Positions 1 to 64,000 of a DNA stretch of 64,000 nt are shown piece after piece. Made by a program: the position numbers and the translations under genes. The notes beneath the pieces were generated by a model. The model was not told the origin of the DNA. It did no database searches and saw only the letters and a program-made list of their open reading frames with translations. Position 1 is the stretch's first letter, and each line of letters begins with the position of its first letter. The stretch lies in assembly GCA_963924555.1 (NCBI GenBank), contig OZ004584.1, positions 5,517,001 to 5,581,000 of the forward strand, read 5' to 3'. Source of the stretch: Crambe crambe (lineage: Eukaryota; Porifera; Demospongiae; Poecilosclerida; Crambeidae).

Positions 1-245
1 ACTATGATAGAATAATCCACTGCTCAAACAATGTCATAACAAGAGCCAATTTCCATGGAATCATGTTAGCTACAGATAGTCAGGTCAACTGCAATTTGTT
101 ATAATTGACCTTGTGACACATGGGATCATGTGACTATCATATGACTCCATAATTATTAACATACACAGCCCCATTAGTTGGTTGACTATCATGATCAAAC
201 ACACTCCACTGACACGAGATCATGTGACTATCATGTGACCTATCT
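1..245. repeat. Duplicated block preceding PTPN PDZ exon
   Basis: This non-coding block recurs, more or less complete, at about 20650-20810, 21835-22040, 36880-37110, 43860-44090, 52990-53220 and 60895-61190. It carries repeated 'gatcatgtgactatcat' words. In most copies it runs into the first PDZ exon of the PTPN-type gene, so it is probably intron sequence carried along in segmental duplications. At 37110 it instead runs into a receptor promoter. Confidence 0.7.
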
Positions 246-1395
246 TCCTACACACACAGTCCACAGTCTACTCATCAGAATGCAGCCAGACCAACAAGGG
301 AGGTACGGCTTCATCGTCAAGGTAACTGGACAGTATCTAGTGTAATATAGTAGGAGATTTTCTTGGGGAAAACTTTCTTTACTGTTTTGCATTTGCTGCT
401 GCAGGAAAGGTTTAGTATGTAATTGTAGTTGTTGTCTTATTGCAGGGTGGAGCTGATGAGAAAGAATGCCAGTGATAGTGACCAAAATCTCTCCAGATTC
501 ACCGGTGAGATGTTAAGCATGCCATTGATGTGATCAAGTTTAAAACCCATCCAGTTATCTTTGAGAGGGAGGGGCAAATCAACATTGAATCTATCAGGAA
601 GTACACATTGGAGCACTGCAATAACAAGAGTGTGTACTTTATACCAACTGTAAACTGTGTAACAGTAACCTAATCTTGTTTGATGATGCTTGCAGGCTGC
701 TACTTGTAATCCCCCTGTGGAAGAAGGAGATCAAGTCCTCTACATCAACAACAGAGCCATCACCGAGAAAACACATGAACAGATTATCTTGTTGATCAAA
801 TCCAGCATGTAAAGGGTGATACCTTTAAAAGATTTGGGATCGTGGAGGGGTTAACTACTTGGGCTGAAACCCTGAACTTTGTGTACTCTCATTTTGGTCC
901 CAGTGAACTGGTGATGATAGTGAAGCCTCGTAACCTCCAGCGAGTGAACCCGACACTGCGAAGTTCAGCTCCTACAATGGACAATGATCTGGGACACATG
1001 CTGAGAGAGTCCCTTACCTCCCTCAAGGGAACCCTCTCCTCTGGAAAGGGACTCCTCCATTTCGATGTGAGTGCAAAAATTAGTTAAAATATTGATACAA
1101 AAGTTTTTTTTGCTTTAGTTTATTTATTTAATATCAAAACACTCGTAAAGTGTACATGATAATTTATGAACAAATCAATACCATACAGAGATATCAAAAT
1201 TTTGCTGTTGTTTTTTTTTGTTGTTGTTGTTTTTTGCTCCATAAGACAAGTAGCCATTATAAAAATTGATAGAGAAGTGAAAGAAATTGCATCTTTTGGT
1301 ATAGAGGTTTTGTAATGTATAGAAAGTCCACATCAAGCTTTGGTTCCAGTTGCACCTGCTGGTAATTGTAGAAAAAATGTCCTTAGTATAAGTAG

Positions 1396-1649
1396 TGTCA
1401 TGAACAGCATAACTCTAAGTAGCTAAGTGTTAATGTAATTATTCTTTCTGTGTCATATTTGTCAAACTCACCCTTCATGTGTTTATGTGTGTTATTTCTC
1501 CCCTCTCTGTATAGTGTGTTAAATCATTAGTTTGTACATTCATGTGTTATTGATGTATTTAAGTAGTTTTTGTGTTGGACTGAGCAGTCCTGCCAGTTGC
1601 TATTAAAAATTGACTTAACTATAAGTTCTCTGCGTCCCAGTCCGCGACA
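1396..1649 (+). repeat. 5' LTR of gypsy element 1
   Basis: 254 bp, begins TGTCATGAAC and ends GTCCGCGACA. It contains an A/T-rich TATA-like stretch (tatttaag near 1556). The copy at 6188-6441 reads the same base for base. Confidence 0.95.
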
Positions 1650-1650
1650 T

Positions 1651-1668
1651 CTTGGTGGCAGCGGTGGG
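1651..1668 (+). other. Primer-binding site of gypsy element 1
   Basis: CTTGGTGGCAGCGGTGGG starts one base after the 5' LTR. From the TGG on it is complementary to a tRNA 3' end of the form ...CACCGCTGCCACCA, which fits animal leucine tRNAs. The same word follows the LTR of element 2. Confidence 0.75.
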
Positions 1669-1933
1669 ATAGTTGTCTACAGAAGTTGAGACAAGACCTG
1701 TGCCAGTTGGAGAACCTCTATAGCTACAGTAACTATCGAATGTACAGTACCACGAGGAGTGGCCGAGAGTATAGGAGACGATTGGAAGAAGAGTCGAAAC
1801 CGAAGAGTCCGGAGAATCAGACAGAAACTCAATGACGTTACCTACGAGTGAGATGGAAGAAGAAACCGAATGAGGGAGCGACGGAACTACTAGAGGCAGT
1901 GGCTTAGAGGCCGATCCCCGATCATTGGAGAAT

Positions 1934-4900
1934 ATGGTAGCTATGCTTCTCGAGGACAGAAGAGCCATGCAAGCCAATGTGACATCTCTACTCGGAGCGA
2001 TCGAGACCATGGGTAGGACCAAACGAGAGATGACAGAGCTCAGCAAGAGCGAGAACGACATCAAACTCCAGAAGTTGACCGAGTCCGACGATATTGAAGC
2101 GTTTTTAACAACCTTTGAGAGGATGATGCTAGCGTACGAGATTAGACGAGAGAGATGGGCCTATAAGCTAGCTCCAAATCTTACTGGGAAGGCCCAGCAG
2201 GCGTATGCTGCAATGCCAACAGAAGAAGCTGGAAACTACGAAGCTCTGAAAGTAGCCATTCTCAGGAGGTATGATATCAATCAAGAAACCTATCGTCAGC
2301 GTTTCAGGCAAACTTCCCGCAAGGACAGTGAGACCTACAGGGATTTAGCAGTACGACTCATGGATCTTCTGAAGAAGTGGATGAAGGATCATATGGAGAG
2401 TGTACAAGCGGTGCTGGAGCAAGTAGCGATCGAGCAGCTGAGCAACAAACTACCCCCTGAGGTTCACGTTTGGGTGCAGGACCGGAGACTTAAGACAGTG
2501 CTTAAGGCAGGAGAACTCGCTGACGAATATACCTTAGTGAGGAAACAAGTGAAAAACGACAACCAGAAGCCACCTGGAGAGCCAGTGATTACCTGCCACT
2601 ATTGCAAGAAGAAAGGCCACATGGCTAAGGAGTGCAGGAAGGCAGCAGCAGATCGAGCACTGGAAAGTGGAGGGCGAGAAACCCAGCTGAAGCCGGGGAA
2701 GACAAAGATACGATGCTACAACTGTCACGAGCTGGGACATATTGCTGCTGCTTGTCCGAGCAAACCAGCAATGTACACAGAAGTAGTGTACATGAACGAC
2801 CAGAACAAAACTTCATCTCAGGAGGAGGACAGATTCAAGAAAGCTGGAACTGTGGATGGCAGAAGAGTAACTGACATTCTTCTGGACACAGGCGGTGCCA
2901 GGACGATGGTACACAGGGAACTAGTTCAAGGGAAGCCAGAAACAGGAAAAGTGTCGATACGTTGTGCCCATGGAGATATCAAGGTGTATCCATTAACCAA
3001 AGTACGGATCGGTGTGGGAAACTTCCATCGTGAAGTTGAAGCAGCAGTGTCATCCACACTCCCTATGCCTGTTCTACTAGGCCGGGATGTCAACCTGTCA
3101 GATATTCTCCAGGAGACCCAAGAGAATACTACAGATCGTGAGAAAGAGGATAACTTGGCTGTGATAACAAGAGCCCGATCCAAGCAACTTGAGCAACAAG
3201 AAAGAGATGAGAAGGAGAAGGAAGTAGCAGATGGAGCACAACCGAAACCAGCAGATCTTGGGACTGAACCAATAACCACATCTGATATCGAGGAAGATGG
3301 GATACTTGGCTCATCATTCGATCCTGATTTATTCCAGGCAGTGAAGACCCGGAAGGGTATGACCCGGAGCGAGAAGAGAACCCAGCGGAGAGAATTCTAT
3401 GAACAGAAAAAGAAGCACCATCTAGATATGGGTACAGAGGAGTTGAAGCAACTTCAACAAAGTGATCCCTCACTTGCCAGCATCCGAGAAGCCAACCATG
3501 GAGAAGCTGAACCCAACAAGACAGGCATCTTGGAAGAGGATGGACTATTGTATCGTCAATGGGTTCCTCATGGGAGAGAAACTACTGGAACCATCTACCA
3601 GCTGATCCTACCACTACAGTGCCGACAATTGGTGTTGAAACTAGCACACGAGATCCTGATGGCTGGACATCTGGGCCAAAAGAAGACGACAGACCGAGTG
3701 CTACAGCGGTTCTACTGGCCAACAGTGTTCCAGGACGTGAAGGAGTTATGCCGCACCTGTCCAGAGTGCCAGAAGACAGCAAAGGGGAAAAAGGTTCGTG
3801 CCCCTATGGTGCCACTACCAATTGTGGAGGAGCCGTTCCACAGGATCGCTATGGACATCATCGGGCCTCTCCCTCGCAGCAGGAAAGGAAACAGGTACAT
3901 ACTGGTAATATGTGATTACGCCACCCGTTACCCTGAAGCGTTCCCCCTCCGTTCAATTGATGCTGAGCATGTTGCCGAGCAATTGACCCAATTCTTCAGT
4001 AGGGTTGGGGTGCCCAAGGAAATTTTAACAGACCAGGGATCCAACTTTACTTCCAAGCTGCTGGCAGAATTGTACAAGTTATTGAGCATCCATCCTATCA
4101 GAACAAGTCCCTACCACCCCCAAACAGACGGGCTAGTGGAACGGTTTAATCAGACCCTTAAAGCCATGTTACGAAGGGCTGCCTGTGAAGATGGGAAAGA
4201 TTGGGATTGCCTCATACCCTACTTATTGTTCGCCTATCGGGAGGTCCCACAGGCCTCAACTGGATTCTCCCCGTTTGAGTTAGTTTATGGGAGGCAGGTC
4301 CGGGGCCCTCTTGACATACTGAAGGAATCCTGGGAAGCTTCTAAGCAGAGTGTGGTATCCTATGTCCTTACCATACAAGAAAAGCTAGCAAATATATCCG
4401 AGTTGGTGCACACAAACATGACCCAGGCACAGAAAGACCAGAAAAGGTGGTATGATAGGAACGCTCGGGAAAGGAGATTCCAGATAGGAGACCACGTATT
4501 GGTGCTGCTTCCATCGAGTACCAACAAGCTACTTGCTAATTGGCAAGGTCCATATCCAGTGAAGAAGGTTATTTCCCCCGTTACCTATGAAGTCGACATG
4601 TTTGACCACCAGAAACGCCACCGGATATTCCATGTGAACATGCTACACAAGTGGAACACCCCCATAGCACAGAATCTATGGGTTGAAGAGACAGTGGAAG
4701 AACCGGCCAATGAAGATGACATAATTCTCTGGAAGGAAGCAAGTCCCAATGAATCGGAGCTAACGACTGGTGAGCAGTTAACCACGAAACAGAATACTGA
4801 GCTCAGAGAGACCCTGCAATCATTTTCTGAAGTCATGTCGGATGTTCCCGGACGAACAGACTATGCTGAACATGACATTGAAACAGGGACAGCTCGACCT

Positions 4901-6010
4901 ATCAGACTACCTCCATATCGAGTACCACAGGCATACCGAGAGACTGTGAAGAAAGAAATCGCCGAAATGTTGGAGCATGGAATCATCGAGCCCTCTACCA
5001 GTGAGTGGTCCTCGCCGATAGTGTTGGTGAAAAAGAAAGATGGTACACTGAGATTCTGCGTTGACTACTGCCGGTTGAATAACATCTCCCAAGCCGATGC
5101 ATATCCAATGCCTCGCATAGATGAACTCATTGATCGTGCAGGACAAGCAAGGTTCATCACAACTATTGATCTCACCAAGGGGTATTGGCAGGTGCCATCG
5201 ACAGAGAGAGCCAAGATCAAGAGTGCATTTGTCACCCCCTTTGGACTGTACCAGTTTCGAGTTATGCCGTTTGGCCTACAAGGGGCACCAGCCACATTCC
5301 CACGTTTGGTCGACAGAGTCATTCAGGGTCTAGACGACTTTACAGCTGCCTACTTGGATGATATCATCGTCTATAGCAAGACCTGGACCGAACATCTCCA
5401 ACACATACAGCAAGTTATGGAGAGATTGCAGAAAGCTGGACTCAAGGTGAAACGCAAGAAATGCCAATTTGGAATGTCAAGATGTGTCTACCTTGGACAA
5501 GTGATTGGAAGTGGGGTGGTGGAGCCGGAAGCCTCCAAAGTTGAAGCAATTCAGAGTTTCTCAGTGCCAGAAACTAGGAAGGAAGTTAGAGCATTCCTCG
5601 GCTTGACTGGCTACTATCGGAAGTTTATTCCTGACTTCGCCAGCATAGCCGCCCCCTTGTCAGACCTCACTTGGAAATCTTCCCCCAATCGATTCAAGTG
5701 GACACCAGAGTGTAATGCAGCATTTACCACCCTCAAGCAAAAGATGTGTTCATCCCCAGTGTTGAAGACCCCCGATTTTGCCAAACCGTTCACACTACAG
5801 ACGGATGCCTCAGCAAGGGGAGTTGGGGCTGTATTAAGCCAGATGAGTGATACAGGAGAGGAGCACCCTGTTGGATACTTTAGTCGAAAGCTACTCCCTC
5901 GTGAGGAACGCTTGAAAAGGAGTGCCTCGCCATACGTCTTGGGGTGGAGGCATTTAGAATCTACCTGCTTGGCCGACACTTCACCATTCAGACTGATCAT
6001 CGCGCATTAG
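1934..6010 (+). CDS. Gag-Pol polyprotein of gypsy element 1, frameshifted at its end
   Basis: Retrotransposon Gag-Pol in one frame. The Gag part has a SCAN-like helical region (about 2090-2545) and two CCHC zinc knuckles (2594-2635 and 2714-2755). Then follow an aspartic protease with DTG at 2885, an integrase with an HHCC zinc region (about 3645-3775) and catalytic Asp 3854, Asp 4031 and Glu 4139, a GPY/F-type module (about 4540-4640), reverse transcriptase with YLDD at 5351, and the start of RNase H (QTDAS at 5798). The first in-frame ATG is at 1934. A TGA at 1871 separates it from an in-frame ATG at 1853, which suggests a truncated Gag start. Near 5909-5917 a frameshift diverts the end of RNase H into a short wrong tail. 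Confidence 0.9.
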   Translation: MVAMLLEDRRAMQANVTSLLGAIETMGRTKREMTELSKSENDIKLQKLTESDDIEAFLTTFERMMLAYEIRRERWAYKLAPNLTGKAQQAYAAMPTEEAGNYEALKVAILRRYDINQETYRQRFRQTSRKDSETYRDLAVRLMDLLKKWMKDHMESVQAVLEQVAIEQLSNKLPPEVHVWVQDRRLKTVLKAGELADEYTLVRKQVKNDNQKPPGEPVITCHYCKKKGHMAKECRKAAADRALESGGRETQLKPGKTKIRCYNCHELGHIAAACPSKPAMYTEVVYMNDQNKTSSQEEDRFKKAGTVDGRRVTDILLDTGGARTMVHRELVQGKPETGKVSIRCAHGDIKVYPLTKVRIGVGNFHREVEAAVSSTLPMPVLLGRDVNLSDILQETQENTTDREKEDNLAVITRARSKQLEQQERDEKEKEVADGAQPKPADLGTEPITTSDIEEDGILGSSFDPDLFQAVKTRKGMTRSEKRTQRREFYEQKKKHHLDMGTEELKQLQQSDPSLASIREANHGEAEPNKTGILEEDGLLYRQWVPHGRETTGTIYQLILPLQCRQLVLKLAHEILMAGHLGQKKTTDRVLQRFYWPTVFQDVKELCRTCPECQKTAKGKKVRAPMVPLPIVEEPFHRIAMDIIGPLPRSRKGNRYILVICDYATRYPEAFPLRSIDAEHVAEQLTQFFSRVGVPKEILTDQGSNFTSKLLAELYKLLSIHPIRTSPYHPQTDGLVERFNQTLKAMLRRAACEDGKDWDCLIPYLLFAYREVPQASTGFSPFELVYGRQVRGPLDILKESWEASKQSVVSYVLTIQEKLANISELVHTNMTQAQKDQKRWYDRNARERRFQIGDHVLVLLPSSTNKLLANWQGPYPVKKVISPVTYEVDMFDHQKRHRIFHVNMLHKWNTPIAQNLWVEETVEEPANEDDIILWKEASPNESELTTGEQLTTKQNTELRETLQSFSEVMSDVPGRTDYAEHDIETGTARPIRLPPYRVPQAYRETVKKEIAEMLEHGIIEPSTSEWSSPIVLVKKKDGTLRFCVDYCRLNNISQADAYPMPRIDELIDRAGQARFITTIDLTKGYWQVPSTERAKIKSAFVTPFGLYQFRVMPFGLQGAPATFPRLVDRVIQGLDDFTAAYLDDIIVYSKTWTEHLQHIQQVMERLQKAGLKVKRKKCQFGMSRCVYLGQVIGSGVVEPEASKVEAIQSFSVPETRKEVRAFLGLTGYYRKFIPDFASIAAPLSDLTWKSSPNRFKWTPECNAAFTTLKQKMCSSPVLKTPDFAKPFTLQTDASARGVGAVLSQMSDTGEEHPVGYFSRKLLPREERLKRSASPYVLGWRHLESTCLADTSPFRLIIAH

Positions 6011-6147
6011 AATGGATGGAACGTCTGAAGGAAAACAATAGCCGACTCACCCGCTGGAGTTTGGCACTCCAGCCCTATGACTTCAAGATCCACTACCGCA
6101 GTGGCAAAGACAATCAAAATGCTGATGGCCTCTCCCGCCTGGTTTAA
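5944..6147 (+). pseudogene. RNase H 3' part of gypsy element 1, shifted frame
   Basis: This frame carries the C-terminal RNase H segment (TDHRALEW, then the NADGLSR tail typical of gypsy Pol) displaced from the main frame by the lesion near 5909-5917. It would not be made from this copy without frame correction. Confidence 0.85.
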
Positions 6148-6166
6148 CTTTCACCGACATGAATGT

Positions 6167-6187
6167 CGCAGGAGAAGGGGGATGGAG
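6167..6187 (+). other. Polypurine tract of gypsy element 1
   Basis: The purine run GCAGGAGAAGGGGGATGGAG lies directly before the 3' LTR, where plus-strand priming is expected. One pyrimidine interrupts it near its end. Confidence 0.7.
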
Positions 6188-6441
6188 TGTCATGAACAGC
6201 ATAACTCTAAGTAGCTAAGTGTTAATGTAATTATTCTTTCTGTGTCATATTTGTCAAACTCACCCTTCATGTGTTTATGTGTGTTATTTCTCCCCTCTCT
6301 GTATAGTGTGTTAAATCATTAGTTTGTACATTCATGTGTTATTGATGTATTTAAGTAGTTTTTGTGTTGGACTGAGCAGTCCTGCCAGTTGCTATTAAAA
6401 ATTGACTTAACTATAAGTTCTCTGCGTCCCAGTCCGCGACA
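6188..6441 (+). repeat. 3' LTR of gypsy element 1
   Basis: 254 bp, same sequence as 1396-1649 by eye. It is followed by the GTAG target duplication. Confidence 0.95.
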
Positions 6442-8570
6442 GTAGCATTGCAAGGAGTTCACATTGAGGTGTTCACTCTTATTTATGTAAGCACATGGGA
6501 CTGAAAATCACTATCTCATGCTTCCCTTTCTTTGTTGCAGAGACTATACAGAAGGAAGCCAGGCATGGCAGCCATTGCAAGCAAACTCCCTCAAAACCTG
6601 GGCAGAAACAGATATCGTGACATTTCAGCTTGTAAGAAACTAGCTTACTATGAGATTGAGCTAGAGAAGGAGAGGGATAGGATTCCTCTCCTCTCCCTCC
6701 CTCTTCTCCTCCTAATACTTCAGTTCCAGTTAATTTTGGAATTTTTTTATTCTTTAGATGACGAAACTCGAGTGCATCTGATGGAAGGTCCAGACTACAT
6801 CAATGCTAGTTTTGTCAATGTAAGTGCAGACATTCACATGTATTAGAGCCAACAGCATTCATCATGTGACTTACCCATTGTGTTGTGTACTGGTCATGTG
6901 ATGACAGATGGAGATATACACCACAGGTCAGATCATCAAGTACATAGCAGCACAAGGACCAATGCAGCACACCTGCAAGACCACTGGCAGGTTAATGGGA
7001 GAAACAGACTTGTTACGCATAGCTTTGTGCTCTAGCACATCAGTATATAAAAGAGAGATCAAGAACCTCTAGTATTAAATCATAAATATCCTATCTAGCT
7101 AATAATTGAATTGCATGGTGTCCTTTCTATTATAAATTTACTGACCCAACCATATATATGTTATGTCACTGAGCATGCCAGCTCTGAGCTAAACTTTAGC
7201 AAGCAGAAGTTAGCAGATAACAGGGTTCTCCCCAGTGAAATTGATCAGAGCAGTGCTTGAATACCACATTAAAGGATTTTGATATTCTTGCTTATGATTA
7301 TGCACACAGATGGTATGGGAGCAGGGATCCACTGGTATTGTCATGCTGACAGATGTTATTGAGGAGGGCAAAGTTCGTTGCTGTCAGTACTGGCCAGAGG
7401 TCAAGAGTTCGCGGGAGTATGGGAAGTTTGAAGTGACCACACTGTCGCAGCAGCATGATCGGATCTCCTTCACGAGACAACTAGCTACGTCTCAAGAACA
7501 GAATGGTACAAGTTATGTGCATTAGTGGAACCTTTTAATGTGGACTGGATGTCCCACTGTAACCTTATTTACGAATCAGGACACTTTTTCTCATTAGCTA
7601 CAATGAAAAGCTACAACCACTTCATTTTTACTTTCATTTTATTCGGTTCTGTCATTGCTTTTTTTTTTTTTTTTTTCATACTCATCTACTTCTTTTTTCT
7701 TTTGTAGTCTGGGGAAGAAAGACGAATTGTCCAAATGCAGTACATTGATTGGCCAGATCACGGTGAGTAGGACTCTGCTATGTATGGTAAAATTATTGTG
7801 TGGACTTTCAGGAACAAAGCATACGTAGCTACTAATATTATAAACTGCAATCATTATTCCTGATGTGCATAGGTGTTCCTGGAAGTAAGGTGGACTTTCT
7901 TCACTTTGTGCAGGGGATGCAGTCTTTGAGGGAAGGCATTAACACACCACTAGTTGTTCATTGCAGGTACTGATAATAGAAACTAACCTAACTCATACAA
8001 TTAACTACTCCTTTTTCTCTTTAACTGATTCTGTAATGTCTTTCTTTTTTCAAGCGCTGGGATTGGTCGAACTGGAGTCCTGATATTGATGGAAACGGCA
8101 CTTTGTAAGATGGAGGTGCTGGAACCTATCTACCCTCTAGAGATCGTTCGTCACATGAGAGACCAGAGAGGGATGCTTGTTCAAACACCAGTAAGTTCCC
8201 TCCACGTAAGAATGTAGCTAATGGTAATCTCTCCCATTTTCCATTCTCTTTATCTCTCCCTTTCCTTTCCCCGTTCTGTAGTACCAGTACCAGTTTGTGT
8301 GCGAGAGTATTTTGAAAGCTTATGAAGGTAAGTGCAATCTATCTACAATGTAGGGGATTTTCAGTTAAAGAAATAAATGTAGCTGTTATAGCAGTTATAT
8401 CTGATCTGATTGTCCTAGCTGGACTAATAGGATTTTAGCTTGATAGAATTATTAGCTGAATTATCCAAGAACTCACTTTACTATCATGTCTTGCAGATGA
8501 CTATGTTGAAATTGAACTTCCTAACCGACCTCTGTCTGTGGCTGCCACTGCTAATAAAATAATTGCCTGA

Positions 8571-8890
8571 CGACTGGTGAACTTTATTTTTATGCTTGTC
8601 CATGCATTAATTATTAGTTTTATCATAACTACAACTATTATGCATACAATCATTCATAATACGACTCTTCATCATCTATCACAATAATAATTTTCATTAC
8701 CCTCATAATTACTATGTACATCACTTTATCGACTTGTGGGCTATACATAAGCCAAAACAACTTGGTACTATATATACTAGACGTAGCTAGATACAGTACC
8801 ATGTTAAGACCCTTTACCAACTGTACTTGTGCAGTTGTGTCGAAGACCCTTTACCCACCTAACATGACGAACTACCATTTCTACTTGCAG
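8571..8890. other. Spacer between PTP end and next FERM exon
   Basis: AT-rich sequence without a coding signal. It is largely repeated at 45909-46219, again between a PTP terminal exon and a FERM exon, so it belongs to the duplicated unit. Confidence 0.6.
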
Positions 8891-9111
8891 ATCAAGAAGA
8901 ACCTCTTCATCACACAACTGCCATATTCATTTGAGTCAGCTTCACTCTTTGGTGCCTACTCTACATACATCATGCAAGGTACGTATTACCGAGCTGAGCC
9001 TAACCCTAAGGCCGCGCCGGTGCACTAGTCCTCGCTCGCGCGTGTAAAAGATGCTTGGATCATAATAATTCTAAACATGAAGAGTGTTGGACTGAAAAAT
9101 AGTGAGAGGGA

Positions 9112-9153
9112 TTTTAAACAATACGCTGGATTCTAAACAATACGCTGGATTCA
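9112..9153 (+). repeat. Short tandem duplication
   Basis: The word taaacaatacgctggattc occurs twice in a row. It is probably a local slippage duplication. Confidence 0.7.
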
Positions 9154-9175
9154 GTGGTCAGATTTCAGCCCCAAG

Positions 9176-9275
9176 TATGCCATGTAGTCTCGCGGGCCAG
9201 ACTCGATTCTTTCCTTTTCTTGGGGGCCCCAAGAAAAAGGAAAGAATCGAGTCTGACCCGCGAGACTATGCCATG
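9176..9275. mobile_element. Palindromic MITE with 7-9 bp target duplication
   Basis: Two roughly 40-bp arms (GTCTCGCGGG... and ...CCCGCGAGAC) meet in a GGGGGCCCC centre, so nearly the whole element is one hairpin. TATGCCATG is repeated on both sides (9176-9184 and 9267-9275). A 9-bp duplication suits Mutator-like elements and an 8-bp one hAT elements; the exact border is ambiguous because the arms end in TA. Confidence 0.8.
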
Positions 9276-9538
9276 ATGGTCATCATTGCCACCATTATCA
9301 ATCACGAAAAAGTCAATTGGACTTAATCATAACTCACTTTGTTCAGAAATAGTTATAGACCAACTTTAGTGGGTACTTTTTTTGGCAGGTGTCAATTTTA
9401 GCTAGTTTAAACAATTGTTTGGCTATCCATTTAATTACTCTTACACTAAAATTTATTAATCTTCTTGTGAACTTTACTAATAGTAAAGATTTTGATGTTT
9501 CTCAACATTCATAATACCTGTCCATCATCTCTAGCTGA

Positions 9539-9988
<450 letters not shown>

Positions 9989-10004
9989 CTTGGTGGCAGC
10001 GGTG
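9989..10004 (+). other. Primer-binding site of gypsy element 2
   Basis: CTTGGTGGCAGCGGTG lies directly after the LTR. It is the same leucine-tRNA-like word as in element 1. Confidence 0.75.
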
Positions 10005-10079
10005 TACCGTGACTACGACTGGTTTTTCACCGAGAAGTTGCAGGGTAGTTTTGGCAAGGCAGCTGACTAAACGCGAGGA

Positions 10080-13000
10080 ATGTCAAGAGACAACCAGCGG
10101 GAGATATTAGACGCAAAACGGTATCCCAAGAGAAAAAGGACTGTTCCAGAGATGGCAAACGTACCAGAGAGGGAAGAAGTAGAACCTCAAGTCTCACAGC
10201 AAAACGTAAACACAAATGATGGGACAAAGACAGCAGCCCCTGCAATGAAGGATCCCATGGAAATGATGGCAGCCTTCATGCAAAACATGGAGCTTGCCAG
10301 AGAAGAGAGACGTCGACAGGAAGCTAAGGAAAGGGCAGAGGCAGAAGAGGCACGAGAAAAGCGGTTCCAGGAACTGATGATGGCAATGTTGACATCCCAG
10401 CAACAAGAACGCGAGGAAGCTCGCAAAGCAGAGGCAGAGAGACGCCGAGCTGAAGAGCAGAAGCAGTTGGAGTGGAGAGAGCAGCAACGCCTAGATCGGG
10501 ATGAGCATTGGAAGAGAGAAGCAGCACTCAGAGCTGAGGACCAGGAATGGGAGAGACGCCGGGAAGAGCGGCAGAAGCAATTGGAAGAACAACAGAGGAT
10601 CCAGAGAGAGCTGGAGCAGAAAAGGAGACACACCCCAAAGATGACGAGGATGTCAGAAGAAGTGGATGTTGCAGAGTACATCTACGATTTTGAGGCACAA
10701 ATGAGAGATCTCGAGATACCAGAGGACACTTGGCTCACACACCTGCGCCCCCTGCTGTCAGAGAGATGTGGCAGAGCAGCCAGGGCATTACAGCATGAGG
10801 AAAGGCAAGTCTACCAGCATGTCAAAAAGCAGATACTAGACACTTGTGGACTACAGCGCAACCGTCTTGGAGACGCATGGTGGCACCACAAGAGAAGGAA
10901 GGGCGAAACTTTTGTGGAGTCAGTTGCCAGGGCTGAAAGAATGCTGGACAGATATGTCGGAGAGGAGGCCACTGGGAAGGAGATTAAGGAAGCAGTCTGC
11001 CGAGAACAACTTCTGCAGGAGCTACCCTATTCAGCAGCAGTTCACTTAAGGGAGAAGGACACAAAGTCGATACGTGAGCTAGCTACCATGGCCGACTTGT
11101 TTTTTGCTGATCGGAGGAGTTCACCTGATGACCCCAAGTGGAAGAGGAGGCCTGGGGTTCCTACTCAAGAAACACCATGGAAAATACAGCAAGACGGCAA
11201 GGATGGGACTGCTAACCTTGCAGCCGAGAAAGAAGAGTGTGTGACCTCAGCTGGGAAGCCAGACAAACCCAAGGGCATCAAATGTTACAACTGTCAGGAG
11301 AGAGGGCACATAGCAGCCAGGTGCCCCAGTAAGGTGCTCAGAGCTAGCCAGCAACAGATAAAGAAGGATCTACCTACATACCATGTGACAGCCACGATTT
11401 TAGGATTGGATGTACCTGGAGCTGTTGTAGACTCTGGAGCAGACATGACTGTGGTGCAGAAAATGCTGGTTCCACCCCGCTGCTACACTGGGAAAACGCA
11501 GACAATTGAAGGAGCCACTGGCGAGCTGAAAATCTACCCAACAGCTGAGATCTACGTAGAAGTGGGAGAGTACAAGGCCTGGGTTGAAGCAGTGGTTGGG
11601 GCTGACAGTTCACCAGTACTCATTGGCAAGAATTGCCCATTTTTTAACAACCTCATGTTGCAGATTGCTGAGAAGGAAGCCACCAAGGAAGGCCCCCAGG
11701 TGTTGGTAGTGACCAGGGCGCAGGCAGCCAAGGAACAGAGACAGAATCTAGAAGATGACAGGCTGTCAGCAGACTCAGGAGCCACCCCTATCAACATTGA
11801 GCTGGATGAAGAAGGTGACTCGGATAGGACAGGCCTGGAACAATTGGATGACAGCCTCTTCACCACTCCAAGGACCAGAGAGAAGACAGGACCATCACAG
11901 GCAGAGATGAAGGAAAAGGCCTGGAGGACCAGGATGGCTGAGAGACCCAATGCTGACCCTCTGGAGAACCTGACACCAGACCAGCTGATGAAAGCCCAGC
12001 TTGCAGACCAGACACTCACAGGAGCTTGGGAACAGGCGAAGGAGAATCCAGACTCTGAGTTCCTGATTGATAATGATATTCTTTTCCATCATAGCCAGGA
12101 CACCCAAGGAGAGTCTCTTCTACAGGTGGTGGTTCCCAAGGAACACAGACAGTGGCTACTGAAGACGGCACACCAGGCACCAATGGCAGCACATTTAGGT
12201 CGCCAGAAGACAGAACTGAAGCTGAGGCAGCATTTCTTCTGGCCGGGAATGACCACAGATGTTCGTGAGATGTGTCATACGTGTCCAGAGTGCCAGCGAG
12301 GAGCAAAACAAAACAGAAAGAAAGCCCCGCTACAGCCACTTCCAGTCATCAACGAACCATTCAGACGTGTGGCCATTGATATCGTGGGACCACTCAACAG
12401 AACAAAGAAAGGGAACAAGTTCATTCTAACGCTAATGGACTTTGCCACTCGGTATCCAGAGGCAGTGCCCTTGAAGAGAATCGATGCCAGAACTGTGGCA
12501 GAAGCTCTTTGTGAAATCTTCAGTCGCCTCGGAATACCTGAGGAGATCCTCAGTGATCAAGGGTCTAACTTCACTTCCAAACTAATGCAAGAGATCTTCA
12601 ACCTGCTCAACATCAAACATATCCGAACATCTCCATACCACCCACAGACAGACGGGATGCTTGAACGCTTCCATGGAACACTCAAGTCCATGATGCGGAA
12701 GTCCTGCCCCAACCAGAAACAGTGGGACGAATGGCTGCCATATACACTCTTTGCATACCGTGATGCCACACATGCAGCAACAGGGTTCTCACCCTTTGAA
12801 CTTCTGTTCGGCAGACAGGCCAGGGGTCCTTTGACACTAGTGAAGGAGCAATGGACAGGAAGGAGCAATCTGTCCCAGTCGGTAGTGGAGTATGTCCTTG
12901 ACTTGCAGGAGAAGATGGCCCAGTCAGCTGAGTTGGCCAGAGAGACAGAGAAGCAGGCTAAGCAGAGCAGCAAGACCTGGTATGACCGGAGAGCGAGTAG

Positions 13001-14795
13001 TCGGAGTTTCAAGGCCGGAGCACAGGTGCTAGCTCTTCTACCAGATGAGCGACACAAGTTTCAGCCACAGTGGAACGGTCCCTACACAGTTTTGGAGAAA
13101 CTATCAGATGTCACATACAGAGTGGAGACTCCAGAAAGAAAGAAGAAGTGGAGGCTATTTCATATCAATATGTTAAGGCCATGGTTCACCCCAGCACAGG
13201 TGCTGACTGTTGTATGTGCCAAAGAGGAAGCTGAGGGGAGTGAGGGGGAACCTGAACTCTACACACTGGATGGAGACCTACCCCAACAACAGAAGGCAGA
13301 ACTATCAGAACACCAGTTGCTGCCTCAACAACAGGAAGAACTAAAGGCACTTCTGGAGGAGGTGGGAAGTACCCTCAGTGACCAACCTGGACAGACTGAA
13401 CTACTCACACATAGCATCAGAACAGATGGCGCCAGACCTATACACCAACACCCGTATCTCATTCCAGCTGCTTGGCAGAAGGAAGTACGTGAAGAGATCC
13501 AGAACATGCTTGACTTGGGCGTCATTGAACCTTCTGATAGTCCTTGGGCCTCACCAATTGTGACGGTCAGGAAAAAGGATGGCACGCTACGCCTGTGCAT
13601 TGATTACCGGAAGCTGAATGCTGTAACTCTCAATGACACATACCAGATGCCCAGAGTTGAAGAAATCATTGAGAATCTGGGGGATGCCCATTACATCAGT
13701 ACCCTCGACCTAACTAAAGGGTATTACCAGGTCTCAGTCGAGGAGCAAGACAGAGACAAAACTGCTTTCACCACACCATTTGGTAAATTTCGGTTCAGGA
13801 GAATGCCATTCGGGCTTAAGGGAGCACCAACAACATTTCAGCGCCTCATGGATCGGGTGCTTCATGGATACCACTCCTTTGCTACTGCATATCTTGACGA
13901 TGTTGTGATTTTTAGTTCAACCTGGGAGAGCCACCTCAAGCACCTCAAACAAGTGTTTAAGAGGCTGAAAGATGCTGGATTGACAGCCAAACGACGCAAA
14001 TGCCAGTTTGGAACAACATCTTGTTCGTACTTAGGCCATGTTGTAGGCAAAGGAGAGATACGACCAGAACAATGCAAGATTCAAGCAGTGCAGGACTTTA
14101 ACATCCCAAAAACAAAGAAGGATGTAAGGGCGTTTCTTGGGATGGTAGGCTACTACCGCAGGTTCATCGGAGAATTTGCACGAAAGTCAGCATGCCTCTC
14201 TGATTTAACCAAGAAGGATGCCCCGAACAAAGTCCTGTGGACGATGGAACACCAAAAAGCCTTCCAAGATCTTAAGAGCAGTCTGCTTGAGGAACCAGTA
14301 TTGAAGTGCCCAAACTATGAGGAGATGTTCATGCTACAAACAGATGCATCTGAACGTGGCATAGGAGGAGTACTAAGCCAAAAGGATTCTAATGGAGATG
14401 ACCATCCCATAGCGTTTTTTTCAAGGAAGCTATTACCCAGGGAAGTTAGGTACTCTACAACTGAAAAAGAATGCCTTGCCATAGTTGCATCACTCAAACA
14501 TTTTGAAGTGTATCTGCTGGGAAGAAAATTTCAAGTACAGACAGACCATGGTGCACTGAAATTCCTGCATAAGATGAAGAATTCTAATGGACGCCTAACA
14601 AGATGGGCTTTAGCAGTGCAGCCATTCGATTTTGAGATTCTTCACCGGCCAGGAGAAAAGCATCAGAATGCTGATGGGCTGTCTCGCCAAGCCTGGGAGA
14701 TAGAAGACATGATGGAAAGCAGTAACTTCATACCAAAAGAAGGAGAGGGGGGTGTTAGGGAAGACAACCTAACAGCCATACAACCATCTCAATGA
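10080..14795 (+). CDS. Gag-Pol polyprotein of gypsy element 2, complete
   Basis: 1571 residues in one frame. The N-terminal Gag has a long Glu/Arg/Gln-rich coiled coil (about residues 60-185), a SCAN-like helical region (about 10660-11110) and one CCHC knuckle (11283-11324). Protease has DSG at 11430. Integrase has an HHCC region (about 12160-12300) and catalytic Asp 12378, Asp 12555 and Glu 12663, followed by a GPY/F module (about 13065-13190). Reverse transcriptase has YLDD at 13890 and RNase H its Asp at 14343 and an NADGLSR tail. The frame runs into the 3' LTR before stopping. Start: first ATG after a 91-bp leader. There is no frameshift between gag and pol, so a single fusion protein is implied. 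Confidence 0.94.
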   Translation: MSRDNQREILDAKRYPKRKRTVPEMANVPEREEVEPQVSQQNVNTNDGTKTAAPAMKDPMEMMAAFMQNMELAREERRRQEAKERAEAEEAREKRFQELMMAMLTSQQQEREEARKAEAERRRAEEQKQLEWREQQRLDRDEHWKREAALRAEDQEWERRREERQKQLEEQQRIQRELEQKRRHTPKMTRMSEEVDVAEYIYDFEAQMRDLEIPEDTWLTHLRPLLSERCGRAARALQHEERQVYQHVKKQILDTCGLQRNRLGDAWWHHKRRKGETFVESVARAERMLDRYVGEEATGKEIKEAVCREQLLQELPYSAAVHLREKDTKSIRELATMADLFFADRRSSPDDPKWKRRPGVPTQETPWKIQQDGKDGTANLAAEKEECVTSAGKPDKPKGIKCYNCQERGHIAARCPSKVLRASQQQIKKDLPTYHVTATILGLDVPGAVVDSGADMTVVQKMLVPPRCYTGKTQTIEGATGELKIYPTAEIYVEVGEYKAWVEAVVGADSSPVLIGKNCPFFNNLMLQIAEKEATKEGPQVLVVTRAQAAKEQRQNLEDDRLSADSGATPINIELDEEGDSDRTGLEQLDDSLFTTPRTREKTGPSQAEMKEKAWRTRMAERPNADPLENLTPDQLMKAQLADQTLTGAWEQAKENPDSEFLIDNDILFHHSQDTQGESLLQVVVPKEHRQWLLKTAHQAPMAAHLGRQKTELKLRQHFFWPGMTTDVREMCHTCPECQRGAKQNRKKAPLQPLPVINEPFRRVAIDIVGPLNRTKKGNKFILTLMDFATRYPEAVPLKRIDARTVAEALCEIFSRLGIPEEILSDQGSNFTSKLMQEIFNLLNIKHIRTSPYHPQTDGMLERFHGTLKSMMRKSCPNQKQWDEWLPYTLFAYRDATHAATGFSPFELLFGRQARGPLTLVKEQWTGRSNLSQSVVEYVLDLQEKMAQSAELARETEKQAKQSSKTWYDRRASSRSFKAGAQVLALLPDERHKFQPQWNGPYTVLEKLSDVTYRVETPERKKKWRLFHINMLRPWFTPAQVLTVVCAKEEAEGSEGEPELYTLDGDLPQQQKAELSEHQLLPQQQEELKALLEEVGSTLSDQPGQTELLTHSIRTDGARPIHQHPYLIPAAWQKEVREEIQNMLDLGVIEPSDSPWASPIVTVRKKDGTLRLCIDYRKLNAVTLNDTYQMPRVEEIIENLGDAHYISTLDLTKGYYQVSVEEQDRDKTAFTTPFGKFRFRRMPFGLKGAPTTFQRLMDRVLHGYHSFATAYLDDVVIFSSTWESHLKHLKQVFKRLKDAGLTAKRRKCQFGTTSCSYLGHVVGKGEIRPEQCKIQAVQDFNIPKTKKDVRAFLGMVGYYRRFIGEFARKSACLSDLTKKDAPNKVLWTMEHQKAFQDLKSSLLEEPVLKCPNYEEMFMLQTDASERGIGGVLSQKDSNGDDHPIAFFSRKLLPREVRYSTTEKECLAIVASLKHFEVYLLGRKFQVQTDHGALKFLHKMKNSNGRLTRWALAVQPFDFEILHRPGEKHQNADGLSRQAWEIEDMMESSNFIPKEGEGGVREDNLTAIQPSQ
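14736..14752 (+). other. Polypurine tract of gypsy element 2
   Basis: An unbroken purine run (AAAAGAAGGAGAGGGGGG) abuts the 3' LTR. Confidence 0.85.
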
Positions 14796-15067
14796 CCTTA
14801 GGACTGTATTAACACTTGGACACATGAAACATTCAATTCAATCAATAACTTAGACTTACTCACCTTGATTCAATCAACAGCTCACACATGCTACCATATA
14901 TGATCATCATTCAATCACTATCAAACTATACTGTTGTATCATTCAGTCAGTCCTGTTGTGATTTTGCCAAGTCTACATGAAAAATCTTTCCTCTCTTCCA
15001 GTTACCTGGGTGAATAGCTAGTCGTGTTAGCGCAGAACTTTGGGCTCATTGCGAAGAACCCACAACA
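14753..15067 (+). repeat. 3' LTR of gypsy element 2
   Basis: 315 bp, matches 9674-9988. It is followed by the ATGAG target duplication. Confidence 0.95.
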
Positions 15068-15246
15068 ATGAGAGAGTGGGTCGCTCCACCAGACACTGGC
15101 AGGGAAATCAACTGCCGAAGCAGAGTTCCTCTTCCTCTCCTATGCCAAGAGGTATACATGCATGCATACAACATGAAATGTTGTTTGTACATGATATGAC
15201 ATCTGTGGCATTTATTATGAGAAGAGTGTGAGGAGGGAGGGAGGGA

Positions 15247-15249
<3 letters not shown>

Positions 15250-15316
<67 letters not shown>
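15250..15316 (+). repeat. (GA)n microsatellite
   Basis: About 32 uninterrupted GA units just downstream of a FERM exon donor. Open frames here only encode RE or SL dipeptide runs and are artefacts. Confidence 0.97.
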
Positions 15317-15322
<6 letters not shown>

Positions 15323-15469
15323 CTGGATCCAGGTTTGTTCCCAAGCCAAAATGGTGCACTCAGTGTAGTGCCCCCCAGAAATTAATTTTGACCATGCCAT
15401 ACTTAGCCTATCCATGCCCATTTACTTGATGTTTCTGTTCTTTGTAACTAATCATGTAGACTAATTATG

Positions 15470-16380
15470 TGGTGTAAATAGAAAATAGTCTGCATATGTA
15501 TACACAACACGCACTGTATTTTGGCTAGTACTTTCAAGGTCACACATTAGATAACTTAGTGCATACATATTATCTTATTACACGAGTCAGAATGAAATGA
15601 CTCACCAAATTCCACGACGAGTGTGATTTGATATACTTACAATAAGCATCTGTAAGTTGTTATGGTTATTTATAGGAGACAGGCTATTCCATAGATGTTG
15701 TTGCTGGACAAAAGTGATAGAAATCAATCAGTTTCCTTGGAAATTATGATTGTATACATGCTCAGTACAGCGTGAGATAACTCTGTGAGATATGGGAGGA
15801 TTTCTCACGCTTGGCCTATAGGAAAAATAATAATACTATTGTAACTATATCAAGTATAGACCTGTTATTCCTTTTTAACAATCACACCTGTGACCATACA
15901 CGTCACTTCAAAGATGTCTCTTGGAGAGTGACTGTAACTCTAGTGTGTGAATAGAAAGTAGTCTACGTATGTATACATGACACACATTAGATAACTCAGT
16001 GGCATACTAACTGTTATTACCTTTAACAATCACACCTGTGACCGTGTCGCTTCAAAGATGTCCCTCAGAAAATACGAAGTCTTACGTATGTATAAACGAC
16101 ACATCCCTATTGCACTGTACTTCAGCTTATACTTTCAAGGTCACACATTTGATAACTCGGTGCATACTAACTGTTATTTCCTTTAACAATCACACCTGTG
16201 ACCATACACGTGTCACTTCAAAGATATCTCTCAGAAAATAGTCTATGTATACACGACACATTCGTATTGCACTGTACTTTGGCTTATACTTTCAAGGTCA
16301 CACATTAGATAACTCGGTGCATACTAACTTTTAACAATCACACCTGTGACCATTCACATGTTGTTTCAAAGATATCTCAG
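15470..16380 (+). repeat. Tandem repeat of about 150 bp units
   Basis: Degenerate units share 'ctttcaaggtcacacatt', 'gataactcggtgcatact' and 'aacaatcacacctgtgacc'. The last word occurs near 15880, 16025, 16184 and 16334, giving periods of about 145-160 bp. No coding signal. Confidence 0.85.
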
Positions 16381-16381
16381 A

Positions 16382-16521
16382 GATTGAGTGTGACTGTAAT
16401 GCAGCACACAATTTTGGGGGCATCTTGCCCCCTTCGCCTCCAATCCTGTAGGTGATAGATTGAGTGTGACTGTAATGCAGCACACAATTTTGGGGGCATC
16501 TTGCCCCCTTCGCCTCCAATC
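16382..16521 (+). repeat. Two tandem copies of a 69-bp unit
   Basis: The unit with 'gactgtaatgcagcacac' and 'gggggcatcttgccccc' is repeated head to tail with one or two differences. The second word is a small hairpin. Confidence 0.85.
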
Positions 16522-16524
16522 CTG

Positions 16525-18170
16525 CAGGTGATCACACAGTGCATGAACAAGTCCCACAATTCCTCCTATCCTACCATTTACTACAATCCTGCCAGTGAAG
16601 CCAACATGAAATGAAAAATTCCCATACCAACCATAGCTATGCCCCCTCCCTCCATCCTTCTAGGGAGAGAGAGAAAGAGAAAATTGAACTCTAGATTTTC
16701 ATGACTTTGGATCACAACTGTTATCTGCTGTTTTATTTTGTTGTTGTTATTGTTGTTGTCGTCGTTGTTTCTAGGTTGGAGTTTTATGGGATAGTGTAAA
16801 TAAGGACCTGATTTAAGGTAGGGGCATGCAAATGATGTTTTTCCCTCCTCCCTATTACGTATGCTATGCTCCAATTCCCGAGCTCCTGTGCTCCACTGAA
16901 AGAATTTGATAAGAAATATTGTAGCCTCTTTTAGTCAGCCATCATTCATAATCGCAGGATCTATTGCTTGAGCTTATAAAAAAACAAAAATAAACAGAAG
17001 CAGAAGATGGTTGTATGATAGAAATACATTTTTTACCACAACCGATTAGCAATTCTACCGCGGGTTTACATACTAATGAAGTTAAGAGTCGACATTAATA
17101 ATCCCATAACTGCCAACCCCTGGAAGTAAAATCCTGAACAGTTCACTAACGATTTTACCAGTTATTAAGTTATCAAGAATGTTGTGGTTGCTGTAGACTC
17201 AATACCAGTCACATGAAGTAAGTAGCTGCCTTCCAGTCATTTTAGCCATACAGAACCACAAACTAACCACAATGCAGCTTCATACCATAATGCATGGCTG
17301 GAGGCACTTAACTGCTACTGATGATGGTACATCTCCTTTCAGAGTTTTTTGTTGTTGTTGCTGTTTTAAAAGTATCTGTGTGTATACAATAATGGTTAGT
17401 GCTAAATCCTTGGAGCCCTGGACATACGTAGGGGAAGTCTTGGAGCTATGCTAGCATTTTGCTGGCATTAAGGTTCAACCCATTATTCCCAAAACTATGC
17501 CAGCATAATTTGTAATATAGGGCTGGGAATCTCATGCAACAGTGTGTCCATCTTGAAGGGAAAAATCCTAATCACCACATTTGCATGATACGTAGGTATG
17601 CAACCAGCCAATTATCGACCTTCAACTTGGTGTTTGTTCTCTCCTATTTAGCATAATTATGACAATTCATAGACTGCTGTAATTATTAATTTTTGTGGGA
17701 TTTTTGTAAAATAAGGTGTAGACCTCATAGCCTTGAGCCTATGGCCGAAAATGATTTATGAATGGTCTGTCATGAAGTACATGAAATCAGTGATATGAGA
17801 GATGGCTACCTTATCTGTTTGTGTTTGCAATACAGAATAAAAAGGAAGAGAGAGCAGAGAGGGATTCCACCACTGCTTCATCATTAACATTGGTGTTTTA
17901 TAAGGTTTGCTAACCTGAAGTGTCTATATCTGGCGGTATGACAGGTCAGTTCTCCCTCGTCCCCCTGGACCAGGACATTCCAATCAAACTCTGCCAAATC
18001 ACTACAGACATCATACAACTAGAAAATGCAGTGTGTGTTGAGAAAGCCTACTATACATTTATGTGTAGTTATCAAAGATTAATTGTTATATTTTATAGTA
18101 TAGCTGTTTTTTTTCTTTGGCAAAAATTTTTGATGAACATCAAAATAATGTGATAAGCCTCAAAGCAAGT
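16525..18170. other. Non-coding stretch without recognised genes
   Basis: AT-rich, with short TTG and AAC runs. A possible exon near 17926-18030 (open, reads TGQFSLVPLDQDIPIKLCQ) lies downstream of the FERM fragment and might belong to the same gene, but I cannot place it in a known domain. Confidence 0.4.
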
Positions 18171-18285
18171 TTCCTACTTCACTCCTTTTATATCTCATCT
18201 TGGCCTGTCATGGGAGTGAAGTAGGAATAGTTAGCTCTAATATTAGTGATGGGTAAGGGGAAGTTCACTTTCTTGTTGCTGAACT
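18170..18285. repeat. Remnant of the 28482-type palindromic repeat
   Basis: 'tcctacttcactcc' and its complement 'ggagtgaagtaggaatag' face each other, followed by 'gtgatgggtaagggg'. These are the same words as the centre of the palindrome at 28482-28930. Terminal pieces of this family are also seen near 29373-29430, 47705-47760 and 61535-61600. Confidence 0.65.
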
Positions 18286-18299
18286 TTTTTGAACCGCAC

Positions 18300-18935
18300 C
18301 CTACTTAATATTATTGTATCATGCATATCATCTCCTTTCATGTCCTAACAATAACTGATATGTGTTCAATGTTGTAGTTTATTATACACCCACCATGCAG
18401 GGTACTAAACCATGTGTTATGTAAGTGTGCAACAAACTGAAAACCAAGTGTCATATGCACCTATATAGTACCTAAGCTGCTAACATTTTTTGATATAAGA
18501 CCTAACAAGTTCAGTAACTACCACTCCAGCGCATCACTAGTTATGTGGACAGTTTCCTTCTCCTACACCTATACAGAGTTGTTTCTACCATACAGTGGAC
18601 TATTTTCGAGGGGTAAAATTTCATGTTAGGTTAAATTTTCATGGATGGTTGGTTGGTGTAGTGCATGCAGCTGTAGCAATGTGTACTATAATTATGTGCA
18701 ACTAAACATATGAAATGAGCTGAAAGAGTCTGTGCTAGAAGTAGAAGTTGTGACTATAACTCATTTGTGGCAGAAATCCAGTCATGGATCATATCATAGA
18801 CATGGACAATCTTCCACAGCAATTTTCTTCACCAGAGAATTTGCTGATAAGATGGTACTATCCTTGAAAGGGTGCCATGGGAATCCAGAAGACAAGTCTT
18901 GGTTAAATTGGTTAAATTTTCGTTGATTTAGGATA
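18300..18935 (+). repeat. Duplicated upstream block of receptor genes
   Basis: A non-coding block starting near 'atcatgcatatcatctcctttcatg' that ends just before the receptor promoter. It recurs at about 47760-48510 and 61610-62280, and partly at 24570-24720. It marks the receptors at 19102, 48664 and 62448 as sharing upstream DNA. Confidence 0.8.
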
Positions 18936-18975
18936 TCCACAAAAACCGAACAAAAAACAACAACCAAAAAGGTGA

Positions 18976-18983
18976 TATAAAAA
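18976..18983 (+). promoter_or_regulatory. TATA box of receptor copy at 19102
   Basis: TATAAAAA begins the conserved core TATAAAAACAGCTTCAG, about 110-125 bp before the start codon. The same core precedes most copies: 27588, 34697, 37174, 39731, 48550, 51046, 58814 and 62332. Confidence 0.8.
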
Positions 18984-19101
18984 CAGCTTCAGTTCACAGC
19001 AAGAAGCAGTTGTCCTATTGACATCTCCACACAGTCAATTATGAATTAACTATCATTCTCTGCAAGAGTTCAGCTATCTGTTCTTAGCAAGGAAGGAGGA
19101 A

Positions 19102-20484
19102 ATGATCACTCTTGACAATCAATGCTTTAATGTTCCTTCAAGCGACAAGCCTCAAAATCCATCCGGATCTGAAAAACAAGTTCCTTCAAGAGATGAGCCT
19201 CAAAGTCCGTCTGCACATGAAGATCTTGAGTCACAGTATAGAATGCCTGCTTGTAGTTGGATGTGTGGAATTTTACTGGTTGGATTCATCTTAGTAGGTA
19301 GTGCTGCATTTATTAGCTTGGGTCTTACCTCATGGAATATCAATTCCAACTTAAGGACACAAACTATGGGGCTTCAGGCTTCTAATGTAGCTGAACTTGA
19401 AAGAAGATTAGCACAGCTCCAGGTTTCTGTGAACAATAATACATTAGAATGTGACAAAAAGATATTGGAGCTTCGAAATGATAGTACATCTGAACTTGAA
19501 AGAAGATTAGCACAGCTTCAGGTTTCTGTGAACAATAATACATCGGAATGTGAAAGGAGAATAATGGAGCTTCGGAATAATACTACATCTGAACTCGAAA
19601 GAAGACTAACACAACTTCAGACATTTGAAAATAATCGCAATGATATTCAGAATAGGAATATTTCGTTATTGGTTAGGTCATTGACTGGTTTAGCTTCTTC
19701 ATGTTCTGCTTTCTTTGCAATGTATCCCTCCTCCCCATCAGGTCACTACTGGATCAGGTCCTCCAATGGCTCTGCTGTACATGTGTACTGCGACATGACC
19801 AGGTCCTGTGGTAACATCACTGGAGGGTGGATGAGAATGGCTAGTCTGAACTGGAGCAATGAATCTCTTCCATGTCCCGATGGATTCAGAGAACGCAGTG
19901 ACTCTGGCATCCACACTTGTGGAATCAACTCCACAACTGGTTCATGTCCTTCTTTGATTTTCGAAACATACGGCACAGAGTATAGTAGAGTCTGTGGCGA
20001 GATAAATGCTTATCAAGTTGGTACTCCTGATGCCTTTGGTCTGCATGGGCGTGGTTCAAACATAACAATTGACTCTAATTACGTGGATGGTGTTAGTCTT
20101 ACACATGGAAGCAATCCTAGGAGACACATCTGGACTTTTGTTGCTGCTCATGATGATTGGAGTAGTACCATATTTTTAGATAGTGTCTGTCAGTGTGTTA
20201 AACAAGGAATCATGGCCCCTCCTTCTTTTGTTGGCATGGACTACTTTTGTGATACAGGAAATCGTAAATCAGGAAGATCCTATACTCTTTTTGCTAGTGA
20301 TCCCCTGTGGGATGGGACTGGGTGCGCTTCTACTAGCAAATGCTGTTCCTTCAATAACCCCCCGTGGTTCCACAAGCAACTCCCATCAGCCACCACTGAC
20401 AACATAGAGATGAGGGTGTGTCGTGATGAGAACAGAAACAATGAAGACATTGCCATATCAAATGTTGAAATTTATGTACAGTAG
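19102..20484 (+). CDS. Type II membrane receptor, FReD-like ectodomain (copy A)
   Basis: 460 residues, single exon, no signal peptide. Cytoplasmic tail 1-50 holds two 16-residue VPSRDEPQ-type repeats; membrane segment about 55-76, preceded by CSWMC. The stalk has two 33-residue coiled-coil modules (ELERRLAQLQ...) plus a terminal module, with N-glycosylation sites. The ectodomain begins with a fibrinogen-like start (GHYWIRSSNG, VYCDMTRSCGN, GGWMR) and continues with VDGVSLTHG, FVGMDYFCDTG and CCSFNNPPWF; it has 14 cysteines and ends in EIYVQ. The ancestral start at 19089 reads AAG and 11 bases are missing, so translation must begin at 19102. The tail thus loses the YEMI tyrosine, and the second tyrosine is Phe (CFNVP). 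It may be a signalling-deficient member. Cell-surface recognition is inferred. Confidence 0.88.
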   Translation: MITLDNQCFNVPSSDKPQNPSGSEKQVPSRDEPQSPSAHEDLESQYRMPACSWMCGILLVGFILVGSAAFISLGLTSWNINSNLRTQTMGLQASNVAELERRLAQLQVSVNNNTLECDKKILELRNDSTSELERRLAQLQVSVNNNTSECERRIMELRNNTTSELERRLTQLQTFENNRNDIQNRNISLLVRSLTGLASSCSAFFAMYPSSPSGHYWIRSSNGSAVHVYCDMTRSCGNITGGWMRMASLNWSNESLPCPDGFRERSDSGIHTCGINSTTGSCPSLIFETYGTEYSRVCGEINAYQVGTPDAFGLHGRGSNITIDSNYVDGVSLTHGSNPRRHIWTFVAAHDDWSSTIFLDSVCQCVKQGIMAPPSFVGMDYFCDTGNRKSGRSYTLFASDPLWDGTGCASTSKCCSFNNPPWFHKQLPSATTDNIEMRVCRDENRNNEDIAISNVEIYVQ

Positions 20485-20889
20485 TGTGCTGAGACATCTT
20501 CACTATAAAGTAGTTTAGTGATTTTTACATTGTGTAACATTAACTATAGCTAAGACATGATATTGAGTGTTATCATATACTTTTATGTGCAAAACTTTAA
20601 CTGTTGTATAAAATGTTGTACAACTCTTTCTTTTTGAAACTGTAGTGTGTATCTGGTGGATGAGTGTTGATGGGATCATGTGACAGATGGTCAGGTCAAC
20701 TGCAATTTGTCTTATGATGGATGAGATCATGTGACTATCATATGACTCCACATTCACATATATGTACATGCCCCACTAGCTCCACTGACATGAGATCATG
20801 ACTACAGTGGCAGAGATACTGGGCCCCCCCCATTTGTTGTGGTGTACGTTTGTTGTGGTTGTGGTGTACGGTACTGCTCCTGGACTATA
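20485..20889. other. Receptor 3' flank and PTPN intron block
   Basis: It starts with the shared 3' sequence 'tgtgctgagacatcttcac'. From about 20650 it becomes the block found at position 1, leading into a PDZ exon remnant. Confidence 0.65.
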
Positions 20890-21014
20890 TCAGTACAGAT
20901 GAGCAGAATGCATTTAAGGAGTGGATAAGTCAAGTAAGCATTGAAGACCTTGCAGCTGAGGGGGTCTACTCCTCATCAGAATGCAGCCAGACCAACAAGG
21001 GAGGCATTGTCAAG
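20890..21014 (+). pseudogene. PTPN PDZ first-exon remnant
   Basis: Reads DEQNAFKEWISQVSIEDLAAEG and is then damaged relative to 44092 and 61193: an extra G and a missing 'tacggcttc' remove the PDZ carboxylate-binding loop. No neighbouring PTPN exons follow. Confidence 0.75.
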
Positions 21015-21464
21015 GTAGCTGGACAATATCCAGCTAGTATAGTATCTAATCTCATGTTCAGAATGGTTTTTTTATTTTTGTTTTATTGTCAACTATTTAA
21101 TCATTAATCAGAGAGAATGGTAGCTCTTTCTATGTAGGGATTGTGTGGACGCGGATGGGGGAAATAACCCCATCTAAGCTGATTACATGGCGTACCACCA
21201 GGGGGGCATACCTGATCCCAATGTGATTGAAGTATTGAACCAGTGCTAGCTACGCCACATATAGTCTAATACAAAAGTGAAATTCTAATTCTCCCCACTT
21301 GGACTTAACAAGAGCTACTGTGAATGTTACTATAGCTTAGCTACTATGTAGGTACAAGGTGCAGAACAAGTTTCAGGACCAGGGAGCTTACCATATGGCA
21401 AGCATGGATTTTTCTTCTCCATTATTCTTCTTCTTTTTCTTAGATGATCCAGGGATGCCTCTTC

Positions 21465-21830
21465 CTGGCTAGTCTGGACTGGAGCGATGAATCTCTTCCA
21501 TGTCCCGATGGATTCAGAGAACGCAGTGACTCTGGCATCCACACTCGTGGAATCAACTCGGTTCATGTCCTTCTTTGATTTTCAAAACATACAGCACTTT
21601 GTATAGTAGAGTCTGTGGCAAGATTAATGGTTATCAAGTGGGTACTACTGATACCTTCACTCTGTATGGGCGTGGTTCAAACACAGATATTGACTCTAAT
21701 TACGTGGATGGTGTTAGTCTTACTCATGGAAGCAATCCTAGGAGACACATCTGGACTTTTGTTGCAGCTCACAATGATGATATTGGATCGTCACCTGGAC
21801 CTAGCTACTGTCAGTCCTGTGGCTCTTAAT
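21465..21830 (+). pseudogene. Receptor ectodomain fragment
   Basis: The middle of a FReD-like receptor (LDWSDESLPCPDG through HIWTFVAAHNDD) with a frame break near 21560. No tail, membrane segment or C-terminus. Closest to the copy at 41770 (GRGSNTDIDSNY). Confidence 0.85.
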
Positions 21831-22064
21831 TATATGTGGCAATCATGTGACTATCATATGACTCCACATTGACATACATGTACATGCCCCACAGCATGGA
21901 TCAGTTGACTATCCAGATCACACATAGTGACACTCCACTGATATGAAATCATGTTGGACTAATACAAAGACTAATACATTTGACTATCCAGATCACACAT
22001 AGTGACACTCCACTGATATGAGATCATGTTGGACGCCGCATAATAGACTAATACAAACACCGAA

Positions 22065-23131
22065 AAGCAAGTTCCTTCAAGAGACGAGCCTCAAAATCCA
22101 TCTGCATATGAAGATCTTCGGTCACAGTATAGAATGCCTGCTTGTAGTTGGATGTGTGGAATTTTACTGGTTGGATTCATCTTAGTAGGTATATAGTGCT
22201 GCATTTATTAGCTTGGGTCTTACCTTATGGAATATCAATTCCAACTTAAAAACATAAACTATGGAAAGAAGACTAATGCAACTTCAGATAATTGAAAATA
22301 ATCACAATGATATTCAGGGTAATATTTTGAGGTCATTAGATTCTAAACTAAACAATATCATTCGCTCACTGACTGGACAATACTCGAATCTTGCAGCTGA
22401 TTCATGTTCCCATGTCTCACAGTTGAATCCCTCCTCCCCATCAGGTCACTACTGGATCAGGTCCTCCAATGGCTCTGCTGTGCGTGTGTACTGTGACATG
22501 ACCAGGTCCTGTGGAGAGTGGCTATAGTCTGGACTGGACCAATGAATCTCTTCCATGTCCCGATGAACACAATGACTCTGACAGTAAAATCGACTCCACA
22601 TCAATTGGTACATGTTCTTCTTTGATATTTGAAACGTACTGCGCAGCACTTTGTATAGTAGAGTCTGTGGCAAGATAAATGCTTATCAAGTCGGTTCTCC
22701 AGATGCATTCAGTACAACACATGGGCGTGTTCAAACACAACAATTGATTCTAGTCTTACACATGGAAGCAATCCTAGGGGACACATCTGGACTTTTGTTG
22801 CTGCTATTAATGATCTCTATATACTTATACTGTACATATCATTGTGTGAGACCAGGTGACAGCAGAATCATGCCCTCTCCTTCTTTTGTGGGAATGGATT
22901 ACTTTTGTGATACAGGAAGTCGAATAGAATCCTTTTTTTGGTAATGATCCCCTGTGGAATGGGGCTGGGTGTGCTTCTGCTAGCACGTGCTGTACCTTCA
23001 ATAATCCCCCGTGGTTCCACAAGCAACTCTCATCAGCCACCACTGACGACATAGAGATGAGGGTGTGTCTTGATGAGAGCAGAGACAATGAAGACATCGC
23101 CATATCATATGTTGAAATTTATGTACAGTAG
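22065..23131 (+). pseudogene. Receptor gene remnant with many lesions
   Basis: The full order of a receptor can be followed from tail repeat through membrane segment, neck, ectodomain and the final GTACAGTAG. Lesions include an ATAT insertion at about 22190, loss of part of the stalk near 22260, loss of the GGWMR region near 22512, and several frame changes up to 22940. The start region is missing. Confidence 0.88.
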
Positions 23132-23611
23132 TGTGCTGAGACATCTTCATTATAATGTAGTTTAGTGACTTTTACATTGTGTAACACTATAATCATGACA
23201 TTATTGAGTATTATCATAGCTATATTTTACGTGTGTAAACTGTTGTAGCTAGCTATAACTTGGTAGAATCTTTCTTTTAGAAACTTAATAGTATTGTATT
23301 TCGTGGTGATTGAGTGCGAATACTGTGTGTGTGGTGTCAGCAGGAGAGTAACAAGCAAATTCGAATTGGTCAGGCTGTTCTAACCACACCCTTAATGGGT
23401 GTGTCCTAACTACATCCATCAATCATAATAATTATTGTAATCAATTACCAAAAATTGAGTCTATGCTAAGAATCACCAATGGATTCACTAGCTAGCTACA
23501 GCTGTCAAATCAAGGCTATCAGTGAGAACTTTATGACATAGATAGCTACTCACTGTCCACAAATAACTTTTCACTCTGCCTCAATGAGAAACATTTAGGG
23601 AAGTTATATAA
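23132..23611. other. Receptor 3' flank with hairpin
   Basis: Contains the conserved 3' hairpin CACACCC-TTAAT-GGGTGTG (23385-23403) and part of the roughly 180-bp segment that occurs in two orientations downstream of receptors. Confidence 0.65.
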
Positions 23612-23899
23612 TGTGATGAACTCTGGACCTTGTATGGTAACCTAATTGTCATTTCTGTGTGTTAAGTTTAAAAATTGTATCATTCTCTGTGTGCTTGTGA
23701 ATCTTTGTCTGTGTTAATCTGTAACTCTTTGATGTGTTCGAGAAGTAGCTTTTGTGGTAGTGACTTGGTATAAAAAGGACAGAATAGAGAGCTCTTGTTT
23801 CGTTTTGTTTTGTGTGTCATCCTGAAACTCTACTTCTACTATTAATATCTTACTGATATTTGACTTCTGCATCGCGTCCTGACAGGCGACTTTATCACA
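23612..23899 (+). mobile_element. Solo LTR, 288 bp
   Basis: Begins TGTGATGA and ends TTATCACA, with a TATAA duplication on both sides (23607-23611 and 23900-23904). It has a TATAAAAAGG box near 23770 and a G/T-rich region after it, as in an LTR promoter. Paralogous flanks (for example near 36555) lack it. It is neither LTR of the two full gypsy elements. Confidence 0.75.
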
Positions 23900-23904
23900 T
23901 ATAA

Positions 23905-25480
23905 AATCCTGGTGTGGAAGGCACCTTTAGAAAAAAAAGTGTGCCACACACGTCTGTTTTACACACGACCATGCGTACCCCATTTTTACTAGTCAGGCCA
24001 TGACCTGACTGGCCAGTAGCTATGCTTCCTAGAGTAACAATGAAAAACAAGCAAAAACAACAACAATAGCAAAGAAAACCAAAACAAAACCTTCCTGTTC
24101 TGTATTGTGTAATACTTATTAGCTAGATGGTTGCCATAGTCAACTGGCTACAGCACAGTAATGGAAAATCGCTGAATGCTCCACCCTCCAGAGTCTGCAA
24201 TCGTTGCTTGCCTTACATTTTGCTTTATTGCTTACCTTAGCTCAACTTTAGCTAGCTAGCTAAGCATCCCAAGGCTAAGAGACCCCAAAAAAGAATGTGC
24301 CATTTTGACAATGAAAGATTTTCAGAATCTAAAGGGAACTTTTATAGGCTTTAGATAGACTATTTTTAGAGCTAGTAAAGCTTCCTTTCCACTGCAAACA
24401 TTGATAAGTGATATGATGTGCTGTGCATCTTTCAAGTGGGCATATACAAAAGTTGGTGTGGTCCGGAAAATTTCTTTCCACATGCAAGTGTGCGGATATT
24501 ATGTTCCTACCATCCTTGATGACAACTATGGACTATAACAAGGTATACAAGACATGCAGTATACATAATAATTAGCATACAATCTATGCCTTCTTCTGCC
24601 TTGATGAATCTTCCACAGCAACTTTCTTCACCAGCAAATTTGTTGAAACTATAGATAAGATGGTACTAACTTTGAAAGGGTGCTTTGGGAATTCAGAAGA
24701 CCAGTCTTTTTGCATTTATATTATCGGTTGCTGTTGTCGGTTGTCAGTTTCCACTGCACACATTGATAAGTGCTCTAATGTTAGCGATGTCAGGTCAATC
24801 TTTATTGTAGGTTTTTCTGCAAACTTAGAGAAACCAGGAGAACTTTGAAGCGCTGAAATCGGCCAAGCCGTTGCTGAGATCCAGTCCTCAGAACATTGTC
24901 ACTTGTGTATATCTCTGGATTGAAGCCACCAATTCTCTTCAAATACAAATAAGAAATGGTGCACACTACAATATATTTGAATCTGATAGACAATGAAAGG
25001 CTATTACCTAAAAATGCCTGATTTTCATCAGCTTGGGTAGATCATTAAAATAGTTCTTTAAAGTGAGCTTATACTTATGCCAGCATCAGCACAGAATGTT
25101 CCAAGACAAGACATTTTGCTCAGCAGTAGTTAAATTGTTGCCCTGCCCATATTTTTTTCACGATTATTAATTTTCTCAGGTTAATCCGCGAAAAAGTAAG
25201 TTGGTATGAGCAATTCTGTGCACCTAACTATTCGTAGATAGGGGCAAAGAATATGTGTGTTCGAGTTTTCATCCATTCACAATTTTGATCATGCAATTAT
25301 GACATTATTTTTGTAAGAAATGTACATAGTGCAAGCATAAAGCTATGAAATCATAGAATATAGTACTGATATTCAAATTCTACGCTATTTTTTACCCCCG
25401 GGAGCAACTTCTTCTCTAACAGCTTATCGAGAGCTTGCGGATCGCCATTCTTGTACACACACTTTTCTGTTCCAGCTATT
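23905..25480. other. Intergenic region
   Basis: No gene seen. It holds one orientation of the 'gtgtggaaggcacc' repeat (23913-23990), short CAA runs, and at 24570-24720 a partial copy of the receptor upstream block. Confidence 0.5.
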
Positions 25481-25527
25481 TAATTAACTATCATTCTCTG
25501 CAAGAGTTCAGCTATCTGTCCTTAGTC

Positions 25528-26790
25528 ATGGAAGGAGAAAGTGAATATGAAGTGATCACTCTTGACAATCAATGCTATAATGTTCCTTCAAGCGACAAGC
25601 CTCAAAATCTATCTGCATCTGAAAATGTAGTTCCTTCAAGAGACGAGCCTCAAAATCCGTCTGCGTATGAAGATCTTGAGTCACAGTATAGAATGCCTGC
25701 TTGTAGTTGGATGTGTGGAATTTTACTGATTGGATTCATCTTAGTAGGTAGTGCTGCATTCATTAGCTTGGGTCTTACCTCATGGAATATCAATTCCAAC
25801 TTAAGGACACAAACTATGGGGCTTCAGGCTTCTAATGTAGCTGAACTTGAAAGAAGACTAACACAACTTCAGATAATTGAAAATAATCGCAATGATATTC
25901 AGAGTAATATTTCAAGGTCATTAGATTCTAAACTAAACAATGTCATTCGATCACTGACTGGACAATACTCAAATCTTCCAGCTGATTCATGTTCACTTGT
26001 CTTGCAGTTGAATCCCTCCTCCCCATCAGGTGACTACTGGATCAGGTCTTCCAATGGCTCTGCTGTACGTGTGTACTGTGACATGACCAGGTCCTGTGGT
26101 AACATCACTGGAGGGTGGATGAGAGTGGCTAGTCTGGACTGGAGCAGTGAATCTCTTCCATGTCCCAATGAATTCAGAGAACGCAATGACTCTGACATCC
26201 GCACTTGTGGAATCAACTTCATAAATGGTTCATGTTCTTCTTTGATTTTCGAAACATACAGCACTTTGTATAGTAGAGTCTGTGGCAAGATAAATGCTTA
26301 TCAAGTTGGTACTCCTGATGCATTCAGTACAACACATGGGCGTTATTCAAGGATAACAATTGACTCTAATTACGTGGATGGTGTTAGTCTTACGCATGGA
26401 AACAATTCTAGGAGACACATCTGGACTTTTGTTACTGCTCATGATGATAACATTAGCGTCAGAGCAGATTTTGTATCTAGTACCTGTCGGTGTGTGAAGC
26501 CAGGTGATATAAGAATCTTTCCTTCTCCTTCTTTTGTGGGAATGGACTACTTCTGTGATACAGGAAGTCGGAATAGGTCACATGTTGGACAGTTTTACCC
26601 TGATGATCCCCTGTGGGATGGGGCTGGGTGTGCTTCTAATAGCACATGCTGTTCCTTCAATAACCCCCCGTGGTTCAACAAGCAACTCCCATCAGCCACC
26701 ACTGACGACATAGAGATGAGGGTGTGTCGTGATGAGGGCAGAAACAATGAAGACATCGCCATATCGAATGTTGAAATTTATGTACAGTAG
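25528..26790 (+). CDS. Type II FReD-like receptor (copy C), short stalk
   Basis: 420 residues. The start is the ATG in 'gtcatggaagg', matching the other copies; an in-frame ATG at 25435 is upstream of the family start. The tail has tyrosine motifs YEVI and YNVP six residues apart and two 16-residue repeats. The membrane segment follows CSWMC. The stalk has only the terminal coiled-coil module. The ectodomain has HDDNISVRADFVSSTCRC and NRSHVGQFYPDDP in its variable parts. The usual TATAAAAACAGCTTCAG promoter is absent: similarity to the other copies begins only about 50 bp before the ATG, so its promoter has been replaced. Confidence 0.9.
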   Translation: MEGESEYEVITLDNQCYNVPSSDKPQNLSASENVVPSRDEPQNPSAYEDLESQYRMPACSWMCGILLIGFILVGSAAFISLGLTSWNINSNLRTQTMGLQASNVAELERRLTQLQIIENNRNDIQSNISRSLDSKLNNVIRSLTGQYSNLPADSCSLVLQLNPSSPSGDYWIRSSNGSAVRVYCDMTRSCGNITGGWMRVASLDWSSESLPCPNEFRERNDSDIRTCGINFINGSCSSLIFETYSTLYSRVCGKINAYQVGTPDAFSTTHGRYSRITIDSNYVDGVSLTHGNNSRRHIWTFVTAHDDNISVRADFVSSTCRCVKPGDIRIFPSPSFVGMDYFCDTGSRNRSHVGQFYPDDPLWDGAGCASNSTCCSFNNPPWFNKQLPSATTDDIEMRVCRDEGRNNEDIAISNVEIYVQ

Positions 26791-27587
26791 TGTGCTGAGA
26801 CATCTTCACCATAAAGTAGTTCAGTGACTTTTATTCATGAGGAGTGCTATCCTACATAGAACTTGGTAGAATCTTTCTTTTTGGAGCTGTGTACATTATT
26901 TGTAGTATTGTATTTGTTTGATGAGTGTGAATGCTGTGGGTGTGGTGTCAGCAGGGGAGTAGCAAGCAAATTCGAATTGGTCAGGCCATTCTAACCACAC
27001 CCTTAATGGGTGTGTCCTAATTTCACTCATCAATCATAACATTGCAATTGGTTACCAAAAAATTGAATCTATGCTGAGAATCACCAAAGGATTCACTGTC
27101 AAATGAAGGCGACCAGTAAAAATGGGCATGGCCCCACACATAGTCGTGCGTGAATGGGCATGTGTGTGGCACAATTTTTTCTACGGGTGCCTTCCACACT
27201 GCGTGTACTTCTGACCAGGATTTAACTTCCCAAAATGTTTTTCATTGAGGCAGAGTTAAAAGTTATCTGTGGACAGTAGCTATCTAGTATCTTATTTTCT
27301 TTGCTATTGTTGTTGTTTTTGCTTTTTCTCATTGTTACTCTAGGGACATAGGAAGCACTCCAGCCAGTCAGGCCATGGCCTCTATGATCAGTGAGAACTT
27401 AGTGTAGTACATTAGAGATATCCTAGCCTGAAACCTGTAGGAAACTTGACGGTTCCTTCCTATTCAAAATATTATGAAATATGCTGTGCCTTTGTGTTTC
27501 TTACACAATAAAATACACTGTGTTTCCTTCAAAAAACACAAGGAAAATCCCTTATTTCTCATAATAATTGTCAGTAGCTGCATACAG
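26791..27587. other. Receptor 3' flank
   Basis: Contains the 3' hairpin (26996-27014), the 'gaccagtaaaaatgggca' segment in orientation A, and sequence matching 50236-51045 almost base for base. This is part of a segmental duplication with the 49.5-51.9 kb region. Confidence 0.75.
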
Positions 27588-27595
27588 TATAAAAA
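27588..27595 (+). promoter_or_regulatory. TATA box of receptor pseudogene at 27673
   Basis: TATAAAAA in the conserved core, 85 bp before the ATG. Confidence 0.7.
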
Positions 27596-27672
27596 CAGCT
27601 TCAGCCCACAGCAGTAAGCAACACTGTCAATTATGAATTATCTCTGCAAGAATCCAGCTATCTGTCTTAGCC

Positions 27673-28481
27673 ATGGAAGAGGAAAATTATGAAATGATCA
27701 CTCTTGACAATCAATGCTATAATGTTACTTCAAGAGACAAGCCTCAAAATCCATCTGCATCTGAAAAACAAGTTCCTTCAATAGACAAACCTCAAAATCC
27801 ATCTACATATGAAAATCTTAAGTCACAGTATACAATGCCTGCTTGTTAGTTGGATGTGTGCAATTTTACTGGTTGGATTTATCTTGGTAGGTAGTGCTGC
27901 ATTTATTAGCTTGGGTCTCATTCAGAGTAATATTTCAAGGTCGTTAGATTCAAAACTAAACAATGTCATTCGGTCGTTGACTGGACAATACTTGAGTCTT
28001 CCAGCTGATTTGTGTTCCCATGTCTTGCAGTTGAATCCCTTCTCCCCATCAGATCACTACTGGATCAGATCCTCCAATGGCTCTGCTGTACGTGTGTACT
28101 GTGACATGACCAGGTCCTGTGGTAACATCACTGGAGGGTGGATGAGAGTGGCTAGTCTGAACTGGAGCAATGAATCTCTTCCATGTCCCGATGGATTCAG
28201 AGAACGCAATGACTCTGGCATTCGTACTTGTGGAATTGGCTCCACATCAACTGGTTCATGTTCTACTTTGACCTTTGAAACATACAGCACTGTGTATAGT
28301 AGAGTTTGTGGGAAGATAAATGCTTATCAAGTTGGTTCTACTGATGCATTTGATACACGACAACGTCATGGCAATATAACAATTGACTCTAATTACGTGG
28401 ATGGTGTCAGTCTCACACATGGAAGCAATCCTAGAAGACACATCTGGACTTTTGTTGCTGCTCATGATGATCGTTATATAT
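27673..28481 (+). pseudogene. Stalk-less receptor copy D, truncated
   Basis: The tail keeps YEMI and YNVT. One extra T near 27845 gives a TAG at 27847, in the CSWMC codons. As in copy K (51132), the membrane segment runs directly into the neck (GLIQSNISRSLDSK) with no coiled-coil module. The frame ends at 28481, where a palindromic repeat begins; K continues from the same point with YSETCQC. Confidence 0.9.
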
Positions 28482-28930
28482 ACAAGTGAATGCAAAAAAT
28501 TTCTTCGAAATAAAAATGTGAAGTAGGGATGCTATTATAACTGCAGCTTCATTATGAAAACCAAGTACTGCAGCATCGAAGCAGTATGGCCCAAAAATCT
28601 AGCTGGAATATGTATTATAACTGCATGCAAGAGAGTGAATTTAGTGAAGTGACCCTTACCCATCATCAAGTACAAGATACTATTCCTACTTCACTCCCAT
28701 GATCAAGGGCCAAGGGAGTGAAGTAGGAATAGTATCTCGTATTTGATGATGGGTAAGGGTCACTTCACTAAATTCACTCTCTTGCATGCAGTTATAATAC
28801 ATATTCCAGCTAGATTTTTGGGCCATACTGCTTCGATGCTGCAGTACTTGGTTTTCATAATGAAGCTGCAGTTATAATAGCATCCCTACTTCACATTTTT
28901 ATTTCGAAGAAATTTTTTGCATTCACTTGT
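28482..28930. mobile_element. Long palindrome with 217-bp arms
   Basis: Arms 28482-28698 and 28714-28930 are nearly perfect reverse complements around a 15-bp centre (ACAAGTGAAT... / ...ATTCACTTGT). It interrupts receptor copy D. Shorter relatives lie at 18170, 29373, 47705 and 61540. Sequence beyond the right arm is shared with the 29.4 kb relative, so the real element may extend to about 28960. No target duplication could be defined. Confidence 0.85.
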
Positions 28931-30600
28931 TTGCATTCTTTTTCTTTGTGATTATGAAAATTGATAGACACTAAAGGCTTCTTTGATTGAACTAAATTTA
29001 TTTAATGATCAGTATTTCATTCTGTTCAGGGAGGAGAGTTTGAAGGATGATCATCTGCAGTGTAATGGAGTACTGAAAGGAGTGAACATTTTAAAAAGTG
29101 AACAGCATTAGCTAATTGTTACATATGTGATCACTGAAATAATTATTGAGATGGTACGTATGTCTTGCTTGAGGGAGGAGTATGGGGAGTTTATGCATTT
29201 GGTGTAGTGATCATAATAGTGGATGCCATCAAATGGCCACATCCTGTGCAGGTGTTATATGAGGAGAACTGCTATTAATTGCCCCACCCCTTTTATGAGG
29301 TAATATCGTGAAGATTTTTTTCATACGAGGCTGCAGCACATTATAGATAGCCCAGCTAGATTTTAGGCTATTCCTACTTAACCTTTTTATTTGAAGAAAT
29401 TTTTTACGCTCACTTGTTTCTATCCTTTTTCTTAGTGCTTGAAGTTGAATGAGGGAGGCTACAGTACAGTACTATACAAAGCCAGCTCTACATAAACCTC
29501 TTTTGTAGGTACATACAGTGTCTCTGGTTGAAGAATTTGTTTAGCTATTTAAGTTTTGTTGATATAAAACTTTACAGCAACAGCAATGTAAATGACATGT
29601 ACACGGCATGGTGAAGTGAGCTGACTACACTACAGCAAAGTACTGGCTATAATGCTACTATAGGATGAGCATCTGTACTGTAATTCAGCAAGGAGTGACT
29701 GGAACATCATCAGATAATAAATGAAGACCTTGGCTATAGCTAAACTTAAGCTTACGTGGCTCCGCCCATAAGCCCCGCCCCCTTCAAAATGGCGTAGAAA
29801 GATTAGCAGTGTTCCGAGTGCTATCGAATAGTGAAGTCCTTAGTCAAAACTAATAGCAAAAAATCAGCCTCTAGGTGCCGCTCTAACAGATGGCCAAAGC
29901 AGAATTTTGATGACTATAGCCAGTAAGTCGGTACGTCGATCTTATACATTATTATTATAAAGAAAAAGAACGAAAGGTCAATTTTAGAACTCGTTTTTTT
30001 CTTATGTTAGCGAATGAATTTTGCTTTTGAACATTCTCCTCTCTTCTTTGCAGATATAATAATTCACTGTAGCCTTCTGAGAACCTGTAGAGTAAGGGTA
30101 GAAGAGAAAGAAGAGTTTTTAGTTTATACTGTCCTATGGACTTTGACCTGCCATCCCTACTTAAGCCCTGTTTACACGAGCCTTCTATCCGGATTCATAT
30201 CCGGGTAGAGATCCGGGTAACTTTTGTCCACACGTGAATTTTCTCATTGAGGTGCTCTACATGCCATATGACCAGCTGCAGGAAAAATATTTTTTTTTAC
30301 TCACTTTTTAACCACTTTCTTTGACCTGAAGCTACCTGACGTATATGTAGGGATTGTTGGCTGGATATACACAACAAAAATTGATCCCATTTCCATCATT
30401 CCATCCTTCATACCTACCCTTGTTTCCTTACTTTTTTGAGCAATGGTCATCCCTACATTTTTTTTTTATTTCATGGAAATTTTTTCCCCTTATAATAATG
30501 TATAGTTATTAATCTTCTTGTGAACTTATAAAGATTTCGATGTTTCTCATTGTCCATCATCTCTAGCTGAGTTTTCTGTTTCTGCTATCTTTTGATCCAA
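28931..30600. other. Intergenic region
   Basis: No gene seen. Holds a second piece of the palindromic family (about 29373-29430). From about 30264 it is the start of the 3.4-kb block duplicated at 53755. Confidence 0.5.
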
Positions 30601-30702
30601 CTGAGTTGGGGTACTATGACCCCTGGAAGCACCCCAAGAACTATGTGTGTCAAATCCAAATCATCCCCAAGCAGATGTTGGATTTTGATGAGAGAGTGTA
30701 GA
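30601..30702 (+). pseudogene. FERM exon remnant
   Basis: Same exon as 9592: reads ELGYYDPWKHPKNY and QMLDFDERV, then TAG. Isolated, without neighbouring FERM exons. Duplicated at 54101-54202. Confidence 0.75.
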
Positions 30703-30889
30703 TATTCATTACTCACTCTCGTGATCTTAAAGTATGAGCCAAAAAAGCTATGTATCATGTAAGACTATTTCCAAGAGACATTTTTGAAATGTAGCTATGT
30801 ACTGTTTATTAACCTATCAGATTTTTTATAAGTGCAAAGCTTGAATGATTTATGGTAAGAAAAGATTAGTTGCGTATATTGAGTATTAT

Positions 30890-30962
30890 ACAACAACAAC
30901 AAAAAACAAACAACAACAAATAAACAACAAAACAACAAACAAACAAACAAACAAAAAAACAA
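30890..30962 (+). repeat. (CAA)n/(CAAA)n low-complexity run
   Basis: A CAACAACAAA-type run, present again at 54390-54465 in the duplicated block with small differences. Confidence 0.85.
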
Positions 30963-31276
30963 CCGGTTTTTTATTTCATGCTCGAACTTTTTCTATGTGA
31001 AATGAAAATTTAAACTTTGGTGGATATCGTCCTGCTGAAAACAGCACATGCAGGTGAATAAAAGCAGCGTCCATGATGGCACCCCCTCTAAAATTACTTA
31101 AGAAGTCACCACAATGTTTCATATTGTCACAGTTAATTACATGTTCAAATACATGATTGTAGTAATACAGTGTACTACACCTTTGATGTGTGCCATGATC
31201 ACATAATGTAAACAGCTCGAAAGTTATACAAGTACCTTTTTTTAACATGTTTTGGTATACGTACATGTACCTTGTA

Positions 31277-31633
31277 CTACAGCTTTTGATGTGTGCCATG
31301 ATCACAGTTTGAAAGTTCAGGTCTTAGTCCAGAGATACATTAATTGAACCACATCTTGAGAGAGATTCTATATAGCTAGCTAAAGTATGATACTATCACA
31401 CATCAACTACAGCTTTTGATGTGTGCCATGATCACAGTTTGAAAGTTCAGGTCTTAGTCCAGAGGTACATTAATTGAACCACATCTTGAGAGAGATTCTA
31501 TATAGCTAGCTAAAGTATGATACTATCACACATCAACTACAGCTTTTGATGTGTGCCATGATCATAGTTTGAAAGTTCAGGTCATAGTCCAGAGGTACAC
31601 TAATTAAACCACATCTCGACCACAGATTCTATA
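31277..31633 (+). repeat. Three 130-bp tandem repeats upstream of receptor E
   Basis: Units start 'ctacagcttttgatgtgtgcc' at 31277, 31407 and 31537, and a diverged partial unit begins near 31177. The third unit runs into the TATA box of copy E. The same array is at about 54776-55135. Confidence 0.9.
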
Positions 31634-31637
31634 TAAA
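31630..31637 (+). promoter_or_regulatory. TATA box of receptor copy E
   Basis: TATATAAA, 65 bp before the ATG. The promoter type differs from the other copies: no CAGCTTCAG core, placed instead at the end of the tandem array. Confidence 0.65.
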
Positions 31638-31694
31638 GTATTGTATCAATGCTCAATTCTTATTCTTGAATACTGAATTAGTCAATTTCCAAGA

Positions 31695-33062
31695 ATGGAT
31701 GAAAATATCTATGAGCCAATGGATGGCAAGGAAGCTGATGCATCTATTAACAAAAATCCTTGCTACGGTACGTCTTCAGACATCAAGCTGGAAAGTATGT
31801 CTTCAGACATCAAGCTGGAAAGTGCAACATCTCCTCCGGTGAAATCCAAATCCAACAAACCTATTTGTAGTTGGTTGTGCATGTGTGCACTAATTGGATT
31901 GATCTTAGTAGGTAGTGCAGCATTTGCTAGCTTGGCTCTTACAGTGTGGAATTCTTCACAAGTCAATGACGCTAAGCTTGAGATGGAACACATGATAACA
32001 CAGCTCAAGAATTCTGTATCTGGATTTGATACTTCTGTGAATATATCTGAACAAGTGAACGTTTCAAGATCATTGGAAATACGAATTGATGATATCTTAC
32101 TACAGTTGAATCATACTACATCTGAACTTGAAAGAAGACTAACACGACTTCAGATAATTGAAAATAATCGCAATGATATTCAGAGGAATATTTCGAGGTC
32201 GTTAGATTCTAAACTAAACAGTATCATTCGGTCATTGACTGGACAGTACTTGAATCTTCCAGCTGATTCATGTTCCCTTGTCTTGCAGCTGAATTCCTCC
32301 TCCCCATCAGGTCACTACTGGATCAGATCCGCCAATGGCTCTGCTGTACGTGTGTACTGTGACATGACCAGGTCATGTGGTAACATCACTGGAGGGTGGA
32401 TGAGAGTGGCTAGTCTGAACTGGAGCAATGAATCTCTTCCATGTCCCGATGGATTCAGAGAACGCAATGACTCTGACATCCGCACTTGTGGAATCAACTC
32501 CACAAGTGGTTCGTGTCGTTCTTTGATTTTTGAAACATACAGCACTTTGTATAGTAGAGTCTGTGGCAAGATAAATGCTTATCAAGTTGGTACTCTGGAT
32601 GCATTCAGTACAATGCAAGGGCGTGGTTCAAACATAACAATTGACTCTAATTACGTGGATGGTGTTAGTCTTACGCATGGAAGCGATCCTAGGAGACACA
32701 TCTGGACTTTCGTTGCTGCTCATGATGATCGCCCTAGTATAGTAAGTTCACTGATCTGTCAATGTGTGAGACCAGGTGACAGTAGAATCATGCCCCCTCC
32801 TACTTTTGTGGGAATGGACTACTTCTGCGATACAGGAAGTCGAAGAAGAAATTCATTTGGTAAATTTCTTGCTGATGATCCCCTGTGGGATGGGGCTGGG
32901 TGTGCTTCTAATAGCACATGCTGTTCCTTCAATAACCCCCCGTGGTTCCACAAGCAACTCCCATCAGCCACCACTGACGACATAGAGATGAGGGTGTGTC
33001 GTGATGAGAGCAGACACAATGAAGACATCGCCATATCAAATGTTGAAATTTATGTGCAGTAG
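31695..33062 (+). CDS. Type II FReD-like receptor (copy E), divergent tail
   Basis: 455 residues. The tail differs from all other copies: it opens MDENIYEPMDG, with a YxxM motif of the kind bound by PI3-kinase p85 SH2 domains, then CYGTS and two SSDIKLES repeats. Membrane segment after CSWLC. The stalk uses a unique coiled coil (KLEMEHMITQLKN...) before the shared terminal module. The ectodomain is standard with 14 cysteines and variable parts RPSIVSSLICQC and RRNSFGKFLADDP. It looks like a fusion of a different tail and stalk to the common ectodomain. The copy at 55199 encodes the same protein. Confidence 0.92.
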   Translation: MDENIYEPMDGKEADASINKNPCYGTSSDIKLESMSSDIKLESATSPPVKSKSNKPICSWLCMCALIGLILVGSAAFASLALTVWNSSQVNDAKLEMEHMITQLKNSVSGFDTSVNISEQVNVSRSLEIRIDDILLQLNHTTSELERRLTRLQIIENNRNDIQRNISRSLDSKLNSIIRSLTGQYLNLPADSCSLVLQLNSSSPSGHYWIRSANGSAVRVYCDMTRSCGNITGGWMRVASLNWSNESLPCPDGFRERNDSDIRTCGINSTSGSCRSLIFETYSTLYSRVCGKINAYQVGTLDAFSTMQGRGSNITIDSNYVDGVSLTHGSDPRRHIWTFVAAHDDRPSIVSSLICQCVRPGDSRIMPPPTFVGMDYFCDTGSRRRNSFGKFLADDPLWDGAGCASNSTCCSFNNPPWFHKQLPSATTDDIEMRVCRDESRHNEDIAISNVEIYVQ

Positions 33063-33785
33063 TGTGCTGAGACATCTTCACTATAAAGTAGTTTAGTGAC
33101 TTTATATAATACATTAACACTATAATCATGAGTGTTAGCTATCATACTTTTATATGTGAAAACTGTTGTAGAACTTGGTAGAATTTTTCTTTTTGAAACT
33201 TGTGGTGGTTGAGTACAAATGTGCTGTTGGAGTGGTATCGGCAAGGGAGTAACAAGCAAATTCGAATTGGTCAGGACACAACCACACCCTTAATGGGTGT
33301 GTCCTAACTACAGCCATCAATCATGACATTGTAATCAATTATCGAAAATAGAGTCTATACTGAGAATCACCAATGGATTCACTAGCTACAGCTGTGATAT
33401 TAGCTAGTGTCTACAATAACTTTTCACTCTGCCTCAGTGAGCTGAAATATTTTGGGAAGTTAAATCTTAGTGTGGAATCAAACCACCAGATATTCTGCTT
33501 ATAGCTATTAAAATTCCTAACATAACAGAACTTCAGATTTTGGAGAATCTAAGTCACAAGATGCTTCAGATCTGGTTGTTTATCAAGCTATAATGAACGC
33601 TTTAATGAAAGTGTGTACTGCACACTAAATTGTCCCAAAACACACTAAAAACACTAAAAACAAAGTATTGGGACAAAATGGTGTGCAGTCATTTTTACAG
33701 TGAAGAGATTTAACACATTTATGGTCATATATTAGCTAATAACATGCAAATTACTACAAACAACTGAACTAATCCATATGGTGGT
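33063..33785. other. Receptor E 3' flank with an unidentified coding-like fragment
   Basis: Has the hairpin (33283-33301). At about 33490-33630 it carries a fragment similar to the unrecognised frame at 37989-38348 (words like 'cttcagattttggagaatctaag'). Confidence 0.55.
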
Positions 33786-33787
33786 TA

Positions 33788-33914
33788 CAGCAGATTTACG
33801 CTTCGTTCGAATCCGTACACGAGAAGCTTATGCCTTGTTTTTAAGTATAAATGTATGCACACACAAAGCATACGCTTCCTTTGTACGGCATACGAACGGA
33901 ACGTAAATCCACTG
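33788..33914. mobile_element. 127-bp MITE with TA target duplication
   Basis: Terminal repeats CAGCAGATTTACG and CGTAAATCCACTG, flanked by TA (33786-33787 and 33915-33916). The paralogous site near 38489 (GGTTAGTGAGCGG) is empty with one TA, which proves insertion. Features fit a Tc1/mariner-type derivative. A partial copy is at 57977-58038. Confidence 0.88.
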
Positions 33915-33916
33915 TA

Positions 33917-34696
33917 GTGAGCGGTCTATCTAGTTTTCCATTATAATACAACAAAAGATAATACTAGTTCAGCTATAGCTAATTGGGACACATCAATATT
34001 CTCAGTCCATACAGTTTATTCTTTTTGTATTATAGTTAGCCATGTCACTACAAACTGAAATGACTTGAATAATGTTATATTGATAACAAGCAAGACTATC
34101 AACACAAAACACTAATAATTAATTCTGCGCAACGACATTAAGCTAATCACAATCAATGATCCTAGCCTGAAACCTTGAAGAAATTCATAGGATACACAAG
34201 GGCATGGTAAGTTTATTCAAAATGTAATGAAATGTGCTGTATCCTCGCGTATCCTACAAAAAAATATACCGTGTTTTCTTCTCCCAAACATATTTTATTT
34301 TCCTTAATAGCTAATGCATGAGCTCAGTTTATGTGATCAGTTTTCTAATCTCAGTCATGTTTGTGATCTAAAATTTAAGGAAGAGTACATCATGGCCGGA
34401 GGCACTGCTACGGCTGGTACGGCCATGGCAGGTCGGGCATTTGCCTGATCAATATAAGCCAACACATCTTTCACATCCTGATGGTCTTGCTTCAGGGAGA
34501 GTCCGGTAGCTACAACTGTATGGTCCATTAATACAGTTTGCATAACTTCAGTTCTATAATTTGTTTACCGAAACCTCCCAGATTCTTCATACCGCTCAGG
34601 ACAGGTATTATGGGGGAGAGCCTGACTAGACTAGTGAGACAACAATACACAAAACATTGCTACACCTCTGTGATGTAATTCAGTAGCTGCATGTGG
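33917..34696. other. Upstream block of receptor F
   Basis: Present three times (here, 38490-39730, 58040-58813) and once inverted (57707-57979). Contains the small minus-strand frame listed below. Confidence 0.75.
34355..34543 (-). CDS. Small minus-strand frame of unknown nature
   Basis: 62 codons, reads LSLKQDHQDVKDVLAYIDQ and an Ala/Pro/Val-rich end. The same frame is kept at 39383-39577 and 58472-58660, but those blocks are recent duplicates, so conservation proves little. The composition looks exon-like. I do not recognise it; it could be a terminal exon fragment. Confidence 0.3.
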   Translation of the reverse strand: MQTVLMDHTVVATGLSLKQDHQDVKDVLAYIDQANARPAMAVPAVAVPPAMMYSSLNFRSQT

Positions 34697-34704
34697 TATA
34701 AAAA
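34697..34704 (+). promoter_or_regulatory. TATA box of receptor copy F
   Basis: TATAAAAA in the conserved core, 110 bp before the ATG. Confidence 0.8.
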
Positions 34705-34806
34705 CAGCTTCAACTCACAGCAATAGGAAGTTGTCTGATATTTCCACATGGTCAATTGTGAACTAATTGTCATTCTCTGCAATATATATTACAGCTCCTT
34801 ATAGTC

Positions 34807-36165
34807 ATGGAAAAAGAAAATGATTATGAAAACGATAGTTATGATATGATGATTATTGACAATCAATGCTATAATGTTCCTTCAAGAGCTGAGCCTCAAA
34901 ATTTGTCTGCGTCTAAAAATCAAATTCCTTCAATAACTGAGCCTCAAAATGAGACTGTATCTGCAAATCTTCATCCTATTAAGTCACAGTATAAAATGTC
35001 TGCTTGTAGTTGGAAATGTGCAATTTTACTGGTTGGATTCATCTTAGTAGGTAGTGCTGCATTCATTAGCTTGGGTCTTACCTTATGGAATATCAATTCC
35101 AACTTTAAAACACAAACTATGGGGCTCCAAGCTTCTAATGTAGCTGAACTTGAACGAAGATTAGCACAGCTTCAGGTTTCTGTGAATAATAATACATCAG
35201 AATGTGAAAGAAAAATACTGGAGCTTCGAAATTTATCAAATGACAGTATATCTGAACTCGAAAGAAGTCTAATGCAACTTCAGATATTTGAAAATAATCG
35301 CAATGATATTCAGAGTAATATTTCAAACTCATTAGATTCTAAATTAAACAATATAATTCGATCACTGACTGGACAATACTCAAATCTTCCGGCTGATTCA
35401 TGTTCCCTTGTCTTGCAGTTGAATTCTTCCTCCCCATCAGGGCACTACTGGATCAGGTCCTTCAATGGCTCTGCTGTGCATGTGTACTGTGACATGACCA
35501 GGTCCTGTGGTAACATCACTGGAGGGTGGATGAGAGTGGCTAGTCTGGACTGGAGCAATGAATCTCTTCCATGTCCCGATGGACTCAGAGAACGCAATGA
35601 CTCTGACATCCGCACTTGTGGAATCAACTCCACAACTGGTTCATGTTCTTCTTTGATTTTCAAAACATACAGCACTTTGTATAGTAGAGTCTGTGGCAAG
35701 ATTAATGGTTATCAAGTTGGTACTACTGATGCATGGCGTGGTTCAAACATAACAATTGACTCTAATTACGTGGATGGTGTCAGTCTCACGTATGGAAGCA
35801 ATCCTAGAAGACACATCTGGACTTTTGTTGCTGCTCATGATGATATATATTCTGAAACATGTCAGTGTATGAGACCAGGTGACAGCAGAATCATGGCTTC
35901 TCCTTCTTTTGTGGGAATGGACTACTTCTGTGATACAGGAAATCGGGGAGGAGATCCATCTGGTTTATTTCTTGCTAATGATCCCCTGTGGGATGGGGCT
36001 GGGTGTGCTTCTACTAGCACATGCTGTTCCTTCAATAACCCCCCGTGGTTCCACAAGCAACTCCCATCAGCCACCACTGATGACATAGAGATGAGGGTGT
36101 GTCGTGATGAGAGCAGACGCAATGAAGACATTGCCATATCGAATGTCGAAATTTATGTGCAGTAG
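34807..36165 (+). CDS. Type II FReD-like receptor (copy F)
   Basis: 452 residues. The tail has three tyrosines: YEND, YDMM (a YxxM motif) and YNVP, then two diverged 16-residue repeats. Membrane segment after CSWKC. The stalk has one coiled-coil module lengthened by three residues (NLSNDSIS) plus the terminal module. The ectodomain is standard; variable parts are short (TTDAWRGSN, HDDIYSETCQC, GGDPSGLFLANDP). Intact frame; damaged sisters at 39841 and 58920. Confidence 0.92.
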   Translation: MEKENDYENDSYDMMIIDNQCYNVPSRAEPQNLSASKNQIPSITEPQNETVSANLHPIKSQYKMSACSWKCAILLVGFILVGSAAFISLGLTLWNINSNFKTQTMGLQASNVAELERRLAQLQVSVNNNTSECERKILELRNLSNDSISELERSLMQLQIFENNRNDIQSNISNSLDSKLNNIIRSLTGQYSNLPADSCSLVLQLNSSSPSGHYWIRSFNGSAVHVYCDMTRSCGNITGGWMRVASLDWSNESLPCPDGLRERNDSDIRTCGINSTTGSCSSLIFKTYSTLYSRVCGKINGYQVGTTDAWRGSNITIDSNYVDGVSLTYGSNPRRHIWTFVAAHDDIYSETCQCMRPGDSRIMASPSFVGMDYFCDTGNRGGDPSGLFLANDPLWDGAGCASTSTCCSFNNPPWFHKQLPSATTDDIEMRVCRDESRRNEDIAISNVEIYVQ

Positions 36166-37173
36166 TGTGCTAGGACATCTTCATTATAAAGTAGATTAGT
36201 GACTTTATATAATACATTAACACTATAATCATCACATGAGTGTTATACTTTTATATGTGCAAACTGTCGTAGAACTTGGTAGAATCTTTTTGAAACTATA
36301 GTATTATATTTCATTGTGGATGAGTGTGAATGCTGTGGATTTGGTGTCAGCAGGGGAGTAGCAAGCAAATTCAAATTGGTCAGGTTGTTCTAACCACACC
36401 CTTAATGGGTGTGTCCTAACTTCATCCATCAATCAAAACATTGCAATCGATTACCAAAAAATTGAGTCTATACCTGTCAAATCAGTGTAGATAGCTACAG
36501 TCCACAGATAACCTTTCATTCTGCCTCAACGAGAAACATTTTGGGATTTTGGGAAGTTAAATCGTGGTGTAGAAGACATGTGTAGAAAAAATTGTGCCAC
36601 ACACATGCCTGTTTCACACACGACCATGTGTGGGGGCATGCCCATTTTTACTGGTCACCTTAAGTTCTCACTTATAGAGGTTATGGCCTGACTGGCCAGA
36701 GTGCTTCCTATGCCCTTAGAGTAACAGCAACAACTATAGCGAAGAAAACACAAAAAACTTCCTGTTTTGTATGTAGCACTATGATAGCTCAGCACTTTGA
36801 TGGTTACCATAGCATTACTGTAAAATGTGTATTCCTATATACAGTCGCTATGCCATTCTTAAAGTTGCAACTAGCTGCAGCAATGTGATAGAATAATCCA
36901 CTGCTCAAACTGTGTCATAACAAGAGCCAATTTCCATGAGGAATCATGTTAGCTACAGATAGTCAGGTCAACTGCAATTTGTTATAATTGACCTTGTGAC
37001 ACATGGGATCATGTGACTATCATATGACTCCACATTCACATATACAGCCCCAATAGTTGGCTGACTATCATGATCAAACACACTCCACTGACACGAGATC
37101 ATGTGACTATCATGTGATCAAAAACAAAATAAACTTGTGCAAGTCTACAAAATAGTTCAGTAGCTGCATGCAG
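36166..37173. other. Receptor F 3' flank and duplicated blocks
   Basis: Hairpin at 36395-36413; the roughly 180-bp segment in orientation B at 36484-36660; from about 36880 the block seen at position 1, here leading into the promoter of the pseudogene at 37268. Confidence 0.7.
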
Positions 37174-37267
37174 TATAAAAACAGCTTCAGCTCACAGCAA
37201 TAAGCAGTTGTCGTATTGACATTTCCATACAATCAATTGTGATTCTCTGCACTATCTGTCCTTAGTC

Positions 37268-37905
37268 ATGGAAGAAAAAAATGATAATGAACTTTTGACA
37301 ATCAATGCTATGATGCTCCTTCAAGAGACAAGCCTCAAAATCCATCTGCATCTGAAAATTAAGTTCCTTCAAGAGACGAGCTTCAAAATCCATCTGCATA
37401 TGAAAATCTCAAGTCACAGTATAAAATGCCTGCTTGTAGTGGATGTGTTTTATTTTACTGGTTGGATTCATCGTAGTAGGTAGTGCTGCATTCATTAGCT
37501 TGGGTCTTACCTAATGGAATATCAATTCCAACTTAAGAACACAAACTATGGGGCTTCAGGCTTCTAATGTAGCTGAACTTGAAAGAAGATTAGCACAGCT
37601 CCAGGTTTCTGTGAACAATAATACATCAGAATGTGAAAGGAGAATAGTGGAGCTTTGGAATAATTCCACATCTGAAGTCGAAAGAAGACTAACACAACTT
37701 CAGATAGCTAATTGAAAATAATCGCAATGATATTCAGAGTAATATTTTGAGGTCATTAGATTCTAAACTAAATAATATCATTCGATCACTGACTGGACAA
37801 TACTCAGCTGATTCATGTTCCCATGTCTTGCAGTTGAATGCCTCCTCCCCATCAGGTCACTACTGGATCAGGTCCTCCAATGGCTCTGCTGTACAAGTGT
37901 ATATC
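37268..37905 (+). pseudogene. Receptor copy G, heavily damaged
   Basis: The TATA box (37174) and start region are preserved, but an early deletion shifts the frame, TCA became TAA in the stalk start (near 37511), an AGCT insertion lies at about 37705, and similarity stops at about 37905 inside the AVRVYCDM region. Unrelated sequence follows. Confidence 0.9.
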
Positions 37906-37988
37906 CTGTAGAAGTGCTAACTTATCTGGCTTATACTATGTTTACTCAGTAAAATTGGAAGGCACTGTTGTGATCTTGGGAACTCCGG

Positions 37989-38348
37989 ATGAGGAGGGAG
38001 ATGGTGGAAAAAATCTTATTGATAAAATATGGTGGTTGTGATTGCTATTCCTATATACTTTATTATCTGGCCTTCATTAAAGAGTTCCAGGTGACATACA
38101 GGAAATACCCTTGGGAAGGGATCAATACAGCTTATCTTAACAGTAATTCATCCGCAGATGAAACCATCCTGGGGAGTTCAGGTGATGGTAATTCTCAAGG
38201 GTGGAGTCAGATATTCTGCTATATTAAAATTCCTAACATAACCAGAACTTCAGATTTTGGAGAATCTAAGTCACAAGATGCTTCAGATCTCGTTGTTTAT
38301 CAAGCTATAATGAACACTTTAAAAATGAAAGTGTGTACTGCACACTAA
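37989..38348 (+). CDS. Unrecognised frame after the G breakpoint
   Basis: 119 codons open, including GINTAYLNSNSSADETIL and FGESKSQDASDLVVYQAIM, ending in KVCTAH. Part of it recurs, with a stop and indels, at 33490-33630 and 57000-57130. It may be the end of an exon of another gene joined to copy G by rearrangement. I recognise no domain. Confidence 0.35.
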   Translation: MRREMVEKILLIKYGGCDCYSYILYYLAFIKEFQVTYRKYPWEGINTAYLNSNSSADETILGSSGDGNSQGWSQIFCYIKIPNITRTSDFGESKSQDASDLVVYQAIMNTLKMKVCTAH

Positions 38349-38617
38349 ATGGTCCCAATGGCTAAACACACTAAAAATAAAACAGTGTGTGCATTGGGAC
38401 AAAACGGTGTGCAGTCATTTTTACAGTGAAGAGATTTAACACATTCGTGGTCATATTAGCTAATAACATGCAAATCACTACAAACAACTGGTTAGTGAGC
38501 GGTCTATCTAGTCTGCCATATAATACAACAAAAGATAATACTACGTAGTTCAGCTATAGCTAATTGGGATACATTAATATTCTCAGTCCATATGGTTTAT
38601 TCTTTTTGTATTATAGT

Positions 38618-39050
38618 TAGGCCTTGACAAAATTTGCTTTTTTTCCTGCCTATTTTGCTTTGCTTTTATGCTTGATTAATCTACCTAGCTATTTTGCTTT
38701 CCTATTCACCCATTTTGCTCCCTCTTTCACCCATTTTGCTTTCTTTTTGCATACTGTAATTAAAATGCAGGCACAAACAAGGTTGTATTGCAACATAACA
38801 GAGTTCCAGGTAGTCTTCCAAAGATGACTGCTGCTGAGCTGTAGAATTGAAAAGATTCTCTTGGGTGCAGCAGAAGATGGCTGGACTAACAGGAAGTAGA
38901 TCTTGAAGTGGAAGATCTAGATCGTAGAAGTAATGAGCAGGAAGCAATCCAGAAAGTCAAAGTTCATTCTTGGCCCATTTTGCTTTTTTTTTGACAAAAT
39001 TGGTAGCCCATTTTGTTCAAATTTTGCTAAGCAAATTTTGTCAAGGCCTA
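38618..39050. mobile_element. 433-bp hAT-like MITE
   Basis: Inverted ends TAGGCCTTGACAAAATTTGC and its complement, flanked by an 8-bp duplication ATTATAGT (38610-38617 and 39051-39058). The paralog near 34029 holds a single ATTATAGT, an empty site. The interior has repeated 'cccattttgct' words. An 8-bp duplication is typical of hAT elements. Confidence 0.9.
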
Positions 39051-39382
39051 ATTATAGTTATGTCACTATAAAGCAAACTGAAATGACTTGAATAATGTTA
39101 TATTGATAACAAACAAGACTATCAACACAAAATACTAAAAATTAATTCTGCGCAACGACATTAAGCTAATGATAGCTAATCACAATCAATGATCCTAGCC
39201 TGAAACCTTGAAGAAATTCATAGGATACACAAGGGCATGGTAAGTTTATTCAAAATGTAATGAAATGTGCTGTATCCTCGGTATCCTACAAAAAAATATA
39301 CCGTGTTTTCTTCTCCCAAACATATTTTATTTTCCTTAATAGCTAATGCATGAGCTCAGTTTATGTGATCAGTTTTCTAATC

Positions 39383-39577
39383 TCAGTCATGTTTGTGATC
39401 TATAAAATTTAAGGAAGAGTACATCATGGCCGGAGGCACTGCTACGGCTGGTACGGCCATGGCAGGTCGGGCATTTGCCTGATCAATATAAGCCAACACA
39501 TCTTTCACATCCTGATGGTCTTGCTTCAGGGAGAGTCCGGTAGCTACAACTGTATGGTCCATTAATACAGTTTGCAT
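39383..39577 (-). CDS. Small minus-strand frame, second copy
   Basis: Near-identical to 34355-34543 except for the last residues. Same reservations. Confidence 0.25.
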   Translation of the reverse strand: MQTVLMDHTVVATGLSLKQDHQDVKDVLAYIDQANARPAMAVPAVAVPPAMMYSSLNFIDHKHD

Positions 39578-39840
39578 AACTTCAGTTCTATAATTTGTTT
39601 ACCGAAACCTCCCAGATTCTTCATACCGCTCAGGACAGGTATTATGGGGGAGAGCCTGACTAGACTAGTGAGACAACAATACACAAAACATTGCTACACC
39701 TCTGTGATGTAATTCAGTAGCTGCATGTGGTATAAAAACAGCTTCAACTCACAGCAATAGGCAGTTGTCTGATATTTCCACATGGTCAATTGTGAACTAA
39801 TTGTCATTCTCTGCAATACATATTACAGCTCCTTATAGTC

Positions 39841-40590
39841 ATGGAAAAAGAAAATGATTATGAAAACGATAGTTATGATATGATGATTATCGACAATCAA
39901 TGCTATAATGTTCCTTCAAGAGCTGAGCCTCAAAATTTGTCTGCGTCTAAAAATCAAATTCCTTCAATAACTGAGCCTCAAAATGAGACTGTATCTGCAA
40001 ATCTTCATCCTATTAGCTAAGTCACAGTATAAAATGTCTGCTTGTAGTTGGAAATGTGCAATTTTACTGGTTGGATTCATCTTAGTAGGTAGTGCTGCAT
40101 TCATTAGCTTGGGTCTTACCTTATGGAATATCAATTCCAACTTTAAAACACAAACTATGGGGCTCCAAGCTTCTAATGTAGCTGAACTTGAACGAAGATT
40201 AGCACAGCTTCAGGTTTCTGTGAATAATAATACATCAGAATGTGAAAGAAAAATACTGGAGCTTCGAAATTTATCAAATGACAGTATATCTGAACTCGAA
40301 AGAAGTCTAATGCAACTTCAGATATTTGAAAATAATCGCAATGATATTCAGAGTAATATTTCAAACTCATTAGATTCTAAATTAAACAATATAATTCGAT
40401 CACTGACTGGACAATACTCAAATCTTCCGGCTGATTCATGTTCCCTTGTCTTGCAGTTGAATTCTTCCTCCCCATCAGGGCACTACTGGATCAGATCCTC
40501 CAATGGCTCTGCTGTACGTGTGTGCTGTGACTTCAACAGGCAGTGTGGTTGTGATGGACCAACAATTACATGGACCCGTGTGGCCTTCCT
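39841..40590 (+). pseudogene. Receptor copy H, sister of F, broken by 4 bp and a transposon
   Basis: TATA box at 39731. The tail matches F until a 4-bp AGCT insertion near 40015 creates a TAA at 40018-40020. Beyond it the frame reads membrane segment, stalk and neck. At about 40525 the ectodomain switches to a different version (VCCDFNRQCGCDGP, WTRVAFLN), then a TTAA-flanked element interrupts it at 40590. The switch points to a second ectodomain subfamily in the genome. Confidence 0.88.
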
Positions 40591-40593
40591 TAA

Positions 40594-41371
40594 CAGGGGC
40601 GTAAGAAGATGTTTTCTGGTGGTGGGGTGGGGGCTGATGTATGGAAAAATTTTAGCTGACCACGCCCACTTTCCTTAACCACACCCATTTTTGGATACCA
40701 ATGTACCATCAACTGGCTCAACAGTGCAGAGGTGTTGGAAGCAAGATTCGATTGGTCAAGCCCAAAATTGAAACAAATTCCCCACAACACCGAAGTTCTA
40801 CAGTTTGCTATACTTGAGCATCATATGTATTTAAGTTATTGCCACATAATTAATCCCAAAATATTTTATTATTGATTGATAGCCACTTAATAATTAATCC
40901 CAAAATATTTTATTATTGATTGATAGCCACTTAATAATTAATCTTGTTTTTCCCAAAATATTGGTCAGGCCTGGGCCTGACTGGCCTTACCTGTTCCACC
41001 GCCTATGCAGTGGCATCAGTGCTTGTGATTGAGGTCTCTGAAGATGGACCAGCATCGTCACTTGCAAATACAATAATTTTTATTATAATGTACATATGCA
41101 ATCTTACATCGATAGTTACCTGAGAACTGAATTGGAGCGATGAATTCTCCTCTGTGCCATAGTAGAGCCAAGCTAACTGCTGAGTTAGGTGTTACTAATA
41201 CTTAATTAACCATTCTGTGATGTTAATACTTAGCTAGTAGGTGTTATTAATACTTAGTTGACATGCAGCATCTGTTTTGCATATACTAATGCCTATGTGC
41301 ATTTTGAGTGGGGGGGGGGGGGGGGGGGGGGGGCTGAAGCCCCCCAGCCCCCCTGCTTCTTACGCCCATGC
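40594..41371. mobile_element. 778-bp element with TTAA target duplication
   Basis: Ends CAGGGGCGTAAGAAG and CTTCTTACGCCCATGC form imperfect inverted repeats and are bordered by TTAA (40590-40593 and 41372-41375). TTAA duplication is the hallmark of piggyBac-type transposition. No transposase, so non-autonomous. It contains a tandem duplication of 'tattgattgatagccacttaataattaat' words near 40860-40940 and a G-run of about 23 (41311-41333). Confidence 0.75.
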
Positions 41372-41375
41372 TTAA

Positions 41376-41682
41376 TAGCTATGTCAGCTTCTAACCAGCA
41401 TTTATAAAGTGACAGAGTAAGCCATGAATGATAATTATCAAAACACCATGCACAACAACAGCAAACTATGAACTATAGTTAGCTATGATAATTATCTAGC
41501 TATTTACATGAATAATTGATCAGTTTTCTAATCTGAGTCATGTTTGTGATCTAGCTACTCATTCAAGATCAATCATGTATATTTGACTATATGTAGCAGT
41601 CACGGATTTCTTTTTTATTGCTCTTCTAAGTTACATCAGAAAAATCGACAACTGATGTACGTAGTTCAGTAGCTGCATCTGG
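41376..41682. other. Spacer before receptor I
   Basis: AT-rich, no gene seen. Ends in a changed TATA box, TATAATAA at 41683-41690. Confidence 0.5.
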
Positions 41683-41769
41683 TATAATAACAGCTTCAGG
41701 TCACAGCAATAAGCAGTTGTCATATTGACATTTATTGTATCATTTCCTGCAAGAGTTCAACTATCTGTC

Positions 41770-43182
41770 ATGGAAGAAGAAAATGAATATGAAGTGATAA
41801 CTGATGACGATCAGTACTATACTGTTCCTTCAAGAGCCAAGCCTCAGAATCCATCTGCATCTGAAAATCAAGTTCCTTCAAGAGATGAGCCTCAAAATCC
41901 ATCTGCATCCGAAAATCAAGTTCCTTCAAGAGTCGAGCCTCAAAATGCATCTGTATCTGCAAATCTTTATCAGATTAGGTCACAGTATAAAATGCCTGCT
42001 TGTAGTTGGATGTGTGCATTTTTACTGGTTGGATTCATCTTAGTAGGTAGTGCTGCATTCATTAGCTTGGGTCTTACCTTATGGAATATCAATTCCAACT
42101 TTAAAACACAAACTATGGGGCTCCAGGCTTCTAATGTAGCTGAACTTGAAAGAAGATTAACACAGCTTCAGGTTTCTGTGAACAATAATACATCAGAATG
42201 TGAAAGAAAAATACTGGAGCTTCGGAATTTATCAAATGACAGTATATCTGAACTCGAAAGAAGTCTAATACAAATTCAGATATTTGAAAATAATCGCAAT
42301 GACATTCAGAGTAATATTTCAAAGTCATTAGATTCTAAACTAAACAATATCATTCGATCATTGACTGGACAATACTCGAATCTTCCGGCTGATTCATGTT
42401 CCCTTGTCTTGCAGTTGAATTCCTCCTCCCCATCAGGTCACTACTGGATCAGATCCTCCAATGGCTCTGCTGTACGTGTGTACTGTGACATGACCAGGTC
42501 CTGTGGTAACATCACTGGAGGGTGGATGAGAGTGGCTAGTCTGGACTGGAGCAATGAATCTCTTCCATGTCCCGATGGATTCAGACAACGCAGTGACTCT
42601 GGCATCCACTCTTGTGGAATCAACTCCACAACTGGTTCATGTCCTTCTTTGATTTTCAAAACATACAGCACTTTGTATAGTAGAGTCTGTGGCAAGATTA
42701 ATGGTTATCAAGTGGGTACTACTGATGCCTTCGCTCTGTATGGGCGTGGTTCAAACACAGATATCGACTCTAATTACGTGGATGGTGTTAGTCTTACACA
42801 TGGAAGCAATCCTAGGAGACACATCTGGACTTTTGTTGCAGCTCATAATGATGACATTAGATCGTTACCTGGACCTAGTTACTGTCAGTGTGTGAGACCA
42901 AGTGATATGGGAATCATGCCCCCTCCTTCTTTTGTGTGAATAGATTACTTCTGTGATACAGGAAATCGGAGAGGAAATCCATATGGTTTATTTCTTGCTG
43001 ATGATCCCCTGTGGGATGGGGCTGGTTGTGCTTCTACTAGCACATGCTGTTCCTTCAATAACCCCCCGTGGTTCCACAAGCAACTCCCACCAGCCACCAC
43101 TGACGACATAGAGATGAGGGTGTGTCGTGATGAGGGCAATGAAAACATCGCTATATCGAATGTTGAAATTTATGTACAGTAG
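41770..43182 (+). pseudogene. Type II FReD-like receptor (copy I) with one nonsense codon
   Basis: The tail has YEVI and YYTVP tyrosines and three 16-residue repeats; stalk of one lengthened module plus terminal module. The ectodomain has TTDAFALYGRGSNTDID and HNDDIRSLPGPSYCQC. A single base change turns GGA into TGA at 42937-42939 inside FVGMDYFCDTG. The frame then stays open and recognisable to the family stop at 43180-43182. It would make 389 residues lacking the last quarter. Either a young pseudogene or a truncated product. Confidence 0.88.
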
Positions 43183-44091
43183 TAAGTTTGCTGAGACATC
43201 TTCACTATAAAGTAGTTTAGTGACTTTATATAATGCATTAACACTATAGTCATGACATGAGTGCTTAGTTTTAAATGTGCAAGAACTTGGTAGAATCTTT
43301 TTGAAAGTATAGTATTGTGGATGAGTGGGTGTGGTGTCAGCAGGGGAGTAACAAGCAAATTAGAATTGGTCAAGCTGTTCTAACCACACCCTTAATGGGT
43401 GTGTCCTAACTTCACCCATCAATCATAACATTGCAATCGATTACAAAAAAATTGAGTCTACTGTGTGAAACGGTGTGGCACAATTTTTCCCACAGGTGCC
43501 TTTCACACCACTTCTGACCAGGATTTAACTTCCCAAAATGTTTCTCATTGAAGCAGAGTGAAAAGTTATCTGTGGACAGTAGCTATCTACACTAAGTTCT
43601 CACTGATCATAGCTAGAGGCCATGGCCTGACTGGCCGGAGTGCTTCCTATGCCCCTAGAGTAACAATAAGAAAAAGCAAGAATAACAACAATAGCGAAGA
43701 AAATAAGATCTAAAAACTTCCTGTTTTGTATGTAGTACTAGCTATGATAGCTCAACAACACTTTGATGGTTGCCATAGCATTACTGTAAATGTGTATTTC
43801 CTATACCGTTGCTATATACGTAAGCCATTCTGAAAGTTGCAACTACGTAGCTGCAGCACTGTGATAGAATAATCCACTGCTCAAACAATGTCATAGCAAC
43901 CATAAATTGGATTACAGATAATCGAGTCAACTGCAATTTGACCTTGTGACGGATGGGATCATGTGACTATCATATGACTCCATATTCACATGCACAGCCC
44001 CACTAGTTGACAATCATGATCAAACACACTCCACTGACACAAGATCATGTCACTATCATGTGATCTATCTTCCTACACACACAGCCCACAG
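43183..44091. other. Receptor I 3' flank and PTPN intron block
   Basis: Hairpin at 43385-43403, the roughly 180-bp segment in orientation A (about 43455-43600), then the block of position 1 up to a PDZ exon acceptor. Confidence 0.65.
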
Positions 44092-46262
44092 AGTACTACA
44101 ATGAGCAGAATGCGTTTGAAGAGCGGATAAGTCAAGTGAGTATGGATGACCTTGCAGCTGAGGGTCTACTCCTCATCAGAATGCAGCCAAACCAACAAGG
44201 GAGGTACGGCTTCATCGTCAAGGTAACTGGACAGTATTGAGTGTAGTAGGATAGAAAATTTCTTTATGGTTTTGCTAAATTTAAAGCATTTGCTGCTACA
44301 TAAAAGGATGTAATTGTAGTTGTTGCCTCAATTGCAGGGTGGAGCCAATGAAAGAATGCCAGTAATAGTGACCAAAATCACTCCCGATTCACCGATGAGA
44401 TGTTAAGCATGCCAGTGAAAACCCATCATTCATCTTTGAAGGGGTTGGAGTGAATAGGAAATACACGTTGGTGCACTGCAATAACAAGAATGTGTACTTT
44501 ATACCAACTATAAACAATATAACAGTAAAGGTATCTTACTGTTTACAGAGGGCATTCAAAGATATCAAAAGATATGCAGTAAACATTTTCACTTTCAGAG
44601 TGTAGCTTAGAAGTGGAAAGCTGTTTATTGGAGTTTGCAGCATTCTTGCAACAATAAAGTGAAAGCCACATGTGCATTGGCAACAATGTCTAATTTCTGA
44701 TTGTTAAAATCTTCATTCTCATGTTTTATAGCTTTTGATGGCCACCCAACTTTGCCAAGTGGTTGGCCATATGACCAGCTGCTGGAAAAATTATTTTTTA
44801 CTCTGAATGCACCACTTTTTAACCACTTTCTTTGGCCTAATCTTGTTTGATGATGCTTGCAGGCTGCTACTTGTAATCCCCCTGTGGAGGAAGGAGACCA
44901 AGTCCTCTATATCAACAACAGAGCCATCACCGAGAAAACACACGAACAGATTATCTTGTTGATCAAGTCCAGCAGGTAAAGGGTTATACCTTGGAGGGGA
45001 TAATTACTTGGGCTGAAACCCTGAACTTTGTGTACTCTCATTTTGGTCCCAGTGAACTGATGATAATAGTGAAGCCTCGTAACCTCCAGCGAGTGAACCC
45101 GACACTGCGAAGTTCAGCTGCTACAATGGACAATGATCCGGGACACATGCTATGCACAGCTCTGAGCAAAACTTTAGCAAGCAGTAGTCGTTCATTGCAG
45201 GTACTGATAATAGGAACTAACCTAACTCCTACAATTAAGTACTCTTTATTCACTGTATGCTAATGGAAACTAACCTAACTCCTACAATTAACTACTCTTA
45301 AGTCATTCTCTTTAACTGATTCTGTAATGTCTTTCTTTTTTCAAGCGCTGGGATCGGTCGAACTGGAGTCCTGATATTGATGGAAACGGCACTTTGCAAG
45401 ATGGAGGTGCTGGAACCTATCTACCCTCTAGAGATCGTTCGTCACATGAGAGACCAGAGAGGGATGCTTGTTCAAACACCAGTAAGTTCCCTCCACGGAA
45501 GAATGTAGTAGGCATTCTCCATTCCCTTTATCTCTCCCTTTCTCTTTCCCCATTCTGCAGTACCAGTACCAGTTTGTGTGCGAGAGTATTTGAAAGCTTA
45601 TGAAGGTAAGTGTAAATATTTGCAATCTAGCTAGCTACAATGTAGGGGGATTTTCAGTTCATCATCATAATTATAGGACTGTTAGAAATAAATGTAGCTG
45701 TTATAGCAGTTATATCTGATCTGATTGTCCTAGCTAGACTAATAGGATTGTATAACTTCTAACTTGATAGTATTATTAGCTGAATAGCTGCTTGATGATC
45801 ATCCAAGAACTCACTTTACTATCATGTCTTGCAGATGACTATGTTGAAGTTGAACTTCCTAACCGACCTCTGTCTGTGGCTGCCACTGCTAACAAAACAA
45901 TTGCCTGACGACTGGTGAACTTTATTTTTATGCTCGTCCATGCATTAATTATTAGTTTTGTCATAACTACAACTATTATGCATACAATCATTCATAATAC
46001 GACTCTTCATCATCTATTACAATAATAATTTTTCATTACCCTCGTAATTACTATGTACATCACAACTGTTGTGGACTTGTGACTACACATAGCTAAGCCA
46101 AAACAACTTGGTATAAGAATAGACACTAGTAACTAAGTGCTAGTCTGAATTTCCATGTTAAACCCCTTACCTACCCAACATGACTTCTATTTTTCACAAA
46201 CTACCCTTTCTACTTGCAGATCAAGAAGAACCTGTTCATCACACAACTGCCATGTTCATTTC
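44092..46262 (+). pseudogene. PTPN-type gene copy 2, internal deletion, with FERM exon start
   Basis: PDZ exons 44092-44222 (YYNEQNAFEERIS through GRYGFIVK), 44338-44391, 44863-44975 and from 45053. At about 45152 the sequence jumps, removing most PTP exons. Exons 45346-45481 ([16 protein letters not shown]), 45561-45605 (one T short, giving a stop) and 45835-45908 (terminal, TGA) remain, then a FERM exon start at 46220 is cut off near 46262. The catalytic Cys exon is lost. Not functional as a phosphatase. Confidence 0.83.
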
Positions 46263-46888
46263 CAAATTTAAGAACCACAGCAATAAATATGTGCTAGGGA
46301 GATTTGGGGGAAATTGATCCAATTATGAAGCAAAAAATAATGCTAAAAGTGGCAGCCTGTAAGTGAAGCCAACATGGAGCCTCTAAATAACTTGCACCCT
46401 TCCTCATGGCCCAGTCCTAGTCCTGCAACCCCACCTATCTAATCCGGCATAATTAACTGTAATGCTCAAAAAGTGGTATGGCCATCACCCTACCAGCCCT
46501 ACTGCTAACTATGGGCCTGGGAAGTGCATGCTTATTGTACCTGACAGTGTGCAGTTTAACAATGGCTAACCAGTGTTCTTTAACTGTGTGGATTTCAACG
46601 ATATAATGCTCTTGCATGTCCATAAAGAAAAATTCGTAGCTAAATGATAGATTTTTTGGTGTGATCAATAATAACTAATTTTCCACATGTTGTTCGTACA
46701 TTATATCATAGATTACATGAAATGTGCACTGTACAATGATGCAAGTGCCCCCTCAGTCAAAAATAGCTTCCAGCACCCCTGCTAGTGGGTTGTGCATTAG
46801 TAGAATACGTAAGTTATCTGACATAAAAGAGACACATGCAACCAGAGTGGATTAATTTAACTTGCTAATGTAACTGTTTACTAAAGCC
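46263..46888. other. Non-coding stretch
   Basis: No gene recognised. Unlike most of the array it is not obviously duplicated in the window. Confidence 0.45.
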
Positions 46889-46960
46889 ATGGAAGAAGAA
46901 AGTGCTTATGAGTTTGTAGATGCTAAATGCATTACATTGTTGGATAAAAACCCTTCCTAG
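46889..46960 (+). pseudogene. Possible receptor tail fragment
   Basis: A Kozak-like ATG opens 23 codons reading MEEESAYEFVDAKC, close in form to the receptor tails (MEEENxYEMI), then TAG. No membrane segment follows. Weak; may be the relic of a divergent member. Confidence 0.35.
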
Positions 46961-47760
46961 ACACTTTGAATTTTGTTTAAAGTTGAAGGAACTTCGTACA
47001 GGGTAGCTCATTGCAGCACAAGTAACCCCCTATAAATGGATGGAAAGTGCTGGTAGCATTGAGAGATCTAACTGCCTCCCCTCATGAACTTCCAGATATA
47101 TACAGCCCTGAAACATATGCTACAAAAATAAATAATATTTTGATAGTTAACTTTTTTTTTTCTTCAAATAAACAACCCTGCATGCATAACAATTAGACAT
47201 TAGAAACAGCTTTAGCTTTCAGTGAGAGTATGTATGTGATTATGACATGCTATGGCTAGCTACGTGTATCCATGCAGGGCTATTTGGATTTGCTATCAAA
47301 ATATTGTCTGTGTAGCTAATGTGTTTATTTTAGTAGCATATGCATGTTTTTCAGCAGTTAGACCTCTCAATGCTACAAAAACAGGTCTTGCAAGCTTTAA
47401 ATTGTTATACTTGAGTACACTACCCTTAGGCTTGAGCCAATATGCTTAAAATACTGAACTTTTTTTATTCCCTATATTTATATACATAATTATTCCCTTG
47501 GATACTTCTCTATTAAAAGTTATTATTCTAATATAATCAGCTGTTATATTGTAGCATTGATGTGGTTTCAACAGGCAAGATCTTGCTGTTCATGAAATCA
47601 AGATTTTAATAAAGAAAAAAATACTCTTCAGTGGTTCACTTGTTAGCTATACATTAATTTATTGAAATTAGGAGGGTAGGAGTGATAGGAATGCAGCTAA
47701 ATTTTATGGCTATCCCTACTTCACTTTTTATTTAGAAGAAATTTTTTACACTCATTGTAT
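46961..47760. other. Non-coding stretch
   Basis: AT-rich; ends with a piece of the palindromic repeat family (about 47705-47760). Confidence 0.45.
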
Positions 47761-48549
47761 TATGCATATCATCTCCTTTCATGTCCTAACAATAACTGAT
47801 ATGTGTTCAATGTTGTAGTTTATTATGCACCCACCATGCAGGGTACTAAACCATGTGTTATGTAAGTGTGCAACAAACTGAAAACCAAGTGTTATATGCA
47901 CCTATATTATAGTTCTAGTACTACCTAAGCTGCTAACATTAGACCTAACAAGTTTAGTAAGTACCACTCCAGTGCATCACTAGTTATGTGGATAGTTCCT
48001 TCTCCTACACCTTTACAGAGTTGTTTCTACCACACAGTGGACTATTTTCGAGGGGTAAAATTTCATGTTAGCTAATGGGAAAATGGGTTAAATTTTCACA
48101 GATGGTTGGTTGGTGTAGTGCATGCAGTTGTAGCCATGTGTGCTATAATGTGCAACAAAACATCTATTGTCTAAACATATGAAGTGAGCTTCAAGAGTCT
48201 GTGCTAGAAGTAGAAGTTGTGACTATGACTAACTCACTCGTGGCAGAAATCCAGTCATGGATCATAGCTACATGACATACAATCTAAGCCTTCCTGACAT
48301 GGACAATCTTCCACAGCAACTTTCTTCACCAGCGAATTTGCTGATAAGATGATACTATCCTTGAAAAAGTGCCATGGGAATCCAGAAGACAAGTTTTTTT
48401 TTGCATTTGAAGTATCAGATTTTGCTACTGCAATGATCTAGAACTAACATGGGGGTGTGGATAGCATGCGCGGTAGATATATTATTCATTGGTTAAATTT
48501 TCGTTGATTTAGGGTATCCACAAAAACCGAACAAAACAACAAAAAGTGG
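47761..48549 (+). repeat. Duplicated upstream block of receptor J
   Basis: Second copy of the 18300 block, with small indels, up to the promoter. Confidence 0.8.
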
Positions 48550-48557
48550 TATAAAAA
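48550..48557 (+). promoter_or_regulatory. TATA box of receptor copy J
   Basis: TATAAAAA in the conserved core, 114 bp before the ATG. Confidence 0.8.
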
Positions 48558-48663
48558 CAGCTTCAGCTCACAGCAAGAAGCAGTTATCCTATTGACATTT
48601 CCACACAGTCAATTGTGAATTAACTATCATTCTCTGCAAGAGTTCAGCTATCTGTCCTTAGTC

Positions 48664-50235
48664 ATGGAAGAAGAAAATCAATATGAAATGATCACTCTTG
48701 ACAATCAATGCTATAATGTTCCTTCAAGTGACAAGCCTCAAAATCCATCTGGATCTGAAAAACGAGTTCCTTCAAGAGACGAGCCTCAAAATTTATCCAG
48801 ATCTGAAAAACAAGTTCCTTCAAGAGATGAGCCTCAAAATCTGTCTGCATATGAAGATCTTAAGTCACAGTATAAAATGCCTGCTTGTAGTTGGATGTGT
48901 TTTATTTTACTGGTTGGATTCATCTTAGTAGGTAGTGCTGCATTCATTAGCTTGGGTCTTACCTCATGGAATATCAACTCCAACTTAAGGACAAAAACTA
49001 TAGGGCTTCAGGCTTCTAATGTAGCTGAACTTGAAAGAAGATTAGCACAGCTTCAGGTTTCTGTGAACAATAATACATTGGAATGCGACAGAAAGCTATT
49101 AGAGCTTCGAAATGACAGTACATCTGAACTTGAAAGAAGATTAGCACAGCTTCAGGTTTCTGTGAACAATAATACATTGGAATGCGACAGAAAGCTATTA
49201 GAGCTTCGAAATGACAGTACATCTGAACTTGAAAGAAGATTAACACAGCTTCAGGTTTCTCTGAACAATAATACATCAGAATGTGAAAGGAGAATAATGG
49301 AGCTTCGGAATGATACTACATCTGAACTCGAAAGAAGACTAACACAACTTCAGACATTTGAAAATAATCGCGATGATATTCAGAATAGGAATATTTTGTT
49401 ATTGGTTAGGTTATTAACTGGTTTAGCTTCTTCATGTTCTGCTATCTTTGCAATGTATCCCTCCTCCCCATCAGGTCACTACTGGATCAGGCACTCCAAT
49501 GGCTCTGCTGTACGTGTGTACTGTGACATGACCAGGTCCTGTGGTAACATCACTGGAGGGTGGATGAGAGTGGCTAGTCTGGACTGGAGCAATGAATCTC
49601 TTCCATGTCCCAATGAATTCAGAGAACGCAATGACTCTGACATCCGCACTTGTGGAATCAACTTCATAAATGGTTCATGTTCTTCTTTGATTTTCGAAAC
49701 ATACAGCACTTTGTATAGTAGAGTCTGTGGCAAGATAATTGCTTATCAAGTAGGTACTCCAGATGCATTCAGTACAATGCAAGGGCGTGGTTCAAGGATA
49801 ACAATCGACTCTAATTACGTGGATGGTGTTAGTCTCACGCATGGAAGCAATCCTAGGAGACACATCTGGACTTTTGTTACTGCTCATGATGATAACATTA
49901 GAGTCAGAGCAGATTTTGTATCTAGTATCTGTCGGTGTGTGAAGCCAGGTGATATAAGAATCCTTCCTTCTCCTTCTTTTGTGGGAATGGACTACTTCTG
50001 TGATACAGGAAGTCGGAATAGGTCACATGTTGGACAGTTTAACCCTGATGATCCCCTGTGGGATGGGGCTGGGTGTGCTTCTAATAGCAGATGCTGTTCT
50101 TTCAATAACCCCCCGTGGTTCAACAAGCAACTCCCATCAGCCACCACTGACGACATAGAGATGAGGGTGTGTCGTGATGAGGGCAGAAACAATGAAGACA
50201 TCGCCATATCGAATGTTGAAATTTATGTACAGTAG
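48664..50235 (+). CDS. Type II FReD-like receptor (copy J), longest stalk, chimeric
   Basis: 523 residues, the longest copy. The tail has YEMI and YNVP six residues apart and three 16-residue repeats. Membrane segment after CSWMC. The stalk has three 33-residue modules in exact 99-bp steps (module starts 49027, 49126, 49225) and the terminal module at 49324. The neck (LVRLLTGLASSCSAIF) is that of copies A and N, but from about 49530 the ectodomain is that of copy C (CPNEFRERNDSDIR, NIRVRADFVSSICRC, NRSHVGQFNPDDP), and the 3' flank also follows C. This indicates exchange within the gene. Confidence 0.93.
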   Translation: MEEENQYEMITLDNQCYNVPSSDKPQNPSGSEKRVPSRDEPQNLSRSEKQVPSRDEPQNLSAYEDLKSQYKMPACSWMCFILLVGFILVGSAAFISLGLTSWNINSNLRTKTIGLQASNVAELERRLAQLQVSVNNNTLECDRKLLELRNDSTSELERRLAQLQVSVNNNTLECDRKLLELRNDSTSELERRLTQLQVSLNNNTSECERRIMELRNDTTSELERRLTQLQTFENNRDDIQNRNILLLVRLLTGLASSCSAIFAMYPSSPSGHYWIRHSNGSAVRVYCDMTRSCGNITGGWMRVASLDWSNESLPCPNEFRERNDSDIRTCGINFINGSCSSLIFETYSTLYSRVCGKIIAYQVGTPDAFSTMQGRGSRITIDSNYVDGVSLTHGSNPRRHIWTFVTAHDDNIRVRADFVSSICRCVKPGDIRILPSPSFVGMDYFCDTGSRNRSHVGQFNPDDPLWDGAGCASNSRCCSFNNPPWFNKQLPSATTDDIEMRVCRDEGRNNEDIAISNVEIYVQ

Positions 50236-51045
50236 TGTGCTGAGACATCTTCACTATAAAGTAGTTCAGTGACTTTTATTCATGAGGAGTGCTATCTTAC
50301 ATAAAACTTGGTAGAATCTTTCTTTTTGGAACTGTGTACATTATTTGTAGTATTGTATTTGTTTGATGAGTGTGAATGCTGTGGGTGTGGTGTCAGCAGG
50401 GGGAGTAGCAAGCAAATTCGAATTGGTCAGGCCATTCTAACCACACCCTTAATGGGTGTGTCCTAATTTCACTCATCAATCATAACATTGCAATTAGTTA
50501 CCAAAAAATTGAATCTATGCTGAGAATCACCGATTCACTGTCAAATGAAGGCGACCAGTAAAAATGGGCATGGCCCCACACATGGTCGTGCGTGAATGGG
50601 CATGTGTGTGGCACAATTTTTTCTACGGGTGCCTTCCACACTGCGTGTACTTCTGACCAGGATTTAACTTCCCAAAATGTTTTTCATTGAGGCAGAGTTA
50701 AAAGTTATCTGTGGACAGTAGCTAGCTATCTAGTTTATCTTGTTTTCTTTGCTATTGTTGTTGTTTTTGCTTTTTCTCATTGTTACTCTAGGGACATAGG
50801 AAGCACTCCAGCCAGTCAGGCCATGGCCTCTATGATCAGTGAGAACTTAGTGTAGTACATTAGAGATATCCTAGCCTGAAACCTGTAGGAAACTTGACGG
50901 TTCCTTCCTATTCAAAATATTATGAAATATGCTGTGCCTTTGTGTTTCTTACACTGTTTCCTACAATAAAATACACTGTGTTTCCTTCAAAAAACACAAG
51001 GAAAATCTCTTATTTCTCATAATAATTGTCAGTAGCTGCATACAG
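50236..51045. other. Receptor J 3' flank
   Basis: Hairpin 50442-50460; orientation-A segment about 50550-50720. Closely matches 26791-27587. Confidence 0.75.
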
Positions 51046-51053
51046 TATAAAAA
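51046..51053 (+). promoter_or_regulatory. TATA box of receptor copy K
   Basis: TATAAAAA, 86 bp before the ATG; same arrangement as copy D. Confidence 0.75.
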
Positions 51054-51131
51054 CAGCTTCAGCCCACAGCAGTAAGCAACACTGTCAATTATGAATTATC
51101 TCTGCAAGAGTTCAGCTATCTGTCCTTAGCC

Positions 51132-52250
51132 ATGGAAGAGGAAAATTATGAAATGATCACTCTTGACAATCAATGCTATAATGTTACTTCAAGAGACAAG
51201 CCTCAAAATCCATCTGCATCTGAAAAACAGGTTCCTTCAATAGACAAACCTCAAAATCCATCTACATATGAAAATCTTAAGTCACAGTATACAATGCCTG
51301 CTTGTAGTTGGATGTGTGCAATTTTACTGGTTGGATTCATTTTGGTAGGTAGTGCTGCATTTATTAGCTTGGGTCTCATTCAGAGTAATATTTCAAGGTC
51401 GTTAGATTCAAAACTAAACAATGTCATTCGGTCGTTGACTGGACAATACTTGAGTCTTCCAGCTGATTTGTGTTCCCATGTCTTGCAGTTGAATCCCTTC
51501 TCCCCATCAGATCACTACTGGATCAGATCCTCCAATGGCTCTGCTGTACATGTGTACTGTGACATGACCAGGTCCTGTGGTAACATCACTGGAGGGTGGA
51601 TGAGAGTGGCTAGTCTGAACTGGAGCAATGAATCTCTTCCATGTCCTGATTGATTCAGAGAACGCAGTGACTCTGGCATTCATACTTGTGGAATTGGCTC
51701 CACATCAACTGGTTCATGTTCTACTTTGACCTTTGAAACATACAGCACTGTGTATAGTAGAGTCTGTGGCAAGATAAATGCTTATCAAGTTGGTTCTACT
51801 GATGCATTTGATACACGACAACGTCATGGCAATATAACAATTGACTCTAATTACGTGGATGGTGTCAGTCTCACGCATGGAAGCAATCCTAGAAGACACA
51901 TCTGGACTTTTGTTGCTGCTCATGATGATCGTTATATATATTCTGAAACATGTCAGTGTACGAGACCAGGTGACAGCAGAATCATGGCTCCTCCTTCTTT
52001 TGTGGGAATGGATTACTTTTGTGATACAGGAAGTCGAACAGGAGTAGTGCATAATTCTTTCTTTGGTAATGATTCCCTGTGGGATGGGACTGGGTGTGCT
52101 TCTGCTAGCACATGCTGTTCCTTCAATAACCCCCCGTGGTTCCACAAGCGACTCCCATCAGCCACCACTGATGACATAGAGATGAGGGTGTGTCTTGATG
52201 AGGACACAGGAGACATTGCCATATCGAATGTTGAACTTTATGTGCAGTAG
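51132..52250 (+). pseudogene. Stalk-less receptor copy K with one nonsense codon
   Basis: The tail has YEMI and YNVT and two repeats. The membrane segment joins directly to the neck, so no coiled-coil modules. A single GGA-to-TGA change at 51651-51653 (in PCPDGFRER) interrupts an otherwise open 372-codon frame, which resumes through DTRQRHGNITID, RYIYSETCQCTRPG and TGVVHNSFFGND to the family C-terminus. Young pseudogene or truncated product. Confidence 0.88.
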
Positions 52251-53300
52251 TGTGCTGAGACATCTTCACTATAAAGATTAGTAGTTTAGTGACTTTATAT
52301 AATACATTAACACTATAGTCATAACATGATTGAGTGCTATCATAATCTGTCGTAGAACTTGGTAGAATCTTTTTGAAACTATATGGTATTGTATTTCGTT
52401 GTAGATTAGTGTAAATGCCATGAGAGTAGCAAGCAAATTCGAATTGGTCAGGCTGTTCTAACCACACCCTTAATGGGTGTGTCCTAACTTCACCCATCAA
52501 TCATAACATTGCAATCGATTACCAAAAAATTGAGTCTTAATCACCAGTCAAATGAAGGCAACAGGTAAAAATGGGCATGGCCCCACACATGGTCGTGTGT
52601 GAAATGGGCATGTGGGTGGCACAATTTTTTCTACGTACATGTGCCTTCCACACCACTTCTGACCAGGATTTAATTTCTCGAAATGTTTCTCATTGAGGCA
52701 GAGTGAAAAGTTATCTGTGGACAGTACACTATAAGTTCTCACTGATAGAGGCCGTGGCCTGACTGGCCGGAGTGCTTCCTATGCCCCTAGAGTAACAATA
52801 AGAAAAAGCAAAAATAACAACAATAGCAAAGAAAACAAAATAAAAAAACTTCCTGTTTTGTATGTAGTACTAGCTATGATAGCTCAACAACACTTTGATG
52901 GTTGCCATAGCATTACTGTAAATGTGTATTTCCTATACCGTTGCTATATACGTAGGCCATTCTAAAAGTTGCAACTACGTAGCTGCAGCACTGTGATAGA
53001 ATAATCCACTGCTCAAACAATGTCATAGCAACCATAAATTGGATTACAGATAATCGAGTCAACTGCAATTTGTTATAATTGACCTTGTGACGGATGGGAT
53101 CATGTGACTATCATATTCACATGCACAGCCCCACTAGTTGACAATCATGATCAAACACACTCCACTGACACAAGATCATGTGACTATCATGTGATCTATC
53201 TTCCTACACACACAGCCCACAGAGTACTTACGGTTTTGCTAAATTCAAGCATTTGCTGCTACATAAAAGGATGTAATTGTAGTTGTTGCTTCAATTGCAG
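52251..53300. other. Receptor K 3' flank and PTPN intron block
   Basis: Hairpin 52463-52481; orientation-A segment 52556-52731; the block of position 1 from about 52990. The first PDZ exon expected near 53220 is missing except for a few bases. Confidence 0.65.
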
Positions 53301-53357
53301 GGTGGAGCTGATGAAAGAATGCCAGTGATAGTGACCAAAATCACTCCAGATTCACCT
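53301..53357 (+). pseudogene. PTPN PDZ second-exon remnant
   Basis: 57 bp, reads GGADERMPVIVTKITPDSP between an AG acceptor and GTGAGA donor, the undamaged form of the exon at 446. Isolated. Confidence 0.8.
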
Positions 53358-54100
53358 GTGAGATGTTAAGCATGCCAGTGATGGGATCAAGTTTAAAACC
53401 CATCATTCATCTTTGAAGGGGTTGGAGTGAATAGGAAATACACGTTGGTGCACTGCAATAACAAGAGTGTGTACTTTATACCAACTATAAACAATATAAC
53501 AGTAAAGGTATCTTACTGTTTATAGAGGGCATTTAAAAGATATCAAAAGATATGCAGTAAACATTTTCACTTTCAAAGTGCAGCTTAGAAGTGGAAAAGC
53601 TACATAATTGTGTATTGGAGTTTGCAGCATTCTTGCAACAATAAAGTGAAAGCCACATGTGCATTGGCAACAATATCTAAGGACCTAATCTTGTTAAAAT
53701 TTCATTCTCATGTTTTATAGCTTTTGATGGCCACCCAACTTTGCCAAGTGGTTGGCCATATGACCAGCTGCAGGAAAAATATTTTTTTTTACTCTGAATG
53801 CACCACTTTTTAACCACTTTCTTTGACCTGAAGCTACCTGACGTATATGTAGGGATTGTTGGCTGGATATACACAACAAAAATTGATCCCATTTCCATCA
53901 TTCCATCCTTCATACCTACCCTCGTTTCCTTACTTTTTTGAGCAATGGTCATCCCTACATTTTTTTTATTTCATGGAAATTTTTTCCCCTTATAATAATG
54001 TATAGTTATTAATCTTCTTGTGAACTTGTAAAGATTTCGATGTTTCTCATTGTCCATCATCTCTAGCTGAGTTTTCTGTTTCTGCTATCTTTTGATCCAA
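53358..54100. other. PTPN intron-like sequence
   Basis: Matches 44395-44830 in part; from about 53755 it enters the 3.4-kb segmental duplicate of 30264. Confidence 0.55.
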
Positions 54101-54202
54101 CTGAGTTGGGGTACTATGACCCCTGGAAGCACCCCAAGAACTATGTGTGTCAAATCCAAATCATCCCCAAGCAGATGTTGGATTTTGATGAGAGAGTGTA
54201 GA
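54101..54202 (+). pseudogene. FERM exon remnant, duplicate
   Basis: Duplicate of 30601-30702. Confidence 0.75.
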
Positions 54203-55133
54203 TATTCATTACTCACTCTCGTGATCTTAAAGTATGAGCCAAAAAAGCTATGTATCATGTAAGACTATTTCCAAGAGACATTTTTGAAATGTAGCTATGT
54301 ACTGCTTATTAACCTATCAGATTTTTTATAAGTGCAAAGCTTGAATGATTTATGGTAAGAAAAGATTAGTTGCGTATATTGAGTATTATACAACAACAAC
54401 AAAAAACAAACAACAACAAACAAACAACAAAGCAACAAACAAACAAACAAACAAAAAAACAACCGGTTTTTTATTTCATGCTCGAACTTTTTCTATGTGA
54501 AATGAAAATTTAAACTTTGGTGGATATCGTCCTGCTGAAAACAGCACAGGTGAATAAAAGCAGCGTCCATGATGGCACCCCCTCTAAAATTACTTAAGAA
54601 GTCACCACAATGTTTCATATTGTCACAGTTAATTACATGTTCAAATACATGATTGTAGTAATACAGTGTATTACACCTTTGATGTGTGCCATGATCACAT
54701 AATGTAAACAGCTCGAAAGTTATACAAGTACCTTTTTTTAACATGTTTTGGTATACGTACATGTACCTTGTACTAGCTACAGCTTTTGATGTGTGCCATG
54801 ATCACAGTTTGAAAGTTCAGGTCTTAGTCCAGAGATACATTAATTGAACCACATCTTGAGAGAGATTCTATATAGCTAGCTAAAGTATGATACTATCACA
54901 CATCAACTAGCTACAGCTTTTGATGTGTGCCATGATCATAGTTTGAAAGTTCAGGTCTTAGTCCAGAGGTACATTAATTGAACCACATCTTGAGAGAGAT
55001 TCGATATAGCTAGCTAAAGTATGATACTATCACACATCAACTACAGCTTTTGATGTGTGCCATGATCATAGTTTGAAAGTTCAGGTCATAGTCCAGAGGT
55101 ACACTAATTAAACCACATCTCGACCACAGATTC

Positions 55134-55141
55134 TATATAAA
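55134..55141 (+). promoter_or_regulatory. TATA box of receptor copy L
   Basis: TATATAAA, 65 bp before the ATG, as in copy E. Confidence 0.65.
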
Positions 55142-55198
55142 GTATTGTATCAATGCTCAATTCTTATTCTTGAATACTGAATTAGTCAATTTCCAAGA

Positions 55199-56566
55199 AT
55201 GGATGAAAATATCTATGAGCCAATGGATGGCAAGGAAGCTGATGCATCTATTAACAAAAATCCTTGCTACGGTACGTCTTCAGACATCAAGCTGGAAAGT
55301 ATGTCTTCAGACATCAAGCTGGAAAGTGCAACATCTCCTCCGGTGAAATCCAAATCCAACAAACCTATTTGTAGTTGGTTGTGCATGTGTGCACTAATTG
55401 GATTGATCTTAGTAGGTAGTGCAGCATTTGCTAGCTTGGCTCTTACAGTGTGGAATTCTTCACAAGTCAATGACGCTAAGCTTGAGATGGAACACATGAT
55501 AACACAGCTCAAGAATTCTGTATCTGGATTTGATACTTCTGTGAATATATCTGAACAAGTGAACGTTTCAAGATCATTGGAAATACGAATTGATGATATC
55601 TTACTACAGTTGAATCATACTACATCTGAACTTGAAAGAAGACTAACACGACTTCAGATAATTGAAAATAATCGCAATGATATTCAGAGGAATATTTCGA
55701 GGTCGTTAGATTCTAAACTAAACAGTATCATTCGGTCATTGACTGGACAGTACTTGAATCTTCCAGCTGATTCATGTTCCCTTGTCTTGCAGCTGAATTC
55801 CTCCTCCCCATCAGGTCACTACTGGATCAGATCCGCCAATGGCTCTGCTGTACGTGTGTACTGTGACATGACCAGGTCATGTGGTAACATCACTGGAGGG
55901 TGGATGAGAGTGGCTAGTCTGAACTGGAGCAATGAATCTCTTCCATGTCCCGATGGATTCAGAGAACGCAATGACTCTGACATCCGCACTTGTGGAATCA
56001 ACTCCACAAGTGGTTCGTGTCGTTCTTTGATTTTTGAAACATACAGCACTTTGTATAGTAGAGTCTGTGGCAAGATAAATGCTTATCAAGTTGGTACTCT
56101 GGATGCATTCAGTACAATGCAAGGGCGTGGTTCAAACATAACAATTGACTCTAATTACGTGGATGGTGTTAGTCTTACGCATGGAAGCGATCCTAGGAGA
56201 CACATCTGGACTTTCGTTGCTGCTCATGATGATCGCCCTAGTATAGTAAGTTCACTGATCTGTCAATGTGTGAGACCAGGTGACAGTAGAATCATGCCCC
56301 CTCCTACTTTTGTGGGAATGGACTACTTCTGCGATACAGGAAGTCGAAGAAGAAATTCATTTGGTAAATTTCTTGCTGATGATCCCCTGTGGGATGGGGC
56401 TGGGTGTGCTTCTAATAGCACATGCTGTTCCTTCAATAACCCCCCGTGGTTCCACAAGCAACTCCCATCAGCCACCACTGACGACATAGAGATGAGGGTG
56501 TGTCGTGATGAGAGCAGACACAATGAAGACATCGCCATATCAAATGTTGAAATTTATGTGCAGTAG
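55199..56566 (+). CDS. Type II FReD-like receptor (copy L), same protein as E
   Basis: 455 residues with the same amino-acid sequence as the product of 31695-33062, including the YEPM tail, unique stalk and ectodomain loops. Lies in the 3.4-kb duplicate. Either a very recent duplication or an assembly artefact (collapsed haplotypes placed in tandem). The different right-hand neighbours argue for a real event. Confidence 0.92.
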   Translation: MDENIYEPMDGKEADASINKNPCYGTSSDIKLESMSSDIKLESATSPPVKSKSNKPICSWLCMCALIGLILVGSAAFASLALTVWNSSQVNDAKLEMEHMITQLKNSVSGFDTSVNISEQVNVSRSLEIRIDDILLQLNHTTSELERRLTRLQIIENNRNDIQRNISRSLDSKLNSIIRSLTGQYLNLPADSCSLVLQLNSSSPSGHYWIRSANGSAVRVYCDMTRSCGNITGGWMRVASLNWSNESLPCPDGFRERNDSDIRTCGINSTSGSCRSLIFETYSTLYSRVCGKINAYQVGTLDAFSTMQGRGSNITIDSNYVDGVSLTHGSDPRRHIWTFVAAHDDRPSIVSSLICQCVRPGDSRIMPPPTFVGMDYFCDTGSRRRNSFGKFLADDPLWDGAGCASNSTCCSFNNPPWFHKQLPSATTDDIEMRVCRDESRHNEDIAISNVEIYVQ

Positions 56567-57194
56567 TGTGCTGAGACATCTTCACTATAAAGTAGTTTAG
56601 TGACTTTATATAATACATTAACACTATAATCATGAGTGTTAGCTATCATACTTTTATATGTGAAAACTGTTGTAGAACTTGGTAGAATTTTTCTTTTTGA
56701 AACTTGTGGTGGTTGAGTACAAATGTGCTGTTGGAGTGGTATCGGCAAGGGAGTAACAAGCAAATTCGAATTGGTCAGGACACAACCACACCCTTAATGG
56801 GTGTGTCCTAACTACAGCCATCAATCATGACATTGTAATCAATTATCGAAAATAGAGTCTATACTGAGAATCACCAATGGATTCACTAGCTACAGCTGTG
56901 ATATTAGCTAGTGTCTACAATAACTTTTCACTCTGCCTCAGTGAGCTGAAATATTTTGGGAAGTTAAATCTTAGTGTGGAATCAAACCACCAGATATTCT
57001 GCTTATAGCTATTAAAATTCCTAACATAACAGAACTTCAGATTTTGGAGAATCTAAGTCACAAGATGCTTCAGATCTGGTTGTTTATCAAGCTATAATGA
57101 ACGCTTTAATGAAAGTGTGTACTGCACACTAAATTGTCCCAAAACACACTAAAAACACTAAAAACAAAGTATTGAGACAAAATGGTGTGCAGTC

Positions 57195-57644
57195 AATTAT
57201 CTGAAGTCGTGTTAGTCTTCTTTCAAGTTCAGATGTAGTATGATTCAACTGTAGTAAGATATCATCAATTCGTATTTCCAATGATCTTGAAACGTTCACT
57301 TGTTCAGATATATTCACAGAAGTATCAAATCCAGATACAGAATTCTTGAGCTGTGTTATCATGTGTTCCATCTCAAGCTTAGCGTCATTGACTTGTGAAG
57401 AATTCCACACTGTAAGAGCCAAGCTAGCAAATGCTGCACTACCTACTAAGATCAATCCAATTAGTGCACACATGCACAACCAACTACAAATAGGTTTGTT
57501 GGATTTGGATGTTGCACTTTCCAGCTTGATATCTGAAGACATACTTTCCAGCTTGATGTCTGAAGATGTACCGTAGCAAGGATTTTTGTTAATAGATGCA
57601 TCAGCTTCCTTGCCGTCCATTGGCTCATAGATATTTTCATCCAT
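57195..57644 (-). pseudogene. Inverted 5' fragment of receptor E/L
   Basis: Reverse-strand copy of the tail, membrane segment and stalk of copy E (MDENIYEPMDG through ERRLTRLQI), ending where the terminal module starts. Compared with E it lacks five codons (PPVKS region). Part of a foldback rearrangement; no ectodomain follows. Confidence 0.9.
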
Positions 57645-57706
57645 TCTTGGAAATTGACTAATTCAGTATTCAAGAATAAGAATTGAGCATTGATACAATA
57701 CAGCAC

Positions 57707-58340
57707 ATTTCATTACATTTTTAATAAACTTACCATGCCCTTGTGTATCCTATGAATTTCTTCAAGGTTTCAGGCTAGGATCATTGATTGTGATTAGCTA
57801 TCATTAGCTTAATGTCGTTGCGCAGAATTAATTATTAGTGTCTTGTTTGTTATCAATATAACATTATTCAAGTCATTTCAGTTTGTAGTGACATAGCTAA
57901 CTATAATACAAAAAGAATAAACTGTATGGACTGAGAATATTGATGTGTCCCAATTAGCTATAGCTGAACTAGTATTATCACAAAGCATACGCTTCCTTTT
58001 GTACGGCATACGAACGGAACGTAAATCCACTGTAGTGAGCGTTTTCCATTATAATACAACAAAAGATAATACTAGTTCAGCTATAGCTAATTGGGACACA
58101 TTAATATTCTCAGTCCATACAGTTTATTCTTTTTGTATTATAGTTAGCTATGTCACTACAAACTGAAATGACTTGAATAATGTTATATTGATAACAAACA
58201 AGACTATCAACACAAAACACTAATAATTAATTCTGCGCAACGACATTAAGCTAATGATAGCTAATCACAATCAATGATCCTAGCCTGAAACCTTGAAGAA
58301 ATTCATAGGATACACAAGGGCATGGTAAGTTTATTAAAAA
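57707..58340. repeat. Foldback of the receptor F upstream block
   Basis: 57707-57979 is the reverse complement of sequence that follows in direct orientation at about 58065-58335. The small centre contains a partial TA-type MITE (57977-58038). Confidence 0.8.
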
Positions 58341-58471
58341 TGTAATGAAATGTGCTGTATCCTCGCGTATCCTACAAAAAATATACCGTGTTTTCTTCTT
58401 CCAAACATATTTTATTTTCCTTAATAGCTAATGCATGAGCTCAGTTTATGTGATCAGTTTTCTAATCTCAG

Positions 58472-58660
58472 TCATGTTTGTGATCTAAAATTTAAGCAAG
58501 AGTACATTATGGCCGGAGGCACTGCTACGGCTGGTACGGCCATGGCAGGTCGGGCATTTGCCTGATCAATATAAGCCAACACATCTTTCACATCCTGATG
58601 GTCTTGCTTCAGGGAGAGTCCGGTAGCTACAACTGTATGGTCCATTAATACAGTTTGCAT
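58472..58660 (-). CDS. Small minus-strand frame, third copy
   Basis: Same frame as 34355-34543 with two substitutions near its end. Function unknown. Confidence 0.25.
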   Translation of the reverse strand: MQTVLMDHTVVATGLSLKQDHQDVKDVLAYIDQANARPAMAVPAVAVPPAIMYSCLNFRSQT

Positions 58661-58813
58661 AACTTCAGTTCTATAATTTGTTTACCGAAACCTCCCAGAT
58701 TCTTCATACCGCTCAGGACAGGTATTATGGGGGAGAGCCTGACTAGACTAGTGAGACAACAATACACAAAACATTGCTACACCTCTGTGATGTAATTCAG
58801 TAGCTGCATGTGG

Positions 58814-58821
58814 TATAAAAA
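58814..58821 (+). promoter_or_regulatory. TATA box of receptor copy M
   Basis: TATAAAAA in the conserved core, 106 bp before the ATG. Confidence 0.78.
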
Positions 58822-58919
58822 CAGCTTCAACTCACAGCAATAGGCAGTTGTCTGATATTTCCACATGGTCAATTGTGAACTAATTGTCATTCTCTGCAAT
58901 ACTACAGCTCCTTATAGTC

Positions 58920-60318
58920 ATGGAAAAAGAAAATGATTATGAAAACGATAGTTATGATATGATGATTATCGACAATCAATGCTATAATGTTCCTTCAAGA
59001 GCTGAGCCTCAAAATTTGTCTGCGTCTAAAAATCAAATTCCTTCAATAACTGAGCCTCAAAATGAGACTGTATCTGCAAATCTTCATCCTATTAAGTCAC
59101 AGGATAAAATGTCTGCTTGTAGTTGGAAGTGTGCAATTTTACTGGTTGGATTCATCCTAGTAGGTAGTGCTGCATTCATTAGCTTGGGTCTTACCTTATG
59201 GAATATCAATTCCAACTTTAAAACACAAACTATGGGGCTCCAAGCTTCTAATGTAGCTGAACTTGAAAGAAGATTAGCACAGCTTCGGGTTTCTGTGAAT
59301 AATAATACATCAGAATGTGAAAGAAAAATACTGGAGCTTCGGAATTTATCAAATGACAGTATATCTGAACTCGAAAGAAGTAAGTCTAATGCAACTTCAG
59401 ATATTTGAAAATAATCGCAATGATATTCAGAGTAATATTTCAAACTCATTAGATTCTAAATTAAACAATATAATTCGATCACTGACTGGACAATACTCAA
59501 ATCTTCCGGCTGATTCATGTTCCCTTGTCTTGCAGTTGAATTCTTCCTCCCCATCAGGGCACTACTGGATCAGGTCCTCCAATGGCTCTGCTGTGCATGT
59601 GTACTGTGATATGACCAGGTCCTGTGGTAACATCACTGGAGGGTGGATGAGAGTGGCTAGTCTGGACTGGAGCAATGAATCTCTTCCATGTCCCGATGGA
59701 CTCAGAGAACGCAATGACTCTGACATCCGCACTTGTGGAATCAACTCCACAACTGGTTCATGTTCTTCTTTGATTTTCAAAACATACAGCACTTTGTATA
59801 GTAGAGTCTGTGGCAAGATTAATGGTTATCAAGTTGGTACTCCAGATGCATTCAGTACAAGTACAATGCAAGGGCGTGGTTCAAACATAACAATTGACTC
59901 TAATTACGTGGATGGTGTTAGTCTTACACATGGAAACAAGCCTAGGAGACACATTTGGACTTTTGCTGCTACCCACCGGGATGGCCCTGGACTATTACGT
60001 TATCCAGATAGTATCTGTCAGTGTGTGAGACCAAGTGATATGAGCATCATGACTCCTTCTTTTGTGGGAATGGACTACTTCTGTGATACAGGAAATCGGG
60101 GAGGAGATCCATTTGGTTTATTTCTTGCTGATGATCCCCTGTGGGATGGGGCTGGGTGTACTTCTACTAGCACATGCTGTACCTTCAATAACCCCCCGTG
60201 GTTCCACAAGCAACTCCCATCAGCCACCACTGACGACATAGAGATGAGGGTGTGTTGTGATGAGAGCAGAGACAATGAAGACATTGCCATATCGAATGTT
60301 GAAATTTATGTACAGTAG
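58920..60318 (+). pseudogene. Receptor copy M, sister of F, with a 4-bp frameshift
   Basis: The tail (YEND, YDMM, YNVP), membrane segment and first stalk module match F. A 4-bp insertion near 59382 (AAGTAAGTC for AAGTC) shifts the frame, ending it at 59408; the second frame (59317-60318) carries the rest of the stalk and a complete ectodomain. The second half differs from F, with longer variable parts (DAFSTSTMQGRG, THRDGPGLLRYPDSICQC), so the C-terminal half came from another paralog. The insertion also makes a GTAAGT word; no matching acceptor was evident. Confidence 0.88.
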
Positions 60319-61192
60319 TGTGCTGAGACATCTTCACTATAAAGTAGTTTGTTTAGTGACTTTTATTCATGAGGAGTACTAGAACTTGGTAGAATCATTC
60401 TTTTTGGAACTGTGTGCATTATTTGTAGTATTGTATTTGTGGGTGTGGTATCAGCAGGAAGTAGCTAACAGATTTGAATTGTCTGGCCACACCCTTAATG
60501 GGTGTGTCCTAACTACACCCATCATGATAATTATTGTAATCAATTTACAAAAAAAAATGAGTCAGTCGAGGTGAACTTAGTCCATTCACTCTGCCTCAGT
60601 TAGCTGAAGCATATGCTCATTTCACACACAACCATGCTCCTTTGTGTGGGGCACATTTACACTGAAAAGGTCAGGCCATGGCCTGACAAGCCAGAGTGCT
60701 TCCTATGCACAATCTCTGTAAACAAACAAAAAATAACGACAACAAAACCAACAATAGTGAAGTGAAGAAAACGAAAAAACTTCCTGTTCTGTATGTAGTT
60801 CTATATAGTTCAATACTTTGATGGTTGCCATAGTGTTACTGTAATGTGTATTCCCATACCGTTGCTAGGCTACCTGAAAATTATAACTAGCTGCACTAAA
60901 TGGAATAATTCACTGCTTGAACAATGTCATGACAAGAGTCAATTTCCATGAATTGGATGGGCAGATGGTCAGGTCAACTGCTAATTGACGGACTGGATCA
61001 TGTGACCATCATATGACTCCACATTCACATACACAGCCCCACTAGCATGGATCATTGAATTTTAACTGTCCACCAAACATACGAGATCATGTGACTTCTC
61101 TTCCTTCACTAATCCACACACAGCTAGTAGCCACTGGCTAGCATAGCATGTGACTATCATGTGACTTATCTTCCTACAAACACAGCCCACAG
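60319..61192. other. Receptor M 3' flank and PTPN intron block
   Basis: Hairpin 60488-60506, then the block of position 1 from about 60895 to the PDZ exon acceptor. Confidence 0.65.
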
Positions 61193-61502
61193 AGTACTAC
61201 GATGAGCAGAATGCATTTGAGGAGCGGATAAGTCAAGTGAGTATGGATGACCTTGCAGCTGAGGGTCTACTCCTCATCAGAATGCAGCCAGACCAACAAG
61301 GGAGGTACGGCTTCATCGTCAAGGTAACTGGACAGTATTGAGTGTAGTAGGATTTTTTCTTGGAGAAAAATTCCTTTATGGTTTTGCTAAATTTAAGCAT
61401 TTGCTGCTACATAAAAAGTTTAACATGTAATTGTAGTTATTGCCTCAATTGCAGGGTGGAGCTGATGAAAGAATGCCAGTGATAGTGACCAAAATCACTC
61501 CT
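61193..61502 (+). pseudogene. PTPN PDZ first and second exon remnant
   Basis: Exon 61193-61323 is complete (YYDEQNAFEERIS through GRYGFIVK, donor GTAACT). The second exon starts at 61455 (GGADERMPVIVTKI) and is cut off near 61502, where repeat sequence begins. No later PTPN exons. Confidence 0.82.
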
Positions 61503-62331
61503 TATCCTTTAGGAGATAAAAGACAAAAAAAAATAAGGTTAAGTAGGGATAGCCTAAAATCCAGCTAGATTTTAGCCCGGTATCACTACTATAGGTATAT
61601 TTTACACTCATTGTATTATGCATATCACCTCCTTTCATGTCCTAACAATAACTGATATGTGTTCAATGTTGTAGTTTATTATGCACCCACCATGCAGAGT
61701 ACTAAACCATGTGTTATGTAAGTGTGCAACAAACTGAAAACAAAGTGTTATATGCACCTATATAGCTCTAGTACTACCTAAGCTGCTAACATTAGACCTA
61801 ACAAGTTCAGTAATTACCACTCCAGTGCATCACTAGTCATGTGGACAGTTCCTTCTCCTACACCTTTACAGAGTTGTTTCTACCACACAGTGGACTATTT
61901 TCGAGGAGTAAAATTTCATGTTAATGGGAAAATGGGTTAAATTTTCATGGATGGTTGGTTGGTGTAGTGCATGCAGCTGTAGCAATGTGTGCTATGATTA
62001 TGTGCAACTAAACATCTATTGTCTAAACATATGAAGTGAGCTGCAAGAGTCTGTGCTAGAAGTAGAAGTTGTGACTATGACTAACTCATTTGTGGCAGAA
62101 ATCCAGTCATGGATCATACATAGCATACAACTTAAGCCTTCCTGACATGGACAATCTTCCACAGCAACTTTCTTCACCAGAGAATTTGCTGATAAGATGG
62201 TACTATCCTTGAAAAGGTCCCATGGGAATCCAGAAGACAAATCTTGGTTAAATTAGTAAATTTTCGTTGATTTAGGGTATCCACAAAAACCGAACAAAAA
62301 AAACAACAAAAAAAAAAGTGATATAAAAACA
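61503..62331 (+). repeat. Palindromic-repeat piece and duplicated upstream block of receptor N
   Basis: A piece of the 28482 repeat family (about 61535-61600) is followed by the third copy of the 18300 block. Confidence 0.75.
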
Positions 62332-62339
62332 GCTTCAGT
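62332..62339 (+). promoter_or_regulatory. TATA box of receptor copy N
   Basis: TATAAAAA in the conserved core, 116 bp before the usable ATG. Confidence 0.78.
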
Positions 62340-62447
62340 TCACAGCAAGAAGCAGTTGTCCTATTGACATCTCCACACAGTCAATTATGAATTAACTATC
62401 ATTCTCTGCAAGAGTTCAGCTATCTGTCCTTAGCAAGGAAGGAGGAA

Positions 62448-63880
62448 ATGATCACTCTTGACAATCAATGCTTTAATGTTCCTTCAAGCGACAAGCCTCA
62501 AAATCCATCTGGATCTGAAAAACGAGTTCCTTCAAGAGACGTGCCTCAAAATTCGTCCAGATCTGAAAAACGAGTTCCTTCAAGAGATGAGCCTCTAAAT
62601 CCGTCTGCATATGAAGATCTTGAGTCACAGTATAGAATGCCTGCTGTAGTTGGATGTGTTTTATTTTACTGGTTGGATTCATCTTAGTAGGTAGTGCTGC
62701 ATTTATTAGCTTGGGTCTTACCTCATGGAATATCAATTCCAACTTAAGGACACAAACTATGGGGCTTCAGGCTTCTAATGTAGCTGAACTTGAAAGAAGA
62801 TTAGCACAGCTCCAGGTTTCTGTGAACAATAATACATTGGAATGCGACAGAAAGATATTGGAGTTTCGAAATGACAGTACATCTGAACTCGAAAGAAGAT
62901 TAGCACAGTTTCAGGTTTCTGTGAACAATTATACATCAGAATGTGAAAGGAGAATAATGGAGCTTCGGAACGATACTACATCTGAACTCGAAAGAAGACT
63001 AACACAACTTCAGACATTTGAAAATAATCGCGATGATATTCAGAATAGGAATATTTTGTTATTGGTTAGGTCATTGACTGGTTTAGCTTCTTCATGTTCT
63101 GCTATCTTTGCAATGTATCCCTCCTCCCCATCAGGTCACTACTGGATCAGGCACTCCAATGGCTCTGCTGTGCGTGTGTACTGTGACATGACCAGGTCAT
63201 GTGGTAACATCACTGGAGGGTGGATGAGAGTGGCTAGTCTGAACTGGAGCAATGAATCTCTTCCATGTCCCGATGGATTCAGAGAACACAATGACTCTGG
63301 CATCCGCACTTGTGGAATCAACTCCACATCAACTGGTTCATGTTCTTCTTTGATCTTCAAAACATACAGCACTGTGTATAGTAGAGTCTGTGGCAAGATA
63401 AATGCTTATCAAGTTGGTTCTACTGATGCATTTGATACACGACAACGTCATGGCAATATAACAATTGACTCTAATTACGTGGATGGTGTCAGTCTCACGC
63501 ATGGAAGCAATCCTAGAAGACACATCTGGACTTTTGTTGCTGCTCATGATGATCGCTATATATATTCTGAAACATGTCAGTGTACGAGACCAGGTGACAG
63601 CAGAATCATGGCTCCTCCTTCTTTTGTGGGAATGGATTACTTTTGTGATACAGGAAGTCGAATGGAAGCACAAATTAGACAATTTTACCCTGATGATCCC
63701 CTGTGGAATGGGGTTGGGTGTGCTTCTACTAGCATGTGCTGTTCCTTCAACAACCCCCCGTGGTTCCACAAGCAACTCCCATCAGCCACCACTGATGACA
63801 TAGAGATGAGGGTGTGTCGTGATGAGAGCAGAAACAATGAAGACATTGCCATATCAAATGTTGAAATTTATGTACAGTAG
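62448..63880 (+). pseudogene. Receptor copy N, tyrosine-less tail, one-base frameshift
   Basis: As in copy A, the family start reads AAG, the YEMI region is missing, and the second motif is CFNVP. The tail has three 16-residue repeats. One T is missing near 62643, just before the membrane segment, splitting the gene into 62448-62687 and 62654-63880. The second frame encodes an intact membrane segment, two stalk modules, terminal module, A-type neck and a K/D-type ectodomain (DTRQRHGNITID, RYIYSETCQC) with MEAQIRQFYPDDP. It could start at 62654 (MCFILLVG), giving a protein with almost no tail. Confidence 0.87.
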
Positions 63881-64000
63881 TGTGCTGAGACATCTTCACT
63901 ATAAAGTGATTTTTATTCATGAAGAGTGCTGTCTTACATAAAACTTGGTAGAATCTTTCTTTTTGGAACTGTGTACATTATTTGTAGTATTTGTTTGATG

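What the first reader, a model, noticed from the sequence alone, without database searches (positions are those of the whole stretch)
19102..63880. Tandem array of intronless type II receptors with a fibrinogen-like Cys-rich ectodomain: candidate recognition-receptor cluster
About 14 copies or fragments in 45 kb share tail, Cys-flanked membrane segment, coiled-coil stalk and a roughly 270-residue ectodomain. Only the first part (GHYWIR, VYCDM, GGWMR) resembles a fibrinogen-related domain; the rest (VDGVSLTHG, FVGMDYFCDTG, CCSFNNPPWF) is a family-specific module. Many near-identical genes, fresh pseudogenes and chimeras are what immune or allorecognition loci look like. Function is inference.
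Basis: partly seen in the sequence, partly recalled or inferred. Interest (0 to 1): 0.88.

Follow-up and report, generated by a model that had tools for sequence, protein, structure and literature searches.

The report
Sponge receptor array with hypervariable loops
A sponge chromosome carries a fast-changing cluster of cell-surface receptor genes whose outer parts are nearly identical except for two short, highly variable loops, which looks like a system for recognising many different targets, although nobody has yet shown what it binds.

Summary
The array is real: 16 copies or fragments (not about 14) at 19099-63880, six uninterrupted. The genome is almost certainly the demosponge Crambe crambe, chromosome 4 (7 of 7 contig lengths agree). 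The type II layout holds: disordered tyrosine-rich tail, long helices (membrane, stalk), one compact C-terminal fold. The 'family-specific module' is not specific: 6641 database proteins match the ectodomain, Amphimedon has it, a bacterial protein matches it, and its core pattern occurs 226 times in this genome. The nearest whole-length fold is the procollagen C-propeptide. New here: 21 of 276 ectodomain residues, in two loops, hold a third of the variation; the same loops are among the five most variable windows in four other arrays; loop types are reshuffled between paralogs; YxxPhi motifs are enriched in tails. Best reading: a recognition-receptor family diversified by duplication and gene conversion; ligand and role (immunity, allorecognition) are inference. 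Against: loop pN/pS is about 1, and only one of five apparent haplotype pairs differs in the loops.

The parts
19102..20484 (+). copy 1, uninterrupted, 460 aa; starts at MITLDN, so it lacks the first tail tyrosine
21453..21784 (+). copy 2, ectodomain fragment in two frames
22051..23128 (+). copy 3, pseudogene with frameshifts and stops
25528..26790 (+). copy 4, uninterrupted, 420 aa
27673..28489 (+). copy 5, tail and rest in different frames; ectodomain match ends at residue 346, inside the first variable loop
31695..33062 (+). copy 6, uninterrupted, 455 aa; reference for residue numbers; chimeric, with a different tail type
31695..31865 (+). copy 6 cytoplasmic tail (residues 1-57), predicted disordered, with YEPM and NPCY
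31866..32237 (+). copy 6 membrane segment plus stalk (residues 58-181), predicted as helices 58-112 and 117-181
32256..33059 (+). copy 6 ectodomain (residues 188-455)
32724..32756 (+). copy 6 hypervariable loop HV1 (residues 344-354)
32844..32873 (+). copy 6 hypervariable loop HV2 (residues 384-393)
34807..36165 (+). copy 7, uninterrupted, 452 aa
37291..37902 (+). copy 8, N-terminal fragment in two frames, with stops
39841..40678 (+). copy 9, N-terminal half; family match ends near residue 242
41770..43179 (+). copy 10, full length with one in-frame TGA
48664..50235 (+). copy 11, uninterrupted, 523 aa, with extra 99-bp stalk repeats
51132..52247 (+). copy 12, tail to end with one in-frame TGA; short stalk
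55199..56566 (+). copy 13, uninterrupted, protein identical to copy 6
57192..57644 (-). copy 14, inverted N-terminal fragment (residues 1-156)
58920..60318 (+). copy 15, two frames (tail and stalk in one, ectodomain in another)
62445..63880 (+). copy 16, ectodomain open, tail in another frame

Best explanation
A tandem array of type II cell-surface recognition receptors of a demosponge. Each intact copy has a short cytoplasmic tail with tyrosine motifs, one membrane helix, a helical stalk of variable length and a C-terminal fibrinogen/procollagen-propeptide-like ectodomain. Two loops (residues 344-354 and 384-393 of the 31695 protein) form the variable, probably ligand-contacting part on a conserved scaffold. 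Duplication creates copies, and gene conversion moves loops, ectodomains and tails between them. Ligand binding would lead to tyrosine phosphorylation of the tail (SH2 partners) or to uptake (NPxY). Shown by computation: the array, layout, loop variability, reshuffled loop combinations and tail-motif enrichment. Inferred: conversion as the cause, surface display, loops as binding site, signalling, and a role in telling microbes or other sponges from self.
For: Array and block duplications. Confident ectodomain model, pLDDT 90.5 and pTM 0.90; long helices plus disordered tail. 130 of 276 ectodomain sites invariant among 19 paralogs, while 21 residues (7.6%) hold 33% of the entropy; 0 of 5000 position shuffles reach the clustering. 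pN/pS is 1.44 in HV1, 0.92 in HV2 and 0.51 elsewhere; HV exceeds the rest in 100 of 100 bootstraps over genes. Windows at both loops are among the five most variable in 4 of 4 other single-contig arrays tested. Loop types recombine: some pairs share HV1 but not HV2 and others the reverse. YxxPhi motifs: 33 in 17 of 18 Crambe tails against 8.9 expected, and 58 in 43 of 48 other tails against 24.5; NPxY: 22 in 20 of 48 against 0.6. P0001, not encoded by the primary assembly, differs from 31695 at 21 of 455 residues, 10 of them in the loops (9 in HV1, 1 in HV2).
Against: The pooled HV pN/pS interval is 1.00-1.26, so relaxed constraint is not excluded. Silent changes are also high in the loops, which points to imported blocks or misaligned gaps as well as selection. 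Of five apparent pairs between database contig 826,340 and the primary assembly, only P0001 differs in the loops; P0002, P0018 and P0019 differ elsewhere and P0026 not at all. In sets nearest Amphimedon the variation is spread more widely and NPxY is absent (1 of 88 tails). NPxY in Crambe tails alone is not significant (2 of 18, 82 of 1000 shuffles). Other stretches also vary in some arrays (for example one near residue 358 ranks first in one array). No expression, binding or population data. 50 of 146 examined sequences show no membrane-like segment in the first 250 residues, so part of the wider family may be secreted or incomplete.
Confidence: 0.6

Rival explanations
1. Allorecognition: the array encodes the polymorphic self/non-self receptors (or ligands) that decide fusion or rejection between sponges.
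For: A variant protein absent from the primary assembly differs mainly in one loop; reshuffled loop combinations; known allorecognition loci of other animals are polymorphic (general knowledge). In an Amphimedon graft study the authors saw no significant enrichment for aggregation-factor adhesion genes, so other players are possible (passage seen in PMC5450542).
Against: Four of five apparent haplotype pairs do not differ in the loops; I lowered this from 0.15 to 0.12 for that reason. No population data. The module pattern is present 226 times on several contigs, unlike one small locus.
Confidence: 0.12
2. Relaxed constraint: the two loops simply tolerate change and indels, and gene conversion mixes them; variation has no recognition role.
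For: Pooled HV pN/pS of 1.00-1.26 includes neutrality; loops vary in length; silent differences are also raised.
Against: Both loops rank among the most variable windows in several separate arrays while their flanks stay conserved; whole loop types are kept and reused between copies.
Confidence: 0.2
3. Feeding or particle-capture lectins of filter cells: diversity serves capture of many food bacteria rather than defence.
For: Lectin-like fold neighbours (intelectin, carbohydrate-binding modules); NPxY, an uptake motif in other receptors (recalled), in 20 of 48 tails of the second set.
Against: Nothing specific; cannot be told apart from an immune role by sequence.
Confidence: 0.2
4. Structural collagen-like or matrix adhesion proteins with a procollagen C-propeptide domain.
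For: Best whole-length structural match is the procollagen C-propeptide; Pfam COLFI matches 48 of 75 aligned relatives at E<=0.01.
Against: No Gly-X-Y collagen stretch seen in the six uninterrupted window proteins (read); COLFI is below its cut-off in 4 of 4 window proteins and covers only positions up to 85 of its 233; hypervariable loops and tyrosine tails are not expected.
Confidence: 0.05

Closest known systems
Amphimedon queenslandica 'Fibrinogen C-terminal domain-containing protein' and 'uncharacterized protein LOC...' (P0214, P0242, P0243, P0245, P0306, P0333)
   Same: Same ectodomain module; P0214 has the same type II layout with tail tyrosines
   Different: Named only by automatic annotation; in sets nearest Amphimedon variation is spread more widely and NPxY is nearly absent
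FIBCD1, ficolins and other fibrinogen-related (FReD) lectins
   Same: Start motif of the domain; FIBCD1 is also type II with a stalk and C-terminal domain (recalled); ficolin is a weak fold match (E 0.041)
   Different: Pfam Fibrinogen_C not reported for any of 4 proteins at E<=1 or 75 relatives at E<=0.01; the rest of the domain is a different module
Intelectins (XEEL, human intelectin-1)
   Same: Sequence match over the first ~70 ectodomain residues (E 0.0022); weak fold match (E 0.0045-0.011)
   Different: Remainder does not align in sequence; intelectins are secreted (recalled)
Fibrillar procollagen C-propeptide (COLFI)
   Different: Low TM-scores (0.29-0.46); no collagen helix seen; below Pfam cut-off in the window proteins
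Ly49/NKR-P1-type natural killer receptors of vertebrates
   Same: Works like: clustered multigene type II receptors with cytoplasmic tyrosine motifs, stalk and lectin-like head (recalled)
   Different: Different head fold (no C-type lectin Pfam match); no evidence of common descent
Snail FREPs and other diversified invertebrate fibrinogen-related proteins
   Same: Diversified recognition family (recalled)
   Different: Secreted, with Ig domains and a true fibrinogen domain (recalled)

Membership tests
Fibrinogen-related domain proteins (FReD, PF00147) | Profile match to Pfam Fibrinogen_C | tested here: not met
   Not reported for 4 window proteins at E<=1 or any of 75 relatives at E<=0.01
Fibrinogen-related domain proteins (FReD, PF00147) | Conserved start motif YCDxxxxGGGW | tested here: met
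   NCBIfam NF040941 37.5 and 34.6 bits against cut-off 30 in 2 of 2 proteins
Fibrillar collagen C-propeptide (COLFI, PF01410) | Profile match above gathering score | tested here: not met
   17.0-20.3 bits against 26.2 in 4 of 4 window proteins; 48 of 75 relatives match at E<=0.01, a looser limit
Fibrillar collagen C-propeptide (COLFI, PF01410) | Same fold | tested here: inconclusive
Intelectins (X-type lectins) | Whole-domain similarity | tested here: inconclusive
C-type-lectin natural killer receptors (Ly49 type) | C-type lectin head domain | tested here: not met
   No such Pfam match in 4 proteins at E<=1
C-type-lectin natural killer receptors (Ly49 type) | Cytoplasmic ITIM-like motif | tested here: met
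   [SIVLT]xYxx[ILV], a loose form: 11 in 10 of 18 Crambe tails (2.0 expected, 0 of 1000 shuffles), 15 in 14 of 48 others (6.5, 0 of 1000), 21 in 14 of 88 Amphimedon-like tails (13.8, 16 of 500); phosphorylation untested
Allorecognition receptors | Polymorphism that predicts fusion or rejection | not testable with these tools
   Only one assembly plus unnamed database proteins; 1 of 5 apparent pairs differs in the loops
Immune recognition receptors | Expression in, or response of, immune-like cells | not testable with these tools
   No expression data at hand

The most novel reading that the evidence does not exclude
Sponges carry a large germline-encoded receptor system with two CDR-like loops on a fixed scaffold, recombined by gene conversion and linked to tyrosine signalling tails. 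In encrusting sponges such as Crambe it is the long-sought allorecognition or microbe-discrimination receptor repertoire, built on a module shared with bacterial proteins.
Probability: 0.22. Interest if true: 0.93.

Novelty: new variant of a known kind. Interest (0 to 1): 0.72.

Why it matters
Sponges tell self from non-self and live with dense microbial communities, yet the receptors behind this are poorly known. The two sponge immune studies of which I saw passages work with Pfam-type domains such as NACHT, SRCR and Fibrinogen_C (PMC12909245; PMC6208332). This family has no Pfam model of its own and scores, if at all, as a collagen end domain, so I infer that such counts would largely miss it. 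If the two loops are the binding site, the question which sponge genes recognise microbes or other sponges becomes directly testable by loop sequencing, binding assays and grafts.

Tried and rejected
Rejected: 'family-specific module'. Rejected as proof of haplotype diversity: P0001, P0002, P0018, P0019, P0026, P0028 and P0034 share an 826,340-bp database contig. P0001 is absent from G000 (best match 95%), but P0028 and P0034 are 100% identical to G000 at C6:6.235-6.237 Mb. This fits a second haplotype of the 5.42-6.24 Mb region, but the contig is unnamed and the point is unproven; and of the five proteins with a counterpart in the fetched loci, four do not differ in the loops. On recheck I found that I had credited HV1 with 10 differences in P0001 (it is 9, plus 1 in HV2) and had left out those four pairs; I lowered the allorecognition rival from 0.15 to 0.12 and the novel case from 0.25 to 0.22. 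Rejected: a true fibrinogen domain over the whole ectodomain. Nothing found: plasmid records, viral contigs (14 pattern matches, no relative), Rfam at gathering threshold, tRNAs. Prokaryote genomes gave one relative from 13 pattern matches. Literature: ten searches; one was made to identify the organism, nine asked about the family or sponge recognition, and in their listings, and in passages of the three papers I opened from them, I saw no description of this family; four motif strings from the ectodomain were in 0 papers. Subscription papers are not held. Hydrophobic periodicity gave weak support for a coiled coil.
Full report
What is in the window. The window is G000:C6:5517001-5581000 of a 143.1-Mb genome. 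Seven contigs whose lengths I saw (9.566, 9.684, 9.494, 9.083, 8.844, 7.569 and 6.799 Mb) match seven chromosomes of the Crambe crambe assembly after rounding (Table 2 of PMC12166358, passages seen; the paper gives 143.20 Mb in 124 scaffolds, against 119 contigs here). Silicatein-like exons of up to 88% identity to a recalled probe agree with a demosponge. The window therefore lies on chromosome 4 of Crambe crambe, an inference from lengths.

The array. tblastn with window proteins finds 16 copies or fragments between 19099 and 63877, and none in the reversed sequence (first look). Six are uninterrupted from tail to end (19102, 25528, 31695, 34807, 48664, 55199). Two carry one in-frame TGA (41770, 51132). 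58920 and 62445 are open in pieces in different frames. The rest are fragments or worn pseudogenes. Blocks 30263-33691 and 53755-57195 are 99.0% identical: 0 differences in 1,368 coding bases, 1 in 629 bases downstream, and 8 substitutions plus 5 gaps in 1,432 bases upstream. Since silent sites are also unchanged, conversion of the coding part or a very recent copy explains this better than purifying selection (inference). The 31695 type is a chimera: against the 19 of 23 paralogs with at least 68 alignable positions in tail plus membrane segment, identity there is 19-51% but 78-88% in the ectodomain; its listed nucleotide matches of 800 bp or more to other copies, apart from its own duplicate, begin between 32117 and 32261. 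Three copies have 99-bp stalk repeats, and 48-bp tail repeats occur in eight; the number of stalk units differs between paralogs.

Layout. AlphaFold of the full 455-aa protein gives a disordered tail (residues 1-55, pLDDT under 50), helices 58-112 and 117-181, then a compact beta-rich domain (mean pLDDT 77.4). The ectodomain alone is predicted well (pLDDT 90.5, pTM 0.90). The coding regions are single open frames, hence intronless as read; introns in untranslated parts cannot be excluded.

Hypervariable loops. Of 30 loci, 26 gave an ORF passing my filter (L013, L020, L021 and L029 did not). I aligned 24 (L010 left out as identical to L009, L025 because its frame departs near the end) and used 19 for statistics (L028 and L035-L038 dropped as divergent). 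130 of 276 ectodomain sites never vary. Residues 344-354 and 384-393, 21 of 276, hold 33% of the total entropy; 0 of 5000 permutations of positions reach the clustering. Among the 24 there are 21 distinct HV1 and 20 distinct HV2 sequences. pN/pS is 1.44 in HV1, 0.92 in HV2 and 0.51 elsewhere; the pooled HV interval is 1.00-1.26 over 100 bootstraps, so selection beyond neutrality is not shown. As replication I took groups of homologs lying on one database contig each (9, 6, 6 and 5 proteins): in 4 of 4 the windows starting at 343-346 and 382-384 are among the five most variable (HV1 0.51-0.66, HV2 0.61-0.66, rest 0.15-0.22), though another window ranks first or second in two of them. In four sets nearest Amphimedon (7, 5, 4 and 3 proteins), HV1 stays among the three most variable windows, but HV2 ranks second to sixth and stretches near 269, 303-306, 358, 421 and 434-440 also vary. 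Loop types are reshuffled: L011 and L017 share HV1 but not HV2; L011 and L019 share HV2 but not HV1; L023 and L031 have the same HV2 with unlike HV1.

Signs of allelic change. Database protein P0001 equals 31695 but for 21 of 455 residues, 20 of them from residue 186 on and 10 in the loops (9 in HV1, 1 in HV2); its best match in the primary assembly is 95%. The deposited second haplotype (PMC12166358) is the likely source, but the contig is unnamed. Against a general rule: on the same contig P0026 is identical to its counterpart, and P0002 (1 difference), P0018 (11) and P0019 (differences near 305-315 and 327 within its aligned part) differ from theirs outside the two loops; two more proteins are 100% identical to the primary assembly.

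Tails. Among tails of at least 25 residues before a membrane-like segment (22 of 26 Crambe ORFs, 18 after removing repeats; 51 of 92 others, 48 after), YxxPhi motifs number 33 (8.9 expected by shuffling) and 58 (24.5); NPxY 2 (0.5; not significant) and 22 (0.6). In the Amphimedon-like set (94 of 108, 88 after) YxxPhi is 97 against 51.9, found in 43 of 88 tails, and NPxY is 1. So tyrosine motifs are a family trait, NPxY only of part of it.

Explanation. The best-supported reading is a recognition-receptor family: fixed scaffold, two variable loops, signalling or uptake tail, diversified by duplication and conversion. It works like clustered type II lectin-like receptors such as Ly49 (recalled), without being one. 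What it recognises is open. In Dysidea avara, genes with the Pfam fibrinogen domain change expression, up or down, on exposure to microbial patterns (passages of PMC6208332); whether any belong to this family is unknown. Relaxed constraint in the loops is the main rival.

Noticed in passing
window 1394-6441 and 9673-15051: Two LTR retroelements with identical terminal repeats (256 and 300 nt, 100%), hence probably young. Pfam order in both puts the integrase before the reverse transcriptase, as recalled for Gmr1-like elements.
   Followed up: partly
window 7967-8767 and 45255-46113: An 87%-identical repeat outside the receptor genes, one copy left of the array and one inside it.
   Followed up: no
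window 31276-31635 and 54772-55139: A 130-134-bp tandem repeat (2.8 copies) just upstream of both identical genes; may be regulatory or only duplicated with them.
   Followed up: no
L042:1535-2383 and P0121-P0130: The ectodomain module occurs in a small group of apparently bacterial proteins, by look lipoproteins. Old shared domain or gene transfer is open.
   Followed up: partly
G000:C15:865000-887000: Silicatein-like exons in at least three like units about 5 kb apart, apparently a recent tandem multiplication of a spicule gene.
   Followed up: no
P0013, P0020, P0030, P0066: Homologs with two or three ectodomain modules in one chain, and others (P0029, P0038, P0057) with several fibrinogen-like starts before one module.
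   Followed up: no
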